Origin: Arenibacter hampyeongensis
GTDB taxonomy: Bacteria; Bacteroidota; Bacteroidia; Flavobacteriales; Flavobacteriaceae
DNA: 64,000 nucleotides
Assembly (NCBI RefSeq): GCF_002909255.1
Contig: NZ_PIOB01000002.1
Span: 248,001 to 312,000 of the forward strand
Direction of reading: 5' to 3'
How positions within the stretch are numbered: position 1 is the first letter of the stretch; every line of letters starts with the position of its first letter. Positions 1 through 64,000 of the stretch are shown piece after piece. Under the pieces are notes generated by a model. The model was not told the origin of the DNA. It made no database searches and saw nothing but the letters and a program-made list of their open reading frames with translations. The position numbers were made by a program, and so were the translations under genes.

Positions 1-1288
1 TATAAGCTTGTACTTCAGTATCATCTGTTGGTGTTAAGGGACCAGAGGTTCCATCAGCACTCAAGTCACGTAGGTTATAGTAGAATTCAGTAGATTTCTC
101 TATCGCATCCTCATAACTAGCTTGTGCCATGGCGTCATTACTAGCCTTCAAATAATACTCAGCTTTAATTAAACTTACTTCCGCCGCTGTAAACAATAAT
201 CCAGGGAAATATTCATTTCTACTTAATGTGGAACGGTTATACCTAGACAAAGTTCCAGTAGCAACTAAAGTAGTTTGGTCATTTTCGTTTAACAATGGAT
301 CCAATCCCAAATAGCTGGTGCCAGCATTTTCCCCTGGCTCGTACATTGCTCTCAATCTAGGGTCGGCGTTATCCAACATATGATCGATCATTTCCTTTCC
401 GGCCAAGTTACCATCCCAATCTTCCAAACCGCTTCTAAAACCTTTAGAGTGTATTGGGGTATCCAAACTAACGACGTCTATTTGAACGTTTTCGGCATTG
501 GTTTCCACTACAGGGTATTGGGAAGGATTTCCTAAAATCGCAGCGATTTCGGATGTTGCCCTAGACTGAAATTCCGAAACCCCGGAAACCCTGGTCAACA
601 TTCTTAGCCTAAGTGAATTACAATACTTCTTCCAAGTAGATAAATCACCTCCATTGACAAAATCCTGAGTTTGAAAACCTACCATGATACCTGGGCTAAC
701 ACTGATGCTGTTCAATTCATCAGAAAAGCCTTTTAAACCATCCAACATAGTCGTATAAATACTTTCCGCTGTATCATAAGATGGTAATGAAGCCAAATAA
801 TCACCACCGTTTTGACTTAAACGACCAGCATCAGAGAATGGAATATCACCATGTAAGTCTACTACCCTTTGGGTATGATCATATAGGTAAATAGTGGCCG
901 TAAGCATATATACCCTTAATTCAGCTTGATCCTCCGAAGAAAGATTATTGTAAATTTTCTCCAACTCCCTGTATTGGGCCAAGAAATCATAGTAATTGCT
1001 CCAACGTGGGCCAATACCTGCTTCACCTGGCACATATTGGTTGGAAGAATTTACCCAACCCACTGCTTGAGTGTAACGTGTTAATGTAGTTCTTAGAACA
1101 ACAAAATAGTTCCAATAGGCCGGAAGTACGTATTCCCTATTCGTAACCAACATTCCAGCAAATTGCTTTTCTACAGTGGCTGTCGATACTTTTGAAGGGT
1201 TTGCGTAATTCTCGCTAAAATCTGCCTCAGTACAACCGCTGATGGCCGAAGCCATAACTATACTGAGCATTATCGATAATTTTTTCAT
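1..1288 (-). CDS. SusD/RagB-family outer-membrane nutrient-binding lipoprotein (partial)
   Basis: Surface glycan-binding lipoprotein expected to cap the SusC barrel encoded just upstream (34 bp gap, same strand). The start is the ATG at 1286-1288. The first residues read MKKLSIMLSIVMASAISGC, a lipoprotein signal with the lipid-anchor Cys at residue 19. About 429 codons lie in the window and the gene runs off the left edge without a stop, so the C-terminus is missing. The visible part has helical, tetratricopeptide-like sequence typical of SusD-like_2 proteins, including the stretch around LRLRMLTRVSG. It is the last visible gene of a SusC-SusD transcription unit. The family call is strong; the ligand is inferred only from the neighbouring glycosidases. 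Confidence 0.88.
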   Translation of the reverse strand, partial: MKKLSIMLSIVMASAISGCTEADFSENYANPSKVSTATVEKQFAGMLVTNREYVLPAYWNYFVVLRTTLTRYTQAVGWVNSSNQYVPGEAGIGPRWSNYYDFLAQYRELEKIYNNLSSEDQAELRVYMLTATIYLYDHTQRVVDLHGDIPFSDAGRLSQNGGDYLASLPSYDTAESIYTTMLDGLKGFSDELNSISVSPGIMVGFQTQDFVNGGDLSTWKKYCNSLRLRMLTRVSGVSEFQSRATSEIAAILGNPSQYPVVETNAENVQIDVVSLDTPIHSKGFRSGLEDWDGNLAGKEMIDHMLDNADPRLRAMYEPGENAGTSYLGLDPLLNENDQTTLVATGTLSRYNRSTLSRNEYFPGLLFTAAEVSLIKAEYYLKASNDAMAQASYEDAIEKSTEFYYNLRDLSADGTSGPLTPTDDTEVQAY

Positions 1289-1322
1289 GAAATATCTTTT
1301 TATATAATTCTTATTTATATTA

Positions 1323-4300
1323 TTATAAACTAGCTCTTACCATTAAACCGAAAGAACGAGTTGAAGGGTTGGTACCAACGTTATTAACGTTTTGGAACCA
1401 TCTAGAACCTGCTGTTGTCTGTTCACCATCCATATCCTTGATTGTTCTATATATATAAAACAAGTTTCTACCGAAAACCGAGAATTGCAATTTACTAAGT
1501 CCTATCTTATCAATTACTTTTCTAGGCATTTTATAGCCTATGGACAATTCCCTCATTTTGAAATAGGTGTTCTCCTTAATGTATAGCTCATAACGTGTGT
1601 TAGGGCTATATTGTGGTCCACCCCAGTTATATACTGTCCAGTAATAATCAGCAGAAGAAGCTATTTGATCGTTAGGTTGACCATCATTGGTAACTCCATC
1701 CAATAGAATACCATCATGGTACACTACTTCTCCTCCTGGACCAGCAGTTGCACTTGGGGTAGTCTGAATTCTGGTACCAGTACCATTCTCCTCATAATAA
1801 CTAAGTCCGCCACTTTCTGTGTCCATGAACTTTGTGCTCTCCTCGGTTAAACCACGACTGGTCATCCAGTTAAGTGCAGTTGGCATAACGTGCCCTCCAA
1901 TTCGGCCATCCACAAGAGCATCCAATGTAATGTTCTTATAGCTAAAAGAGTTCATTACCCCTCCAGTCCATTTAGGCATAGCATTACCAAATTTTTCCAT
2001 TTTATCGGCATCAATCTTGTACATACCATTGGGATCCACAATTCTTCTACCCTGGGCATCGGTTGCAACCGGATGCGCATAAAGATCACCCATTGGTTGA
2101 CCTACAAGTGACTTTAACTGAGCAGCATTTCCATCATAATCTGCATGCAACAATTCATCCAAACCAGGTGCCAGCTTCTCAACTATGTTTTCGTTCTTGG
2201 CAACGTTTACAATAACATCCCATCTAAAAGAACCTGTGTCTATAGGCGTTCCTGTTAAACCAAATTCATAACCTTTGTTCCTAAGAGTACCAATATTGGT
2301 AAGCACTGATCCTGCACCTGAGCTATTTGGAAGCGTTAAAGGAAGGATCTGATCCACAACTTGGGCATTGTAATAAGAAGCATCCAGACCTAACCTACCT
2401 TGAAAAAATTTGAGCTCCATACCAAATTCATACTCATGTTTTTCTTCTGGTCTAATCCCGTCATTACCAAAACTCGAAGGGATGTTAGTATAAAGTACTG
2501 GGTTACCGCCTTGAGAACCTAAAGTATTCTGGTTATAGGCAATGTTGGCTTGATATGGGTCAGGATAGTTACCCACGATACCCCAAGATCCACGAATTTT
2601 GAAATAGTTCATAAAAAGAGGAAGATCAAACGCCTCGGAAAGAATAAAACTGGAGTTTACCGAAGGATAAACAAAGCTATTGTTGTTCGGGTTCATAGTG
2701 GAGGTCTTATCCTTACGAATTGTACCCTCTACATAGAAATACCCCTTGTAATCCAAATTCATGGTTCCCAAAAATGCATCCTTTACAATGGAGTTGCGGC
2801 TACTGCCTGAATTAGGCGTGTTTACCGATGCAGAAATGTCGAACCAATTTTCTACACTTAATCCACCATTTGTTCCTCTGTTCAAATTGGACTCAGATTG
2901 TTTGGTAGCATTGTAACCGGCCATCATAGCCAAGGTTAGGTCGGTAGTAATTGGAGTTTCATATCTCAACAACAATTCACCATATAAGGAGTTGTAATTG
3001 CTATTGCTCATGCTAAACCCACCAGAATTACCAAAAGCCAAAGGCCTTTCTGTGGTATTGCTAGCCTCTGATCTTCTATTGGTAAAATCTGTAGAAATCC
3101 TACCTCTTAGGTTAAGACCTTTGGCAATGTCCCAATTGTTGGTAATGGTACCAATGATCCTATTGCTTTGTTCCTCCAACGCATTCTCTTTTACCCTCCA
3201 AACAAAGTCTCCAATATCTCCTTTAAATCCTGGGTAAATAATGTTCTCTTCAGGAGTTAAACTTTGACCAGTACCAGTCACATAGCGATAGCCTCTACTG
3301 GTTTTATATCTATCCAAATACCAATCGGCACTATCAAATGGAGACATCATCCCTGTGAAGTTATTTGTCAATCGGTCTACAGAATAAGGTCTATTGAATA
3401 CGGACTGATTCACATAATTCACGATTACATCCGTAGAAAAATCCTCTGCCCATTTAAAGGTTGCATTTAAGTTAAATACATTCTTTTCCTCCTCAGCTCC
3501 AATACTGATACCCTGGTTATCCTGGCGGGTATAGGAAAATCTTAAATTAGAGTTATCGGTAACATTGGTAATAGACATGTTAACACTTGTATTGTGTGCA
3601 GTGTTGAACAATCCGCCATAACGATCATCCTGAGCCTCATATGGTCTTACGATTCCGTCCCAACCAATAGTTGGCTTACCGTCAAATTTAGGTCCAAAGT
3701 TAATACTATAACCCAAGACACCTCTGGTTTCAGCAGTACCATTACCATCCACATCATGGTAAATAAATCCTTCAGCATCCTGTCCTCCATTAGAAACGTT
3801 TAAGGGTGCACCTGGACCCCTCACGGTTTGATATCTTGGAAGGTAAGCTACATTATCAAAACTATAGGATGAACTTAAATCCACAGTCATACCATTCTTT
3901 CTATTCTTACCACTCTTTGTAGTAATCAATACAACACCGTTCACCGCCTCAGAACCATAAAGTGCTGCCGCAGATGCTCCTTTAAGAATGGAAATGTTAT
4001 CTATATCTTCTGGGTTAATATCCAAAAGTCCATTACCCCTTAAGCGTTGGTCTCCCCAATAGTTGTTATTGGAAACTTCACCGTCCCTAATAGGTACACC
4101 ATCCAAAATAATTAGCGGCTGACTTCTACCTGTAATAGAGGCTACACCTCTAATTGTAATGTTGGAGGCACTGGTAGATCCACCAGGAGTGGTGTTTATA
4201 CTTACGCCAGGAGCTTTTCCATACAATGCCGTTGCAAAGTTAGGTGTAGCCGTTTCGGTCAAAGCATCTGCACTAATAGTAGCAGTAGCATAACCTAGAG

Positions 4301-4652
4301 CTTTCTTTTCCCTAGTAATACCCAATCCGGTTACAACAACCTCGCCTAATTGTTCAGCGTCTTCTTCAAGAACAACTTTAACAGAAGTTTGTGCGCCAAC
4401 GGCAATTTCCTTTTTAGTAAACCCTAAAGAAGAGAATACTAAAGTGGCATTGTTGGAAACACTAATGGAAAAGTTTCCATCAAAATCTGTTGAGGTACCG
4501 TTATTGGTACCCTTCTCTACCACGTTTACACCTGGCAGTGGAGTACCCAAATCATCGGATACCGTTCCGGTAACCGTCTTGCTTTGGGCCATCATTCCCT
4601 GAACAAAGAGAAATGAGGCCAGCAATAAATAGTAATGAAATTTTTTAATCAT
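1323..4652 (-). CDS. SusC/RagA-family TonB-dependent outer-membrane transporter (first pair)
   Basis: TonB-linked outer-membrane channel that imports oligosaccharides together with its SusD partner. The 1109 residues comprise a signal peptide (about 1-22, ending MMAQ), a carboxypeptidase-D-regulatory-like domain (about 25-105, with the GTPLPGVNV and DFDGNFSI motifs), a GEVVVTGLG segment, a plug domain (about 120-250, with RGV and LKGASAAALYGSEAVNGVV) and a long C-terminal beta-barrel ending in an aromatic-rich strand. Its first 120 residues are nearly the same as those of the second SusC (7025-10417), while the barrels differ strongly. This suggests duplication followed by divergence of the substrate pore. 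The family call is certain; the substrate is inferred. Confidence 0.95.
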   Translation of the reverse strand: MIKKFHYYLLLASFLFVQGMMAQSKTVTGTVSDDLGTPLPGVNVVEKGTNNGTSTDFDGNFSISVSNNATLVFSSLGFTKKEIAVGAQTSVKVVLEEDAEQLGEVVVTGLGITREKKALGYATATISADALTETATPNFATALYGKAPGVSINTTPGGSTSASNITIRGVASITGRSQPLIILDGVPIRDGEVSNNNYWGDQRLRGNGLLDINPEDIDNISILKGASAAALYGSEAVNGVVLITTKSGKNRKNGMTVDLSSSYSFDNVAYLPRYQTVRGPGAPLNVSNGGQDAEGFIYHDVDGNGTAETRGVLGYSINFGPKFDGKPTIGWDGIVRPYEAQDDRYGGLFNTAHNTSVNMSITNVTDNSNLRFSYTRQDNQGISIGAEEEKNVFNLNATFKWAEDFSTDVIVNYVNQSVFNRPYSVDRLTNNFTGMMSPFDSADWYLDRYKTSRGYRYVTGTGQSLTPEENIIYPGFKGDIGDFVWRVKENALEEQSNRIIGTITNNWDIAKGLNLRGRISTDFTNRRSEASNTTERPLAFGNSGGFSMSNSNYNSLYGELLLRYETPITTDLTLAMMAGYNATKQSESNLNRGTNGGLSVENWFDISASVNTPNSGSSRNSIVKDAFLGTMNLDYKGYFYVEGTIRKDKTSTMNPNNNSFVYPSVNSSFILSEAFDLPLFMNYFKIRGSWGIVGNYPDPYQANIAYNQNTLGSQGGNPVLYTNIPSSFGNDGIRPEEKHEYEFGMELKFFQGRLGLDASYYNAQVVDQILPLTLPNSSGAGSVLTNIGTLRNKGYEFGLTGTPIDTGSFRWDVIVNVAKNENIVEKLAPGLDELLHADYDGNAAQLKSLVGQPMGDLYAHPVATDAQGRRIVDPNGMYKIDADKMEKFGNAMPKWTGGVMNSFSYKNITLDALVDGRIGGHVMPTALNWMTSRGLTEESTKFMDTESGGLSYYEENGTGTRIQTTPSATAGPGGEVVYHDGILLDGVTNDGQPNDQIASSADYYWTVYNWGGPQYSPNTRYELYIKENTYFKMRELSIGYKMPRKVIDKIGLSKLQFSVFGRNLFYIYRTIKDMDGEQTTAGSRWFQNVNNVGTNPSTRSFGLMVRASL

Positions 4653-4790
4653 ACTAATAATTTTTAGTTAGTTAATTAGAAGTTTTCAGGGAGTTACCCT
4701 AATGTTAAATAATTACTAAATTTTCGCTTTCTTAGTTAGCTTAAGAAATTAATTCGACAAATAACTTTACGGAAAAGCCAAATGACTTAC
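4653..4790 (-). promoter_or_regulatory. Leader/promoter of the first susC, duplicated upstream of the second susC
   Basis: The segment before the first susC shares several blocks with the segment before the second susC (10418-10540). Read on the minus strand these are GTCGAATTAATTTC, AATTATTTAACATTAGGG and TTAACTAACTAAAA, in the same order and at similar spacing. A small hairpin (AGGG/CCCT arms) sits just after the second block in both copies, with different loop sequences. It is likely a promoter plus 5' untranslated leader of about 100 nt. No clean TAnnTTTG box was identified in it. Confidence 0.55.
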
Positions 4791-4811
4791 TATCAACTAC
4801 GGTTGAAAAAT

Positions 4812-4849
4812 AAAAACCATATAAAATTGAATAATTTTATATGGTTTTT
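4812..4849. terminator. Perfect 17-bp palindrome, probable terminator
   Basis: Arms 4812-4828 and 4833-4849 are fully complementary around a 4-nt loop. The outer arms are A5 and T5, and more A/T follows on both sides, so it could terminate in either direction. It lies upstream of the first susC leader and probably insulates it from the SusC-SusD unit upstream. Confidence 0.6.
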
Positions 4850-5097
4850 ATTTCTAGAGAATATGCTGTTCTTATTGCTTCACTCCTTAAATTAAAAGGA
4901 GGTAAAAGTTTATTGGCAACATTTTTCCATGATCCCTAGCTTGCACTATTTCCCACCATAGAATTATACCTAGAATAGTTTTCTGGTCGCACTGGGGTAA
5001 ATAGGACTTGACCTAGGAGCATTATAATCACCTCAAAAATTATTCGCCGATTTAAAATAATATTCTTGATTTGTTGGTTTAAGCCTAATTGTTAAAA
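4850..5097. other. Non-coding spacer between the two SusC-SusD units
   Basis: Part of the 500-bp gap 4653-5152. Besides the leader, the 17-bp palindrome and the terminator at 5099-5129, I see no open frame, repeat or recognisable relic here. Confidence 0.5.
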
Positions 5098-5098
5098 C

Positions 5099-5129
5099 AA
5101 AAAAAGGGCTGATCTAAAAGATCAACCCT
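5099..5129 (-). terminator. Rho-independent terminator after the second SusD
   Basis: Arms 5105-5115 and 5119-5129 pair (11 bp with one C-A mismatch) around a 3-nt loop. On the minus strand they are followed by seven T (5099-5105). It sits 24 bp after the SusD stop codon and ends the 10417-5153 unit. Confidence 0.8.
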
Positions 5130-5152
5130 AATTTCAACTAACTCAATAAAAT

Positions 5153-7006
5153 TTAATTCTTCGGTCCTTCTCCGTAATTTGGATTACTTGCATCAAACCA
5201 AATTCTTTGTGTATTTAGAATACTTGGATCATTGGTACCTGTAGTAAATCCTTGCTCCTCAATAGATTTTTTTGCATTTGCAAAATTTACGTTATCCTCT
5301 GTTGGAGTTCCGATCTCAAAACGTCTTGGAACGTTTAATGGAGATCCAGCTGCCAAGAATGGCTCCCAAGCCAAAACAGAACTACCAACCATAGGAATAC
5401 CTGACCGTCTTACAGTCGTATAAGTATCATGTGGAGTAATAGCAAAATTAACATACTGCTGAATATATACCTTTTCCAGCCCATTAGTGGAAAGATCGTA
5501 ATCTGGCTGTGCCAACAAATCAGCAATTTCATTTGCCTTCAATTTGGTGGAAGCCGTTGCTGCCATGGCTTCATCTTGATAAACAGGATCACTTTCATAG
5601 TAATAAGTGCCCGTGTTTTTAGCAAGCAAATCCATTCTTTGGATAGACAATTCCACACCACGGTCAAAATATGCCTGAGCACTTCCAGGAACATTTGCAC
5701 CTAACAATATAAATTCGGCCATATAAAGATTCGCTTCAGCTGATGAACCCAAAATTACCTCTAAAGGAGGATGGTCACCATTTTTCTGGATCAAACGTCC
5801 TCCCGGTCTTGTTGGGTAGGTAAAGTCGATTCCGGAACGAGTGTTCTTTTCAGCAAAAGAAGAAGTTGAAGTATACGATTTTTCAACATCATCCAAGGTT
5901 ATTCTATTCCTTGATGCCTGTTGAAAATAATCATCGTAGGCACCATCCTGTTGCTTATCCGGTGAAACTGGAGCTCCGTGATACCTTACCCAAGGTTCCC
6001 CTGGACCTGACCAGCTCTCGAAATTGCCACTACCGTCCAGTACCACATACTGTTCCACATAACTTGGAAGTTCTCTTCCTGCGTCAATAAATGCCTGCAC
6101 TACTTCTGCATTAAAATCATTCTTTTCGAACAAGAATCTAACTCTAGGATCTTTATTATCACGTAAGAAGTCCACAAGGTTTAATCCACCTGTTCCTGGC
6201 TGTGTACCATTACCTGTTCCTCTATAGTTTATACCTCTCTTATAGATAAAATCTTCATCCAATGAATTCATTATACCAACAGATGAATTTGCTACTTCCT
6301 GAGCAACACTTAATGCTTTGCTTCGGTCCGCATTTACAAGCCTTGCAGCAATTCTCAATTTTAAAAGATTACAAAATTTAGCCCATTTACCATAATCGCC
6401 ATTATAAATAATGTCCTGACTAGCAATGCTAAATTGTTCTGAAGCGGTCAAATCTGCAATAGCCCCATCCAATTCAGCCAACCAAGTAGTAAACAAAAGT
6501 GCTTGTTGGTCATAAACGGGTGTAATTAATGGTGGCGTAGTATAAGGTGCTAAACCCGCTTCAGTGTACACCATAGACCCACTATAATCTGTCTGTGTCA
6601 AAGCGGTTGCCACTTGTGCAGCAAAGGTAATACCCTTTATTGCCCTCATAGTAACCTTTTCCTCTTCTGGCAAAGCATCTATTTTGGCCCTAATGTCCTT
6701 CGCATTTGGAATTATTCCATATACATTCTGAGACCCACCTTGGGCTGCCATTTCTACAAAGGTTTCAGGGTTACCTACCCCTGTACCGGTAATTTGACTC
6801 CATGGATATACATAATCAAAATTGGTGTAAAACCAAATTACGTAATCATTGGTGTACATGTCGTTTATAACCTTGGCAGTCGAGTACCTAAGATCTGGTT
6901 CCGAGAGTGTGGATGGATCACTGTTCAACTTAGCAAACTCATCCTTATCGCATCCTACGATAACGACAGCTAAGAGAATTAAAATTATTTTATATGTTTC
7001 TTTCAT
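5153..7006 (-). CDS. SusD/RagB-family nutrient-binding lipoprotein (second pair)
   Basis: Surface glycan-binding lipoprotein, 617 residues, partner of the SusC encoded 18 bp upstream. The N-terminus MKETYKIILILLAVVIVGC carries a lipobox with Cys19 as the lipid anchor. The body shows the SusD-like_2 pattern: KLRIAARLVNADRSKA in the first half and an AEANLYMAEFILLGANV helix in the second. It ends with the GEGPKN region immediately before a strong terminator, so it is the last gene of its transcript. It is not closely similar to the SusD at 1-1288, so the two pairs probably bind different glycans or different parts of one glycan. Family assignment is secure; the ligand is unknown. Confidence 0.93.
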   Translation of the reverse strand: MKETYKIILILLAVVIVGCDKDEFAKLNSDPSTLSEPDLRYSTAKVINDMYTNDYVIWFYTNFDYVYPWSQITGTGVGNPETFVEMAAQGGSQNVYGIIPNAKDIRAKIDALPEEEKVTMRAIKGITFAAQVATALTQTDYSGSMVYTEAGLAPYTTPPLITPVYDQQALLFTTWLAELDGAIADLTASEQFSIASQDIIYNGDYGKWAKFCNLLKLRIAARLVNADRSKALSVAQEVANSSVGIMNSLDEDFIYKRGINYRGTGNGTQPGTGGLNLVDFLRDNKDPRVRFLFEKNDFNAEVVQAFIDAGRELPSYVEQYVVLDGSGNFESWSGPGEPWVRYHGAPVSPDKQQDGAYDDYFQQASRNRITLDDVEKSYTSTSSFAEKNTRSGIDFTYPTRPGGRLIQKNGDHPPLEVILGSSAEANLYMAEFILLGANVPGSAQAYFDRGVELSIQRMDLLAKNTGTYYYESDPVYQDEAMAATASTKLKANEIADLLAQPDYDLSTNGLEKVYIQQYVNFAITPHDTYTTVRRSGIPMVGSSVLAWEPFLAAGSPLNVPRRFEIGTPTEDNVNFANAKKSIEEQGFTTGTNDPSILNTQRIWFDASNPNYGEGPKN

Positions 7007-7024
7007 CTTTATAATTATTTATGA

Positions 7025-10000
7025 TTAAAAGTCAATAGCAATTGAAAAAGTATAGCTAGCCAAATAAGGACTAAAAGAACGCTCACGGAAAGAATCCGAA
7101 CTAGTTGTTCCCCTGAAACTTTCTGGATTGATATCGTTTGGCAAGGAGTTGTACAAATAGGCAACATTTCTAGCATTTATTCCTAAATACACATTTCTAG
7201 CTCCCATTTTGCTTGCAGCCATCTTTGGCAAATTATACCCCAAAGATATATTCCTTAATGCAATATATTTAACCTCGGAAAACCAGTCATCGTTTACTAC
7301 TCCGTTACCCCAGGAGTTACGACGATAGTTATAATAACTAGCATGTGTTGGTTCTACATGTCCAGCATCGAATGCTTCCTGGTATGTCATTCCTCCCACA
7401 TCCACAGATGTTCCGCTTGGAGCAGTAACCATTTGGCCTTCGGCAAATACGCCATCTGGTATTACTCCATCACTAAATTGTGTGCCCTGTACATCGGCAT
7501 AACCAGATGCCCATGTTAAACCACCATGTTCTGGATCCCTTCCACGAAGTGACTTTTCGGTATAACCGTAAGATGTACCATATCTACTGGAATAAGAAGC
7601 CATATGACCTCCATAACGTGCATCCAACAATATGGACATATTAAAGTTTCCTATGTTAAATTCATTATTCCAAGATCCCTCGAAATCTGCTTGTGCCTTA
7701 CCTACTTTTTCAGGAACACCGCTTCTTTCATAATAAGCACCTCTTCTTGAATCTACCCAAATCAGCTGATTTTTACCATTGTTCGGGTGGCTTGGATCAG
7801 TGGATTCAAATTTCTTTGGAGCACTATCGGAATATAACACACCATATTCGCCACCTTCAAAAGCTACAGATCCCACACGGAAATTACCATAGGTAATGTC
7901 CCCACCTAAACTTTTGTATTCACCAAAATCAGGGTGAACCTCACTAATTTTTGTGGTATTGTCCCAATAATTTAAGGTAGTATTCCAACTAAAATTATTG
8001 CTTTTAATAGGCGTTCCCGTTACAGATACTTCCAATCCTGTATTTGTCAAAGTACCAATGTTCGTAAGTAGATTATTGTATCCAGATTCACTTGGCAAAG
8101 GAACATTACCAATTTGCTCTGAAATAGTTTCATCGTAATAGGCAACATCGATCCCTAAGCGGTTATTAAAGAAGCGTACATCTGCACCAATCTCATAGGA
8201 ATCTTTTAATTCAGGTCTGATACTTCTATCTACCAAGGTAGTATTCACAGTGTTGGTGTATACAAAATTACCTCCATTATCAATACTTCCCTGTCCATAA
8301 CCTCTGTTGATTGTATATGGACTTGTATCACTTCCTACCTGTGCCCATGAAGCACGCAACTTACCAAATGTAAACCATTTGGATGTTCCAGTGGCTTCAC
8401 TAAATACCCATGAACTGGATACCGATGGGTAGAAGTAAGAGTTATTACCTGTACCATCTGTGTATACCAGGGCAGAAGACCAGTCATTACGCCCGGTGAC
8501 ATCTAAAAACAATTGATCTCTATACTCTAGATGCGCCAAAAAGTAAGCGGAATTTAGCTGCTTGGTATCAGAAACACCACCATCACCCCTTTGCGTTCTT
8601 AAAGAGTTACCAATATAAAATCTACCAGGAACTATTAAACCTCCATCGGTCCACGCTCTAGTATAGGATTGCTTATGATCCCAAATCTCGCCACCTAATA
8701 AAAGATTAGCCGATAAATCTGGAGTTATATCCTTATTAAAATTAAAGATCAGTTTTCCAGTTTTCGCAACATCCTTATCATGTCTTAATTCATAAGAACC
8801 TCCTTCATTGGCAAATCCACTTCCCAAATTTTTTGCTTCAAATTCGGTGGTGTAATGGTTCATATTCCCTTCTGCAGTAATTGTCAACCAATCGGTTACA
8901 TCCGCAGCCAAAGATACAATTGGTCTAACAACAGTTTCTTTGCGGTAATTATTATTGTTTTCATAGGCGAACCATAGCCCTCTATTAGGAACATTGGTAA
9001 ATTCGTCTCCAAAATTTGCATTTGGCACACCACCATGTGGCGCTTGCCAATACTGCTGTTGTTTGTATTTTGAAGTATTGTAGTTTCTCTCAAAAGTACC
9101 ATCAAAAAATCCCTGAGAAATATCATTTCTCGGGTTATGGGAATTGGAATCTGTAAAAGAAACTGAAGCACTCGCCCTTAACCATGGGGCCAGGTTATAA
9201 GAACCTCTAAAACTTAAGGCATTTCTTTTAAAGGAATTATTGGGTAAAGTACCTGTCCTTTCATTGTATGAATCGGAAAGATAAAAATTACCTTTATCAT
9301 TTCCCCCGCTCACCGCGACAGATGTATTGGTATTTACACCAGTACTGTAGGCATCCAACATATTATTCTTTTGTGCCTCATAAGGAACCATGTTTCCATC
9401 ATAATCCTCTATTGGCCTACCGTCAAATTTTGGTCCATAACTAAGACCACCACCAGCATGATTGATCATGGATGGTTGACCATCGGAATTATAGGAAAAC
9501 TGTTGGGTATCCCAATTGTAGTAATTATTACTACTATCCTGATTACCATAATTTACATAACCCGCCAAAGTTCCAGGTCCATATTCATTCTGTAGAGCCG
9601 GCCCCTTGTAAACTATATCAAATCCTACTGATTGTCTTACAGAAACACCAATACCTCTAGTCCCTGAACCATCTTTAGTGGTGATTAAAACAACACCATT
9701 GATACCTCTAGAACCATACAATGCCGTTGCAGCAGCACCTTTAAGAATGGATACTGTCTTATAGTCATCTGGGTTTAAGTTCTTCAAAATGTTACCGTAA
9801 TCATTGGATGACGAATTCCAATCCGCACTGGCTCCAGATGTCCCATTTTCCAAAATAACACCGTCTATTACAAAGATCGGTTGGTTATTGCTTGAGTTTA
9901 GAGTGGATACACCACGAATCTGAATTTTAGAGTTCCCAAAAAGCCCTCCATCAGATGCTCCAATACTAACTCCAGGAGCCTTACCTTGCAAGGATTGAAC

Positions 10001-10417
10001 AGGATTCACAACATTGATCCTAGCCAATTCCTCACCTTGCACCTCGGTCATTGCATAACCAATAGCCTTAGACTCTCTCTTAATACCTAAAGCAGTAACC
10101 ACAACTTCACCTAATTGTTCGGAATCTTCTTCCAAAGAAATGTTAATTGTAGATTGACCCGATACCGCCATTTCCTTAGTTGTAAACCCTAAAGAAGAGA
10201 AAACCAAGGTCGCAGAATTGGATACATTAATAGAATAGTTACCATCGAAATCCGTGGAGGCACCATTTGTTGTACCTTTTTCAACCACATTCACTCCAGG
10301 CAACGGAGTACCGACATCATCTTTAACCGTACCGGAAACGGTTTTGTTCTGTGCTACCAATCCCTGTACTACGAGAAATGCGGTAAGCATAAAATAGTAA
10401 TGAATTTTTTTAATCAT
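7025..10417 (-). CDS. SusC/RagA-family TonB-dependent outer-membrane transporter (second pair)
   Basis: TonB-dependent oligosaccharide importer of 1130 residues. It has a signal peptide (about 1-22, ending GLVAQ), a carboxypeptidase-regulatory-like domain (GTPLPGVNVVEKGTTNG, DFDGNYSI), a GEVVVTALG segment, a plug domain (GKAPGVSIG, IRGVSTLN, LKGAAATALYGSRGINGVV) and a C-terminal barrel ending YTFSIAIDF. It starts a two-gene unit with the SusD at 5153-7006. The signal and regulatory domains are near-copies of those in the neighbouring SusC while the barrel is different. Expression is probably driven from the shared-type leader at 10418-10540. The call is certain; the imported glycan is inferred from adjacent enzymes. 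Confidence 0.95.
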   Translation of the reverse strand: MIKKIHYYFMLTAFLVVQGLVAQNKTVSGTVKDDVGTPLPGVNVVEKGTTNGASTDFDGNYSINVSNSATLVFSSLGFTTKEMAVSGQSTINISLEEDSEQLGEVVVTALGIKRESKAIGYAMTEVQGEELARINVVNPVQSLQGKAPGVSIGASDGGLFGNSKIQIRGVSTLNSSNNQPIFVIDGVILENGTSGASADWNSSSNDYGNILKNLNPDDYKTVSILKGAAATALYGSRGINGVVLITTKDGSGTRGIGVSVRQSVGFDIVYKGPALQNEYGPGTLAGYVNYGNQDSSNNYYNWDTQQFSYNSDGQPSMINHAGGGLSYGPKFDGRPIEDYDGNMVPYEAQKNNMLDAYSTGVNTNTSVAVSGGNDKGNFYLSDSYNERTGTLPNNSFKRNALSFRGSYNLAPWLRASASVSFTDSNSHNPRNDISQGFFDGTFERNYNTSKYKQQQYWQAPHGGVPNANFGDEFTNVPNRGLWFAYENNNNYRKETVVRPIVSLAADVTDWLTITAEGNMNHYTTEFEAKNLGSGFANEGGSYELRHDKDVAKTGKLIFNFNKDITPDLSANLLLGGEIWDHKQSYTRAWTDGGLIVPGRFYIGNSLRTQRGDGGVSDTKQLNSAYFLAHLEYRDQLFLDVTGRNDWSSALVYTDGTGNNSYFYPSVSSSWVFSEATGTSKWFTFGKLRASWAQVGSDTSPYTINRGYGQGSIDNGGNFVYTNTVNTTLVDRSIRPELKDSYEIGADVRFFNNRLGIDVAYYDETISEQIGNVPLPSESGYNNLLTNIGTLTNTGLEVSVTGTPIKSNNFSWNTTLNYWDNTTKISEVHPDFGEYKSLGGDITYGNFRVGSVAFEGGEYGVLYSDSAPKKFESTDPSHPNNGKNQLIWVDSRRGAYYERSGVPEKVGKAQADFEGSWNNEFNIGNFNMSILLDARYGGHMASYSSRYGTSYGYTEKSLRGRDPEHGGLTWASGYADVQGTQFSDGVIPDGVFAEGQMVTAPSGTSVDVGGMTYQEAFDAGHVEPTHASYYNYRRNSWGNGVVNDDWFSEVKYIALRNISLGYNLPKMAASKMGARNVYLGINARNVAYLYNSLPNDINPESFRGTTSSDSFRERSFSPYLASYTFSIAIDF

Positions 10418-10540
10418 TCTAATAAATTTTAGTTAGTTAAGTGTAATAAAATATCACAAGGGACTCCCCTAATGTTAAATAATTAACAAATCTTCCGTTT
10501 CTTAATCGCGAACCGAAATTAATTCGACTGATAACTACTG
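10418..10540 (-). promoter_or_regulatory. Leader/promoter of the second susC
   Basis: Carries the same ordered blocks as the leader of the first susC (see 4653-4790), including the AACATTAGGG block next to a small AGGG/CCCT hairpin. Conservation between the two copies outside coding sequence argues for a functional promoter or 5' leader shared by both transport units. Confidence 0.55.
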
Positions 10541-10604
10541 CCACGGGTTGGATGACATGGTTACTAAATCATTTTCGTGAATAGTTAAAATTTTAATTTT
10601 TACT

Positions 10605-10644
10605 CAAAAAAATATCCTGACGGGTATAAATTCCATCAGGATAT
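10605..10644 (-). terminator. Rho-independent terminator of the GH92-DUF4838-GH29 operon
   Basis: Arms 10612-10620 and 10636-10644 (ATATCCTGA/TCAGGATAT) form a 9-bp stem, followed on the minus strand by seven T (10606-10612). It lies about 190 bp after the GH29 stop. The remaining spacer 10645-10833 shows no gene or repeat. Confidence 0.7.
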
Positions 10645-10833
10645 AATTTAATTTTGATAATTTTAAGTAAAAACTTTCCTATTTGTCAATAAAACCAACT
10701 TGGAACGATTCCTATGGCATTCTAAGGTTTTGGATTATTTCTTAAGATAAATTCCTATCAATATTACCCTTAGGCAACGAGAAAACTGGTCTCAATATAT
10801 AAGTATAAAACCTCCTTACGGTACCGTTTTTTC

Positions 10834-12318
10834 TTATTTTATTTTTATCACAAATGCCTCTTTACTTAATAGATTAGCCTCTGCAACTTTGGGAAGTTGA
10901 ATTGCCATTCCATTACTTTTTTTGATCCATTTTAATCTTTGTCCTGTCCCCAAAAGCTGCGCCTTGGCACCTCTGGATGGAGCATAGTCCGGAAACACAA
11001 TTTCCGATGGCAGCACTGTTTGCCCTTTTTCCACTAAATAGGTAAGATACACTGTACCATCTGGCTTGGCCGTAACACATACATTATCGAACTTAAAAGG
11101 TGCCATGGACCGGGTTCCATAAATAGCCTCCTTGTTAACAGCCATCCAATCCCCAATTTCATTTAACAATTTATAAGCTCCGGCATCCCACTCGCCTTCT
11201 GGGCTCGGTGCAATATTCAATAACAAATTTCCTCCCTTGGCCACTATATCAACTAAGGTATGTATGGCCTCACGACCGGACATATATTTGGCATCAAAAG
11301 AATAGGACCATCCACCACCGGCAATGATACAGGATTCCCAAGGATAGGGAAGTGGCTTTTCGGGCACCCTATTTTCTGGAGTCAGGTAATTTTGGTTTTT
11401 CCCGTGAACGGCACGGTCCACCACAATTAAACCTGGTTGTTTTTCCCTGGCCTTGACCACCAATTCATCCATCTTAATATCCTGATTAACGATACGATGC
11501 TTTAAATAGCCATTGTCATTGTCTACCAACTGCTGCTCATACCAATTGGTTATTTCAGATTTTGGGGTTTTGGCCACCCAACCACCATCAAGCCACAATA
11601 TATCCACCTTGCCATAATCCGTAAGTAACTCCAATATTTGATTGTGGGTAAAATCTATATATTCCTGCCATTTTTCCGGATTGGCCTCAGGCTCATAATT
11701 AACATTTCTATCCCGTGGTGGATAATAGGGATCCCAATAGGTTGGGGTATTCCAATCGGGCTTGGAAAAATACGCCCCAGCCCACAATCCCTGGCCCCTG
11801 AAGGAATTGAATATTTCCTTGGTGATATTCGCTTTGGGATTGGTTGAAAATGGTGTTTTAGGGTCTGTTATTTTATAATCCGTGTATTTGGAATCGAACA
11901 TGGAAAATCCATCATGATGCTTGGTTGTGAATACAACATATTTCATGCCCGCATTTTTTGCTGCCTTGGCCCATTTGTCAGGGTCAAATTTCACAGGATT
12001 GAAGGTCTTCTGCAAACCTTCATATTCCTTTTTATAAGTATTATAATCACTGGGATTGGAGCCCTTGGTCCGCTCACACCAACCATACTCCTCGGGACAG
12101 AGGGACCAGGATTCAACAATTCCCCATTGACTGTAGGTACCCCAATGCATCAAAAGCCCAAATTTCATGTCTTGCCATTGATCCAACTTTTCAAGTACCA
12201 TGGGATCGGTTTCAGGAACATACCGTTCATCTTCATAGATTGCCTGGGCCTTCATTCCTTGAAAAACCAGGATGGTGGCGAATGCCATCACTATAAATTT
12301 GTTTCTTATTATTTTCAT
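10834..12318 (-). CDS. Alpha-L-fucosidase, glycoside hydrolase family 29
   Basis: Exported enzyme that removes alpha-linked L-fucose from glycans. The 494 residues begin with a signal peptide (about 1-24, ending MKAQ). The GH29 barrel shows LLMHWGTYSQWG near residue 55-66, TTKHHDGF at 131-138, and LWLDGGW at 241-247, where Asp244 is the expected nucleophile. A beta-sandwich tail follows. Length matches single-domain GH29 enzymes. It is the last gene of a tight operon: 11 bp after the DUF4838 gene and 12 bp further from GH92. In this setting it likely trims core or antenna fucose from N-glycan-like chains. The family is certain; linkage preference is not readable from sequence. Confidence 0.95.
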   Translation of the reverse strand: MKIIRNKFIVMAFATILVFQGMKAQAIYEDERYVPETDPMVLEKLDQWQDMKFGLLMHWGTYSQWGIVESWSLCPEEYGWCERTKGSNPSDYNTYKKEYEGLQKTFNPVKFDPDKWAKAAKNAGMKYVVFTTKHHDGFSMFDSKYTDYKITDPKTPFSTNPKANITKEIFNSFRGQGLWAGAYFSKPDWNTPTYWDPYYPPRDRNVNYEPEANPEKWQEYIDFTHNQILELLTDYGKVDILWLDGGWVAKTPKSEITNWYEQQLVDNDNGYLKHRIVNQDIKMDELVVKAREKQPGLIVVDRAVHGKNQNYLTPENRVPEKPLPYPWESCIIAGGGWSYSFDAKYMSGREAIHTLVDIVAKGGNLLLNIAPSPEGEWDAGAYKLLNEIGDWMAVNKEAIYGTRSMAPFKFDNVCVTAKPDGTVYLTYLVEKGQTVLPSEIVFPDYAPSRGAKAQLLGTGQRLKWIKKSNGMAIQLPKVAEANLLSKEAFVIKIK

Positions 12319-12329
12319 GCTGTTCTGGA

Positions 12330-14579
12330 TTAATTAATTATGATTTCATCAGCAAATAGCCAGGAAGGAAGACCTGCCGCGTGATGCCAATAGGGTGTTT
12401 CTGTGTTTATAGCCCTTACTTTTATATAACGGGACCTTTTTTCATCAAAATCCAACTTAAAAAATTGGATATCGTTCACTTTGCTGTCTTTGGTCAAGGG
12501 TGTTGGATTATTAACGGTTCCTAAATTGAAGAAATGCTCATTATCCAGAGATCCCGAATAGGCCACTTTAGTTGGAAAAAATACAATGTGATTGGTAACC
12601 TGCAAAAAGGCCAAGGAAATAGTACTTATTTTCATTGGTTCTCCCAAATCCACAACAACTTCCATATCATTGCCCTCATATCCCAACCAATTGGCATAAA
12701 AACTGCTTCCGCCAAGTGCCCCATCCGTTAGGACCATTGGATCTTCCTTGGCATATTTCTTTGGTTGGGTATTAGTGACCACAGCCTTGCCCATGGCCTT
12801 GTTCGGCATCCTAGCTACTTCCAGGGCTGACATATAATTAGCCAGATATTCAGTTACGGTAAAACCCATTTCGTTCATCAATACCACATTGTTCTTAGCA
12901 CAGGTAGCCGTAAAGTTGTCCAATAAGGTGGTTACTAAAGGATTTATACTCTTTTTACCATCGCTAGTGGGAATCAAAAGTCTATATACATCCGTTAACC
13001 GCTTTCTACAAGCTTCCAATACTGCGTAATCTACCCCTAAGCGCGCCATTTTAACACGTGCCGCTATTTCCGGTTTTTTTGCTACCGCCTTTTCGGCCTC
13101 ATTAAAAAGTTGAAAATAATCGTTCAACAACTCAGGATTCAAATAGGAGGTGAATGCCTCGGATGGATCCCCGTATAGGAACAAGAAAAAATCATTATCC
13201 TCCTTTATCTTGGCATGAATTTTAGTTATATATTTCTTTACAAATGGTCCCGCCTCTTCATAATACCCGTTGGTAAAATCGGTCAAGAGGTCATCTATAT
13301 CTTGATCAGGATTCCAAAGGAGTTGGGCAGTAATATAAGATCTAAGTTCAAAAAGTTCACTGGGATTGTTACTGTGCTGTTCAAAAACCCACTTGGCATT
13401 GTTATCCCTAAACAATTCAATATTCGGCTGCAGGGTATAGATATTGGGAAATGGAGCCAAAAAATTGGTGAACTGTGTAGTATAATCCCAAATCCTTATG
13501 TTGTTGGTCAACTTGCCCCATCCCTCTAAATCGTTTGCAAAATCGGTGCATTTCTCTGCAATAGGCGCACTTCTATCGCATTCTATTGAACAAAGTGTAA
13601 TCAATACATTATCCAACGGTTTCGTCTTAGATGGTTTCCGGGTATATTGATAGGCCAAAGTCGAAATAGTCTTGTCCGGAAAAGATGCTGCCACCTCGTT
13701 CACAAACCTTATCATGGTACCTGATGCACTTCCCTCTTCTTGATCTATTTTGCTACAATTGTCGCACTGGCAATGTTGCTGGTTATCATCCTGACTCACC
13801 GATAAAACCTTGGCCTTGGGATATTGTTGAAACAAGGATGCAACGGAATCCTTTACTATTGCCAAGACAGCAGAATTGGTTAAACACAATTGGGTAGGCA
13901 ACCGTTGATCGCCCCTCAAAGCATAATATTCCGGATTGGATTCATAAAATTTTTCTTCAGGCAAAAATTTATGGAAGGTATGTACCCTTGCATTGGGCAC
14001 ATAATTGGGAAAGGATTCATGAGTCACTTTATGCTTATCGGCAAAATCGGCATTATCATAAAACAATTTAGAATGCACCGTTCTTGTGGTTATTGGCGGG
14101 GTATACTCAAAATCTATCCCTGGAAGGTCAATTGTTGGGGAAGTTGGAATTTTCTCAACGCCAGGAGCGTACCATCTACAGCCCAAGTAGCGCTCCAAGA
14201 ATTCATAAACTGCATATTTTGTTGCCTTAGCAGAACCTCCCGAAATTAGAAGGTTATTACTTTTGGTCCTAATGGATATACCATGTAAGTCATGATCCCT
14301 TTCGTAATCGCTCCCCAAGTATATCTTTTTCTTTTCAGCATGTTGGGAAGCTTCATCAACTACATCCAATTTAACTCCACTTATCTCAAATAGATAACTT
14401 TGCAGTATCTCCGCGGATTTATTTAGACTTTCAGTAGCCTGTCCAGTAAGTACTATTTCATAATCCGACTTGCCTTCATGAACCAGTTTTATCCCATCCA
14501 GATTACAGGATGACAGGATCAATAATACGGGCAAGAGTCCTAGAATTCTGAATTTTGTATTTAATATTTTCATCATCAA
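12330..14579 (-). CDS. DUF4838 putative glycosidase lipoprotein with discoidin-like C-terminus
   Basis: Uncharacterised 749-residue lipoprotein with a signal ending SSC (Cys25). An N-terminal region resembling the small domain of alpha-glucuronidases (GH67N-like) runs to about residue 150, followed by a DUF4838 region with a cysteine cluster, CQCDNCSK, around residue 270. Residues from about 610 form an F5/8-type-C (discoidin) module ending SWLFADEIIIN. It lies between GH92 (12 bp upstream) and GH29 (11 bp downstream), so it is almost surely co-transcribed with them and acts on the same glycan at the cell surface. Its catalytic activity is not established; a TIM-barrel glycosidase is the best guess. 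The tail matches those of the GH20 enzyme and of the cytochrome protein at 30455-32512. Confidence 0.85.
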   Translation of the reverse strand: MMMKILNTKFRILGLLPVLLILSSCNLDGIKLVHEGKSDYEIVLTGQATESLNKSAEILQSYLFEISGVKLDVVDEASQHAEKKKIYLGSDYERDHDLHGISIRTKSNNLLISGGSAKATKYAVYEFLERYLGCRWYAPGVEKIPTSPTIDLPGIDFEYTPPITTRTVHSKLFYDNADFADKHKVTHESFPNYVPNARVHTFHKFLPEEKFYESNPEYYALRGDQRLPTQLCLTNSAVLAIVKDSVASLFQQYPKAKVLSVSQDDNQQHCQCDNCSKIDQEEGSASGTMIRFVNEVAASFPDKTISTLAYQYTRKPSKTKPLDNVLITLCSIECDRSAPIAEKCTDFANDLEGWGKLTNNIRIWDYTTQFTNFLAPFPNIYTLQPNIELFRDNNAKWVFEQHSNNPSELFELRSYITAQLLWNPDQDIDDLLTDFTNGYYEEAGPFVKKYITKIHAKIKEDNDFFLFLYGDPSEAFTSYLNPELLNDYFQLFNEAEKAVAKKPEIAARVKMARLGVDYAVLEACRKRLTDVYRLLIPTSDGKKSINPLVTTLLDNFTATCAKNNVVLMNEMGFTVTEYLANYMSALEVARMPNKAMGKAVVTNTQPKKYAKEDPMVLTDGALGGSSFYANWLGYEGNDMEVVVDLGEPMKISTISLAFLQVTNHIVFFPTKVAYSGSLDNEHFFNLGTVNNPTPLTKDSKVNDIQFFKLDFDEKRSRYIKVRAINTETPYWHHAAGLPSWLFADEIIIN

Positions 14580-14591
14580 TTTAATTTAGAC

Positions 14592-16832
14592 CTAGTTGTT
14601 CAATTTAAACTCCAATAATTTACTGTTCACTAATTCTTCATGAGTAATAAAGTAACCTTTATGAGTTTTGCCTTGAATACTTATGTTTTCGATAAACTGG
14701 TTTTCTTCGGAAAAATTGGAAGTAATTGTCAGTTTTTCCTGCTTGTAATAATCGGTATCCAAATGAATGGTTATTTTATTGAATCTGGGTGTTGTGATCG
14801 CATATATAGGATTTGCTGGACTAACGGGGTATATTCCCATCATTGAAAATACGGCCCAAGCGGACATGGTACCCGTATCATCGTTTCCTGGGAGTCCATC
14901 TGGAGCATTCTTGTAATATTTATTGAGCAAATCCGAAACCATTTTTTGGCTTCGTTTTTCTTCGCCTCTCACATAATTGAACAAATATGGATAAGCAATA
15001 TCCGGTTCATTGGCCATATCATATTGTCCCTTGTCAAAAACATCCTGAAGACGACTGGTAAAGGCCTTTGTTCCCCCCATAAGTCTTATTAGTCCTTTGG
15101 TATCGTGAGTAACCATAAAGGAATACTGCCAGGCATTCCCTTCAATAAAACCCAAATTCTTCTCAAAATTAGCTCCTGATTCTGGATTGTAAGGCGTTAA
15201 CCAACTACCATCATCATTTTTTGGTCTTAACAAATTAAATTCCTTATCGAAAAGGTTTCGGTAAGATACCGATCTTTTGGAAAAGCGATTAAAATCCTCT
15301 TTTTTGCCCAAGGCTTTGGCCAACTGGGCAATGGCATAATCCGAAATATTGTATTCCTGAGTGGTGGATACCGAACCGCTATTCGTTGTTTTTGTGGTGA
15401 GATATCCTTTTTCCAAATAATCCTTAAGTCCTGGCCGCAAGGGATTGGCTTCAATCTGATCGGCACTTTTAAGCATAGCGGAATACGCTTTTTCTACATC
15501 AAAATCCTGAATACCCTTCAAATAGGTATCGGCAATTACGATTCCCGCTGGATCGCCTACCATAGTCGTGGTTTCTGTAGCATTTAGTTCCCATTTTGGC
15601 AACCAGCCACTCTCATCATAGATCTGGAGCATACTTTTCACCATATCGGATTGTTGCCGGGGATATACCAAGCTCATAAGTTGGTGCAAATTCCGATACG
15701 TATCCCAAAGAGAAAAAACGGTATACCGGGTATCTTTGGTTTTTAAGGTTTCCCTAGTTTTCATTTTTGGATAGTCCCCATTAATATCGTTTAAGGTACT
15801 GGGATGTATAAGGGTATGGTACAGGGCAGTATAAAACTTGACCTTGTCCTCTTCCTCACCACCTTCTACCTCAATCCTGGATAGATATGTATTCCAGATT
15901 GCTCTGGCCTCTGTCAAGATTTGGTCGAAACTGCGTGTAGTTGTTTCCTTGTTTAAATTTTCACGTGCGTTTTCAATGCTCACATAAGAGACTCCTACTT
16001 TCATTTCTACAACCGTTGGCTCTTTAAATTTGTAGCGCATATAGCCCCCAATACTATCGCCTACAACTTCTTTTGTATAACCAGGCATTATCCGAGTTTT
16101 TCCATTGTAGCCCATCCATTCCCCCTCTGCTCCTTTATAAGTCGTAGGTTTTTTCCAGACTCCAAACTCGTCGGCAGGCGTGGAAAATTGTGCTACAAAA
16201 TATACCGGATAGGCTTCCTCGGGTTTGTAATAACAAAATGAACCTACACTGCGCACACCTTCAATTTCCGTTGGAGAAACAACCCTAATAGTAGCGCCTT
16301 GTTCATTTGTCAATCCTAAACCAAGATTGATCAGTATATTTGCATCCCCTTTAGGAAAGAAATATTTGCTGACCCCTACCCTTGTAGTTGCCGTAGCCTC
16401 CACCTTTATATTGTAGTCATCCAAAGTATTGGAGTAGTACCCAACTTTTGACACCTCATTGGAATAAGTAGTTCCATATTTGAGGTGCTCAACTTCCAAA
16501 TCACCTGTGGTTGGCATGGCCAAAATAACCCCCAACTCCGGGCAGCCTACACCGCTTAAATTAACGTGACTATATCCTGTCAAAAAAGTGTTTTCCTGTA
16601 TATATGGGGTAGATAACCATCGGCTGTCTTTTTCCAGGGGTAAATTTTCAGCCCCAGCCACATTAAAAGGGGAAACACTGACCATGCCTCTGATAGCAAT
16701 CGGGCCTGGATTGGTAGTTCCAAAATTTGAAGTCCCAATAAAGGGGTTCACATAATCTACAGGTTTTTTTTGGGCGGCAACCACAAACGAATAAATACTG
16801 AATACTATTAAAATTTTGTTTTGTAAATTCAT
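14592..16832 (-). CDS. Exo-alpha-mannosidase, glycoside hydrolase family 92
   Basis: Calcium-dependent inverting alpha-mannosidase family, typically acting on alpha-1,2/1,3-linked mannose of N-glycans. The 746 residues begin with a signal peptide (about 1-20). The DYVNPFIGT opening is standard for GH92. The motif EGNAWQYSF (about residue 565) carries the expected acid Glu, and PGNDDTGTMSAWAVFSMMG (about residue 650) carries the expected base Asp. It is the first gene of a three-gene operon with DUF4838 and GH29. Upstream, instead of the next enzyme gene, lies about 900 bp of repeats and a dead DUF559 gene. The family is certain; exact linkage is inferred from family knowledge. Confidence 0.95.
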   Translation of the reverse strand: MNLQNKILIVFSIYSFVVAAQKKPVDYVNPFIGTSNFGTTNPGPIAIRGMVSVSPFNVAGAENLPLEKDSRWLSTPYIQENTFLTGYSHVNLSGVGCPELGVILAMPTTGDLEVEHLKYGTTYSNEVSKVGYYSNTLDDYNIKVEATATTRVGVSKYFFPKGDANILINLGLGLTNEQGATIRVVSPTEIEGVRSVGSFCYYKPEEAYPVYFVAQFSTPADEFGVWKKPTTYKGAEGEWMGYNGKTRIMPGYTKEVVGDSIGGYMRYKFKEPTVVEMKVGVSYVSIENARENLNKETTTRSFDQILTEARAIWNTYLSRIEVEGGEEEDKVKFYTALYHTLIHPSTLNDINGDYPKMKTRETLKTKDTRYTVFSLWDTYRNLHQLMSLVYPRQQSDMVKSMLQIYDESGWLPKWELNATETTTMVGDPAGIVIADTYLKGIQDFDVEKAYSAMLKSADQIEANPLRPGLKDYLEKGYLTTKTTNSGSVSTTQEYNISDYAIAQLAKALGKKEDFNRFSKRSVSYRNLFDKEFNLLRPKNDDGSWLTPYNPESGANFEKNLGFIEGNAWQYSFMVTHDTKGLIRLMGGTKAFTSRLQDVFDKGQYDMANEPDIAYPYLFNYVRGEEKRSQKMVSDLLNKYYKNAPDGLPGNDDTGTMSAWAVFSMMGIYPVSPANPIYAITTPRFNKITIHLDTDYYKQEKLTITSNFSEENQFIENISIQGKTHKGYFITHEELVNSKLLEFKLNN

Positions 16833-16884
16833 TGTTGCTCTTTACTATTTATGTTTGCATTGAGTGCGCTTCAATCTTATATTT

Positions 16885-16920
16885 ACACAGCCCAAGCCCC
16901 TCTCATGAGGGTAGTTCTCT
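16885..16920 (+). repeat. Degenerate copy (R1) of the CCCCTCTCAAGAGGGG palindromic repeat
   Basis: Core 16897-16911 reads CCCCTCTCATGAGGG, flanked by ACACAGCCCAAG before and TAGTTCTCT after. It aligns along its whole length with copy R2 (17513-17550) in the same orientation. Confidence 0.7.
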
Positions 16921-17064
16921 GTACCCTCAGCATTATGTTTATCATCTAGAAAAAACATATTTATTACAATTGTTTTCAAAGAAATATTGAATAAGGAAAT
17001 AAATCTCTGCTTCCCAAATTCCACGCCCTATGGAATACGATTCACATTTTAATCACCGATAAAC

Positions 17065-17081
17065 ATTCCCCACTTGAAAGG
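17065..17081 (-). repeat. Degenerate copy (R4) of the palindromic repeat
   Basis: ATTCCCCACTTGAAAGG differs at two positions from the matching part of R3, in the same orientation as R3. It sits just downstream of the end of the DUF559 relic, so it may mark its outer boundary. The match is short. Confidence 0.4.
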
Positions 17082-17116
17082 TCCTGTCTCACGTATTGGC
17101 GGGAGGTTAGGAGTTT

Positions 17117-17499
17117 TTAAATTTTTTCTTCATATTCCTGGATATATGCTTCAATTGCCCTCAACACATTGTCCATATCCTACAATATTTGGTCATCGGT
17201 AAAACGTATAATTTCAATACCCAAGTTATTCATCCTCTCCTCTTTTACAATATCCTTGTCATAAACCTCAACTATACCGTGTGAATAACCGTCAACTTCT
17301 ATTCCCAACATAAGTTCCTGGCAAAAGAAATCCAAAATATAGTGTCTATAGGTTTCTGACGTTGAAAATCATAACCATACATCTGTTCTGATTTCAACTT
17401 TAACCATAGTATTATTTCTGCTTTCGTACTATTATTACGCAAATCACTAGCTAATTCTTTCAACTTAGGATTATAAGGAATGATTTTTCCTTTTTTCAT
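17117..17499 (-). pseudogene. Decayed DUF559 (Vsr/PD-(D/E)XK-like) endonuclease-domain gene
   Basis: The first 55 or so codons (MKKGKIIPYN start; LRNNSTKAEIILW and YGYDFQRQKPID motifs) are typical of small DUF559 proteins, related to very-short-patch-repair endonucleases. Near 17335-17341 the frame is lost. In the next frame the protein continues as DFFCQELMLGIEVDGYSHG, then EERMNNLGIEIIRF, which is the expected catalytic half, up to a stop at 17117-17119. A second lesion is an in-frame TAG at 17180-17182. With one frameshift and one nonsense codon the gene is not functional. It lies between palindromic repeats R4 and R2 and interrupts the glycan locus between the GH20 and GH92 operons. Confidence 0.85.
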
Positions 17500-17512
17500 T
17501 GTTTTTCCTTTT

Positions 17513-17550
17513 ACACACCCCCAGCCCCTCTCAAGAGGGGAGTTCTCTCC
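17513..17550 (+). repeat. Palindromic repeat copy R2
   Basis: Core 17525-17540 is CCCCTCTCAAGAGGGG, preceded by ACACACCCCCAG and followed by AGTTCTCTCC. It lies 14 bp upstream of the DUF559 start and is inverted relative to R3. Confidence 0.8.
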
Positions 17551-17690
17551 AACTACAGGATTTAACTTATAATTTCAAAAATGCCAATCTTTCAAATAAT
17601 CCAAAAAAAAAACTCGCATCCAGCATAAATCAACACCTTCTTAAACTTCACTCCTTTTTATTAAGCAATTCATTTTAAACTTAACGATAT

Positions 17691-17724
17691 TAATTCCCCT
17701 CTTGAGAGGGGTTAGGGGTGTGTT
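17691..17724 (-). repeat. Palindromic repeat copy R3
   Basis: Core 17696-17711 is CCCCTCTTGAGAGGGG, followed by TTAGGGGTGTGT. It is the inverse complement of R2 including its flank. It lies directly after the GH20 stop region and could form a hairpin in the GH20 transcript. Confidence 0.8.
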
Positions 17725-17739
17725 TTCCGAACACCTAAA

Positions 17740-20067
17740 TTACTCCACTACTACCTCATCAACAAACATCCATGAACCACCACCCGAAGGTGAATTGCCT
17801 AAATTTGTTGCTATAACCTTAATATATCTTGCGGTTTGTCCCTCAATTTTTACCTCAAAATCCTTTAATTCCGAACCATTATTAGCCGCATATTCTCTTT
17901 TAACAATAGCCACACTTTTAAAGGTCCTCCCGTCTGTTGACAGCAAAACCTCCACTTGGACAGGAAAGTAGATTCCAGAACCTTGATTTTCCAGGGCTCC
18001 AACAGAGACCTTTTCCAATTCCGTAGGAGACTCCATATCAATTACCAATTCCATATCACCACCTAGCCAGCCCTGCCATTGGCCATCATGAAAATTTTTG
18101 GAACCACGAACTACGTTTACCATCCCCAATTCTTTGGTTCCCTGATAACTGTCGTGGTATTTTTTAATATATGTTACAGGTTTTCCAACAGCTTTATGAT
18201 AGGTAATTGTTTTCTCAAATAAGGCACCTACTGGTTTGTTTTCTTTAAAAACTTGTGCCTTAATGGTGGTCGTCTTTTTGATGTCTATTGGATCAGTGTA
18301 CTTTTCAGAGGCCGAAGTAATATCGCTACCATCCAGGGTAAAGCGAATATCCGAGTCTGGAAATTCCGATTTAAGCTCCATCGAAATAGCTGCACTTTCT
18401 GGATCCACCGAAGTTTCAGTTGATACTTGATAGGCACTTTTGGCGTAATTAATCCCCATTATTCCATATCTTTCGAATAAGCTGCCTACCCTATTTGAAA
18501 AATCGTCCCAATTTCTATTTGCCTTACTGCTCCAAACCGATTCGGCCAAGGCGGCCAAACGTGGATAGGTCATATACTCCGCTTGGGCATTGGTAGGGAT
18601 ATACTCCGTCCATAAATTAGCCTGTCCACCTAAAACATGACTAGCTTGCTCAACCGTCATTTCGTCCACTACAGGATCAAATTGATACACCTTGCTTAGC
18701 GGTAAATTACCGCCCCAAGCCAAGGGTTCAACATCTTGGTCTCCTTGGTAATAATCAAAATAACAATGTGAATTTGGACTCATAACTACATCGTGACCGG
18801 CCTCAGAAGCTTCCATTCCACCTTTTACACCTCGCCAACTCATGACGGTTGCCCCAGAAGCCAAACCACCCTCCAATATTTCATCCCAACCCAATAAAAT
18901 TCTTCCCTTGGAACTTAAAAATCGTTCCATACGCTGAATAAAGTAGCTTTGAAGTTCCTCAACATTGGCCAAACCTTCATTTGTAACTCTTTTTTGGCAA
19001 TCAGTGCATATCTTCCAGTTGGTCTTTGTAGCCTCATCGCCACCTACATGAATATATTGGGATGGAAACAATTCCATAACCTCCAATAAAACGTTCTCCA
19101 AAAACTCGAAAGTCGAATCCTTGCCAGCACAATATATTTCAGTTATGGGCCATACCCCTCCAGAAGGTACCATGATCGGTTTTTGAAAACATGATAATTC
19201 AGGGTATGCCGCTATAGCACTCATTACATGCGCCGGCATTTCTATTTCCGGAACCACAGTAACTCCCCTACTGCCAGCATAAGCTACAATTTCCTTAATA
19301 TCCTCTTGGGTATAAAACCCACCATAAGTAGTCTCTGTTCCCAAATCCGGAGTAGGTCTTGCATTCCAAGGCATGTCTTCTTGATCAACCCTAAAACCAC
19401 CTACTTCCGTTAATTTTGGGTATTTTTTTATTTCTATTCTCCAACCTTGATCATCTACCAAATGCAAGTGTAGGGTGTTCATTTTCAAAAGTGCCAATTG
19501 ATCTATAGTGGCCAGAACATAATCCTTATCGAAAAAATGTCTGGCAACATCCAGCATATAACCACGCCATTTAAATCGAGGGCTATCTTTAATCTCCACA
19601 TTGGGAACATCCCAATCTACCTTATTGACCACCTCCTTGCTTTCTATTGCTACCGGAAGCAACTGCCTTATAGTTTCCAATCCATATAAAAAACCACTAT
19701 AGCCATTAGCAGTTACATTGACATAATTTTCCGTCACCGTTAAGGTATATTCCTCGTCTTTGAGGCTAGAATCCAATAACAATTGAACATAATTTTTGTT
19801 GGGAACTGCGGACACCACCTCCATGTTCCATCCGGCAGCTACGGTAAATTTATCCTGCAATACCTTTAGAACCTCCACCTGATTCTTTGGTGACACCAAT
19901 TTGGTATCCTTGTTAAAGCGAAAAGCACCTTGGCTAAATTTCATTTCCAAAGGCTTGGGAACGATATTTATATCATTTTCCGTAAAAATGGTTCTACTTT
20001 CCTCTCCACACCCTACTAGGACAACTAGCAGAATCGCACTAAAGCTTTGAATTATTGTCTTTTTCAT
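17740..20067 (-). CDS. Beta-N-acetylhexosaminidase, glycoside hydrolase family 20
   Basis: Lipid-anchored enzyme releasing terminal beta-GlcNAc or GalNAc. The frame is open to 20103, but the ATG at 20067 is preferred because it gives a standard signal (MKKTIIQS...) with lipobox LVGC (Cys20). Domains in order: GH20 N-terminal domain (about 35-160); catalytic barrel with HLHLVDDQGW and the HVGGDEA signature, whose Asp344-Glu345 pair binds the substrate acetamido group and protonates the bond; a hexosaminidase-C segment (about 560-635); and a discoidin-like module ending SWMFVDEVVVE. It is the last gene of the symporter-GH130-CBM9-GH20 operon (58 bp after CBM9). The family is certain. Confidence 0.95.
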   Translation of the reverse strand: MKKTIIQSFSAILLVVLVGCGEESRTIFTENDINIVPKPLEMKFSQGAFRFNKDTKLVSPKNQVEVLKVLQDKFTVAAGWNMEVVSAVPNKNYVQLLLDSSLKDEEYTLTVTENYVNVTANGYSGFLYGLETIRQLLPVAIESKEVVNKVDWDVPNVEIKDSPRFKWRGYMLDVARHFFDKDYVLATIDQLALLKMNTLHLHLVDDQGWRIEIKKYPKLTEVGGFRVDQEDMPWNARPTPDLGTETTYGGFYTQEDIKEIVAYAGSRGVTVVPEIEMPAHVMSAIAAYPELSCFQKPIMVPSGGVWPITEIYCAGKDSTFEFLENVLLEVMELFPSQYIHVGGDEATKTNWKICTDCQKRVTNEGLANVEELQSYFIQRMERFLSSKGRILLGWDEILEGGLASGATVMSWRGVKGGMEASEAGHDVVMSPNSHCYFDYYQGDQDVEPLAWGGNLPLSKVYQFDPVVDEMTVEQASHVLGGQANLWTEYIPTNAQAEYMTYPRLAALAESVWSSKANRNWDDFSNRVGSLFERYGIMGINYAKSAYQVSTETSVDPESAAISMELKSEFPDSDIRFTLDGSDITSASEKYTDPIDIKKTTTIKAQVFKENKPVGALFEKTITYHKAVGKPVTYIKKYHDSYQGTKELGMVNVVRGSKNFHDGQWQGWLGGDMELVIDMESPTELEKVSVGALENQGSGIYFPVQVEVLLSTDGRTFKSVAIVKREYAANNGSELKDFEVKIEGQTARYIKVIATNLGNSPSGGGSWMFVDEVVVE

Positions 20068-20125
20068 TTTACTCCCTTTATACATTTCCATTGACCACCC
20101 CAAAATTTTGTTTGATCACATCATT

Positions 20126-21193
20126 TTATTCATCAACACTTCTAAATTCGCCATCCTCACTTATCTTCAATATCTTTCCGGTAAATGGACTTTTAACCCA
20201 AATATTATAACCAAATTTATGTTTGTCCAAATTGGGTTTTATAGACTTGCCCAAAATATTCTTAGGAGCTGCCACTTGCTTTTCGGCATCCTTTTTCCCT
20301 TGCAAAACTCCTCTGTACAGGGAATACAAATGCCATTTTATATGATCGTCCTGCGGAATTGAAAAACTATCCTTTCCGCCTGCTACTTCTGATGAAAAGT
20401 AAACATAGCCCCAATGCTCCGGCTCATGCATGTTAATAACTCCCTGGGGAGACCACACCCAATTATACTCCGGAAGGAACTTGCCCTTATCATCCTTTTT
20501 TCTGGAATACCTCCCATCCGTTAAATCGAAATTCCAGTTGACCCTAGAAAAATTAATCCTCCAAAAATCGTTCTGCGGCACATCATTACCATTGCTTGCT
20601 TCCGTAATCACCTTCCACGGAATAGCTATTTCAACTGTCCATCCTTTGTCCATATCGGAGGAATCATTTAATGTACCATCGATACTTACCGCTGATTTTA
20701 CACCTTGAATATCCCAACTGTCGATCACTTTTCCATGATTCCTATACGGCTTGGTAAGAAACAGGTCCCAAAGTGTATTATGGGCATTCATTTCGTATTC
20801 GTAATAGTTATGTGTATCGCCATCGGGGTCTATGAAAATTTCAAAATCATTGTTATAAAAAATAACGGTATCCCTTTGTTTTAAGGTGGCCCACACATGT
20901 GGCTCATCCATTTCCGCCATCACATATAGGTAATCGTTATCCCATAACATTTTCATCCTGGTCTTATGTTTAGGCGTCATTTTACCCTCGATATCAATAT
21001 AATTTTGGGACCAGGCGGCCTTTTGCCATGAAGCGTCATCTCCTTTTCCATCTATAACCAAGGTTTCATTCGCCTTAAAAGCGATATAGTTCCTAGGTAC
21101 TAACTCTTGAGCCTTTAATATGGTAGTGCCTATGGATAAAAGCAAAAGCACCAATGACCAGATTCTGGTTTGGTTGGAATAAGTGGTTTTCAT
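20126..21193 (-). CDS. Carbohydrate-binding family 9-like exported protein
   Basis: A 355-residue secreted protein with a signal peptide (about 1-29, ending LKAQ). The body is a DOMON/CBM9-like beta-sandwich with the family hallmarks: DGKGDDASWQKA near 48-59, WDNDYLYVMAEMDEPHVWA, DFEIFIDPDGDTHNYYEYE and WTVEIAIPW. Such proteins occur widely in Bacteroidota glycan loci and may bind sugars or assist partner enzymes; no catalytic role is known. It is co-oriented with GH130 upstream (56 bp) and GH20 downstream (58 bp). The last 60 residues are basic and have no recognised domain. The domain call is good; the ligand is unknown. Confidence 0.85.
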   Translation of the reverse strand: MKTTYSNQTRIWSLVLLLLSIGTTILKAQELVPRNYIAFKANETLVIDGKGDDASWQKAAWSQNYIDIEGKMTPKHKTRMKMLWDNDYLYVMAEMDEPHVWATLKQRDTVIFYNNDFEIFIDPDGDTHNYYEYEMNAHNTLWDLFLTKPYRNHGKVIDSWDIQGVKSAVSIDGTLNDSSDMDKGWTVEIAIPWKVITEASNGNDVPQNDFWRINFSRVNWNFDLTDGRYSRKKDDKGKFLPEYNWVWSPQGVINMHEPEHWGYVYFSSEVAGGKDSFSIPQDDHIKWHLYSLYRGVLQGKKDAEKQVAAPKNILGKSIKPNLDKHKFGYNIWVKSPFTGKILKISEDGEFRSVDE

Positions 21194-21249
21194 ATTTTAG
21201 TTTTTATAGTTTCTAATCAACATTAAATTTACCCTCGGAAAATCTGGAA

Positions 21250-22215
21250 CTATAAACTATTCTCCTTGGTAAATTTTACAATTTCGGATATACGTCCAAA
21301 TGCCAAACCGGTAACCGTATCGGCCGCCCCATAATAAATGGCAACCTTGTCTTCCTCAACAGAATGTAGCGCAGCGCATGGAAATACTACATTTGGTACA
21401 TCGCCCACACATTCATAATTGGTCTGTGGGGACAATAAATAAGGTTTCGTCCTATATAATACTTGATCCGGCCTTTCTTTATCCAAAATAGCCGCTCCCA
21501 TGGAATATCTAAACCCGTTACAGGTATTTATGACCCCATGGTAAAATGTTAACCACCCCTCATCTGTAAGTATAGGAATGGGTCCTGCTCCAATTTTGGT
21601 ACACTGCCACGCACTATCCACAAATGGTGTGACCTTCATAACACATCTATGTTCTCCCCAGAACTTCATATCCGGACTAAAGCTAATGTAGATATCACCA
21701 AAAGGTGTATGCCCGTTGTCACTTGGCCTGCTTAGCATAGCATATTTCCCATCAATTTTTTCAGGAAACAACACCCCATTTCTATTAAAAGGTAAAAAAG
21801 CATTTTCACATTGAAAAAATTCCTTGAAATCAAAGGTATATCCTATTCCAATAGTTGGACCATTATACCCATTACACCAGGTAATCCAGTATCTATCCTC
21901 TATAAAGACAACCCTAGGGTCATATTTATAGTCGGATTCGATCATATCGGTATTACCGGCCTGGAATTGAATGGGGTCATGATTAATATCCCAATCTATA
22001 CCATTATTGCTAAAACCGGCAAAAATATTCATTTGAACCGCCTTATTATCACAGCGAAATACCCCGGCAAACCCGTCTTGAAATGGTACTACGGCACTAT
22101 TAAAAATACTGTTGGAAGAAGGTATTGCATCCCTCTTTACCACAGGGTTCTCTGAATATCTCCAAACTACATCTGCACTATTGGAAGGCCTTTCTTGCCA
22201 TGGAATGTTACTCAC
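21250..22215 (-). CDS. GH130-family beta-1,4-mannosyl phosphorylase/hydrolase
   Basis: Five-bladed-propeller enzyme of glycoside hydrolase family 130, 321 residues, with no signal peptide, so cytoplasmic. The YDPRV motif (98-102) contains the conserved Asp99 expected to act as proton donor. Further propeller signatures are [11 protein letters not shown] and VFPCAALH. Characterised relatives phosphorolyse beta-1,4-mannosyl bonds, including Man-beta-1,4-GlcNAc from the N-glycan core. Within this locus, that disaccharide is what would remain after fucosidase, mannosidase and hexosaminidase action, and it could enter through the symporter encoded 87 bp upstream. The family is secure; phosphorylase versus hydrolase and exact substrate are inferred. 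Confidence 0.9.
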
Positions 22216-22302
22216 TTTATATTGATTTAAATATTATAACTAATCTTATTTCACTCTAATGTAATCTATCTATTACTTAGTTCTAGGAACTAGTCAATTT
22301 TT

Positions 22303-24180
22303 CTAATTTGGTATTTTTCGTACTTTATCCAACCAGGTAAACTTTAAAATTGCCGAAGTGACAACAAATACCACCAATGCAATGACAGCCTTAGGGTAAT
22401 CCCTGATCATAAAGTAAATGGGCAGTACGATCATACTTGACTGCCAAATTATGCCAACGGCGCAGTTCATCATATCCCACCAAAATTCCTTGTTTTTTTC
22501 AAAGGTGGGATCTTCCGCCTTCAACTCTTTATAAATCGGATTCCACCAACCCCAAGGTTTCACATTTTTATAGAACGATTTTAATACCTCCATATCGGTC
22601 GCGGGGCTAAAATAGGTTCCCAAAAACGAACCCAACATAGAGACCCCAAAAATAATAGGAAACAGGTAAATGGCATGAACATGGGACAGTTCGTACAACA
22701 GGCTACCCTCCGTAAAATTACCCTTGTTATTATCCAGTACAAATTGTAATGAAGCTATAATCAAACCGGACAACATACCCCAAAAATAGCCCCAGCCGTT
22801 AAATCGCCACCAAATCCATTTTAAAAAATTAGCGGCAACATATCCCCCAAAAAGCGCACTTGTTATCCACAGGGTCAGCGAATTGATGGAATCTGCAAAA
22901 AATCCCATAAAAACACCTAAAATTACTACCAAAAATGAAGCTATGTGACTCACTTTTATATAATGCTTATGTGATGCTTCCGGCTTAAAATATTTTTTAT
23001 AAATATCGTTGACCAAATAAGCTGGACCGGCATTTACAAAAGCTGAGAAAGTGGACATAAAAGCAGCGAGCAAACCGGCCAATAGCAAGCCTTTTATCCC
23101 TACCGGCACATGAAAGTTGATTACTTTGGGAAGCAAAACCTCCAACTCGGCTCCTGTAAGTCCTGGATTGGCAATCATTTCCGGAGTTAGTACCACCAAG
23201 GCTATAACAACAATCCCGGTTATTAACAAATACCTAGGGATAAACAGTACCAAATTTGTAAAACCACTCATATAGGCGGCATCCTTCACTGTTCGGGTAG
23301 ACAAGATTCTTTGAAGGTCGTAACTGGGTGTCGGTCCCGCTATACTGGCAAAGAAACCTTTAAAAAGTGTCATTCCTATTAGAGCTCCGAACATTTTATA
23401 TCCCTCGGAATCGATCAAATTATTAAACGCCTCAAATTCGGCATCCCAATGGGTGCCCAATTCCCAACCAAAAAATACATTTTTCCATTCCGTACTAATA
23501 ACAGCATTGATTTCTACATCGGTAAAAGCAAAAAAGGCATAACCCGCCACTAGAACTCCTGCAATTACCATGATAATATACTGTAAAACTTCAGTGGCCA
23601 CCACCGAGAACATCCCCCCTTTTACCGTATAAATGGTGGTCAAAAATATGATGATCATTGCATATGACTGCTCAGAGGTAAGTAAAACCATTTCTCCCAA
23701 ATGCATGGCCAAATCCCAAGGAAGGATAATGGTCAAAAATTTGCCTACACCTTCAAAGAAATAAGCAATAAATCCCACGGCAGCTACAATGGCAAATACA
23801 GCAACTATACTATGGGAAGCCCTCCCGGCCCTATCATCCCCAAAGCGGGTTAGAATCCATTCCGAACCGGTCATAATATTTGACCTCCGAATCCAGACGG
23901 CCAAAAACATCATCACGAAAATCTGGTTCCAAATAGGCCATAACCACATGAACATGAAGCTTTTTACCCCGTACAAAAACAGGATTCCCACCATCCAGGC
24001 GGTACCGGATACATCAAACATGCCCGAGCCATTACTGAGTCCCAGATAGTACCATTTTATATTGTTCCCCCCTAAAAAATATGATTTGAGCCCTTTGGAT
24101 GCCTTTTTTGAAACCCAAATACCTACGAAAAGCGTCAACACTATATAGGCAACAATTATTGCAATATCAATTACATTCAT
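22303..24180 (-). CDS. Sodium:solute symporter (SSS family) inner-membrane transporter
   Basis: A 625-residue polytopic membrane protein with about 13-14 hydrophobic segments, starting MNVIDIAIIVAYIVLTLFVG. The LGGNNIKWYYLGLSNGSGMFDVSGTAWMVG stretch and the GLLLAGLLAAFMSTFSAFVNAG helix are typical of the SSS/SGLT family, which couples uptake of sugars, sialic acid or other solutes to sodium. It is the first gene of the operon with GH130, CBM9-like and GH20, so it probably moves the final di- or monosaccharide into the cytoplasm. It starts divergently from the LytS gene across 309 bp. The family is certain; the solute is inferred. Confidence 0.92.
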   Translation of the reverse strand: MNVIDIAIIVAYIVLTLFVGIWVSKKASKGLKSYFLGGNNIKWYYLGLSNGSGMFDVSGTAWMVGILFLYGVKSFMFMWLWPIWNQIFVMMFLAVWIRRSNIMTGSEWILTRFGDDRAGRASHSIVAVFAIVAAVGFIAYFFEGVGKFLTIILPWDLAMHLGEMVLLTSEQSYAMIIIFLTTIYTVKGGMFSVVATEVLQYIIMVIAGVLVAGYAFFAFTDVEINAVISTEWKNVFFGWELGTHWDAEFEAFNNLIDSEGYKMFGALIGMTLFKGFFASIAGPTPSYDLQRILSTRTVKDAAYMSGFTNLVLFIPRYLLITGIVVIALVVLTPEMIANPGLTGAELEVLLPKVINFHVPVGIKGLLLAGLLAAFMSTFSAFVNAGPAYLVNDIYKKYFKPEASHKHYIKVSHIASFLVVILGVFMGFFADSINSLTLWITSALFGGYVAANFLKWIWWRFNGWGYFWGMLSGLIIASLQFVLDNNKGNFTEGSLLYELSHVHAIYLFPIIFGVSMLGSFLGTYFSPATDMEVLKSFYKNVKPWGWWNPIYKELKAEDPTFEKNKEFWWDMMNCAVGIIWQSSMIVLPIYFMIRDYPKAVIALVVFVVTSAILKFTWLDKVRKIPN

Positions 24181-24489
24181 TAAAATTTATTTTAGCGTTG
24201 TAGAAAATAGTCCGCCGATTAGGGTTTCTTGTCCATAAGGGTCAAAAATAGGCCATAGCCTTATGTTTTTTTTGCCATTAAAGTCAACTGCTCTTATTTT
24301 TTTTATAAATTCCCCGAATTTTCATGGCCGTGCAGCCACTTTTCAAAAATTATATAAAAATATTGGCGGTAACTACTTATCAGAATTAAATATTTAATTT
24401 TTTTCGAGGAAGGAGAATAAATTTAGACCAACAACCTACCCGTAAAGCCAAACGCCTAATATTAGAATTAAAGTTAGTAATCAATACCT
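24181..24489. other. Divergent intergenic region, symporter operon / LytS-LytTR operon
   Basis: No gene seen. It must hold promoters for both directions. On the minus strand TATTTTTG (24243-24250) fits the Bacteroidota -7 box TAnnTTTG, 63 bp before the symporter start, without a clear -33 box. No convincing LytTR direct repeats were recognised by eye. Confidence 0.4.
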
Positions 24490-25572
24490 ATGCAAATTAA
24501 TAAGTTGAATCATAAATTACTTGGTAGAAATGGCTCTGGCGATTTCAATATCAACTACAAGCACCATATCATTTTTTGGGTAGTCTATATCCTATTTAAT
24601 ATTTTCCGTTGGGGAAATTTACATCAGGATTTTGCCTATTCCATAAAAACCAATCTATTGGGATTCCCCATACACATGGCCCTGGCATACTTCAATATTT
24701 ATTTCTTAATGCCAAAATTTGTTTACACCAAACGATATTTTTCTTACACCGTTTTATTGCTTGCTACATTATTTGTTGGACTTATTGTAAAATTCAACCT
24801 TACCTATTATTTGGTCAGCAATAATGTAATGCCTGAGGCTGGGGACGTTGAAAGCCTCACTTTAAATTATGCCATAGTAACTATGTTGGGAGAACTTTAT
24901 GTAATGTCTTTTGTAACAGCTATAAAAATTACGGTGGATTGGCTAAATGAAAACAGTAAATTGCATGAACTGGAAAAAAGGCAATTGACAACGGAATTGA
25001 AATTCCTTAGATCCCAAGTAAGTCCACATTTCTTCTTTAACACACTAAATAATATATATTCCCTAACTTTAGAAAAATCGGACCGTGCTCCGGAAATTGT
25101 ACTTAGATTATCCGAATTAATGCGTTACTTGCTATATGCAACGGACAAACCCTATCAAGAATTGACAAAAGAAATTGAATGCATTCAAAATTATATCGAT
25201 TTGGAACGTATTCGATTCGACAATTCCTTAAAAATTGATGTGAATATTTCAGGGGATATTGAAGAAAAAAAAATTGCCCCTATGCTTTTAATGCCTTTTA
25301 TTGAAAATTGCTTTAAACATGGTGCCGGTAAAAATATTGGCAAAATGTACATTAAAATACACTTGGAGGTAATTGATGATATGTTGAATTTTGAGGTGAG
25401 CAATAACCTACCACCAAATACACCGCGAAATAAATTAAATAAAACGGATTATGGAATTGGACTTTCCAATGTAAAAAAACGCTTGGAATTGGGATATGAA
25501 CCGGAAGATTATAATCTTTCTATATTTGAAAAAGATAAAATGTTTAATGTTATTCTTAAATTAAAGGTGTAA
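24490..25572 (+). CDS. LytS-type sensor histidine kinase
   Basis: Membrane sensor kinase of 360 residues. Four hydrophobic segments lie within residues 27-155, followed by a short coiled linker. The His_kinase domain has the phospho-acceptor His180 in QVSPHFFFNTLNN and an ATPase part with PFIENCFKHG and GIGLSNVKKRL. No extracytoplasmic sensor domain is present. The stop codon overlaps the start of the LytTR regulator (ATGA-type junction at 25572), so the two form a two-component pair. It lies beside the glycan locus, divergent from it, and may regulate it; that is inferred from position only. Confidence 0.93.
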   Translation: MQINKLNHKLLGRNGSGDFNINYKHHIIFWVVYILFNIFRWGNLHQDFAYSIKTNLLGFPIHMALAYFNIYFLMPKFVYTKRYFSYTVLLLATLFVGLIVKFNLTYYLVSNNVMPEAGDVESLTLNYAIVTMLGELYVMSFVTAIKITVDWLNENSKLHELEKRQLTTELKFLRSQVSPHFFFNTLNNIYSLTLEKSDRAPEIVLRLSELMRYLLYATDKPYQELTKEIECIQNYIDLERIRFDNSLKIDVNISGDIEEKKIAPMLLMPFIENCFKHGAGKNIGKMYIKIHLEVIDDMLNFEVSNNLPPNTPRNKLNKTDYGIGLSNVKKRLELGYEPEDYNLSIFEKDKMFNVILKLKV

Positions 25573-26288
25573 TGAGTTTTAAGGTAATAATAATTGACGA
25601 TGAACCACTGGCAATAAATATATTAAAAAACTACGTAGAGCAGATTAAAGAATTGGTACTGGTACAAACCTTTACCAACGCCATTGATGCTTCCACTTTT
25701 TTACAGAGAAATGAGGTAGACATTATATTTTTGGATATCAATATGCCCATCATGAATGGTCTGGACCTCCTCGGCAGTATTAATTCAAAGGCCATGGTGG
25801 TAATGACGACGGCCCATGAGGATTATGCACTGAAAAGTTTTGAATTGGAAGCCATAGATTATTTGGTAAAACCAATACCTTTTCACAGATTTTTAAAAAC
25901 AGTCCACAGAATAATAAATTTAAAGGAAGGATTTTCTAAAAAAGAAACACAGAACACCAATGAAAATCAAAGTATTTTTGTAAAGGTTGATAAGAAAAAA
26001 TTACAAAAAATTTACTTGGATGACATAATCGTTATAGAAAGCTTAAAGGACTACATCCGAATAAAGACTAAAGCCAACAAATATGTTATTCATAGAACAT
26101 TGAGCAGTTTTACTGAAGAACTACCATCGGATAAATTCATTAGAATTCATAGGTCTTATACCATAGCAATTGATAAAATAGAAGCTATTGAAGGTAACAG
26201 TTTGGAAGTGCAAGGTATTAGATACACCATTGGTCGCAGTTATCTAAACGAGGTTAAGAGTAAAATTCTTGATGAGAATCTTGAATAA
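25572..26288 (+). CDS. LytTR-family response regulator
   Basis: A 238-residue DNA-binding response regulator. The receiver domain (1-120) has acidic pair Asp9-Asp10, phospho-acceptor Asp55 in IIFLDINMP and Lys in the VKPIPF segment. The LytTR DNA-binding domain (about 138-235) shows DIIVIESLKDYIRIKT and FIRIHRSYTIAIDKI. It starts inside the last base of the LytS gene, so the pair is translationally coupled. Targets cannot be read from the sequence. Adjacent candidates are the divergent symporter-GH130-CBM9-GH20 operon and the cytochrome/DUF1501 module starting 130 bp downstream. Confidence 0.94.
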   Translation: MSFKVIIIDDEPLAINILKNYVEQIKELVLVQTFTNAIDASTFLQRNEVDIIFLDINMPIMNGLDLLGSINSKAMVVMTTAHEDYALKSFELEAIDYLVKPIPFHRFLKTVHRIINLKEGFSKKETQNTNENQSIFVKVDKKKLQKIYLDDIIVIESLKDYIRIKTKANKYVIHRTLSSFTEELPSDKFIRIHRSYTIAIDKIEAIEGNSLEVQGIRYTIGRSYLNEVKSKILDENLE

Positions 26289-26418
26289 AATGTGATAATT
26301 ACGCTTAATTCCATTTATCTGACAGCATTTAGCTTCCATAATTAGTCATTTGTCGAAATTTAAGGTTAAATAAATGTAAAGACACTAATTTAGAAGGTGT
26401 TAATTTATTGTAAGCCAA

Positions 26419-28791
26419 ATGTCTATCAAACCACTAAATTATTGCTATCCACATTACCAAACAGGGTCTTGTGTACTTTTGGTATTAATTCTCTCCATAA
26501 TCACCTTAGGTTGTAATACCGGAGTACAAACCTCGGAAACATTAACCAGCAATGAATTTAAAGGGAAGGTTCCCGACAAAATCGACTTTACTTTTGACGT
26601 AAAACCAATATTATCTGACCGATGCTTCAAATGCCATGGACCGGATAAAAATGCTATTGAGGGCGGACTTTCTCTGAACACCGCCGAAGATGCTTATACC
26701 GCATTGGGGAAAAATAAAGACCACTACGCCATTGTACCTGGTGATGTAAAAAAAAGTGAATTGGTTAATCGCATATACACCAAGGACGAATCTTTAATGA
26801 TGCCACCACCCGAATCCAACCTGGAGCTTAGTGAATATGAAAAGGAGATTCTAAAAAAATGGATAGACCAAGGCGCTGAATTTAAAACCCATTGGGCATT
26901 TATTGCTCCTGAAACACCCAAAGTGCCTAAAACGAATAACACAACTTGGGTTCAAAATGAAATTGACCAATTTGTATTATCCAAACTGGAACAAAATGGA
27001 TTGGAACCCAATGAAAAGGCCTCAAAAGAAAAGTTATTGCGTCGTGTATCTTATGACCTTACAGGATTACCTCCTAGCGTGGAACAGATTGAAGCTTTCG
27101 TAAAAAATGATTCACCTTCAGCCTACGAAATAATAATAGACTCCCTTTTAAATACCGTAGACTACGCAGAGCATATGTCCTCAGAATGGATGGATATTGC
27201 CCGCTATGCGGACACCCACGGATACCAAGATGATTTTGAACGTATCATGTGGCCTTGGCGGGATTGGGTTATTCACGCCTTTAAGAAAAACTTGCCCTAT
27301 GATCAATTTATCACCTATCAATTGGCTGGAGATTTAATGCCCAATGCAAATGCAGAACATATTCTGGCGACCGGGTTCAATAGAAACCACAAGATCACCT
27401 TTGAAGGAGGGGTTATTCCGGAGGAATATCGAATTGAGTATGTAGAGGACCGGGCAGTAACCTTTGGTACGGCTTTTCTTGGTCTTACTTTTGAATGTGC
27501 CCGTTGCCATGACCATAAATATGATCCCATAAGTCAGAAAAACCACTTTGAATTGTTTAGTTTCTTCAACAATATAGATGAACTGGGATTGACACCTGGG
27601 GGTGCCGGGAAAATTCCAAAACCCTATATGACCATAACGGAAAAGGAAAAAAATGGCGTATTGAGTTTTGTACAACTTCAAAAAACAAGCATGAAGGAAG
27701 TTCCTGTCATGGTAATGAACGAGATGCAGGAAATAAGGCCTTCGTATATACTCAACAGGGGCGTCTATGATCAACCCACAACACAGGTGTATCCCAACAC
27801 GCCGGAGTCCATACTCCCTTTCCCGGAAGACTATCCCAAAAATAGATTGGGACTGGCCAAATGGTTGTTCCATGAGGACAATCCCTTGACCGCCAGGGTT
27901 ACTGTAAACAGGTTCTGGCAACGTATGTTCGGCAGTGGCTTGGTGGCTTCTTCCTTCGATTTCGGTAATCAGGGATCACTTCCAACACATCCTGAATTGT
28001 TGGATTTTCTAGCCATAAAATTTAGGGATGAAGGCTGGGATACAAGAAAGATTTTAAAGTATATAGCACTTTCTGCAACCTATCAACAAAGCACCAAAGT
28101 TTCCAAGGAATTACAAGAATTAGATCCTGAAAACCGCCTTTTGGCACGTGCCCCAAGATTAAGGCTCACGGCAGAATTAATAAGGGACCAGGCACTTAAA
28201 ATAAGTGGATTGCTCAACAAGGAAGTAGGAGGACCAAGTGTTAAACCCTATCAGCCAGATGGCATTTGGGAAGCTACCACAGGTGGTGGTGGTGGTAGTA
28301 CGGCCACATACATTACCAGTACCGGGAAAGATCTTTATAGAAAAAGTTTGTACACCTTTTGGAAGAGAACGGTTCCTCCTCCCAGCATGATGACTTTTGA
28401 TGCCGCATCCAGAGACCTTTGTTCCGTAAAGCGTCAGGAGACCAATACTCCTTTACAGGCCTTGGTACTACTTAACGACCCCCAAATTATTGAGGCTTCG
28501 AGAATAATTGCAAGAAATGCCATTGATCGCAATAAAGAAACCCATGATCAGATTAGGTACATTTTTAAGCAAGCAACCTCCAGAGACCCAGATCAGGAGG
28601 AATTGACCATGTTGAGCGATTATTACACCAGTATGCTCCAAAAAGTTGAGGGAGAAGGAATAGAGGCCCAGGAATACTTGTCCATTGGAGCCACTGAAAG
28701 GGATAAAAACATTTCAGAATCCCAATTGGCAGCTTTGGCTTTAACCGCACACACCATTTTAAACTTGGACGAAACTATAACAAGAGGCTAA
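26419..28791 (+). CDS. Planctomycete-type cytochrome C / DUF1549 / DUF1553 lipoprotein
   Basis: A 790-residue exported lipoprotein with signal ending TLGC (Cys32). A single-haem PSC1-type cytochrome domain follows, with the CFKCH haem motif at 69-73 and MPPP near the end of the domain (a possible axial Met). Next come DUF1549 (about 155-360; RRVSYDLTGLPPS, MDIARYADTHGYQ, TFECARCHDHKYDP) and DUF1553 (about 480-740; LTARVTVNRFWQRMFG, RQETNTPLQALVLLNDP). A second CxxCH (ARCHD) sits in DUF1549. The architecture is abundant in Planctomycetes; its function is unknown. It is translationally adjacent to the DUF1501 gene (2 bp gap). A redox role at the cell surface or periplasm is inferred. Confidence 0.9.
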   Translation: MSIKPLNYCYPHYQTGSCVLLVLILSIITLGCNTGVQTSETLTSNEFKGKVPDKIDFTFDVKPILSDRCFKCHGPDKNAIEGGLSLNTAEDAYTALGKNKDHYAIVPGDVKKSELVNRIYTKDESLMMPPPESNLELSEYEKEILKKWIDQGAEFKTHWAFIAPETPKVPKTNNTTWVQNEIDQFVLSKLEQNGLEPNEKASKEKLLRRVSYDLTGLPPSVEQIEAFVKNDSPSAYEIIIDSLLNTVDYAEHMSSEWMDIARYADTHGYQDDFERIMWPWRDWVIHAFKKNLPYDQFITYQLAGDLMPNANAEHILATGFNRNHKITFEGGVIPEEYRIEYVEDRAVTFGTAFLGLTFECARCHDHKYDPISQKNHFELFSFFNNIDELGLTPGGAGKIPKPYMTITEKEKNGVLSFVQLQKTSMKEVPVMVMNEMQEIRPSYILNRGVYDQPTTQVYPNTPESILPFPEDYPKNRLGLAKWLFHEDNPLTARVTVNRFWQRMFGSGLVASSFDFGNQGSLPTHPELLDFLAIKFRDEGWDTRKILKYIALSATYQQSTKVSKELQELDPENRLLARAPRLRLTAELIRDQALKISGLLNKEVGGPSVKPYQPDGIWEATTGGGGGSTATYITSTGKDLYRKSLYTFWKRTVPPPSMMTFDAASRDLCSVKRQETNTPLQALVLLNDPQIIEASRIIARNAIDRNKETHDQIRYIFKQATSRDPDQEELTMLSDYYTSMLQKVEGEGIEAQEYLSIGATERDKNISESQLAALALTAHTILNLDETITRG

Positions 28792-28793
28792 AT

Positions 28794-30287
28794 ATGAGTG
28801 AGAAAAAAATAATAGAGGAAAGGTCGCTTATATTAAATCGACGGTCATTTTTAGGCAAAACTGCTCTTGGCGTAGGTGGTGTTGCTTTGGCATCCTTATT
28901 GGGCGCCAACCTTTTTAGAAAAGATAAAAATGGTATTTTAACCAAGGATGATAGTCTAAATGGGGTAAAGGGAATTTTAAATTCACTTCATCATCCCGCT
29001 AAAATTAAAAGGGTTATATATCTGTTTCAAAGTGGAGGTCCATCGCAACTTGAACTTTTTGACTACAAGCCTTTATTGAACCAAAGACGTGGTGAGGATC
29101 TTCCGGAATCCATTAGGAACGGCCAACGGCTTACAGGCATGACCGCAGGACAGGACAAATTCCCTTTGGTCGGTTCCCAATTCAAGTTTAATCAACACGG
29201 CAAGAACGGCACATATATAAGTGAACTACTTCCTTACACGGCCAAAATGGTGGATGAACTGTGCATCATAAAATCCATGTATACAGAAGCCATCAACCAT
29301 GACCCAGCCGTTACATTTTTCCAAACAGGTTCCCAGCAACCTGGAAGACCCAGCATAGGATCTTGGTTAAGTTATGGTTTGGGCAGCGAAAACGAAAACC
29401 TTCCTGCATTTACCGTGCTATTGTCACGCGGAACCGGCAGACCCAATGGACAACCATTATACACCAGATTATGGGGCAATGGATTTTTACATTCCCTACA
29501 CCAAGGAGTGCAATTTAGGGCCGCCAAAGATCCTGTATTGTATTTAAATGACCCCAAGGGCATTACCAAGGAGGTTAAACGGGAAATGCTGGATAATTTG
29601 GCTGCCTTGAACGATAAGCATTACCAAGAATCCGGTGATCCAGAAATTAAAAGCAGGATTGCACAGTATGAAATGGCATATAGGATGCAAACCTCTGTCC
29701 CCAATGTAATGGACACAACCAAGGAACCCGACTATATCTATGAAATGTACGGTCCCGAAGCCAAAATTCCGGGCACTTATGCAGCAAATTGCCTTTTGGC
29801 AAGAAGATTGGCAGAACAGGACGTACGTTTTATCCAATTATATCATATGGGGTGGGATCAACACGATAATCTTCCAGGAGCCATTGCAAAACAAGCCAAA
29901 GACGTAGACCAAGCCTCTGCAGCCCTAGTGGCAGATCTTAAACAAAGAGGCTTATTGGAAGACACCCTAGTGATTTGGGGAGGAGAATTTGGAAGGACCA
30001 ATTATTCCCAAGGCCTTTTAACCGAAACCAGTTACGGAAGGGACCATCATCCAAGGTCTTTCACTATTTGGATGGCAGGCGGTGGCATTAAGCCGGGCAT
30101 GGTTTATGGGGAAACGGATGATTTTGGATATAATATTGTTAAAGATCCTGTCCATGTCCATGATTTCCAGGCTACAATGCTTCATTTACTGGGCATAGAC
30201 CATGAAAAGTTAATCTATAAGTATCAGGGAAGAAGGTTTAGATTAACAGATGTTGAGGGACATATTATAAAGGATATTTTGACTTAA
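28794..30287 (+). CDS. DUF1501 family protein, Tat-exported
   Basis: A 497-residue protein of the DUF1501 family, which has a sulfatase/alkaline-phosphatase-like fold; the reaction is unknown. A twin-arginine signal, NRRSFLG at 15-21 followed by a hydrophobic stretch, predicts export in folded form with a cofactor or metal. Family motifs include YLFQSGGPSQLELFDYKP, INHDPAVTFFQTGSQQPGRPS, HMGWDQHDNLP, GGEFGRT and GRDHHPRSFTIWMAGGG. It follows the DUF1549/DUF1553 gene by 2 bp, the standard pairing of these families, and is followed by a relic of a discoidin-like tail. The family call is strong; function is undetermined. Confidence 0.93.
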   Translation: MSEKKIIEERSLILNRRSFLGKTALGVGGVALASLLGANLFRKDKNGILTKDDSLNGVKGILNSLHHPAKIKRVIYLFQSGGPSQLELFDYKPLLNQRRGEDLPESIRNGQRLTGMTAGQDKFPLVGSQFKFNQHGKNGTYISELLPYTAKMVDELCIIKSMYTEAINHDPAVTFFQTGSQQPGRPSIGSWLSYGLGSENENLPAFTVLLSRGTGRPNGQPLYTRLWGNGFLHSLHQGVQFRAAKDPVLYLNDPKGITKEVKREMLDNLAALNDKHYQESGDPEIKSRIAQYEMAYRMQTSVPNVMDTTKEPDYIYEMYGPEAKIPGTYAANCLLARRLAEQDVRFIQLYHMGWDQHDNLPGAIAKQAKDVDQASAALVADLKQRGLLEDTLVIWGGEFGRTNYSQGLLTETSYGRDHHPRSFTIWMAGGGIKPGMVYGETDDFGYNIVKDPVHVHDFQATMLHLLGIDHEKLIYKYQGRRFRLTDVEGHIIKDILT

Positions 30288-30299
30288 ATAAAAATTTAA

Positions 30300-30453
30300 C
30301 CATACAACAGTTGGGTTAAGGATTTTCATGTTATTGGCTTATATGGTTTAGAAGCAGATTGGCTATATCCGGAAATTAAAAATTATATAGAAAAAACACC
30401 AGATTAAGGACACCATATCATGGATGTTTTTAGATGAAATATTGATAGAATAA
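30300..30453 (+). pseudogene. Relic of a discoidin-like C-terminal module
   Basis: Between DUF1501 and the next gene, one frame reads HVIGLYGLEADWLYPE up to a stop at 30405-30407. A second frame, shifted by one, ends SWMFLDEILIE with a stop at 30451-30453. These match the beginning and the very end of the tail found in the GH20, DUF4838 and DUF2231 proteins (SWMFVDEVVVE, SWLFADEIIIN, SWLFVDEIVLN). The expected 60 or so residues between are missing. I read this as the scar of a deleted gene that carried the same tail. The final motif match is strong; the first half is weaker. Confidence 0.55.
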
Positions 30454-30454
30454 A

Positions 30455-32512
30455 ATGATGCTACAGATTATAGACATTGGGCGCCTACACCCCCTATTGG
30501 TACATTTGCCCATTGGCATACTTGTATTGGCCTTTTTGATGGAACTTTACCATAGAAAGAAAGCTTCTGGCACCGAATACAAGTTAATCACATTTACCCT
30601 TGCCATAGCAGCCCTAACAACAGTTTTATCTGTTGGCAGTGGTTGGTTATTGGGAGAAGATGGGGGTTATGATGAGACCTTATTGTTTAGACATCGCTGG
30701 ATGGCGGTAGGCTTGGCTATAGGTGCTACATTACTGTTTCTCATTAAAAAATATCCTAGATCCTGGTCCAAAACCGTTTATTTGCCTCTTTTTATCGCAG
30801 TAATGGGACTCTTGAGTTTAACCGGTCATTTTGGGGGCAGTATGACCCATGGCGAAGACTATCTTTTCAATACTGATCAAACCAAAAAACCAGTAATTAC
30901 CGATGTTGACAAGGCGCTTGTTTTCAACGATATTGTAAAGCCCATTCTGGATGATAAGTGTGTAAGTTGCCACAACCCCAATAAAATTAAGGGAGGTTTA
31001 ATAATGACCAACAAAAATCAACTCCTTAATGGCGGAGACTCCGGAAGTATTTTTTTGGCCGAAGAGGGAGAACTTCCAGCTTTGATACATCATATTAAAC
31101 TACCAATGGAAGACGAGGTACATATGCCGCCAAAGGGTAAGGTACAACTCACTAACCATGAAATAGAATTATTGGAATGGTGGATCGGTCATGAAAATTG
31201 CTTTGATTGCGTTGCTGGAACATTGGACAAAACAGAAAAAATCAGTGCTATTTTAAGCTCATTGGAAGAGGATACATCCACAAGGGCCCTTATTGCAAAA
31301 GAAGTGGAAATGGTACCTGAAGAATGGCTGGCCTCCATAAACCTAAATGGCCCAGTGGTTACAAAATTATCAGCAAAAAATCCGCTATTGATAGTAAATT
31401 TGTCCGGAATCAAAGATTTAGGAAAAAGTAATCTCAAGGCCCTAAAAAAGCATGCCGAAAATATTGTTGAACTCAATTTGGCCAACTCCAATTTTAGTGA
31501 CACGATTTCTTCGTATTTAACTTCCTTTAAAAATCTTACAAAACTACAATTACAAAATACTGTAATTACGGATAAGTCCATGGAAACTTTGAGTGATCTA
31601 AAACACTTGGAGTCCCTGAATATATACGGTACCGAAATTTCCGATAAGGGTCTGGAAAAATTAACCTCTCTTTCCGGTTTAAAAACTTTATATCCATGGA
31701 ATTCCAAAATCAGCAAGGAAGCTTTAGATGTTTATAGCAGTAATTATCCCCAAGTCACGGTCGTAAGTTTGGATGAAGACCTCTTTACTCCGTCCAGCCT
31801 GGATCCGCCGTCCATAATTGCCGATACAGACTTTTTTACGGATTCCATAGAAATTACATTGGATTATTTTTTTAAGGGAGTGGACATCTATTACACCTTG
31901 GATGGTACTGAACCCGACACCACCTCCACTAAATACAACAAACCCATTTTACTCAACAACTCTACCGAAATTAAGGCGGTAAGCCATAAACCGGGTTGGG
32001 AATTAAGTAATGTAAAAACAGTAAGTTTTAAAAAATCGAACATTCTTCCCAGTTCCATAACCCTGAACAATAAACCAAACGACAAATACAAGGGAAATGG
32101 AGGAAATACCTTGATCGATCTAAAAAGGGGAACTATTAATTTTGTTGATGGGAATTGGATCGGTTATGAAGGCAGCAGTTTTGCCGCCATCTTAAAACTC
32201 AAAAAAGAAGAATTGATTTCTACGGTGTCCGTAGGAGCATTTTCTTCACCTGAGAAATGGATTTTCTTTCCTACGGGATTCAAGGTATGGGTATCACAGG
32301 ATGGAAGCAATTTTAAACTTGTTCATACCGAAAAAATAAAAGCTGAACGCCCTAATTCAGATACCAAATTTAAATTTTTCGACCTTAATATACCACCAAC
32401 GAAATCCAATTTCGTAAAAGTAGAAGTAATGAGTCAACTTACGAATCCTTCCTGGCATCCCAACCCAGGAGGCAAAAGTTGGTTATTTGTAGATGAGATA
32501 GTACTTAACTAA
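30455..32512 (+). CDS. DUF2231 membrane / cytochrome C / leucine-rich-repeat protein with glycosidase-type tail
   Basis: A 685-residue mosaic. An N-terminal DUF2231-like region with four membrane segments (about 10-130, LHPLLVHLPIG motif) is followed by a planctomycete-type cytochrome domain (haem motif CVSCH at 169-173; HMPPKGK as possible axial Met). Leucine-rich-like repeats follow (about 300-425), then a chitobiase/hexosaminidase-C-like segment (YYTLDGTEPD, about 470-520) and a discoidin-like module ending SWLFVDEIVLN. The last two modules are the same pair, in the same order, as in the GH20 enzyme of this locus. It probably anchors a c-type haem at the membrane while the tail meets glycan; this is inference. 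Confidence 0.85.
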   Translation: MMLQIIDIGRLHPLLVHLPIGILVLAFLMELYHRKKASGTEYKLITFTLAIAALTTVLSVGSGWLLGEDGGYDETLLFRHRWMAVGLAIGATLLFLIKKYPRSWSKTVYLPLFIAVMGLLSLTGHFGGSMTHGEDYLFNTDQTKKPVITDVDKALVFNDIVKPILDDKCVSCHNPNKIKGGLIMTNKNQLLNGGDSGSIFLAEEGELPALIHHIKLPMEDEVHMPPKGKVQLTNHEIELLEWWIGHENCFDCVAGTLDKTEKISAILSSLEEDTSTRALIAKEVEMVPEEWLASINLNGPVVTKLSAKNPLLIVNLSGIKDLGKSNLKALKKHAENIVELNLANSNFSDTISSYLTSFKNLTKLQLQNTVITDKSMETLSDLKHLESLNIYGTEISDKGLEKLTSLSGLKTLYPWNSKISKEALDVYSSNYPQVTVVSLDEDLFTPSSLDPPSIIADTDFFTDSIEITLDYFFKGVDIYYTLDGTEPDTTSTKYNKPILLNNSTEIKAVSHKPGWELSNVKTVSFKKSNILPSSITLNNKPNDKYKGNGGNTLIDLKRGTINFVDGNWIGYEGSSFAAILKLKKEELISTVSVGAFSSPEKWIFFPTGFKVWVSQDGSNFKLVHTEKIKAERPNSDTKFKFFDLNIPPTKSNFVKVEVMSQLTNPSWHPNPGGKSWLFVDEIVLN

Positions 32513-32543
32513 GGTTAATCCATATTGCACATAAAAAGTCTTG

Positions 32544-32559
32544 TGTAACAATTATTACA
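32544..32559. promoter_or_regulatory. Crp/Fnr-like palindromic operator upstream of the YeeE/YedE genes
   Basis: TGTAACAATTATTACA is a 16-bp near-perfect palindrome (arms TGTAA/TTACA, centre at 32551.5). Taking a start of transcription about 6 nt after the TAnnTTTG box at 32580-32587, the centre falls about 41-42 bp upstream, the usual position of a class II Crp/Fnr activator. The regulator itself is not in the window. Confidence 0.5.
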
Positions 32560-32579
32560 TATAGATTTTCAGATAGCAT

Positions 32580-32587
32580 TATCTTTG
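32580..32587 (+). promoter_or_regulatory. Probable -7 promoter box
   Basis: TATCTTTG matches the Bacteroidota consensus TAnnTTTG exactly, 17 bp before the ATG of the first YeeE/YedE gene. No -33 TTTG is visible at the right spacing, which fits a promoter needing an activator. Confidence 0.55.
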
Positions 32588-32604
32588 CAGATTAAATATG
32601 TAAT

Positions 32605-33168
32605 ATGGAATATATACTTCAACCATGGCCATGGTATGTTTCCGGGCCATTGATTGCCTTTACGATGCTAATGTTGGTGTATTTTGGAAAAACATTCGGA
32701 ATGTCATCCAACTTACAGACTCTATGCTCTATTGGCGGTGCCGGTAAATATTCAGACTATTTCAGGTTCGACTGGAAGGCTCAGCGCTGGAATTTGACCG
32801 TTGTGCTAGGTGCAATTATTGGTGGGTTTATAGCTACACAATTTTTATCTGATGGTTCAACAATTGCCTTGAGTAGCGAGACCATTTCAGAGTTGAACAA
32901 TTTAGGTTTTAATGGTGTTGGCGAGTCGCTCTTACCTCCCGAAATTTATAGTTGGGAAAATGTGATGAGCGTAAAAGGGATATCAATCTTAGTCATTGCC
33001 GGATTTTTGGTAGGCTTTGGTACAAGGTATGCCGGAGGATGTACTTCGGGCCATGCCATTACAGGCTTAAGCAATCTACAATTGCCCTCACTAATAGCGG
33101 TAATAGGATTTTTTATAGGGGGACTAATCATGACCTTCTTTATTTTACCCCTTATTTTTGGTGCATAA
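32605..33168 (+). CDS. YeeE/YedE-family sulfur-compound transporter, first half-size subunit
   Basis: Inner-membrane protein, 187 residues, with about five hydrophobic segments. The AGGCTSGHAITG motif (about 145-156) carries the conserved Cys of the YeeE/YedE (thiosulfate uptake) family. Full-length YeeE proteins are roughly twice this size; here the second half is encoded by the next gene (33304-33717), the usual arrangement in many bacteria with split YeeE/DUF6691 pairs. Expression likely depends on the palindrome and -7 box just upstream. The family is strong; thiosulfate or a related sulfur species as substrate is inferred. Confidence 0.88.
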   Translation: MEYILQPWPWYVSGPLIAFTMLMLVYFGKTFGMSSNLQTLCSIGGAGKYSDYFRFDWKAQRWNLTVVLGAIIGGFIATQFLSDGSTIALSSETISELNNLGFNGVGESLLPPEIYSWENVMSVKGISILVIAGFLVGFGTRYAGGCTSGHAITGLSNLQLPSLIAVIGFFIGGLIMTFFILPLIFGA

Positions 33169-33303
33169 AACGGAATTCAAGATTTAGACCTTTATTGTGA
33201 TGGGCCAATTCTAAATTTAGATGTGATCAAAAGAGCATCAGTTAATAATTAAGTTTCAGGCTGTAGAAATTATTCTCGGCAAAAAGTACATAACATAAAT
33301 AAA

Positions 33304-33717
33304 ATGAAATTCTTAAAATTCTTGTTGGTAGGTATCTTCTTTGGTATTGTTCTGGTAAAATCGGAAGCAGTATCATGGTATCGCATCTATGAAATGTTCA
33401 AGTTCCAATCCTTTCATATGTATGGAATTATTGGCTCTGCAGTTTTTTTAGGCGTGCTATTTATTTGGATCTTCAAAAAATACAAGGTAAAAAGTATTGA
33501 AGGCAAAGACATAGATTTGGCGCCAAAAGACAAAGGTGTGACAAGATATATTCTTGGGGGTACCATCTTTGGATTTGGATGGGCCTTGGCAGGTGCTTGC
33601 CCAGGACCTATGTATATTTTAGTAGGTACTGGTGTTTTTAGTATGTTTATTGTAATTGCAGCCGCCTTATTGGGAACTTTTATCTACGGCCTACTGCAGA
33701 ACAAACTACCACATTAA
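33304..33717 (+). CDS. YeeE/YedE (DUF6691-like) transporter, second half-size subunit
   Basis: Inner-membrane protein of 137 residues with four hydrophobic segments. GWALAGACPGPMY (about 96-108) contains the conserved Cys of the C-terminal half of YeeE/YedE transporters. It follows the first half-size subunit by 135 bp and is probably co-transcribed with it. The spacer between holds no gene, and no separate promoter was identified. Together the two should form the complete sulfur-compound channel. Confidence 0.87.
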   Translation: MKFLKFLLVGIFFGIVLVKSEAVSWYRIYEMFKFQSFHMYGIIGSAVFLGVLFIWIFKKYKVKSIEGKDIDLAPKDKGVTRYILGGTIFGFGWALAGACPGPMYILVGTGVFSMFIVIAAALLGTFIYGLLQNKLPH

Positions 33718-33891
33718 GTCAAAATATTCCATATAAACCGTATCCTGGTTGAATTTCACCTTTAGGGAATTTCCCAAGTAATGGCAAGATTAATCGTGCA
33801 AAGCAGGTATGGCCATATCTATCCCTTACCTTAACAAGGCAGTTGACATATTTAAATAATAAAGAATAGGCTTTTGGCAGCTATTGCCGGT

Positions 33892-34176
33892 TTAAACGAT
33901 TTCAGCACTTAATCCTGCATTCAGAAGCTTACTACATCTAGGTTCCAAATCGTTATACTCCCCTGTCTTAACAGTACATTTTCCATTGTAATGGACAATT
34001 AACGAGCATTGCTCCGCCTGCTCCGGAGTATGGTCGCAGGCCATTATTAATGTTTCAATGACATGATCAAAAGTATTAACCTCATCATTGAACAAAACAA
34101 TCTCATTTTGTTTTAGAGTCTCCTCTTCCAAAAGCAATTCTTCCGAGACTTTTTCTTTGGTACTCATAGAATTCAA
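33892..34176 (-). CDS. clpS: ATP-dependent Clp protease adaptor ClpS
   Basis: Small cytoplasmic adaptor, 94 residues, that delivers N-degron substrates to the ClpA/ClpC unfoldase. The core shows the ClpS pattern: ETLKQNEIVLFNDEVNTFDHVI, with the Asn-Asp pair that binds the N-terminal residue, then IETLIMACDHTPEQAEQCSLIVHYNGKC, with the His of the pocket and the helix contacting the unfoldase. An acidic flexible N-terminal extension of about 25 residues precedes it. It is 12 bp downstream of prmA on the same strand and probably co-transcribed with it, an arrangement common in flavobacteria. Confidence 0.93.
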   Translation of the reverse strand: MNSMSTKEKVSEELLLEEETLKQNEIVLFNDEVNTFDHVIETLIMACDHTPEQAEQCSLIVHYNGKCTVKTGEYNDLEPRCSKLLNAGLSAEIV

Positions 34177-34188
34177 TTTTAATACCTT

Positions 34189-35025
34189 CTAAAATACATA
34201 TTTTACTGCAACCCAATTATTCTTTTCCAGATTTTTTTCAAATTTTAACCCTACTTCCGAACATCGTTCCGTAATCTGGGGTATATCCTGCACATAAAAG
34301 CCACTCAAGAACATAATTCCCCCCTTGTTAAGGCAATTTACGTAGGCAGGAATATCTTCCAATAATATGTTTCTATTTATATTGGCTATAATAATATCAT
34401 ATTTTTGGTCTACCAATAAATCCGCAGTACCTTCAAAAACATTGATATGGCCACAATTGTTTCGCTCAACATTTTCTTGGGCATTAAGGTAGCACCAGTT
34501 ATCTATATCTATGGCATCTATATCTTTGGCCCCTTTCATTGCTGCCAAAATAGCCAGAACTCCGGTTCCACTCCCCATGTCCAGAACATATTTACCATTA
34601 AAGTCATGATTCAAAATATGCTCTAACATCATATGGGTAGTTTCGTGGTGCCCTGTGCCAAAACTCATTTTTGGTTCTATAATAATATCATATTCCACTT
34701 TGGGCTTATCATGAAATGGTGCTCTTACAATGCACTGTTCGCCAACTTGAATTGGGTTGAAATTACTTTCCCAAGTAGCGTTCCAATTCTCCTGCTCTAT
34801 TTCCGAAAAATCATAATCAATACTAAACAATGGATTTTCCAGAATCTGCAAGTCATCCAAAATATTGGGATTCCAATCTTCCTTTTTAATATAGGCTTGA
34901 ACCCCAACCTCAGTTTCTACAAAACTTTCAAATTGGACCTCACCCAATTCGGCTATCAGGATATCAGAGGCAGGTTGAACGGGATCTACCTTAAAATTAT
35001 ATTCGATATAAATAGAATTCGACAT
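34189..35025 (-). CDS. prmA: Ribosomal protein L11 methyltransferase
   Basis: Cytoplasmic SAM-dependent methyltransferase, 278 residues, that trimethylates ribosomal protein L11. A Bacteroidota-type N-terminal substrate-recognition domain (1-105) is followed by the class I methyltransferase fold. SAM motif I is LDMGSGTGVLAILA (about 148-161) and the catalytic-loop motif is IIANINRN (about 210-217). MSFGTGHHETTHMML just before motif I is diagnostic for PrmA. It lies between tpiA and clpS on the same strand. Confidence 0.95.
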   Translation of the reverse strand: MSNSIYIEYNFKVDPVQPASDILIAELGEVQFESFVETEVGVQAYIKKEDWNPNILDDLQILENPLFSIDYDFSEIEQENWNATWESNFNPIQVGEQCIVRAPFHDKPKVEYDIIIEPKMSFGTGHHETTHMMLEHILNHDFNGKYVLDMGSGTGVLAILAAMKGAKDIDAIDIDNWCYLNAQENVERNNCGHINVFEGTADLLVDQKYDIIIANINRNILLEDIPAYVNCLNKGGIMFLSGFYVQDIPQITERCSEVGLKFEKNLEKNNWVAVKYVF

Positions 35026-35069
35026 TTTATTAAAATTAGCTAATTGACCACCCTATTGGAGAAAAGGAA

Positions 35070-35089
35070 CCCGTTGATGATACAACGGG
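35070..35089 (-). terminator. Possible terminator after tpiA
   Basis: CCCGTTG (35070-35076) pairs with CAACGGG (35083-35089). On the minus strand a pyrimidine-rich but imperfect T tract follows. It is a weak candidate in the 140-bp gap between tpiA and prmA. Confidence 0.35.
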
Positions 35090-35165
35090 CCCTTGCAAAT
35101 ATTCTATAGTATCCAAACCACTGAAAAGGATGATTTTCAACAGGTATTGAATTATGTATTTTTCT

Positions 35166-35918
35166 TTAAGCTATTGCTTCAATTATCGCAATAAAATCAT
35201 CCGCTACCAAAGCAGCTCCACCAATTAAACCTCCGTCTACATCTGGTTTGGAAAAAATCTCAACGGCATTGTTAGGTTTTACGCTACCTCCGTAAAGTAT
35301 GGAAACATTATTGGCTATGCCGGCGTCGTAAGCGTTTGTAATAGTATTACGAATAAACGCATGCATTTCCTGTGCCTGTTCGGGCGATGCTGTTTCTCCC
35401 GTTCCAATTGCCCAAACTGGCTCATATGCCAAGATAATTTTGCTCCAGCTTGAGGCGTCCAAAGAAAATAAGGCATTTTTTAACTGACTTTCAACCACTT
35501 TAAAGTGATTGTCAGACTTACGGTCTACCAATTCCTCTCCAAAGCAAAACATTACCCTCATGTTATTAGCCAGGGCGGCCACTACCTTCTTTGATAAAAT
35601 CTCATCGGTCTCGCCAAAATATGCCCTTCTTTCGGAATGTCCAATAATCACGGTATCTATACCGATGCCCAAAAGCATATTGGCAGATATTTCCCCCGTA
35701 TACGCCCCATTCTCAGCAAAATGCATGTTCTGTGCAATAACCTCTATCGTAGACGATTTTAATTTATCTACCGCTGCGGCCAAATTTACAAAAGTTGGGG
35801 CCACCATTACTTCTGCCTTAGTATCTGGAAGTTTAGCTGAAAGTTCTGCCAATAACACTTCGGTTTCCGCTAAATTCTTGTTCATTTTCCAATTCCCTGC
35901 AACTATTTTACTTCTCAT
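35166..35918 (-). CDS. tpiA: Triose-phosphate isomerase
   Basis: Glycolytic enzyme interconverting dihydroxyacetone phosphate and glyceraldehyde-3-phosphate; cytoplasmic TIM-barrel dimer of 250 residues, the normal length. All catalytic residues are visible: Asn-Lys in AGNWKMNKN near the start, His in VIIGHSERR, Glu in LAYEPVWAIGTG, and the phosphate-binding LYGGSVKP. The gene lies between the DoxX-family gene and prmA in a same-strand housekeeping run. Confidence 0.98.
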   Translation of the reverse strand: MRSKIVAGNWKMNKNLAETEVLLAELSAKLPDTKAEVMVAPTFVNLAAAVDKLKSSTIEVIAQNMHFAENGAYTGEISANMLLGIGIDTVIIGHSERRAYFGETDEILSKKVVAALANNMRVMFCFGEELVDRKSDNHFKVVESQLKNALFSLDASSWSKIILAYEPVWAIGTGETASPEQAQEMHAFIRNTITNAYDAGIANNVSILYGGSVKPNNAVEIFSKPDVDGGLIGGAALVADDFIAIIEAIA

Positions 35919-35997
35919 TTTGATTCTAATTTATATTGTTCTCTTTTTGTAAATAATGGTATTTTGACTTTCAGTTTTAGACTAATGTGTACACTAA

Positions 35998-37095
35998 CTA
36001 TTTGAACTCTAAATCATCCAGGTCGTTGTAATGTACTTTTTGGATAATAGTTCCCTGCTCCAAAACAAGGGCACCAGGATTGGACCGTACAATTGTTTTT
36101 AATGTGGTTTCATCCGTGAAATAAAAATCGAAATCCAATTGATATTCCTTTTTCATCTTTTGGGTATAATCCGGACCGGAAGCGGACATTCCAATCACCT
36201 TATACCCGTTCTTTATGGCCTTATCCGTAACCCTTTTTATATCATTAAAAACACTATAGCGGCTCTTTGCCAGATCATAAGCGATTACCATTACCAATTT
36301 GGGTTCCTGTAACAGGGCGGCCGAAAAATCTTCTCCTTCCCGCTCAATAGTAAAATCATGGATCGGGGGTTCATATCCTTTTTGAATTTCTTTGGTTTCC
36401 ACACCAATAAATTCTCCGTCCACCGAGGGATAATCCCCGTTGGTCACCACCACTTTTTCTTCTCCATCCACATTAAATTTCCAAGTGTAATCAAAAATGG
36501 CAACAGGTGCATTCTCCGGAACATTCATGCCTTCTTCTATGTTGGCCCCAATTTTATAGGGTCTAAAATCCAATGCCGGCAGATGGTGAAGCACATAATA
36601 GGCAAAGATAGCACTAACCAACAAACTGAGCCCTACAAGAATTCTTTGACTCCTATCCCCTAATGGCGATTTAATATGTTTAACCCCTAAAAAAAGTATA
36701 ATAATAAGTACCAATAGAATAACATCCTTGGTAAAGGATTCCCAAGGCGTTAATTTTATGGCATCGCCAAAACAGCCACAATCGGTAACTTTATTAAAAT
36801 AAGCTGAGTAAAAGGTGAGAAAGGTGAAGAATACAATCATCAAAAGTAGACTCCATAGTGTAATTTTAATTCGAAAGCCTATTAACAGCATTACACCCAG
36901 CAATACCTCCAGAATTACAACAAAAATTGAAATCCCTAGGGCATAGGGCATTAGAAATTCCAAATCCAGTACTCCCGGACTAAAATATTCCTCCAATTTA
37001 AAAGAAAACCCAACAGGGTCGTTCAATTTAATAAATCCACTGATAATAAATAAAACGCCGACAATAATTCGGCACAATGCCACTATATATTTCAT
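35998..37095 (-). CDS. DoxX-like membrane protein with C-terminal thiol-redox-like domain (BT_3928 family)
   Basis: A 365-residue inner-membrane protein. The N-terminal half has about four hydrophobic segments of the DoxX/MauE type (IVGVLFIISGFIKLNDPVGF; CGCFGDAIKLTPWESF with a CxC pair at about residue 108-110). The C-terminal half (about 190-365) is soluble and resembles a thioredoxin-like fold without a CxxC, with the KLVMVIAYDL and IGMSASG strands. It is encoded next to tpiA, as often seen in Bacteroidota. A role in membrane redox or electron transfer is a guess from the fold; no reaction is known. Confidence 0.8.
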   Translation of the reverse strand: MKYIVALCRIIVGVLFIISGFIKLNDPVGFSFKLEEYFSPGVLDLEFLMPYALGISIFVVILEVLLGVMLLIGFRIKITLWSLLLMIVFFTFLTFYSAYFNKVTDCGCFGDAIKLTPWESFTKDVILLVLIIILFLGVKHIKSPLGDRSQRILVGLSLLVSAIFAYYVLHHLPALDFRPYKIGANIEEGMNVPENAPVAIFDYTWKFNVDGEEKVVVTNGDYPSVDGEFIGVETKEIQKGYEPPIHDFTIEREGEDFSAALLQEPKLVMVIAYDLAKSRYSVFNDIKRVTDKAIKNGYKVIGMSASGPDYTQKMKKEYQLDFDFYFTDETTLKTIVRSNPGALVLEQGTIIQKVHYNDLDDLEFK

Positions 37096-37219
37096 ATTCT
37101 AATTCAATTCTCTTTTTATGAATCCAAATCCAATACCGATTTGAAATTTTATCGTTTTCCCAATTAACTTAATATCACAATAATACATTGTTCAATATCC
37201 AATATTTATAGATGGCGTT

Positions 37220-37768
37220 TTAGGATTTGGTTTCTTTTCCCAAATGTATCATTGCAAATACGGCATAGTTGATCATATCCTGATAGTTGGCGTCTATCCC
37301 TTCACTTACCAATGTTTTACCTTTATTATCCTCTATCTGCTTAACGCGCAACAACTTTTGCAAGATCAAATCCGTAAGGGAACTTACCCTCATCTCCCTC
37401 CACGCTTCCCCATAGTCGTGGTTCTTATTTTCCATTAAGGTTTTGGTGACGGAAATATGCTTATCAAACAGTGCAACAGCTTCGGAAGGGGACAGATCTG
37501 GTTGATCAACAATTCCTTTTTCAATTTGAATTAAGGCCATTACGGAGTAATTAATAATTCCGATAAATTCAGAAATCTCACCCTCATCTACCTTGCGCAC
37601 TTCGTTTTCCTGCAAACTTCTAATACGCTGTGCCTTGATATATATCTGATCGGTAAGTGATGGAAGCCTTAAAATTCGCCATGCACTGCCGTAATCTTGC
37701 ATTTTTTTCAGGAAAAGGTCCCTACATATATTAATAACGGCATTGTATTGCTCGGAAGTATTATGCAT
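37220..37768 (-). CDS. DUF1599 domain-containing protein
   Basis: Cytoplasmic 182-residue protein of the DUF1599 family, function unknown. It contains two copies of a helical motif: DYGSAWRILRLPSLTDQIYIKAQRI near residue 22-46 and DYGEAWREMRVSSLTDLILQKLLRV near 118-142, an internal duplication. A nucleotide pyrophosphohydrolase-like fold has been suggested for such helical repeats, but no catalytic residues can be assigned here. It is divergent from folP across about 108 bp. Confidence 0.88.
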   Translation of the reverse strand: MHNTSEQYNAVINICRDLFLKKMQDYGSAWRILRLPSLTDQIYIKAQRIRSLQENEVRKVDEGEISEFIGIINYSVMALIQIEKGIVDQPDLSPSEAVALFDKHISVTKTLMENKNHDYGEAWREMRVSSLTDLILQKLLRVKQIEDNKGKTLVSEGIDANYQDMINYAVFAMIHLGKETKS

Positions 37769-37876
37769 TTAATCTTTCTAATTTGTGTAAATTTCGCTTA
37801 AAATTTTAAACTAATCAAAAATCGAGGTTTAAACTTAACTACCAAAAGTTTTACCGCCTTTTATCTTATAAAAAAC

Positions 37877-38725
37877 ATGACCCTTAACTGCAAAGGAAAT
37901 TTATTGGATTTAAGTATACCAAGAGTAATGGGTATACTCAATATAACTCCAGATTCATTCTATGATGGTGGCAAATACAAAAACGAATCCGATATAATTT
38001 CCCAAGTTAAAAACATGTTGACCAATGGGGCAACCTTCATAGATGTGGGGGCGTATAGTTCCCGGCCCGGTGCAGCCCACGTGGATGAAAAAGAGGAGCT
38101 GGCACGTATTATTCCAATTATAAAACTATTGGTCAATACTTTCCCGGATATCCTATTATCCATTGACACCTTTAGAAGCAGCGTTGCCGATGAATGCCTA
38201 AATCTAGGAGCTGCCATGATCAATGATATATCGGCTGGTAATTTAGACCCTGAAATGTTGGCAATAGTAGGCAAACACCGCGTGCCATACATTATGATGC
38301 ATATGCGGGGTACTCCCAACAGTATGCAGGGCAAGACAAATTATGAAAACTTATTGGGAGAAATACTTTATTATTTTTCGGAAAAAGTGGCCTTGGCAAG
38401 GAGCATGGGAATTAACGATATAATTATTGATCCCGGCTTTGGTTTTGCAAAGACTTTAGAGCAAAACTATGAGATTTTAAAAAAATTCAATTTACTGCAC
38501 CACCTGGAACTACCGGTATTAACGGGAATAAGCAGAAAATCCATGATCTATGGACTACTTGATAGCTCTCCGGCCGAGGCATTAAATGGCAGTACGGCAC
38601 TACATATGTATGCGCTGACCAAGGGCTCACAAATATTGAGGGTACATGATGTTAAAGAGGCCATGGAGTGCATTCAATTATTTAAAGCCATCAAGGGTTT
38701 CGATAAATCACAAGAACCCATTTAA
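37877..38725 (+). CDS. folP: Dihydropteroate synthase
   Basis: Folate-pathway enzyme condensing 6-hydroxymethyl-dihydropterin diphosphate with p-aminobenzoate; 282 residues. Signature motifs are present in order: MGILNITPDSFYDGG (about 15-29), IDVGAYSSRPGA (about 55-66), SIDTFRSSVA, INDISAG, IIDPGFGFAKT and LTGISRKSM. It is the target of sulfonamides. The next gene, cdaA, lies about 100 bp downstream on the same strand, so the two may be co-transcribed. Confidence 0.97.
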   Translation: MTLNCKGNLLDLSIPRVMGILNITPDSFYDGGKYKNESDIISQVKNMLTNGATFIDVGAYSSRPGAAHVDEKEELARIIPIIKLLVNTFPDILLSIDTFRSSVADECLNLGAAMINDISAGNLDPEMLAIVGKHRVPYIMMHMRGTPNSMQGKTNYENLLGEILYYFSEKVALARSMGINDIIIDPGFGFAKTLEQNYEILKKFNLLHHLELPVLTGISRKSMIYGLLDSSPAEALNGSTALHMYALTKGSQILRVHDVKEAMECIQLFKAIKGFDKSQEPI

Positions 38726-38826
38726 ATTAATGTCTATAGGAAAATTGTTCAAAAAAGGACCAAAACATTTTTTGGAATTTAATATACGGTTATGGCTTAT
38801 TTCCTATTTTTACAAAAACCACAGGA

Positions 38827-39612
38827 TTGGATTTTTTAAACTTCTTAGATTTTAGTGTTACGGATATAATAGACATCTTTTTGGTGGCTGTACTTATGTA
38901 TTACGTATACCAATTGGTTCGGGGAACCGTAGCCATAAATATTTTTATTGGTATTGTTATTGTTTGGGCTTTTTGGAAATTGACCGAAGTCCTGGAAATG
39001 AAAATGATCAGTAGTATGGTGGGTGGCTTTATGCAAGTGGGCCTAATTGCCCTTATCATTGTTTTCCAACAGGAAATTAGAAAATTTCTTTTAATGGTGG
39101 GTTCTACCAATTTCGCTTCCAAACGCAACTTTTTAAAACACTTTAAGTTTCTAAAGGAAGACGGACTAACCATTGGGACAAATGTAGATGCTATTTTGGC
39201 GGCCTGCGAAAGAATGGGAAACACCAAAACGGGCGCCCTTATTGTTATTGCCCGAAATAATTCGTTGGACTTTGTTAAGTCCAGTGGCGATAAGATGTAT
39301 ATAGAAATTACCCAGCCTATTCTGGAAAGTATTTTTTATAAGAATAGTCCATTACACGATGGCGCGGTAGTCATTGAAGATAATTTTATTGTGGCTACAC
39401 GGGTAATTCTTCCCGTCTCCAACGAACGCTCCATTCCATTACGCTTTGGTCTGAGACATAGGGCAGCCGTTGGCATTACTGAAAAAACCGATTCCCTGGC
39501 TCTTATTGTTAGCGAGGAAACCGGTCTTATATCCTATATTAAAAATGGAGAATTTGTTCTGTTTAAGGATTTGGCAGAATTGGCCAGTTTAATAAAATCG
39601 GATCTGCTTTAG
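38827..39612 (+). CDS. cdaA: Diadenylate cyclase CdaA
   Basis: Membrane-bound enzyme making the second messenger c-di-AMP from two ATP; 261 residues. Three hydrophobic segments lie within 10-90, followed by the DAC domain with the DGA motif (Asp178-Ala180) and RHR motif (210-212), both intact. The start is uncertain: the given start is TTG, chosen because MDFLNFLDF is the usual beginning of flavobacterial homologues; the frame stays open upstream without an ATG. c-di-AMP governs osmotic and potassium balance and envelope homeostasis. Confidence 0.95.
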   Translation: MDFLNFLDFSVTDIIDIFLVAVLMYYVYQLVRGTVAINIFIGIVIVWAFWKLTEVLEMKMISSMVGGFMQVGLIALIIVFQQEIRKFLLMVGSTNFASKRNFLKHFKFLKEDGLTIGTNVDAILAACERMGNTKTGALIVIARNNSLDFVKSSGDKMYIEITQPILESIFYKNSPLHDGAVVIEDNFIVATRVILPVSNERSIPLRFGLRHRAAVGITEKTDSLALIVSEETGLISYIKNGEFVLFKDLAELASLIKSDLL

Positions 39613-39633
39613 TCCAAAACAATAAGTTAACCC

Positions 39634-41400
39634 TTAGGCCACCTCTTCTGCCAAAAATTGCGCTTCATAAAGATTTTGGTAGTACCCTTTTTGTCTCAAT
39701 AGCTCTTTATGGGTTCCGGTCTCCACGATCAATCCGTCCTGCATCACCAAAATTTTATCGGCCTTTTTAATCGTTGCCAAACGGTGGGCGATAATAATTG
39801 AAGTCCGGCCCTCGGTGATTTTTTCCGTAGCCCTTTGTATCAACTGTTCTGAATAGGTATCTACAGATGAAGTAGCCTCGTCCAAAACCAGAATACTGGG
39901 ATTACTGACATAGGCCCTTAAAAAGGCTATCAACTGTCGCTGACCACTGGAAAGCATGGTACCCCTTTCCTTTATATTATAGGTATAACCCCCAGGAAGA
40001 CTGGAAATAAACTCGTGGACCCCTATCTGCTTGGCAGCCTGTTCCATAAGCTCTATGGTAATATCATTATTCTTTAGGGAAATATTATTTGCAATTGTAT
40101 CGGCAAAGAGAAATACATCCTGCAATACCACTGCTATTTTAGATCTTAAAGAGTTTAGTTTGTAGTCCTTAATATTGATCCCATCGATCAATATGGCACC
40201 GGAATTAATTTCATAGAAACGATTCAGCAAGTTAATTATGGTAGATTTACCCGCACCTGTTGCCCCTACTATGGCAATAGTCTCTCCCGCCTTAACCTTA
40301 AACGAAATTCCGTGCAGTACTTCTTCATTTTCCAAATAACCGAAGCGTACATTGTTAAATTCTATATCCCCAATTACACTTTCCTTATCAATTGTCCCTA
40401 TATCCTGAATATTACTGTCCGTGTCCAAAATTTTAAACACCCTATTCGCAGCTACCATTCCCATTTGCAGGGTATTAAACTTATCCGCTATTTGCCGTAA
40501 GGGGCGGAACAACATGCTGGACAATAAAATAAACATAAAAATGGTACCGTATTCCTCTTGGCTAATATTTGCGACATTCTGCAACCCCCCGTACCACACG
40601 ATCAAACCCACAGTAATGGATGAAACAATTTCGGCGACCGGAAAAAAAATGGAGTTGTACCACACCGTTTTTAACCAAGCATTTTGGTGTTTCTCATTGA
40701 TTTCCCTAAACTTTTCCTTCTCTATTTCCTCCCTTGTAAATAACTGCACTATCTTCATGCCGGTTATACGTTCCTGTACAAATGAATTTAAGTTGGAAAC
40801 CTGTGCCCTAACCTCTATAAAAGCTACCTTCATGGCCTTTTGAAAAAGCCTTGTGGCGTATAATATAATGGGTAAAACGGCAAATACGATCAAGGAGAGT
40901 TTCCAATTTGCCACCAGCATTACTATGGCTACGACCAACATTTTAAGAAGGTCTGATACGATTACAAAGAATCCCTCACTAAAAATCTCACCAATCCTTT
41001 GCATATCGGTCACAGCACGAGTAACCAATAATCCAATGGAAGAATTGTCATAATATTTCATCTTAAACCCCATAAGATGATTGAATAACTTTATCCGAAT
41101 ATCCTTTATAACCGATTCTCCCAACCAGTTGGCGTAATAATTAAAATACAGCTGGCTTAAAACTTCCCCTAGTAAAACACCTACCATGGCCAAGGTCAAT
41201 GTCAATAATCTTTGACTATCCTTATTGGTGATGGCGTTATCCACTATCTCTCCCACCAGTATAGGGGTGAGCACAGCAAAACCTGATAGTAGTATTGCCG
41301 CTATGGCAACGCCATAAAAGGTTAATTTATATGGTCTAACATGTCTAAGCAGTCGCTTAAACAATCTGTAATCAAATGCCTTTCCTGTATCCTTATCCAT
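39634..41400 (-). CDS. ABC transporter, fused permease and ATPase (MsbA/multidrug-type)
   Basis: Inner-membrane half-transporter, 588 residues, working as a homodimeric exporter of lipids or drugs. Six membrane helices lie within 20-320. The ATPase domain shows Walker A GATGAGKST (about 377-385), Q-loop VVLQDVFLF, signature LSSGQRQLIAF, Walker B ILVLDEATSSVD and H-loop IIAHRLATI. It overlaps the end of truA by 8 bp on the same strand, so the two are translationally coupled. The substrate cannot be predicted. Confidence 0.95.
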   Translation of the reverse strand: MDKDTGKAFDYRLFKRLLRHVRPYKLTFYGVAIAAILLSGFAVLTPILVGEIVDNAITNKDSQRLLTLTLAMVGVLLGEVLSQLYFNYYANWLGESVIKDIRIKLFNHLMGFKMKYYDNSSIGLLVTRAVTDMQRIGEIFSEGFFVIVSDLLKMLVVAIVMLVANWKLSLIVFAVLPIILYATRLFQKAMKVAFIEVRAQVSNLNSFVQERITGMKIVQLFTREEIEKEKFREINEKHQNAWLKTVWYNSIFFPVAEIVSSITVGLIVWYGGLQNVANISQEEYGTIFMFILLSSMLFRPLRQIADKFNTLQMGMVAANRVFKILDTDSNIQDIGTIDKESVIGDIEFNNVRFGYLENEEVLHGISFKVKAGETIAIVGATGAGKSTIINLLNRFYEINSGAILIDGINIKDYKLNSLRSKIAVVLQDVFLFADTIANNISLKNNDITIELMEQAAKQIGVHEFISSLPGGYTYNIKERGTMLSSGQRQLIAFLRAYVSNPSILVLDEATSSVDTYSEQLIQRATEKITEGRTSIIIAHRLATIKKADKILVMQDGLIVETGTHKELLRQKGYYQNLYEAQFLAEEVA

Positions 41401-42145
41401 TGTGATCCATAATATTTTTTGGATATTTTATTGATGTCAAATATAATCCTTTTGCAGGCACCGACACCCCTGCATTGCCCCTATCCTTACTGGCCAAAAT
41501 AGACTCTATGTCCTCTAGGGAAGATTTACCCAATCCAACATCTACTAGAGTCCCTACGATAGCACGTACCATATTTCGCAAAAATCTATCTGCGCTAATG
41601 GTAAAAACCAACTTATCGCCTTCCTTAACCCATAGGGCCTTTCTAACATCGCAGAAATAGGTTTTTACATCGGTATTGGACTTTGAAAAACATTTAAAAT
41701 CCTTATGTTCCACTAAAATAGCAGCCGCTTTGTTCATCTGCTCTATATTTAACGGATATTTCACATAATAGGCCGCATCCGCCAAAAATGGATTCTTATC
41801 CTGTACTATCCAATATTCGTATATACGTTCCAATGCATCAAAGCGGGCGTGTGCATCTGCGGGAACTCCAAGAATTTCCATTATGGCAATATCATCGGGA
41901 AGGAAGGCGTTTAATCGGTAAACCAAATCTTTACCAATAATAAGTTTATCGGAATCAAAATGCGCGTACATTACCTTGGCATGTACCCCTGTGTCGGTCC
42001 GCCCCGCCCCTGTCAAGGCTACCGGTTCCTGCAGGATCAAGCTCATCGCATTTTCCAAAACCTCCTGCACCGTAATCGCATTAGGTTGTTTTTGCCAACC
42101 GTGATACACCTTGCCTTTATAAGAAAATTGGACGAAATATCTCAA
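41393..42145 (-). CDS. truA: tRNA pseudouridine synthase A
   Basis: Cytoplasmic enzyme forming pseudouridine at tRNA positions 38-40; 250 residues, normal length. The catalytic Asp51 is in GAGRTDTGVHA. Other family motifs are YKGKVYHGWQKQP at the start, VYRLNAFLPDDIAI, and ADRFLRNMVRAIVG near the C-terminus. It overlaps the downstream ABC exporter by 8 bp. Confidence 0.97.
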   Translation of the reverse strand: MRYFVQFSYKGKVYHGWQKQPNAITVQEVLENAMSLILQEPVALTGAGRTDTGVHAKVMYAHFDSDKLIIGKDLVYRLNAFLPDDIAIMEILGVPADAHARFDALERIYEYWIVQDKNPFLADAAYYVKYPLNIEQMNKAAAILVEHKDFKCFSKSNTDVKTYFCDVRKALWVKEGDKLVFTISADRFLRNMVRAIVGTLVDVGLGKSSLEDIESILASKDRGNAGVSVPAKGLYLTSIKYPKNIMDHNG

Positions 42146-42332
42146 ATGAATGCTTTAGTTTTGTAATTGGCAAAGATACTTGTTCTAATGGAGAAAAACA
42201 GAATGCGGAAGCGTTTTACAAAGATGAAATTGTAGTTTTGCGCTCATTTAATTATTTTTTTGGCTTGACCGGTTTAACCATCCGAATCTTTATACCTAGT
42301 GTTCAACAAGCCTTAATATTTTACAGCACTAT

Positions 42333-42830
42333 ATGAAAAAAATACTCTTGCTCTCCGATACCCATGGCCATATGGACGAAAAAATTCTAAAATATGCCAA
42401 GGTCGCAGATGAAATTTGGCACGCAGGGGACATTGGCAATTTGGAGGTAATGGATACGCTACAAAAAATAAAGCCTATAAAAGGAGTATATGGAAATATA
42501 GATGAATATAAGGTCCAATTGGAGTACCCGTTGGACAACCGATTCACATGTGAGGATGTTGATGTCTGGATAACCCATATAGGAGGATATCCCAATAAGT
42601 ATAATGTGCGGATCAAGGAAGAAATCAAAAGGAATCCTCCGAAACTATTTATCTCCGGACACTCCCATATTCTAAAAGTAATGTGGGATAAAAAGTTGAA
42701 CCTGCTACATATGAACCCAGGGGCATGTGGAATACATGGTTTTCACCAAATACGGACTATGCTGCGATTTGTAATTGATCAAGAGAACATTAAGGATTTG
42801 GAAATTATAGAACTTGGAAAAAGAGGATAA
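42333..42830 (+). CDS. YfcE/MJ0936-type metallophosphoesterase
   Basis: Cytoplasmic dimetal phosphodiesterase-like protein of 165 residues. The metal-ligand motifs are complete: LSDTHGH (6-12), HAGDIGN (about 33-39), GNIDEY, HIGGYPNKYN and SGHSHILKV. Family members hydrolyse model phosphodiesters; the physiological substrate is unknown. It is divergent from truA across about 190 bp and convergent with the DUF4293 gene, with a terminator in between. Confidence 0.92.
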   Translation: MKKILLLSDTHGHMDEKILKYAKVADEIWHAGDIGNLEVMDTLQKIKPIKGVYGNIDEYKVQLEYPLDNRFTCEDVDVWITHIGGYPNKYNVRIKEEIKRNPPKLFISGHSHILKVMWDKKLNLLHMNPGACGIHGFHQIRTMLRFVIDQENIKDLEIIELGKRG

Positions 42831-42953
42831 TTCATAGTAGCCTTTATGGTTCTATAATACTAAACCACTATGCCCCGCTAAAAAAGCGGGATTAGTTCTA
42901 CCAACAGTTTTAAATTAGTTGTAATCAACTTTTTAAAACTGAGTTTCACTAAT

Positions 42954-42979
42954 AAAAAACCCGGGCACTACCCCGGGTT
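42954..42979 (-). terminator. Rho-independent terminator of the DUF4293 gene
   Basis: AACCCGGG (42958-42965) pairs with CCCGGGTT (42972-42979) around a 6-nt loop; on the minus strand TTTTTT follows. It lies 30 bp after the DUF4293 stop. A second G/C hairpin at 42874-42890 lacks a T tract. Confidence 0.8.
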
Positions 42980-43008
42980 CACGCACTAATACTACTAAGA
43001 TGTTAGGT

Positions 43009-43419
43009 TTAACGTAAACGATCCACAGATTTTACAAGATCTTCATCCTTTTTTATTGCCCTGTTGGCCAGGACTAAAAAAACGATAGAAAATACAGGAA
43101 TCAGCATCCCAATACCCTTCTCAGAAACAATAGTTTCTCCGGATAAGTTTAGTGATCGGTAAACGAAAAATCCTAGTAAAAAAAGATTCAATATCATATT
43201 CAACCTGTTTACCACAAATTGATTTTGTCTATTCTTAAATAAAACTATGGCCAATAGTCCAAGGACAGCCACAATATAAAAAGCTATGGAAAGGAATATT
43301 TCATTTTCAGCGAATATTTCATTTCCCCCGGCATCAGACCATAGATTTACAAAAAACGGTACAACCGCCCCTAATAGTATAACTACGATTAAATAAAGTG
43401 TCTGAATTCTTTGAATCAT
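43009..43419 (-). CDS. DUF4293 family membrane protein
   Basis: A 136-residue integral membrane protein with four predicted membrane helices, starting MIQRIQTLYLIVVILLG, the hallmark opening of DUF4293 proteins. Function unknown. It is encoded divergently from rho across about 200 bp, an arrangement I recognise from other Bacteroidota. Confidence 0.9.
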   Translation of the reverse strand: MIQRIQTLYLIVVILLGAVVPFFVNLWSDAGGNEIFAENEIFLSIAFYIVAVLGLLAIVLFKNRQNQFVVNRLNMILNLFLLGFFVYRSLNLSGETIVSEKGIGMLIPVFSIVFLVLANRAIKKDEDLVKSVDRLR

Positions 43420-43615
43420 GCTTTTTAATACAATTGAAAAGCAAAAATAAGTGTCTTTTTAAAAATTATCACCTAAATATTGAAAATAATTTGTAATATT
43501 GCTACGTTATAAGTCAGATTACTTACCAACAGGGGATTTCATTCCCTTTATTATCCATAACAAGAACAACATACACTTCATATTTTCGTAATAAGTATAA
43601 TTTATTCAAAACTTA

Positions 43616-45298
43616 ATGTTTGAGATTTCAGATTTAAAATCAAAAAAGCTTCCTGAGCTTCAGGAAATAGCCCAGGGACTTAATGTTGCCAAGTTTAAAA
43701 CTTTAAAAAAGCTAGATTTGGTATATCAAATTTTGGATGTACAAGCATCCAACCCCAAAATTGTCCAGGAAAGAACCGAGATAGCTTCAGAGGAGAGCAC
43801 CGCTCCCAAGCCCAAGAGGTCCAGAATAGCAAATGACAAGTCTAAGCCAGCCGTTACAAAGTCGCCAGTTGCCATTAGACCGGAAACTAAATCTGTAGAA
43901 ATAATAGAAAAACCTACTGAGCAGGAGGAAAAACCTGTGACAGTCGAGGACAAGAAGGAGGACAAACCCGAAAGAAAACCTCGCCAACACAATAAACCCG
44001 TTCCGGCAAAAAAGGAGTTTCAAAAGGCTGCACCTCAACTAAATACATCGCAACAAAATACTCCCCAATCCAACAAACCTCAACATAAAAAAAATCCACA
44101 CCATCAAAAAAATAGCGTTGACAAAATCAACAGTAATTTTGACAAGGATCTAAAAAATAAATACAAAGAACCTGAATTTGAGTTCGACAGTATTATTGAA
44201 AGTGAAGGTGTACTGGATATTATGCAGGATGGCTACGGATTTTTAAGATCTTCGGATTACAACTATCTTTCTTCACCGGATGATATTTATGTATCCCAGT
44301 CCCAAATAAGATTATTTGGACTAAAAACTGGAGATACGGTACTAGGTAATGTACGCCCACCCAAAGAAGGTGAAAAGTATTTCCCTCTCATTAAAGTGAA
44401 TAAGATAAACGGGATAGATCCTCAAATAGTTAGGGATAGGGTGTCTTTTGAACACTTGACCCCATTATTCCCTCAGGAAAAATTTAACCTCGCCGAAAGG
44501 CAGAGCACCATTTCCACGAGAATAATAGATTTATTCTCCCCTATCGGAAAAGGACAAAGGGGCATGATCGTTTCCCAGCCTAAAACTGGTAAGACTATGC
44601 TCCTAAAGGATATTGCCAATGGTATCGCCGCCAATCATCCTGAAGTTTACCAAATTATTCTTTTGATAGATGAACGTCCAGAGGAAGTTACCGATATGCA
44701 ACGCAATGTTCGCGGTGAGGTTGTTGCCTCTACTTTTGACAAGGAGGCTACAGAACATGTTCGGGTTGCCAATATTGTTTTGGAAAAAGCAAAACGTTTG
44801 GTAGAATGTGGACACGATGTTGTCATCTTATTGGATTCCATTACACGTCTGGCACGCGCCTACAATACTGTACAACCTGCCTCAGGAAAAGTCTTGAGTG
44901 GTGGTGTGGATGCCAATGCACTTCACAAACCAAAACGTTTCTTTGGTGCTGCACGTAATATTGAAGGAGGAGGTTCCTTAACCATTATTGCAACTGCACT
45001 TACCGAAACCGGCTCTAAAATGGATGAAGTCATCTTTGAGGAATTCAAAGGAACAGGAAACATGGAATTACAACTGGATAGGAAAATATCCAACCGTAGA
45101 ATATTCCCTGCTATCGACCTTACTTCTTCGAGTACAAGGCGTGATGATCTTTTATTGGATGAAAACACCATTCAGAGAATGTGGATCATGAGAAAGTATC
45201 TAGCAGATATGAATCCCGTGGAGGCCATGGAATTTATTGAACAAAGATTTAGGCAAACAAAGAACAACGAAGAGTTTTTATTGACCATGAATCAATAA
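43616..45298 (+). CDS. rho: Transcription termination factor Rho
   Basis: Hexameric RNA helicase that ends transcription; 560 residues, longer than the roughly 420-residue E. coli protein. The Rho N-terminal helical domain occupies about 1-42. A basic, low-complexity insertion rich in Lys, Pro, Gln and Asn runs from about 45 to 190, then the cold-shock-like RNA-binding domain ([12 protein letters not shown]) and the RecA-like motor with Walker [10 protein letters not shown] (about 320-328) and [13 protein letters not shown]. The insertion is characteristic of Bacteroidota Rho. A strong terminator follows the gene, which stands alone. Confidence 0.97.
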
Positions 45299-45340
45299 GC
45301 CATAATAGAAAGATCCCCGTAAAATGGGGTAAAGTTTAAA

Positions 45341-45378
45341 ATCCCATTTGGTTAAAAGGCCAAATGGGATTTTTTTTG
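45341..45378 (+). terminator. Rho-independent terminator after rho
   Basis: ATCCCATTTGG (45341-45351) pairs perfectly with CCAAATGGGAT (45360-45370), followed by a run of T to 45378. It lies about 45 bp after the rho stop. Confidence 0.92.
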
Positions 45379-45532
45379 TTTCAATTCTTGGCATTTAAAT
45401 TCACTTATTTTTTTAAGTGATTTTTTTAGATGTACAATAATCAGTAATTTAACATATAATTTAACAAGTGTTTTCCCCCAACGCTTATCACAAAATTCAC
45501 TTTTTTTAACACTAACTGTAAAAATTTGACTT

Positions 45533-46225
45533 ATGAAAAATCTAAAAAGAATTTGTACAAAATTATGTTGTGGTGCCCTAGTTATTTTTGGTTTCATGTC
45601 CTGCGAACAAAAAAAGGAAAAACCGCCCGTACAAGAACAGGAACCCAGTGAAATTATGGCCCCTAAACAAATTGTTACCGTGGCCCAAGCCAAAACTATG
45701 TACGACTCCTACGGTGAGCGTAGGGTGGGCCTAATTGAAAAATACGAAAATGAACTTGCGCCGGAAAAAAAATTCGATGTGGCCCGTTTTGGATATTATG
45801 ATTACAACACCATTAAAGAATACATGAACTATATTGAACAGGAAGCGAAAAAGGCAAATGTGGAGATTTCCTCACTGCGTTTTTATTTTTCCAATTATCC
45901 AGATAAAAAAACATTTGAGGATGGTAGGGAAATAAAACATCCTAAACAAAATTCATTTTTTATCATTCCTGCCACAAAGGTTGAAAACAATCGTGAGTAT
46001 GGCTTTTATATTATGGAAGAGGACAATGGAAAAAACATTCCTGTTTTGCTTACCGATAATTTGGAACCAAAAAAAGACGGAGATATGGACAGACAGCAGT
46101 CGGGAGCAGCCAAATCGGAGGCCTCCTTTATGCCTACGTCCTCTCCCGCTCCCTTCTATGTTAAAAACAAAAGTCTTGTTTTAAACGAGGCCAATATGGT
46201 ACCACCTCCCTACCATACCGATTAG
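45533..46225 (+). CDS. Hypothetical lipoprotein
   Basis: A 230-residue exported lipoprotein: positive N-terminus, hydrophobic stretch and lipobox FMSC with anchor Cys24, followed by a Lys/Glu/Pro-rich linker. The body is mixed alpha/beta (AKTMYDSYGERRVGLIEKY; YYDYNTIKEYMNYIEQEAKK; LRFYFSNYPDK) and matches no named family that I recognise, although similar proteins seem common in flavobacteria. It ends VPPPYHTD. The membrane protein at 46256 begins 30 bp later and the two probably form an operon. Confidence 0.8.
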   Translation: MKNLKRICTKLCCGALVIFGFMSCEQKKEKPPVQEQEPSEIMAPKQIVTVAQAKTMYDSYGERRVGLIEKYENELAPEKKFDVARFGYYDYNTIKEYMNYIEQEAKKANVEISSLRFYFSNYPDKKTFEDGREIKHPKQNSFFIIPATKVENNREYGFYIMEEDNGKNIPVLLTDNLEPKKDGDMDRQQSGAAKSEASFMPTSSPAPFYVKNKSLVLNEANMVPPPYHTD

Positions 46226-46255
46226 TAAAACCGGACAACCCCAATCGAAGCAAAA

Positions 46256-46945
46256 ATGGAAGTATTGGATACTATTTTAGAGAACGCGAGTGAGCCGCTC
46301 TATGCCGTAACCTTATTGATAGCACTAATAAAATACCCAAAATATTACAGTAGTCCATTAAAGTATTTTCCCGTTCTGTTAATGTATACCTTCTTAACAG
46401 AATTATTAGGTTATTTTACAAAGAACTACGAAGTGTTCCATATTTCCATTTTTACTTCTATTGTTAATCACAATGTTTTTATTTATAATATTTACAATTT
46501 AGTATTCTTTCTCTATTTTTTTTACGTGTATTGGAATTATATAGAAAATACAAAATACAAGAACTACATATTGTACGGCGGCATATTTTATCTACTTATC
46601 TCCCTTTTGAATCCTTTTTTTCAAAATTTTAAATTGGAATCCCAAATCTTTAGTTACCTGGCCGGGGCACTTACCGTTTTGATATGCATAATTCTCTTTT
46701 TTTGGGAACACCGTTATGCAACCAAAAGATTGGATTATAGGTATACGGGAATTAAATGGATAAGCATTGGTCTCTTAATTTTCCATATAGGTTATGTCCC
46801 CATTAAAGCTTCCCGATTTTACAACTACATAAACCAAATAAACGAATACGTGCATTTTAGAAGAATCCACCTAACGCTAATAATAATAATGTATATCTGT
46901 TTTATGGTTGGTTTCTTAAGAATGAAACGCAAGTTCTGGATTTGA
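46256..46945 (+). CDS. Hypothetical integral membrane protein
   Basis: A 229-residue protein with about seven hydrophobic segments spread over the full length (for example YAVTLLIALIKYP, YNLVFFLYFFYVYW, YLAGALTVLICIILFFW, LTLIIIMYICFMVG). No motif identifies a family. It follows the lipoprotein gene by 30 bp on the same strand, so a shared function is likely. In flavobacteria such proteins are often encoded beside sensor kinases; none is adjacent here. Confidence 0.75.
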   Translation: MEVLDTILENASEPLYAVTLLIALIKYPKYYSSPLKYFPVLLMYTFLTELLGYFTKNYEVFHISIFTSIVNHNVFIYNIYNLVFFLYFFYVYWNYIENTKYKNYILYGGIFYLLISLLNPFFQNFKLESQIFSYLAGALTVLICIILFFWEHRYATKRLDYRYTGIKWISIGLLIFHIGYVPIKASRFYNYINQINEYVHFRRIHLTLIIIMYICFMVGFLRMKRKFWI

Positions 46946-47089
46946 TCTGGGCATGGCATTTTTCACACCTTTAAATTAAAGAGACTGAATTTCCCCAAAA
47001 CCTATCCTCTTTCGTCTATATAAAGACAACACCAAGGATTTAGACAACAATTTAACTTAAATATATAGGGCAAAAGCCTCTATTCCCGC

Positions 47090-48451
47090 CTACTTTTTAA
47101 TATAAACCGTCTTTTTGTTCACAAACTCCAACATACCCTCCATAGACAATTCCCTACCATACCCTGATGTTTTGGTACCTCCAAAAGGCAATCTGGGGTC
47201 GGACTTTACCATTTCATTTATAAAAAATGCCCCATCGGGTATATCCCCAATTATTTTTCTTGCTGAAGTTATATCCTCCGTGAACAGCATGGAACCCAGT
47301 CCAAACTTAGAGTTTGCGGCCAAGGCAATGGCTTCCTCCCTATCCTTTGCTTTTACGATGGCCGCCACAGGCCCAAAGAGTTCCTCATCAAAGGCCGGCA
47401 TCCCTGGAACTACTTCTGTAAGTATAGTAGGCTCATAATAGGAACCACTCTGGTTATTGCCAAATAAAACCTTGGCACCCTTATCTACTGACCTCTTTAC
47501 CTGTTGCGCAAGGGTTTTTGCTAGGTCCTCTCTTGCCATTACACCTATTTCTGTTTGATTGTCCATTGGGTCCCCAGATTTCAGACTATGGACTTTATTC
47601 CGAAATTTCATTAAGAACTCTTCATAAATAGCCTCCACCACTATAAATCTTTTTGCCGCTATACAACTTTGTCCGGTATTCTGCATTCTGGCCATTACCA
47701 TGGTATCCATATGGGAATCCAAATCGGCATCTTCCCAAACAATACAGGAATTATTGCCACCGAGTTCCATGACGGATTTTTTTAAATACTTTCCTGCCTG
47801 CGCCGCTATTGCCCTACCTGCTTTCTCACTCCCTGTAAGGGTAACCCCCTGTACAATTGGATTGCCAATTATAGACTCCAACTGTTTATGGTCTGCAAGA
47901 ATAAACTGGAAGCTTCCTTCAGGATAACCTGCCGATTTAAATAATTCCTGAAGTGCCAATCCACATCCAGGAACATTACTGGCATGTTTTAAAATTACTG
48001 TATTACCGGCAGTGAGAGTAGGGGCTGCAAAACGGATAACCTGCCAAAAAGGAAAATTCCAAGGCATAATGGCCAATACGCAACCAATGGGGTCATAACT
48101 AATAAAACTTTCGTCGGCCTCTGTTTCTATTAGATCATCCGCAAGGAATCCAGCTGCATTCTTAGCATAAAAATCACAGGCCCATGCGCATTTTTCAATT
48201 TCAGCAATACCCTGACTTATAGGTTTGCCCATTTCTTTGGTCATTAATTGGGCATAATTTGTTTTATTTTTCAATAAAGCCTTGGCTAAATTTTTTAATA
48301 ATCCCGCTCTATTTTCTACAGCTTCATTTTTCCAAGTTTTAAATACTGACTCCGCCCTTTCCATTACTGTTTCAATTTCCCCATCAGAATAGATTCTATA
48401 CTTTTCCAATGGCTTTCCATCATATGGATTTACTGACACTATATATTCCAT
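47090..48451 (-). CDS. NAD(P)-dependent succinate-semialdehyde-type dehydrogenase
   Basis: Cytoplasmic aldehyde dehydrogenase of 453 residues, near the short end of the superfamily and typical of the succinate-semialdehyde dehydrogenase group. The catalytic Cys263 lies in NTGQSCIAAKRF and the general base Glu229 in VMELGGNNS. The nucleotide-binding segment is VTLTGSEKAGRAI. The C-terminus has the PFGGTKTSGYGRELS motif. It oxidises an aldehyde to an acid, possibly succinic semialdehyde or other short-chain aldehydes. It is monocistronic, with DUF2254 upstream in the same direction. Confidence 0.9.
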   Translation of the reverse strand: MEYIVSVNPYDGKPLEKYRIYSDGEIETVMERAESVFKTWKNEAVENRAGLLKNLAKALLKNKTNYAQLMTKEMGKPISQGIAEIEKCAWACDFYAKNAAGFLADDLIETEADESFISYDPIGCVLAIMPWNFPFWQVIRFAAPTLTAGNTVILKHASNVPGCGLALQELFKSAGYPEGSFQFILADHKQLESIIGNPIVQGVTLTGSEKAGRAIAAQAGKYLKKSVMELGGNNSCIVWEDADLDSHMDTMVMARMQNTGQSCIAAKRFIVVEAIYEEFLMKFRNKVHSLKSGDPMDNQTEIGVMAREDLAKTLAQQVKRSVDKGAKVLFGNNQSGSYYEPTILTEVVPGMPAFDEELFGPVAAIVKAKDREEAIALAANSKFGLGSMLFTEDITSARKIIGDIPDGAFFINEMVKSDPRLPFGGTKTSGYGRELSMEGMLEFVNKKTVYIKK

Positions 48452-48558
48452 TTGTTGTAGTTTTAGTATTTGTAATCAATTCAATATAAAGGGATCGTTT
48501 TTATTGCTTAAGCAATACTATAAATGTTGAATGGTATTGCTATTCCAAATTTCTTGAT

Positions 48559-49842
48559 CTATACAAACAAGGCCAAAATTTTCTCCCGGTCAAATTTATT
48601 GGCAATGTTTTCCTCGACATCCATTTTTAACGCCTCCAATTCCTTTTGAACTTCTTCCTTGTTTTCCTTTGAGATTTTCGTATCCTGGGCCATATACTTT
48701 AAGGCACCCATAAGGGCAAGCACCACCGAGCTATCCTTTTTTGCATACAACCTGATTGGCTGAATAATCATTTGCAATAATTCCTTTGCTCTGAGGTTAT
48801 TTGTTACTAAAATTATCTTTCCTTCCCTCAATGAGTTGGACGTTTTATTCGGAAACCTCATTGTTTTCATAAGCAATGGGGCCAATTTATTAATGGCATC
48901 AATGGCAGTCCCTGGGTCATTTATTCCCGGCGACATGGCTTTGACCGCAATTTCCATTAATTTAATAAATCCACCAATACCCTTGTTATTATCTGCTCGA
49001 TTATTGGACATATCTACACAAAATAATAGGTCTTCCAAATCCTTGCCTTCAATCGACTTCTGAACCTGTATAAGCGGCATACCCTCCCACATATGCTTCC
49101 CAACAAATGGCAATACTTCTATATGGTGGCCTTCGTCAATTAGGGAATCACCTAATAGTGAGGCATCAAACCCCCTATAGTAGCCAGATTTATGTGAATA
49201 AATGGTTTCAAAATTATTCAACCGCAGTTCTTGTAGTCCAACTTTCAAGGAGTTAAAATCTTTATATTCCTCATCCAAATATCTTGAGCTGGAGCGAAAT
49301 ATATTATCGATTATATTTTGAATTTGAATGGATGTAGAAATGCTATGAATAAAATACACAAACAATCCAATACAGAACACTCCCGAAATTGCGGCGAACA
49401 TAGTTGAAAACCCCACGGAATGTGCATCTATTCCCTGCGCTCCAAGAAAAATCAGAATTATGATACAGTATAAAAGAGTACCTATATATACCCCCAAAAT
49501 TAATTGATGCCTTTTATTGGAGACCAAACTTGGCAATAATCTTGGCGAAAAATTGGAAGATGCTTGACTTAGCACAACCATAACCATGGTAAAACTAAAT
49601 ACTGTCAAAGAAAGAATACCACCAACAAGGGTTGTTAATATGGCCCTAGCCGTTTCATAATCCTCGATAAAAAAGTAAGGCATCCGTTGTTTTAAGTCTT
49701 TAACCAACTCCAAACTTTCCAATTCCAATATCTTGAAGGCCAATAATAAAAACCCAACCGAAATCAGGACTGGATAAAAGGCAATACTTTGCAAAACCCT
49801 ACTATAAAGATTCTTCAATAATTTTATAGCCGATTTCAACAT
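48559..49842 (-). CDS. DUF2254 family membrane protein
   Basis: A 427-residue protein with about four hydrophobic segments in residues 15-170 (VLISVGFLLLAFKIL; ILTTLVGGILSLTVFSFTMVMVVLSQAS; LGVYIGTLLYCIIILIFLG; GVFCIGLFVYFIHS) and a soluble C-terminal half. VFSFTMVMVVLSQASSNFSPRLL and MEIAVKAMSPGINDPGTAIDA are hallmarks of DUF2254. Function is unknown; it may act as a channel or as a membrane stress protein. The MscS gene beyond the non-coding stretch supports an osmotic or envelope role only by position. Confidence 0.9.
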   Translation of the reverse strand: MLKSAIKLLKNLYSRVLQSIAFYPVLISVGFLLLAFKILELESLELVKDLKQRMPYFFIEDYETARAILTTLVGGILSLTVFSFTMVMVVLSQASSNFSPRLLPSLVSNKRHQLILGVYIGTLLYCIIILIFLGAQGIDAHSVGFSTMFAAISGVFCIGLFVYFIHSISTSIQIQNIIDNIFRSSSRYLDEEYKDFNSLKVGLQELRLNNFETIYSHKSGYYRGFDASLLGDSLIDEGHHIEVLPFVGKHMWEGMPLIQVQKSIEGKDLEDLLFCVDMSNNRADNNKGIGGFIKLMEIAVKAMSPGINDPGTAIDAINKLAPLLMKTMRFPNKTSNSLREGKIILVTNNLRAKELLQMIIQPIRLYAKKDSSVVLALMGALKYMAQDTKISKENKEEVQKELEALKMDVEENIANKFDREKILALFV

Positions 49843-49947
49843 AGGAATATCAATTTTATTGATATTTAAAGGTAGTACATTCCCATTTTTGGAATAGCAC
49901 TATACCTATAAATTGTATCACAAACGATTGGAAATAAATGAAATGCA

Positions 49948-50225
49948 CCACTTACAGTACAGTAAGTGGAATCTGTTGTGTAAAAGAGTTAATAATAATT
50001 AGAATACAGCACGGGTATTTTAACTTTCTTAAATAAATTTGACATAACAAAGGACGATTGCCTTCTACGAATTGGCAATTGGAAAAGCCTAAATTTCGGG
50101 GGACATTTAGGATAAAAAGTATTCTGTTTTGAATTACTACGAACTACAAAAGTAATTCAAGGTTAGATGGTTAGGTTGGTTGTTAATTAATGGTTCCGAT
50201 ATTTCAATACGTCGGAACCATTTTT
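49948..50225 (+). ncRNA. Candidate structured small RNA ending in a terminator
   Basis: The 482-bp gap 49843-50324 holds no gene but contains four hairpins on the plus strand: 49948-49969 (8-bp perfect stem), 50057-50079 (6 bp), 50129-50160 (9-10 bp perfect) and 50190-50221 (10 bp perfect) followed by TTTTT. The last is a terminator with no protein-coding gene upstream on that strand; the nearest gene to the left is on the other strand. A short non-coding transcript ending at about 50225 is the simplest reading. No known RNA family was recognised and the promoter is not identified. Confidence 0.45.
50190..50225 (+). terminator. Orphan rho-independent terminator
   Basis: ATGGTTCCGA (50190-50199) pairs perfectly with TCGGAACCAT (50212-50221), then T5. 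It ends about 100 bp before the MscS start. It could also be an attenuator in a long MscS leader. Confidence 0.75.
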
Positions 50226-50324
50226 ATAACCTTAGCTCCCTAAAATTCGGTATATTTATATGCCATAAGGGTGAATAAAAATAATCTTCTTAAATTCTAT
50301 ACCAAAGACTAAACAATAACTATT

Positions 50325-51197
50325 ATGGATTTAAATATTGACGAGGCTTGGAAGGAAATGATAAATAGACTAACAACCTGGTTAGATAGTTTAATTGTGA
50401 ATCTGCCAAACTTCATTCTTGCCTTGGTCGTATTCACCCTTGTTATTATTCTTTCTAAATATGTCTCCAAACTCACCTGGAAACTACTGGAAAATAGTAG
50501 TCTTCAGAAATCCATGAAAAATGTTATTGCCAAGCTACTTTCTATTCTAGTAATACTGACTGGACTATTTTTGGTACTTGGAATATTGGATTTAAGCAAA
50601 ACCCTAAACACTATTTTAGCGGGTGCCGGAGTGGCCGGCCTTGCTGTTGGTCTTGCCCTACAGGGAGCCTTGGCCAACACCTTCTCCGGAATTGTCCTCT
50701 CTTATATAAAACATATTAAATTTGGGGATTGGATAGAAAGCAACAATTATGAAGGCGAGGTAATCGACATAGATTTAAGGGCAGTGACCATTAAACAATC
50801 GGATAATAATTTGGTTTACATTCCCAATAAATTGGTATTGGAAAATCCTTTACGAAACTTCTCAACTACGGCCCAATCCCGAGTAATCCTAAAATGTGGC
50901 GTGGGTTATTCGTCCGATTTGGAATTTGTCCGTGATTTGGTCTGCAAAACAATTAAATCCAATTTTGATAATATAGAGAATTCCAAGGAAGTGATTTTTC
51001 TATATACCGAATTTGGCGATAGCTCCATTAATTTTGAAACGCGGTTTTGGATACAATCCACTTCAGCCATAGAATTGTTGAAAGCAAAAACTACAGCCAT
51101 GATTGCCATTAAAAAGGCATTTGACCAAAATGGTATCAACATTCCTTTTCCCATTCGCACATTGGATTTTCCTAAAGATTTCATGAAGTCCACATAA
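50325..51197 (+). CDS. Small-conductance mechanosensitive channel, MscS family
   Basis: Inner-membrane tension-gated channel of 290 residues that releases solutes on hypo-osmotic shock. Three membrane helices lie within 25-130. The pore helix with its Gly/Ala pattern is AGAGVAGLAVGLALQGALANTFSGI (about 97-121), followed by the beta domain (GDWIESNNYEGEVIDIDLRAVTIK) and the cytoplasmic C-domain (IPFPIRTLDFPKD). Its length matches E. coli MscS. It is the first gene of a plus-strand stress-type cluster. Confidence 0.95.
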   Translation: MDLNIDEAWKEMINRLTTWLDSLIVNLPNFILALVVFTLVIILSKYVSKLTWKLLENSSLQKSMKNVIAKLLSILVILTGLFLVLGILDLSKTLNTILAGAGVAGLAVGLALQGALANTFSGIVLSYIKHIKFGDWIESNNYEGEVIDIDLRAVTIKQSDNNLVYIPNKLVLENPLRNFSTTAQSRVILKCGVGYSSDLEFVRDLVCKTIKSNFDNIENSKEVIFLYTEFGDSSINFETRFWIQSTSAIELLKAKTTAMIAIKKAFDQNGINIPFPIRTLDFPKDFMKST

Positions 51198-51517
51198 TAT
51201 TATCCAAAGCGTAACGATTTTTTTCTTCTGAACTTAAATGGATCATTGGCAAAGCTTCTAAAACTCATTTTACAACAGTTATCCGCCCAAATTAGTATGG
51301 GGAAATAATTCATTGCCATATACCTTGACCCTGCTTGGGACACTCTCATAGGAACGAAAAAGCCACACCTCCAGAATGCACTTAAAGCGATGGAACAAAA
51401 ATTATATTTTATAGCGTTAACACTCTCCTTAACAACATATTAACTTAGCCTTAGTCTGATGCCATTCAGGAGGCATCATTAAAAAAACTCTTTGATAACT
51501 ATAAAACCCTAATTAAA
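51198..51517 (+). promoter_or_regulatory. Intergenic leader with hairpin upstream of the DUF2383 gene
   Basis: This 320-bp gap has no gene. TGATGCC (51457-51463) and GGCATCA (51472-51478) form a 7-bp perfect stem with an 8-nt loop, 40 bp before the start codon. Only A-rich sequence follows, so it is not a plus-strand terminator. It may be an mRNA 5'-end structure or an operator. Confidence 0.4.
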
Positions 51518-51967
51518 ATGAGCACATATACGGAAACTATAAGTGAAAAGTTAAATGATCTTCTAGAAAAAACATACGATGCCGAAAAGGGATACAAAAA
51601 AGCGTACAACAACACGGACAACCCCTTTCTAAAATCCTTCTTTGACAAAAAGAGTACGGAAAGGAATAATTTTGGAACGGAGCTGAAAAGTGAAATTACA
51701 AATTTTGGACAAAAATGGGAAAAAGATGGAAGTGTAACAGGGGCGTTACACCGAACATGGATGGATGTTAGGTCGCTCTTTTCTACTAAGGATGACGAAG
51801 CCATGTTGGAAGAAGCCATTAGAGGTGAAAAAGCATCAGTACAAGAATATAGTGAGGTGCTTGCGGACACAAGCTTACCCCCTAGCACGGTTACGATTTT
51901 GACCCAACAAATGAACCAAATTCAGGCCGACCTGAATCAGGTAAAGCGTTTGGAAGATTTAAATTAA
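51518..51967 (+). CDS. PA2169-family four-helix-bundle protein (DUF2383)
   Basis: A 149-residue cytoplasmic helical protein with ferritin-like DUF2383 features: LEKTYDAEKGYKKAYNN near the start, FLKSFFDKKSTERNNFGTELKSEI in the second helix, GALHRTWMDVRSLFSTKDDEAMLEEAIRGE in the middle, and a final helix AEYS-like region. Glu/His positions suggest a metal-binding four-helix bundle but metal binding has not been shown to my knowledge. Such genes are common in stress-related clusters, consistent with MscS upstream and Dps further downstream. Confidence 0.88.
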   Translation: MSTYTETISEKLNDLLEKTYDAEKGYKKAYNNTDNPFLKSFFDKKSTERNNFGTELKSEITNFGQKWEKDGSVTGALHRTWMDVRSLFSTKDDEAMLEEAIRGEKASVQEYSEVLADTSLPPSTVTILTQQMNQIQADLNQVKRLEDLN

Positions 51968-52026
51968 TTAATTGTTAGACTAAAACTAAAGCACCCAAAA
52001 AATATAGATTTCGCTAAATTAGTATT

Positions 52027-52764
52027 ATGTACCATAAACTATCCAATACAGCTAGTGCTACAACATTGGAAAAGGAATTCAATAGGCGCTTTAAATACCC
52101 CTATTTATTTCAAAAACAAGTGTTGATCAACGGCATGGACGAAGTTACAATACCCATAATACCTATGGAGGAAGCAGAATTACTGGTTCCTGCCATTTGG
52201 GGCCTATTACCTGAAGGATACAAGGATGATTGGAATGCATTTCAAGATATCTTCAATTCCTTAAACCTCAACATCAACTCTTTGAAAAACCCGTCATGGT
52301 ATTCCAGTGCACTATTAAATAGAAGGTGCCTTATTCCTGTTACTGGATTTTTTACATCATACCTTATCAATGGTATGCTTTATCCTTACTATTTTCACAG
52401 AAGTTCCAGTTTGCCATTTTGCTTGGCGGGAATCTACAATAAACTGGATGATGGTTTCCTAAGCTGCTCCATTATCACAACCCATGGCCATCAAGGTCTA
52501 AAAGCAATTAAAAATATTGACGGTACCTTTCCTTTGATGCTACCCAAAGACCTTAACAGCACATGGCTAAGTCAAGATTTAAATAAAAACGACATCCAAA
52601 ATCTCTTTAATATTACCCCTAACTTCGAGTTAATAGCTCATCCCATTTCAAAGGAATTTTTTAAAAATAATATTTCATACTCCTCCATGTTGGAGCCAGT
52701 ATACTATGAGGCTGTACCAACTGGAATGATCCTTAAACACGGTGTAGAATTGCTTTCCTTATAA
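52027..52764 (+). CDS. SRAP (YedK/HMCES)-like protein lacking the catalytic residues
   Basis: A 245-residue protein related to SRAP proteins, which crosslink through Cys2 to abasic sites in single-stranded DNA. The fold markers remain: AIWGLLPEG (canonical WGLIP), NRRCLIPVTGF (canonical RRCLIPADGF), an SIITTHGHQ strand, and PLMLPKD (canonical PVILP). The key residues are gone: position 2 is Tyr instead of Cys (MYHK), the Glu of GFYEW is replaced (GFFTS), and the His of NxHxRMP is replaced (NIDGTF). So it probably cannot form the thiazolidine crosslink. It might bind DNA without chemistry, or be repurposed. The fold call is good; its role is unknown. Confidence 0.78.
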   Translation: MYHKLSNTASATTLEKEFNRRFKYPYLFQKQVLINGMDEVTIPIIPMEEAELLVPAIWGLLPEGYKDDWNAFQDIFNSLNLNINSLKNPSWYSSALLNRRCLIPVTGFFTSYLINGMLYPYYFHRSSSLPFCLAGIYNKLDDGFLSCSIITTHGHQGLKAIKNIDGTFPLMLPKDLNSTWLSQDLNKNDIQNLFNITPNFELIAHPISKEFFKNNISYSSMLEPVYYEAVPTGMILKHGVELLSL

Positions 52765-53073
52765 TTAAGTAAGCTTAGCACACAATTTTGTAACCTTTGT
52801 GGGGTTTAAATTTCAGTACAAAAGGTACAAAGTCAAAGCCCTGATCCAAAAATAGACCATAGTAGTATTGGAATAGTTCTGACAAACTTATTCAACTACA
52901 CTTCTCAACTACAACAGCAACTACTTCAATATTAAATCGTTACCAATTACCTTTTATAGCTATCTGAGTTAAACATTAACTGGATACCGCAAAGGAATTT
53001 GGGAAAATACTTGGACATTTGTATAAAGGGCATCGAATAGTGGCCCACAATATTAACCTTAAAAACACATACT
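52765..53073. other. Intergenic region with imperfect hairpin
   Basis: No gene seen in 309 bp. An imperfect stem pairs 52787-52800 with 52818-52831 (TTTGTA/TACAAA and CC/GG with bulges). Its role is unknown; it could be an operator or mRNA structure. Confidence 0.3.
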
Positions 53074-53235
53074 ATGTTACGTTGGACAGTCACATTTGTA
53101 ATATTGGCAATTATAGCCGCCATTTTCGGATTTGGTGGAATTGCGGCAGGAGCTGCCAGCATTGCTAAAATCTTATTTTTTATTTTCTTGATACTTTTTG
53201 TAATCTCATTGTTTACGGGACGAAGCAAAATATAA
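53074..53235 (+). CDS. DUF1328-type small membrane protein
   Basis: A 53-residue protein beginning [20 protein letters not shown]. It has two hydrophobic segments joined by a glycine-rich turn ([18 protein letters not shown]), the classical DUF1328/YtjA pattern; the ending is LFTGRSKI. Function unknown; members are often induced in stress and stationary phase. The start is the ATG at 53074, and the frame gives a protein of the normal family size. It is followed about 80 bp later by another very small envelope protein. Confidence 0.85.
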
Positions 53236-53315
53236 ACACAGATCTTTACACCATAATTAAGCTTATGGCATATAAACAATAGTACTTTTTAAACTAATCT
53301 AAAATCTAGACAATC

Positions 53316-53507
53316 ATGAGAAAATCGTTATTATATTTTGTATTCACACTATTATTCACCGTTTCGCTTACCGCCTTAAATGGCTGTAGGGAAGACAAAT
53401 CTGCCGGAGAAAAAATTAAAGATGGGGTGGAAAAGGTAGGTGAGGACATTGAAGAAGGTGTAGAAGAAATTGGGGATGAAATAGATGATGCTACGGACGA
53501 TAATTAA
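53316..53507 (+). CDS. Small acidic lipoprotein
   Basis: A 63-residue exported lipoprotein. The signal peptide ends LNGC with anchor Cys24, and the mature part is a short, highly charged amphipathic helix with repeated Glu/Gly/Val units (KIKDGVEKVGEDIEEGVEEI). It is entericidin-like in layout, but no close family is recognised. A terminator 34 bp downstream closes the DUF1328-lipoprotein unit. Confidence 0.78.
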   Translation: MRKSLLYFVFTLLFTVSLTALNGCREDKSAGEKIKDGVEKVGEDIEEGVEEIGDEIDDATDDN

Positions 53508-53540
53508 AACATCATTATTAACTGGCTTATTTTTAATCGA

Positions 53541-53577
53541 AACGGACATTTTCCTTACAGGACCATGTCCGTTTTTT
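53541..53577 (+). terminator. Rho-independent terminator after the small lipoprotein
   Basis: AACGGACAT (53541-53549) pairs with ATGTCCGTT (53565-53573), followed by a T6 tract (53572-53577). Confidence 0.88.
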
Positions 53578-53718
53578 AATTTAAAAATTAGAATCGAATA
53601 GGAACCCGCACTCAATAAAATTGGATGAAATAAAATACTTGAATGACAATAACCTTGTAGGATATACAACAATAAGTGTAAATACTAAGAACTGCACATC
53701 AATTTTAAATCTAATGAC

Positions 53719-54054
53719 ATGAAAAATAAGTTCGCCAAACATGAAAGGGAAATAATTGACAAATATCAGAAGAAGGGATACACAGGCAACTATAGGGTTG
53801 ACTACAATAGTTTAGTGGATTTGGACACCAAAATTAATTATCCCCCGCAAAATGTATATATAGTTGCCGAATACAGGTTCGAAGGAATGAGCAATCCTTC
53901 GGATATGTCCATATTGTACATATTGGAGACCAAGGATGGCAGCAAGGGAACTGTTTTGGCAAATTACAGCCCAGCCAGAAATCTAGAAACTGCCGAATTT
54001 TTCAAACAAATTCCTAAAGAAAACTATTTAAAGGATAATACCAAGGCGCAGTAG
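53719..54054 (+). CDS. Small conserved protein of the family often mislabelled phosphoribosylpyrophosphate synthetase
   Basis: A 111-residue cytoplasmic protein. The central VAEYRFEGMSNPSDMSILYIL stretch and following GSKGTVLANYS match, from memory, a small Bacteroidota family carried in databases under the name phosphoribosylpyrophosphate synthetase. It has none of the PRPP synthetase motifs and is a third of the needed size, so that name should not be used. The N-terminus is a charged helix (KHEREIIDKYQKKGY). It stands alone after a terminator, within the stress-type cluster. Function unknown. Confidence 0.7.
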   Translation: MKNKFAKHEREIIDKYQKKGYTGNYRVDYNSLVDLDTKINYPPQNVYIVAEYRFEGMSNPSDMSILYILETKDGSKGTVLANYSPARNLETAEFFKQIPKENYLKDNTKAQ

Positions 54055-54290
54055 TGCCGACAGATGTTAACTACATTTTTTTAATTTCAAATTATATGTT
54101 CCGAAGAACACAAGCCAATAGAAAAGTAAAATAGCCCCAATAAATGGCATGGAACATGGAGTCTATGGATAAAAAAATGATTTAGGAACTATAATTCAAA
54201 TCAAAAAATCATCATCTTTGTTTATAAGGCCAATTCTTCATATTTTAAAAGAATTTAAAGGTCTTTTCAACCTATAATGGCAAACAATTG

Positions 54291-54854
54291 ATGAGAGTCT
54301 ATTTGAAATTCGATTTTAATACTATCTGTAAAACTGTTTTACGGGAACAATTGGATATATTGGGTATTGATTATACCATACACGGTGTTGGTGAAATTGA
54401 ATTTATTAGACAACCCACTGGGATCGAAGAACAGAAAATAAGTAATATGTTGGGCAATTATGGCATAGAAATTATGGATGATCAGCAAGTAGCTTTGGTG
54501 CAGCGCATAAAAGATACCGTTACGGAATGGATACATGATGAAGAGAACCCAAAACGAATTAACTTCTCTACTTATCTTTCGGAAAAACTGGACTATACCT
54601 ATACGTACTTGTCATCAATCTTTTCGGAAACTACCTATTCCTCTATAGAGAATTTTGTGATTTTGAAAAAAATTGATTATGCTAAAAACCTCATAAGTCA
54701 AAATGATTCAACTCTAACGGAAATAGCATACAAACTTAATTATAGTAGTGTAGCCCATTTATCTGCCCAATTCAAAAAAACTACTGGTCTTACCCCCTCC
54801 ACATTTTTGAAGATAATTCAAAAACGAAAAGAAAGATCTATAACCAAAGAATAA
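54291..54854 (+). CDS. AraC-family transcriptional regulator with short N-terminal domain
   Basis: A regulator of about 187 residues. The frame could begin at a TTG at 54288, but the ATG at 54291 is preferred. The N-terminal part (1-70) resembles a ferredoxin-like/HMA fold (RVYLKFDFNTICKTVLREQL). The C-terminal part is an AraC-type double helix-turn-helix with NFVILKKIDYAKNLI, LTEIAYKLNYSSVAHLSAQFKKTTGLTPSTF. It is followed 12 bp later by a response regulator and then a histidine kinase, so the three likely form one signalling operon. Confidence 0.88.
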   Translation: MRVYLKFDFNTICKTVLREQLDILGIDYTIHGVGEIEFIRQPTGIEEQKISNMLGNYGIEIMDDQQVALVQRIKDTVTEWIHDEENPKRINFSTYLSEKLDYTYTYLSSIFSETTYSSIENFVILKKIDYAKNLISQNDSTLTEIAYKLNYSSVAHLSAQFKKTTGLTPSTFLKIIQKRKERSITKE

Positions 54855-54866
54855 CCGAATAAGATT

Positions 54867-55313
54867 ATGCCTTTACGTACCATGAATATTGCCTTGGCAG
54901 ATGATGATGAGGACGACAGAATGTTGTTTAAAGAGGCCATTGAAGAGATTAAAATCAATACCAATCTATCATTATTCAACAACGGCCAAGAATTAATGGA
55001 TTATTTGACCTTGCCCAAGGTAGTATTACCGCAAATTATTTTTTTGGACTTGAACATGCCCATAAAAAATGGAATGCAATGTCTCAATGAAATTAGAAAC
55101 AACTCCTGCCTTAAAGAGTTAATGGTCGCCATATATTCAACGTCTTCCTCGGAAGCGGATATTGAGGAGACCTTTATAAACGGGGCCAATATCTATATTA
55201 ATAAACCAAACAGTTTTGGAGGTCTTAAAAATGCCATAGATAAAGTGTTACAGTTAAATTGGCAATACCATACCTCCGCTTTAAACCGGGATAATTTTTT
55301 GTTACGTATTTAA
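54867..55313 (+). CDS. Single-domain response regulator (CheY-like)
   Basis: A 148-residue receiver protein without an output domain. Acid pocket ADDDEDD (about 11-17), phospho-acceptor Asp61 in IIFLDLNMP, the Ser/Thr position YSTSSS and the conserved Lys in INKPNSFGG are all present. A second possible start is Met6 (MNIALADDD). The kinase gene starts 12 bp later; the AraC gene ends 12 bp before. It probably relays phosphate from that kinase to another partner. Confidence 0.93.
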   Translation: MPLRTMNIALADDDEDDRMLFKEAIEEIKINTNLSLFNNGQELMDYLTLPKVVLPQIIFLDLNMPIKNGMQCLNEIRNNSCLKELMVAIYSTSSSEADIEETFINGANIYINKPNSFGGLKNAIDKVLQLNWQYHTSALNRDNFLLRI

Positions 55314-55325
55314 TGGTCCAATAGT

Positions 55326-57905
55326 ATGACATTTAAAAAATTGGCTTCTTCATCAAAATTTTTTGCGGTCCTGCTAATCTTGGCCATTGCCCTCTTAATG
55401 TTTATTGGGAGCGTAAGTTACAAACAGGTTGTACGCTTAGGTGAATCGGCAAATTGGGTAACCCATACTCTGCAGATAAATAAGGAAATAAACCAACTTT
55501 TTACTTACTATGACCAAATGCAATCTACGGAATTCAAAAACGTATTGCTACGGGACACCTTGGGCATATCCTCATTTAAAGTTTACCAACCGGAGGTATT
55601 GGCGTCTTTCAAAAAATTAAAGGAACTTACGGGCCATAACCCCACACAACAAAAAACTCTTCTTAAGGTAAGCCAATGGCAGGATAGTCTCTACCAGGCC
55701 CTTAGTGTCATCTCACAAATTCCTTATCAAAAATCAACTTATTCTGAAGGTGATCAAAATAAAATAACCGATGTATCCAGTGCAGTGACACAGTTGAACT
55801 TGCTTGAAAATCAAATGCAGCGAGAAATGCAACTGCAACTTACAAAACGAACGGAAGAATATAAATCACAGATTTTTTTCACCCCTATAATGACCCTTTT
55901 GTTAGGAACGTTTGCATTGTTCATATTCGTAATTTCCTTTTTGCAGATCAATGCCCAAAGAAAGAAAACAGTTACCGCAGAGAGATTTATGCAAAAAATT
56001 ATTGCCAGTACAGACAACATTATCAGTTATTTTTTGCCCGTATATGACGCTTCAGGGGAAATTAAGGATTTCATCATAGAGTTTACCAACGAAAAGATAG
56101 AGGTTGTGTTGGGAGAAAAATCCAAGGATATAGCTCATAGAAAAATGTCGGAGCTTATTCCCATAAATTTTCAGAATGGCATTTTTGAAGAATTGGTAGC
56201 TGTTATAAAAGAAGGTACCCCCCGTAAATTTGAAAAGTTGTTTGATTATAATGGGAATTCATTTTGGTTTAAGACCACAGCAGTGATAATGGAGAAAGGT
56301 GTTCTAACTACCTCTACCGACATCACCGCTGAGCAGCAGCACGCCAAGCACTTGAAAATCTTGAACGAAAAGTTGGAAACACAAAACAATCAACTTGAGG
56401 AAACCAAGGCGTTATTGAACAATATCCTTGAAAGTACAAGCAACACCATCAGCCATTTAAGTACGGAAAGAGATTTAAATGGGAAGGTTTCCGATTTTAA
56501 ATATTTATTTACAAACAAGGAAAGTGAAAGGCTTACTGGAAAACAAACAAGCGAGGTCATAGGTAATTCCATCTCTAAAATCTTTCCGTTTGTTCATGAA
56601 AGTGGATTGTTTGATCTAATGGTAAAGTGCGCTGACAAAGGAATTATTGCAACCCATGAAGCTCAATATACTTTGAAGGGAGAGGCAGTTTGGATACACA
56701 CTACCATGAACAAATTGGACAATGGCATTACTCTAACTTCATATGACATTACCCAAATTGTAACTTCAAAACAACGTCTGTTGGAGTTAAATGAACAATT
56801 GACGATTCAGAATTCCATTTTGAACGACGCCGAAACGGAAGCAAATATTGGCAGTTACCGATTGAAAATTACAAATATGGAGTCGCACATGTCCGACAAT
56901 TTTTACCGGTTATTGGAATGTGAACCCAACGAATTTATACTCAGCCCTGAAAACTATAGGCCATTTATACATCCCAAAGATCTAAAAATTTATGACGAGA
57001 AAGTAAAATTGGCCATTGAGGATAAGATCATCAGCAATTTTAGATATCGCATTATAACGAAATCCGGAAAGGTCAAATATTTACAGAATACAGGACACTA
57101 CCTTCAAAACGAATTTATAGGGGTGGTAAGGGATATCACCAAAGAGTTACAAAACGAACAAAAATTAAAGGATAAAAACCTAGAATTAAAACACTCCAAC
57201 AATGAATTGGAATCCTTTAACCGAGTTGCCAGTCATGACCTTCAGGAACCACTCAGAAAAATACAATTATTCATCTCCCGGATTACGGATAGTGGTTCCG
57301 ATAATTTTTCCGGACAGCAAGAGGAATATTTAAACAAAATAGCCATATCTGCCAATAGGATGCAAACCCTTATAAAGTATCTTCTATCCTATTCCCGGAT
57401 TAATATCAGTAAAAAGGATTATGTCTTGGTTGATTTGAACCTGGTTATGGAAAAGGTTCTGGATGATCTTGAAGCACCTATCAAAGAATCGGGAATGGAA
57501 ATCCAAATAGCAGATCTTCCCGAAGTAAAAGGAGTACCCTTCCAATTGGAACAGCTCTTTAGTAACCTGGTTTCAAACTCGGTTAAATATCACAGTACCC
57601 AACAAAGTCCTAAGGTCACAATCGACTGCAGAAAATTGGAACGCAGTGAGATTCAACATGACTTTAGAAAAAAAGCCAAACAATATTACTGTATTTCAAT
57701 TGAAGACAACGGCATTGGATTTGATCAGAAAGATTCCGACAAAATATTTGAACTTTTCCAACGTCTTCACCACAAAAATGAATATTCGGGATCAGGAATT
57801 GGACTGGCTATCTGCAAGAAAATAGTAGGAAAGCATAAAGGCCATATTGTGGCTCAAAGTGAACCCAATAAAGGAGCTTCATTTTTCATTTACCTACCCG
57901 CCTAA
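55326..57905 (+). CDS. Membrane histidine kinase with extracytoplasmic sensor and PAS domains
   Basis: An 859-residue sensor kinase. Two membrane helices (about 12-32 and 184-206) enclose a roughly 150-residue helical extracytoplasmic domain, CHASE3-like in appearance. Three PAS-like regions follow (about 220-340, 360-480 and 500-610), then a HisKA dimerisation domain with phospho-acceptor His near residue 637 in ASHDLQEPLRKI, and the ATPase domain with LFSNLVSNSVKYH, DNGIGFD and GSGIGLAICKKI. It is translated 12 bp after its probable partner response regulator. The stimulus is unknown. Confidence 0.93.
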   Translation: MTFKKLASSSKFFAVLLILAIALLMFIGSVSYKQVVRLGESANWVTHTLQINKEINQLFTYYDQMQSTEFKNVLLRDTLGISSFKVYQPEVLASFKKLKELTGHNPTQQKTLLKVSQWQDSLYQALSVISQIPYQKSTYSEGDQNKITDVSSAVTQLNLLENQMQREMQLQLTKRTEEYKSQIFFTPIMTLLLGTFALFIFVISFLQINAQRKKTVTAERFMQKIIASTDNIISYFLPVYDASGEIKDFIIEFTNEKIEVVLGEKSKDIAHRKMSELIPINFQNGIFEELVAVIKEGTPRKFEKLFDYNGNSFWFKTTAVIMEKGVLTTSTDITAEQQHAKHLKILNEKLETQNNQLEETKALLNNILESTSNTISHLSTERDLNGKVSDFKYLFTNKESERLTGKQTSEVIGNSISKIFPFVHESGLFDLMVKCADKGIIATHEAQYTLKGEAVWIHTTMNKLDNGITLTSYDITQIVTSKQRLLELNEQLTIQNSILNDAETEANIGSYRLKITNMESHMSDNFYRLLECEPNEFILSPENYRPFIHPKDLKIYDEKVKLAIEDKIISNFRYRIITKSGKVKYLQNTGHYLQNEFIGVVRDITKELQNEQKLKDKNLELKHSNNELESFNRVASHDLQEPLRKIQLFISRITDSGSDNFSGQQEEYLNKIAISANRMQTLIKYLLSYSRINISKKDYVLVDLNLVMEKVLDDLEAPIKESGMEIQIADLPEVKGVPFQLEQLFSNLVSNSVKYHSTQQSPKVTIDCRKLERSEIQHDFRKKAKQYYCISIEDNGIGFDQKDSDKIFELFQRLHHKNEYSGSGIGLAICKKIVGKHKGHIVAQSEPNKGASFFIYLPA

Positions 57906-57924
57906 ATTATCCCAGATCGTACTC

Positions 57925-58053
57925 TTAAGCGACCAAAAGCTTCTTCATTATCTCTTCCTTGAATCCACTTTCGGAATAAGGTAATTCCACACCCCTTATA
58001 ATATAACCGTCCAAAAACATTGGCTCAAGCCATAAAATTACTGCCGTTTTTGG
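57925..58053 (-). pseudogene. Possible relic of a receiver-domain C-terminus
   Basis: On the minus strand a short open frame between stops reads MFLDGYIIRGVELPYSESG then FKEEIMKKLLVA. This resembles the last strand and helix of a receiver domain (GY..KP.S..E...KI..LL). It has no complete domain and no clear start, so it would be a remnant left after deletion. The resemblance is short and may be chance. Confidence 0.3.
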
Positions 58054-58171
58054 TCAAAACACCTCATTTTCGTCGAATTATATAACAGAATATAAAAATT
58101 GTATAACACAAAAGGCTCCCTCTATATCGAAATTTGTACAACACATTAACAAACATTTAAAGACAACAACC

Positions 58172-58312
58172 ATGAAAAAGACAATAAATCAAATTCCATT
58201 GAATTCGAAAGTCGGAAAAAGTTGGACGTTGGAATCCAACCCTAACCAAAGTAGTGGTCTGCCTGAGAATTTTATTATGGGAATGACCAATCAAAAAGTT
58301 GAATCCGATTAG
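58172..58312 (+). CDS. 46-residue peptide of unknown function
   Basis: The ATG at 58172 opens a frame of 46 codons starting MKKTINQIPLNSKVGKSWTL and ending MTNQKVESD. The peptide is hydrophilic, without Cys, signal or membrane segment. Support for a real gene: an ATG preceded by an A-rich leader, and a compact hairpin terminator 18 bp after the stop (58330-58351), giving a self-contained transcription unit between the kinase and the small membrane protein. It matches no family that I recognise. Confidence 0.5.
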   Translation: MKKTINQIPLNSKVGKSWTLESNPNQSSGLPENFIMGMTNQKVESD

Positions 58313-58329
58313 GATTAAAATCAATATGC

Positions 58330-58351
58330 AATGACTTGGTAAGTCATTTTT
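58330..58351 (+). terminator. Rho-independent terminator after the 46-residue peptide
   Basis: AATGACTT (58330-58337) and AAGTCATT (58341-58348) form an 8-bp stem with a 3-nt loop, followed by TTTTATTT. Confidence 0.65.
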
Positions 58352-58369
58352 ATTTACCAAATACAAATA

Positions 58370-58513
58370 ATGTCCAAAATGTTGATTGTTGTAGCCTTAA
58401 TTATGCTCATTATTTGGGTAATAGGCCTTTTTATGTTGGATATGGGCATTAAAATACATTTTTTCCTATTGGTAGCTGTAGGACTTTGTATTGCAAGGGT
58501 GATAAGAGAGTAA
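58370..58513 (+). CDS. Small membrane protein, lmo0937/DUF5670-like
   Basis: A 47-residue protein with two hydrophobic segments (MLIVVALIMLIIWVIGL and IHFFLLVAVGLCIARVI), the same length and layout as the lmo0937 family of tiny membrane proteins, which often occur near stress genes. The start is the ATG at 58370. It ends 28 bp before the AraC gene on the same strand, so the two may be co-transcribed. Confidence 0.65.
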   Translation: MSKMLIVVALIMLIIWVIGLFMLDMGIKIHFFLLVAVGLCIARVIRE

Positions 58514-58541
58514 TAAAGAAATTAACTTAAAACAAGGAACC

Positions 58542-59573
58542 ATGAAAATAGTATATCTAAAATCGAATAATATAGACAATATTTTTAATCAGTTACAACA
58601 AGATTTAGGAGGTAGTTTAGTCGCCCGTCCACAAGAATATAACCTGCAACTGGACAACAATTTTGTTCGTGGTGAAATTAGGGGAATCTCATTTAAGAAC
58701 AACATTGCCTTTATGGAATTTGATCTTATTTTTAGTGAAGATACCATTATCATAAACAATATGCCGGTATCCAATCCCATTCATTTTATGTACTGCGCTC
58801 AAGGAAAAGTATCCCATAGTTTTGGAATTAAGGGGGAGAAAAGAATCCTGAACCAGTTTCAAACCGGAATCTTTTCTTGCGACCCCAACAAGGATACCAC
58901 CTTATTTTTTGAAGAAAATGTAAATATTAAGCTTTCCAACATCATGGTAGACACCCACGAGGTGACTTCCAACGATGAGGGCAGCGACCTATTGCAAAAG
59001 CAATTATTAAAGACCTTTATGCCCAAAAACAACAATGAAACATTTGCCTATACAGGGTCTTATAACTTACAAATAGCAGAAAGAATGCAACAACTGGAAG
59101 CTATTACCCAAAAAGGCTTGGTACGAAACTTATTGACCAAAGGTATAGTCCACCTTATTCTGGCGATGGAAATACAACAGCATAAAGAAGATAAGAAAAA
59201 TGCAAAAAACAATTTTGGGTCATTGAGCAGGGAAGAGATTGAGGATATAAATGAATTGGCCAATTTTATTAAAAATTATCCTGAAATTCAATATAGTCTC
59301 AAATACCTTAGCACTAAAACCGGCCTATCGCCAGCAAAGCTACAGGAAGGATTTAAATTGATATTTGATAGGACCGTAACGGATTACATAAGGAACATAA
59401 GGGTTGAAACTGCAGAACATCTTATTAAAACTACAGACCTCAACATTTCTGAGATTGTATATAGCGTAGGATTGACCAGTAGAAGTTATTTCTCCAAAAT
59501 ATTTAAGGAGAAATATAACTGTAGCCCTAAATTCTATCAGGATCACCAAAACCCGATAGCTGCAACAGCTTAA
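58542..59573 (+). CDS. AraC-family transcriptional regulator
   Basis: A 343-residue regulator. The N-terminal 210 residues form a beta-rich, cupin-like sensing region (GEIRGISFKNNIAFMEFDL; IHFMYCAQGKVSHSFG). The C-terminal AraC domain (about 240-335) shows YSLKYLSTKTGLSPAKLQEGFKLIF, then DLNISEIVYSVGLTSRSYFSKIFKEKYNCSP, the typical double helix-turn-helix. A strong terminator follows. It is likely a local regulator of the stress-type cluster; targets are unknown. Confidence 0.92.
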   Translation: MKIVYLKSNNIDNIFNQLQQDLGGSLVARPQEYNLQLDNNFVRGEIRGISFKNNIAFMEFDLIFSEDTIIINNMPVSNPIHFMYCAQGKVSHSFGIKGEKRILNQFQTGIFSCDPNKDTTLFFEENVNIKLSNIMVDTHEVTSNDEGSDLLQKQLLKTFMPKNNNETFAYTGSYNLQIAERMQQLEAITQKGLVRNLLTKGIVHLILAMEIQQHKEDKKNAKNNFGSLSREEIEDINELANFIKNYPEIQYSLKYLSTKTGLSPAKLQEGFKLIFDRTVTDYIRNIRVETAEHLIKTTDLNISEIVYSVGLTSRSYFSKIFKEKYNCSPKFYQDHQNPIAATA

Positions 59574-59601
59574 TATATTTTTGTTTGATAGGTTTATCAA
59601 C

Positions 59602-59629
59602 AACCAGTCCTTAGGGCTGGTTTTTTTTT
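59602..59629 (+). terminator. Rho-independent terminator after the AraC gene
   Basis: AACCAG.CC (59602-59610) pairs with GG.CTGGTT (59614-59622) with one G-T pair and a 3-nt loop, followed by nine T. Confidence 0.92.
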
Positions 59630-59894
59630 GTTTTCAACCAGTAATCTTACCTTATTACCGATCATACTTTTAATTATACAACTTATGGTCGAATGGATGG
59701 GTTGTAAATTGTAAATGGAAATTAAATGGGCAGTCAAGAGGGGTGTAATTTTATACTCTAAAGGAATAAGGGCTTATAAAATTTAAGTACTTAGAGCAAT
59801 TAACTATATGACAAGTAAGTGGTGTACCATAAAAACGCTTTGGGCAATTAATTAATGGATTGCCAACCTCAGGAACCTATTCACGTATAATACA
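59630..59894. other. Intergenic stretch between convergent AraC and dps
   Basis: Part of the 375-bp gap 59574-59948. Apart from the two terminators at its ends, I see no gene or clear repeat. Confidence 0.5.
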
Positions 59895-59923
59895 AAACGG
59901 CAAGAAAAATATTCATGCCGTTT
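59895..59923 (-). terminator. Terminator of dps
   Basis: AAACGGCA (59895-59902) pairs with TGCCGTTT (59916-59923). On the minus strand it ends in TTTTG about 25 bp after the dps stop. Confidence 0.6.
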
Positions 59924-59948
59924 GCTATTGTTGAGTATGGTATATCTA

Positions 59949-60440
59949 CTATTTAAATGTTTTTAAGGATGCCCTAAGCATCCAGGACATCTGCTCATGA
60001 ACTTGCATAATCCCTGTTATAAAATCTGCAGTACCCTCATCGTTATGCTCTTCTGTATTTTCCCCAATACTCTTTCTAATAAACTGTATAATGGTTGTAT
60101 GATCCTTTAATAAGACCTCCATAAAGCTATAACTATCATTCTTTTTTGGACTTTCATCGTTTAGATGTGAAAGATCTAAAAACTCATTTAAGGTTCCAGG
60201 GGAATAAAATCCCAACATACGAATTCGCTCGGCGACCTCATCCACAATTTTTTCAATTTTATTGTATTCTTCCTCAAAAAACACATGCTTGGTATGGAAG
60301 TCTATTCCCTCAACATTCCAGTGGGCATTCCTAAGTTTGGTATAAAGCAAATATTCGTCCGCCAAAAGTTTACGAAGCATTTCTACCACGGCCTTTCTGT
60401 TATCTTTCTTAATTCCGATGTCGGTTTGTGTTGTTTCCAT
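59949..60440 (-). CDS. dps: Dps-family DNA-protection ferritin
   Basis: Cytoplasmic dodecameric miniferritin, 163 residues, that oxidises and stores iron and shields DNA during starvation or oxidative stress. The inter-subunit ferroxidase motif is complete: NAHWNVEGIDFHTKHVFFEEEYNKIEKIVDEVAERI, with the His, Asp/Glu ligands at about residues 39-80. Its length is typical. It is monocistronic with its own terminator, and lies beside the broken ArsC-like gene. Confidence 0.95.
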   Translation of the reverse strand: METTQTDIGIKKDNRKAVVEMLRKLLADEYLLYTKLRNAHWNVEGIDFHTKHVFFEEEYNKIEKIVDEVAERIRMLGFYSPGTLNEFLDLSHLNDESPKKNDSYSFMEVLLKDHTTIIQFIRKSIGENTEEHNDEGTADFITGIMQVHEQMSWMLRASLKTFK

Positions 60441-60668
60441 AATGATTTTTATTTTTTGTTAATATCTATTATATTAAGGTTCCCTTTTTGGATACCTTGA
60501 TCGGAACCATTTTTTGATTTGCTCTATTGCATTCAAGCCTAACATTATTGCAGTCCAAAGATTTCCTTTGGTACGCCTAACTTATGCCAATGCCTAAATC
60601 ATCCAATTCCAGCAATTCAACGCACACCGAATAAGTTTTTATTGGGATATATATGTCGTCTATAATTA

Positions 60669-60979
60669 CTATAGGGCAATTGAGCAATTCAGACCGGTTT
60701 TAAGTATTTATAGCCCTTCATCCTCCACCATTTGCAAATTCCCTTTTCTAAATTTTGTCCTGGAATCCGTATGGTCCTTATTAATAAGATCAGCTCTTTC
60801 GATGTCCAAACCATCCCGCATTTCAATACATTAAGTGCACCTAAGGTGATTTTTGTAATATCAATGGTCAGAATATAATTTTTCGATGAAACAACATAGG
60901 CAAAGGTTAACTTTCCCCTAGAGTTTTCGGAGTGGTAATACAGTATAATTTGTTCCCTGTCTTTTGAAATGGCTCCCAT
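60669..60979 (-). pseudogene. Broken ArsC-like (thioredoxin-fold) family gene
   Basis: The frame starting at the ATG 60977-60979 reads MGAISKDREQIILYYHSE, then GKLTFAYVVSSKNYILTIDITK, the usual start of a flavobacterial ArsC-family protein. Around 60823-60835 the frame shifts: the continuation EMRDGLDIERADLINKDH, then KGNLQMVEDEGL, lies in another frame, followed by an in-frame TAA (60708-60710) and ILKTGLNCSIAL up to a stop at 60669-60671. With a frameshift and a nonsense codon, and the normal C-terminus cut short, it is a pseudogene. Read in the first frame only, the protein would be a meaningless chimera of 107 residues. Confidence 0.72.
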
Positions 60980-61069
60980 ATAACTTTTAGCTAAAAGTGA
61001 TTTGAAAACCATGATTTGAAATGTTATTTACCATTTTTTAATTAATACCATTAAACTTCCTGAAATAAC

Positions 61070-62641
61070 CTAATCCTTTTTACCATCTCCGGTTAGGGTA
61101 TTCATAATACCATCCATAACATTGAGCCATAAATAATTAAAGAACGATTTGGTGGTATCCCTTTCAACGTATATCTCTCCGTACCTATATCCCATATCAT
61201 CTGTTTTAGAACCGTCATTGGTGATCATATTACCTAAAAATGTTAAAAACTTATTGACACCCAATCTATCCTTTTTCAGAACCATAAAACGAAAATCCCG
61301 ATACTTCATTTTTATATCCCCCTTAGAACTTGTATTATCCCCGCTAATAGTGAAATAAAGCTCATTTATACTACCTTCTGCCTTCGTCCGAAGATTGGAT
61401 TTTAAAAATTGGTTGATACTTTCGGATTCAAAATCCTTAACAATTCCAGATACGTAAAAAGCATCATTTTCCTTACTCGGGCGAAAATTCCACTGGAGTT
61501 GAATTGGGGAACTTCCCATAAGAAGCGCCCTAGCCTCTATCTTGGCCTCCTCCATATTCCCATCAGTATTTGAAATGTTCTTCAAGCTTGCATCCAAATC
61601 CGAAAACACAAGTTCCCCTGGCAAACTCCCTTCATTAACCAATTCTGCATACGATATATATCCATTTATAATACTGATCTCGGAAATATCCAAATCCATT
61701 CGCATTTCCCTTAATTTTTGGCTGTATAATTTTTTCTGCATCAAATCATCGGCAACTAATTTGTCACGATAAATGGATAGAATGGGTTGTTGAACTACCA
61801 TTGAGCCGGACTTTAAAAAAAAACGTTCAGAATTAAATCCAAAATCTATTTTGGACAATTTAACTTCCTCGACGGTCAAATCGAGGTGGTCGTGTTCTTT
61901 CTTCAATCTTTGGGAAAATTCTTTTCTATCGTACTTGGTCTTTAAGTTTAAATTGGACAATTGAAGCTCATTCCCCTCTACTATGGAACCTTTAATCGTT
62001 AATATTTCAAATGGGTCAATATCCAAAAACATTCTCCCCGTACTCAGGGAATACTTTCCATAGGCAAAGGGGATTTTCATTTTGAACAAACTTCTATCGG
62101 TTTTTAAATCTTCGACAGATAGATTCAATTTTTCCGCCATTAACTTTATGGTGTTGGTTTCTTTTCGAATAACTACAATTTCACCGTCCACAATTTCCAA
62201 ACGGTCCAATGTAAAAACCTTCTCAGTTCCGGCCAATAAAATGCTATCTGAATTAATTTCCTTCGAAGAATTATTGCTATAATAACGTACCTTAGGGTTA
62301 AGCAACTTTATTTTATTGGCCCCAATAGTGTTACCGAAAAAATAGTTGAAATATCCAAAGCCTTTCAACCTAATGGCTTCCATTTGCATTTCTGTAAGTA
62401 TAACACCTGAATCCCTATTGCTTATACCTAAGGTAATATCCTGTAATTGAATAACGCCAGCAACAAGGTTTACTTCTATTTCCCCGTACACCAAATGCAT
62501 ATGGTTCGGTATTTTTTTATCAAGGAAATTGACAATATATTTTTTGACTGCGAATTGAAAGATCACAATCATCATAAAAAATATTGCAATCGCAATAACA
62601 CTTATTCTGAACAATCTATTTTTAAAAATTACGAATGCCAT
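61070..62641 (-). CDS. AsmA-like / DUF748-type envelope protein
   Basis: A 523-residue protein with one N-terminal membrane helix (about 12-33) and a large periplasmic beta-rich region. The pattern IPNHMHLVYGEIEVNLVAGVIQLQDITLGI at the start and LQLSNLNLKTKYDRK in the middle are typical of AsmA/DUF748 proteins, which form long hydrophobic grooves and are linked to lipid transport or outer-membrane assembly. No catalytic motif is seen. It stands alone, divergent from the small beta-barrel gene at 62821. Confidence 0.75.
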   Translation of the reverse strand: MAFVIFKNRLFRISVIAIAIFFMMIVIFQFAVKKYIVNFLDKKIPNHMHLVYGEIEVNLVAGVIQLQDITLGISNRDSGVILTEMQMEAIRLKGFGYFNYFFGNTIGANKIKLLNPKVRYYSNNSSKEINSDSILLAGTEKVFTLDRLEIVDGEIVVIRKETNTIKLMAEKLNLSVEDLKTDRSLFKMKIPFAYGKYSLSTGRMFLDIDPFEILTIKGSIVEGNELQLSNLNLKTKYDRKEFSQRLKKEHDHLDLTVEEVKLSKIDFGFNSERFFLKSGSMVVQQPILSIYRDKLVADDLMQKKLYSQKLREMRMDLDISEISIINGYISYAELVNEGSLPGELVFSDLDASLKNISNTDGNMEEAKIEARALLMGSSPIQLQWNFRPSKENDAFYVSGIVKDFESESINQFLKSNLRTKAEGSINELYFTISGDNTSSKGDIKMKYRDFRFMVLKKDRLGVNKFLTFLGNMITNDGSKTDDMGYRYGEIYVERDTTKSFFNYLWLNVMDGIMNTLTGDGKKD

Positions 62642-62820
62642 GTTTGGTAGTAAAAGACCATTATTAACAAAATTGGGGACTTAATAACATATTTAATGGT
62701 CCAACAAAATTTAAAATTAACTGAATTGAACAATAAGCTATTGCGTTATAATTTATTTTGATGGCATCCTTTTTGATCCCAATTTTTGACTAATCTTGCA
62801 ATCAAATTAAAAATATAATA

Positions 62821-63324
62821 ATGAAAAAAATATTTAGTGTATTAGCAATTGTTGCAATAACAATGGTTACGGCCAATGCCCAATCCATTTCCAAAAATGC
62901 CCTAGGATTGAGATTAGGTGACAATGACGGTTTTGGCGGTGAAATATCTTACCAAGCACGCTTAAGCACTACCCATAGGTTGGAATTGGACTTGGGTTGG
63001 AGAGATGGTAAAAATTATGATGGATTTAAACTTGCCGGCCTTCACCAATGGGTCTGGAATATTGAAAATGGTTTTAATTGGTATGTTGGACTTGGTGGTG
63101 GTATTGGATCCTATAGTTTTAATGACAACAAAAACTTTAATGATGGTAATGATTATACCGATACTTTTGTTTTTGGAGCAGGAGATATAGGAATTGAATA
63201 CAATTTTGATATCCCCTTGTTAATTTCTTTAGACTTTAGGCCCGAAATAGCTTTTGGTGACGAACGTTATAACAACAACGATTTGGGACTGGATATTGCC
63301 CTTGGTTTAAGGTATCAATTTTAA
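62821..63324 (+). CDS. Small outer-membrane beta-barrel protein
   Basis: A 167-residue exported protein with a signal peptide (about 1-21, ending TANAQ). The mature part alternates hydrophobic and polar residues in about eight short strands (YQARLSTTHRLELDLGW; NWYVGLGGGIGSYSF; AGDIGIEYNFDIPLLISLDFRPEIAF) and ends in the aromatic LGLRYQF, the usual barrel C-terminus. It is likely an eight-stranded OmpW/OmpA-like barrel. Function unknown; a terminator follows. Confidence 0.85.
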   Translation: MKKIFSVLAIVAITMVTANAQSISKNALGLRLGDNDGFGGEISYQARLSTTHRLELDLGWRDGKNYDGFKLAGLHQWVWNIENGFNWYVGLGGGIGSYSFNDNKNFNDGNDYTDTFVFGAGDIGIEYNFDIPLLISLDFRPEIAFGDERYNNNDLGLDIALGLRYQF

Positions 63325-63330
63325 ATAAAT

Positions 63331-63366
63331 ATACCCTAGGAATCAATTGAACGAAACCTAGGGTAT
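63331..63366. terminator. Bidirectional terminator between the barrel gene and the TetR gene
   Basis: ATACCCTAGG (63331-63340) pairs perfectly with CCTAGGGTAT (63357-63366); T-rich tracts follow on both strands. It sits between convergent genes. Confidence 0.75.
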
Positions 63367-63397
63367 TCTTTTCTTATTAAGATTTCAATAATAAAAT

Positions 63398-63976
63398 TTA
63401 CTGCTTGGAAATTCCAAGAAAAATAAAATCCATAAGCTGTTTCTCCATTTCAATCGGGTTAATTTTTTCATTTTCATTGATAACCATATTAAACAACCAT
63501 CTCATTGATGAAAATATCATAAAAGTAGAGAACGCAGTATTCATGTGCCTTAAATCCCCATTTTCTATACCCTCCGAAATTAAATGTTCAACTTTCTTCA
63601 TATAGCTTATCCTCATCTCCTCAAACTCCTTAAGCTTCGGTTGATTTAAGTTTCTCCACTCATTCACAAAAAGAGATATCACATAAGGTTTCATAGCGGT
63701 ATACTGCACATGTCTGGAAATAACTAGCTTCAATTTTTCCACTGGCGAATAGGAGGATGATACAATGTTATCCAAATATTCAGTGAAATCAACTAGGACA
63801 TCGAAAAGATAATTTTCTAGGAGCGAATCTTTGGATTCAATATAATTATAAATGTTGGCTACTTCAAAATCCATTCTCTCGGCAATATCCCGCATTGTAG
63901 TTGCCTTAAAACCTTTTTCACTTATTAACTTTAATGTCTCGTCAAAAAACTTCTCCTTTTTGGTAATAATTTTCAT
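63398..63976 (-). CDS. TetR/AcrR-family transcriptional regulator
   Basis: A 192-residue repressor-type regulator. The N-terminal helix-turn-helix (residues 8-55) reads FFDETLKLISEKGFKATTMRDIAERMDFEVANIYNYIESKDSLL, a standard TetR DNA-binding domain. The C-terminal helical region (about 60-190) is the ligand-binding and dimerisation part and resembles the TetR_C group often found with fatty-acid or lipid-related genes. The target genes probably lie to the right of the window. Confidence 0.93.
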   Translation of the reverse strand: MKIITKKEKFFDETLKLISEKGFKATTMRDIAERMDFEVANIYNYIESKDSLLENYLFDVLVDFTEYLDNIVSSSYSPVEKLKLVISRHVQYTAMKPYVISLFVNEWRNLNQPKLKEFEEMRISYMKKVEHLISEGIENGDLRHMNTAFSTFMIFSSMRWLFNMVINENEKINPIEMEKQLMDFIFLGISKQ

Positions 63977-64000
63977 GGTAGCTGAAATAATTTGGTAAAT

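Follow-up and report, generated by a model that had tools for sequence, protein, structure and literature searches.

Gene content of the locus

The window, i.e., the whole stretch of 64,000 nucleotides of marine Arenibacter DNA that was analysed, contains co-located genes for GH163, GH20, GH92, GH130, and GH29 proteins, as assigned by Pfam, and a redox cassette on the opposite strand (Table 1). The ORFs at positions 1323–10417 presumably encode SusC/SusD homologs, which they resemble by sequence. Judging from its domain content, the neighbourhood resembles an N-glycan locus, because the DUF4838 protein belongs to a family named GH163 (table of PMC9870897). GH20, GH92, GH130, and GH163 enzymes also take part in the degradation of N-glycans by Bacteroides and other organisms (PMC10154615), whereas a redox cassette is not mentioned in the available part of that source.

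Table 1. Genes and protein domains of the locus (positions in the window)
Positions	Strand	Feature	Evidence
10834..12318	-	GH29 alpha-L-fucosidase	Pfam
12330..14579	-	DUF4838 (GH163) protein with lipobox and tail (about 12333-12800)	Pfam, blastp
14592..16832	-	GH92 protein, without tail here; part of putative N-glycan locus	Pfam, tail profile
17740..20103	-	GH20 beta-hexosaminidase with lipobox and tail	ORF reading, Pfam, blastp
about 17743-18198	-	Tail of GH20 protein	
about 18211-18390	-	CHB_HEX segment of GH20 protein	
20126..24180	-	CBM9-like protein, GH130 phosphorylase, SSF transporter	Pfam
24490..26288	+	LytS-type histidine kinase and LytTR response regulator, directly upstream of cassette	
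26419..28791	+	PSCyt1-PSCyt2-PSD1 protein, cassette partner; CXXCH at 69 and 360, linker of 88 aa, no module insert	
28794..30287	+	DUF1501 protein with Tat signal, cassette partner	
30455..32512	+	CYT, DUF2231-PSCyt1-LRR-CHB_HEX-F5/8C cytochrome, 685 aa	Pfam, AF2 model
30485..30847	+	DUF2231 membrane domain of CYT, aa 11-131, four helices	Pfam, conservation, model helices
30959..31138	+	PSCyt1 c-haem domain of CYT, aa 169-228	Pfam, conservation, motif scan
31835..32023	+	CHB_HEX_C_1/Fn3_assoc segment of CYT, aa 461-523	Pfam
32042..32512	+	F5/8C (CBM32-like) tail of CYT, aa 530-685	Pfam, blastp, tail profile, 6q63 alignment, Foldseek

The PSCyt1, PSCyt2, PSD1, DUF1501, and DUF2231 domains were identified by Pfam in adjacent genes, and the order of the cassette is kept in 7 other Arenibacter genomes. 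One c-haem motif, CXXCH, is present in the cytochrome (CYT, position 169), and the PSD1 protein contains two. The CVSCH motif at positions 169–173 of CYT (including C169, C172, and H173) and M224 are retained in 63 of 63 cores, as are H12, H17, and H80 of the DUF2231 region, with H125 and H132 being present in 62 and 60 cores, respectively. According to its AF2 model (pLDDT 90.1, pTM 0.46), CYT is presumably a membrane protein with four N-terminal helices and a haem facing the periplasm. The same genome contains 9 full-length PSD1 matches, and in a 947-aa protein that it encodes (DUF2231-PSCyt1-PSCyt2-PSD1), the two haem partners are naturally fused.

Homology of the three C-termini

The first-pass annotation proposed that the GH20, DUF4838, and CYT proteins end in one discoidin-like module, preceded in the GH20 protein and CYT by a common hexosaminidase-C-like segment. 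Direct reading of the sequences confirmed the three ORFs and their closing motifs, SWMFVDEVVVE (GH20), SWLFADEIIIN (DUF4838), and SWLFVDEIVLN (CYT); the GH20 ORF, however, starts at 20103, the previously reported 20067 being an internal ATG. Comparison of the C-terminal regions by pairwise blastp (database size 5e6) gave 31% identity over 242 aa for CYT and GH20 (E 1.6e-26), 31% over 158 aa for CYT and DUF4838 (E 2.6e-13), and 30% over 163 aa for GH20 and DUF4838 (E 4e-13), which rules out an origin of the three tails from unrelated families. The F5_F8_type_C domain (PF00754) reaches the curated cut-off of 28.2 bits in all three proteins (CYT, 28.5; GH20, 31.3; DUF4838, 28.2), and Pfam places CHB_HEX_C_1/Fn3_assoc before it in CYT and GH20 and finds no such segment in DUF4838. 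By sequence, all three C-termini are thus homologous and represent one F5/8C/CBM32-like module. The closing motif forms the last beta strand of this module (residues 676–684 in the CYT model) and therefore is, for the most part, a signature of the fold.

The tail profile matches only 4 places in the 5.43 Mb genome, 3 of which lie in the locus of the window, and hence the tail is not a common module on random surface proteins of this genome, a possibility that had been raised against its link to the locus. PF00754 was found in 6 places on 5 ORFs genome-wide, at a threshold that misses the DUF4838 tail.

Fold of the tail and its nearest relatives

At E ≤ 0.01, the tail has a single sequence relative of solved structure, namely, the C-terminal part of BT0459 (PDB 6q63), a GH20 enzyme of B. 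thetaiotaomicron, residues 555–774 of which align with residues 464–685 of CYT (E 3e-27). The two proteins share the two-domain C-terminus; in BT0459, the closing motif reads LFVDEITIN, and an E-W-H loop is present. There, however, the module ends a hydrolase, whereas here it is also carried by a membrane cytochrome. The same structure was the top Foldseek match to the CYT model (E 5e-22), with CBM32 and discoidin structures, including CBM32 modules solved with sugars, ranking below. The predicted model of CYT, the one protein of the three that was modelled, has the beta-sandwich fold of F5/8 type C in its tail. While the fold resembles several CBM32 structures, profile matches of the tail to solved CBM32 modules are below significance (E 0.2–0.6). 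The CYT and GH163 tails retain a W-H loop that is missing from the GH20 tail of the window, and this argues against one ligand for all three proteins.

The first-pass annotation also considered binding of the tail to a sorting partner. The NCBIfam collection includes models of secretion-system sorting domains. None of these sorting models matched the tail at E ≤ 0.01, and the tail is therefore not a catalogued sorting C-domain.

Carriers and phylogeny of the tail

The 123 distinct tails classified in Flavobacteriaceae belong mostly to GH20 (50), GH92 (40), and GH163 (DUF4838; 8) proteins and sulfatases (3), 101 in total, whereas 20 are carried by members of redox cassettes (13 cytochromes and 7 stand-alone copies). 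The remaining two carriers were unmatched by the references; Pfam identified one as GH2 and left the other unassigned, with a CBM_4_9 match. With the GH2 protein included, 102 of 123 tails are on glycosidases or sulfatases, which supports the view of the tail as chiefly a glycan-enzyme module.

On the tail tree, the tails group mainly by carrier family rather than by locus. The CYT tail falls into a set of 7 cytochrome tails only (100/98), including two members from another family of the class, and the GH20 tail into a set of 18 GH20 tails only (100/100). The classes are imperfect clades: all 7 require 15 changes (minimum 6, mean after shuffling 75.2), and the cytochrome tails alone require 4. 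The identical order of CHB_HEX and F5/8C domains in CYT and the GH20 protein might suggest a recent recombination in which the cytochrome obtained its tail from the GH20 gene nearby, but the separate carrier-specific sets make such a local exchange highly improbable, and it was rejected.

Position of the module in related cassettes

Among 83 cassettes, from which 7 further Arenibacter loci were omitted as near-copies, a module is inserted in the PSD1 protein in 44, this tail is on the cytochrome in 29, and 10 have neither. The tail class comprises cytochromes longer than 600 aa irrespective of an insert, and the tail profile matches 2 of its 29 members weakly (G129, G001) and 2 not at all (G002, G051); one cassette was counted as having neither module although its linker is 169 aa long (L270). 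Since the PSCyt2-PSD1 linkers are 84–90 aa long in all tail cassettes, none of these has an insert. In the linker set, a spurious entry (L247, in fact the PSD1 protein, 789 aa) and one paired with the wrong PSD1 gene (L013) were dropped or mended, and for six cytochromes no PSD1 gene lay close enough to be paired. The genome survey of cytochromes scored few candidates per genome, so that the numbers obtained from it are minimum values.

Across the examined Bacteroidota cassettes, a module thus occupies one of two places, never both, and it is not obligatory, because 10 of the 83 cassettes have one in neither. Of the 44 inserts, 22 match Laminin_G_3, 7 match CBM_6, and at least 15 match neither family. 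Laminin_G_3 domains are not exclusively sugar-binding. In related bacteria, the tail seems to substitute for another part, often of a sugar-binding type, found in the partner of the haem protein. The exclusivity apparently reflects one ancient switch and a later loss on the tree rather than many independent events. The core tree alone rejects a single clade of tail-bearing cytochromes (AU p = 0.002), because a tail-less set, read as a loss, is nested inside; the tail-less cytochromes compared are a selection of those listed. In relatives, the cassettes often contain two further proteins, an NHL propeller and a lipoprotein that is a stand-alone copy of the tail; the latter is found with the cytochrome in 8 of the 29 tail cassettes.

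Glycoside hydrolase genes near the cassettes

Using the window's own enzymes as references, GH20, GH92, GH130, or GH163 genes were detected within 9.5 kb of 9 of the 29 tail cassettes versus 0 of the 44 insert cassettes (Fisher p 1e-4, with kinship among cassettes ignored). Among all 83 cassettes, such neighbours are confined to tail cassettes and fall into about four lineages (G000/G032; G006/G115/G021; G139; L245/L248/L249). In the last of these, representing 3 of the 9 cassettes, the neighbouring GH20 protein has no tail, and no member of the four families lies within 9.5 kb of 20 of the 29 tail cassettes. Some tail cassettes, including that of the window, thus lie next to genes of the N-glycan type.

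An ordinary PSCyt cassette merely adjoining a PUL by chance would fit the several cassettes of this genome (9 full-length PSD1 matches) and the 20 tail cassettes without such neighbours, but the restriction of these neighbours to tail cassettes in about four lineages leaves this explanation with a low probability. The proposal that the tail ties the redox protein to the glycan enzymes holds insofar as the tail is found chiefly on such enzymes and the neighbours are unevenly distributed; it is not supported as a locus-specific link, given the clustering of tails by carrier and the 20 cassettes that lack such genes.

In its original form, the proposal had the redox module and the glycan enzymes of the locus binding one common surface target or sorting partner through the tail. 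The presence of 3 of 4 genomic copies in one locus and the excess of tail cassettes near GH20/92/130/163 genes agree with it. A shared surface target is nevertheless unlikely, because CYT, a predicted four-helix membrane protein by its inferred topology, presumably faces the periplasm with its haem; together with the grouping of tails by carrier, the W-H loop missing from the GH20 tail, and the lack of an NCBIfam sorting match, this makes the common-target model improbable.

Possible role of the cassette

With moderate confidence, we infer that the CYT tail, whose CBM32-like family also forms the C-termini of GH20, GH92, and GH163 enzymes, is the glycan-recognition module of a periplasmic redox cassette. 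The cassette, composed of the PSCyt1-PSCyt2-PSD1 lipoprotein, the Tat-exported DUF1501 protein, and the DUF2231-cytochrome-LRR protein, would be located in the periplasm, where the tail would keep the membrane-anchored cassette bound to a glycopeptide or piece of glycan that has been imported. The sugar or one of its substituents could then be acted upon by the PSCyt-PSD1 protein, which bears haem, together with DUF1501, and electrons would pass from the c-haem of CYT to the respiratory chain by way of a histidine site that faces the periplasm in the membrane domain.

For the partner proteins, Foldseek of the PSD1-protein model (pLDDT 79.5) gave 0 matches at E ≤ 0.001, and phmmer searches at E ≤ 0.01 retrieved no solved structure related to either the PSD1 or the DUF1501 protein. 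Titles and abstract openings of the papers found on DUF1501, DUF1553, DUF1549, PSCyt, and DUF2231 give no function, and nothing is known of the functions of PSCyt/PSD proteins according to the part of PMC5615132 available. The same source describes PSCyt proteins bearing F5_F8_type_C and CBM domains in freshwater Verrucomicrobia, i.e., planctomycete-type cytochromes joined to carbohydrate-type modules, often with sulfatase genes nearby. A connection of this kind, which the first-pass annotation did not know to be described, is therefore not wholly new, although a DUF2231 partner, the two-place exclusivity, and a tail common with N-glycan enzymes, i.e., the architecture seen here, are not mentioned in that part of the paper.

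The tail could instead be a structural or protein–protein module, a C-terminal cap binding a partner protein or another carrier and no glycan. He et al. (PMC5615132), in the part available, class F5_F8_type_C on PSCyt proteins as protein–protein interaction domains. Further points in favour are that part of the conserved residue set lies in the last strand, that 8 of the 29 tail cassettes also encode a stand-alone tail lipoprotein, and that sequence matches to solved CBM32 modules are not significant. We consider this reading somewhat unlikely, since the tails are almost wholly on glycan enzymes, sugar-complexed CBM32 modules are among the Foldseek matches, and the alternative module of sister cassettes is often Laminin_G_3 or CBM_6.

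As an extension of the glycan-recognition reading, a large family of periplasmic haem cassettes in Bacteroidota (and, by the published PSCyt proteins, in PVC bacteria) might oxidise glycans, aimed by swappable glycan-recognition modules, with the CHB_HEX-F5/8C version serving as the electron-transfer arm of N-glycan breakdown; this broader scheme is speculative and, taken as a whole, unlikely. Several copies of PSCyt/PSD1/DUF1501 cassettes are present per genome here, and PSCyt/PSD proteins occur in Verrucomicrobia too. The module on one partner or the other, along with the N-glycan-type neighbours of some cassettes, provides a concrete prediction of the target of the cassette.

Shared C-terminal module and its carriers

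The C-terminal F5/8C module (the tail) of the DUF2231 cytochrome is homologous to those of the GH20 and DUF4838 proteins (pairwise E-values of 1.6e-26 and 2.6e-13, respectively), as the first-pass annotation had observed, and the closing motif common to the three forms the last strand of the module in the predicted model. The tail is not a common module of this genome's proteins: its profile (E ≤ 0.01) matched only four places, namely these three proteins and one GH20 paralogue, and a PF00754 search gave six places on five ORFs. Among solved structures, only 6q63, the GH20 BT0459, is related to the tail in sequence at E ≤ 0.01; beside it, a full-cytochrome search of solved structures brings up LRR proteins. 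Foldseek, too, places 6q63 first for the cytochrome AF2 model (E 5e-22), with multi-domain glycosidases, CBM32 modules and discoidin domains ranked after it.

Features of the window and of two further loci (domains by Pfam)
Feature	Location	Strand	Remark
GH29	window	-	
DUF4838 protein	12330-14579	-	tail
GH92	window	-	
DUF559 pieces	17180-17499	-	two, out of frame, between GH92 and GH20 genes; apparently a broken gene remnant
GH20	17740-20103	-	tail
CBM9-like protein	window	-	
GH130	window	-	
SSF transporter	window	-	
PSCyt1-PSCyt2-PSD1 protein	26419-28791	+	cassette
DUF1501 protein	window	+	cassette
DUF2231-PSCyt1-LRR-CHB_HEX-F5/8C cytochrome	30455-32512	+	cassette; tail
YeeE/YedE-type pair	32605-33717	+	sulphur transport (Sulf_transp, DUF6691)
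DUF2231-PSCyt1-PSCyt2-PSD1 fusion	L017:3782-6625 (G000, contig C24)		947 aa, window's own genome
NHL propeller protein	L059:18155-19189		example from a cassette

The minus-strand gene set looks like an N-glycan locus, and past it lie genes that look SusC/SusD-like by sequence. DUF4838 is entered as GH163 in a table of PMC9870897, and GH163, GH20, GH92 and GH130 all feature in passages of the N-glycan review PMC10154615.

Tails were found (E ≤ 1e-12) in 64 of the 149 Flavobacteriaceae genomes sampled, one per genus. The 123 distinct tails of the fetched loci (E ≤ 1e-8), classified by the preceding domains, belong to GH20 (50), GH92 (40), cytochromes (13), DUF4838 (8), stand-alone lipoproteins (7), sulfatases (3) and two other carriers, in Pfam terms one GH2 and one with only CBM_4_9 besides F5/8C; since the profile was seeded with these same classes, it may have overlooked carriers whose tails diverge more. 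With 17 tails from the wider phylum set added, 131/140 form the exact C-terminus of the protein. Four loci (L177, L179, L184 and L188, in Flavobacteriaceae genomes G009, G069, G062 and G057) hold a tailed GH20 and a tailed GH92 on opposite strands, separated by about 5 kb; in these genomes the matches at E ≤ 1e-20 include no cytochrome of the family.

In the tree of 140 tails, the window cytochrome tail falls into a set of 7 made up of cytochrome tails alone (support 100/98), two of them from another family of the class. The window GH20 tail belongs to a set of 18 tails, all from GH20 (100/100), and the window DUF4838 tail to a set of 6, all from DUF4838 (97/95). Each thus groups with its own carrier class, which argues against a local swap between window genes. 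The classes cluster strongly without being perfect clades: together the 7 classes require 15 changes on the tree, against a minimum of 6 and a mean of 75.2 after shuffling. A W-H loop pair is present in 23/28 cytochrome, 38/40 GH92, 7/8 DUF4838 and 8/9 stand-alone tails, and in only 2/50 GH20 and 0/3 sulfatase tails. The window GH20 tail lacks it, so that, if the loop makes contacts, this GH20 and the cytochrome would not bind alike.

Position of the module within the cassette

Tail-bearing cytochromes adjoin a short PSD1 protein (PSCyt2-PSD1 spacing 84-90 aa), and tail-less ones, a selection of those identified in the Flavobacteriaceae and phylum samples, mostly adjoin a longer one (243-459 aa). 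Among 83 cassettes, 44 have a module inserted in the PSD1 protein, 29 have the cytochrome tail and 10 have neither; no insert was found in any of the 29 tail cassettes. Family matches among the inserts are to Laminin_G_3 (22/44), CBM_6 (7/44) and six other families, each matched by one insert.

In a concatenated-cassette tree (quick method, LG+G4), one 38-row set (SH-aLRT 100) takes in all tail rows and all but one of the ten "neither" rows, and the pattern is therefore taken as a single switch and a single loss, since kept across six families of the class, rather than 83 independent facts. With the cytochrome core alone, monophyly of the tail-bearing rows is rejected (AU p 0.002), which fits loss inside that set. 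Elsewhere in this genome the two haem partners are naturally fused, and a module on either could accordingly serve the same complex. The gene after the fusion starts like a Tat-signal protein, and ORFs of similar length in other genera match the same cytochrome region.

The tailed cytochrome is an old, widespread architecture. The long form occurs in 16/149 Flavobacteriaceae genomes (two without a tail-profile match and two with a weak one) and, outside that family, in at least 14 more genomes of a 395-genome phylum sample, a lower bound because few candidates were scored per genome. The window cytochrome shows 78-93% identity (best segment, full-length query) to relatives in seven Arenibacter records. 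A LytS/LytTR pair sits upstream of the cassette, and the order GH130-SSF-LytSR-PSD1-DUF1501-cytochrome-YeeE is conserved in 7 other Arenibacter genomes. Of the 29 tail cassettes, 17 encode an NHL propeller of ~345 aa and 8 a stand-alone tail lipoprotein; neither was found in Arenibacter cassettes. The propeller protein, encoded between the DUF1501 and cytochrome genes, has a Tat-like signal.

Link to glycan genes

Genes resembling the window's own GH20, GH92, GH130 or DUF4838 lie within 9.5 kb of the cytochrome in 9/29 tail, 0/44 insert and 0/10 "neither" cassettes (Fisher 1e-4, ignoring relatedness, with some loci cut by contig ends). The nine are spread over about four lineages of the concatenated-cassette tree; in three of the nine cassettes (L245, L248 and L249) that neighbour is a GH20 lacking the tail, and 20/29 tail cassettes have no neighbour of these four families. 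In the window genome the neighbour is GH130, the GH20 gene starting 10.4 kb off. GH29 was found near 3/29 tail vs 0/44 insert cytochromes (p 0.06). No difference was observed for sulfatases (2/29 tail vs 4/44 insert) or SusC/D (2/29 tail, 5/44 insert, 2/10 "neither").

Proposed role of the cassette

C-type haem is attached outside the cytoplasm, so the haem domain, which follows helix 4 of the cytochrome, should be non-cytoplasmic. The AF2 model has four N-terminal helices of hydrophobic make-up (12-35, 39-67, 74-99 and 105-131). C169, C172, H173, M224, H12, H17 and H80 are kept in 63/63 cytochrome cores, H125 in 62/63 and H132 in 60/63. The first four residues would form one His/Met c-haem; when the helices are counted backwards, starting at the haem domain, all five remaining histidines come to lie on the predicted periplasmic side, possibly as a b-haem or metal site. 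The PSD1 protein carries two CXXCH motifs and looks by eye like a lipoprotein, and the DUF1501 protein has a Tat signal. The cassette is thus most likely periplasmic and membrane-bound, and the surface target that the first-pass annotation had the redox module share with the glycan enzymes is unlikely. The shared tail itself stands, reinterpreted as a cassette module: it may hold the membrane complex on a glycan fragment, on which the haem proteins and DUF1501 would act, with electrons presumably passing to the membrane. This reading gives the cassette a testable role.

The first-pass annotation knew of no description of such a link. In PMC5615132 (He et al., 2017), PSCyt genes also encoding CBMs or F5_F8_type_C are reported, often with sulfatases nearby; their products are predicted periplasmic or cytoplasmic, and their functions are called entirely unknown. 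Judged by titles and abstract starts, the papers found in literature searches yielded no tail on the DUF2231 partner, two-place exclusivity, tail common with GH92/GH163 or functional study of these cassette proteins.

For the PSCyt2/PSD1 model (pLDDT 79.5, pTM 0.84), Foldseek found no similar PDB structure at E ≤ 0.001, so that it possibly represents an unsolved fold. The YeeE/YedE-type pair keeps its place after the cassette in 7 other Arenibacter genomes.
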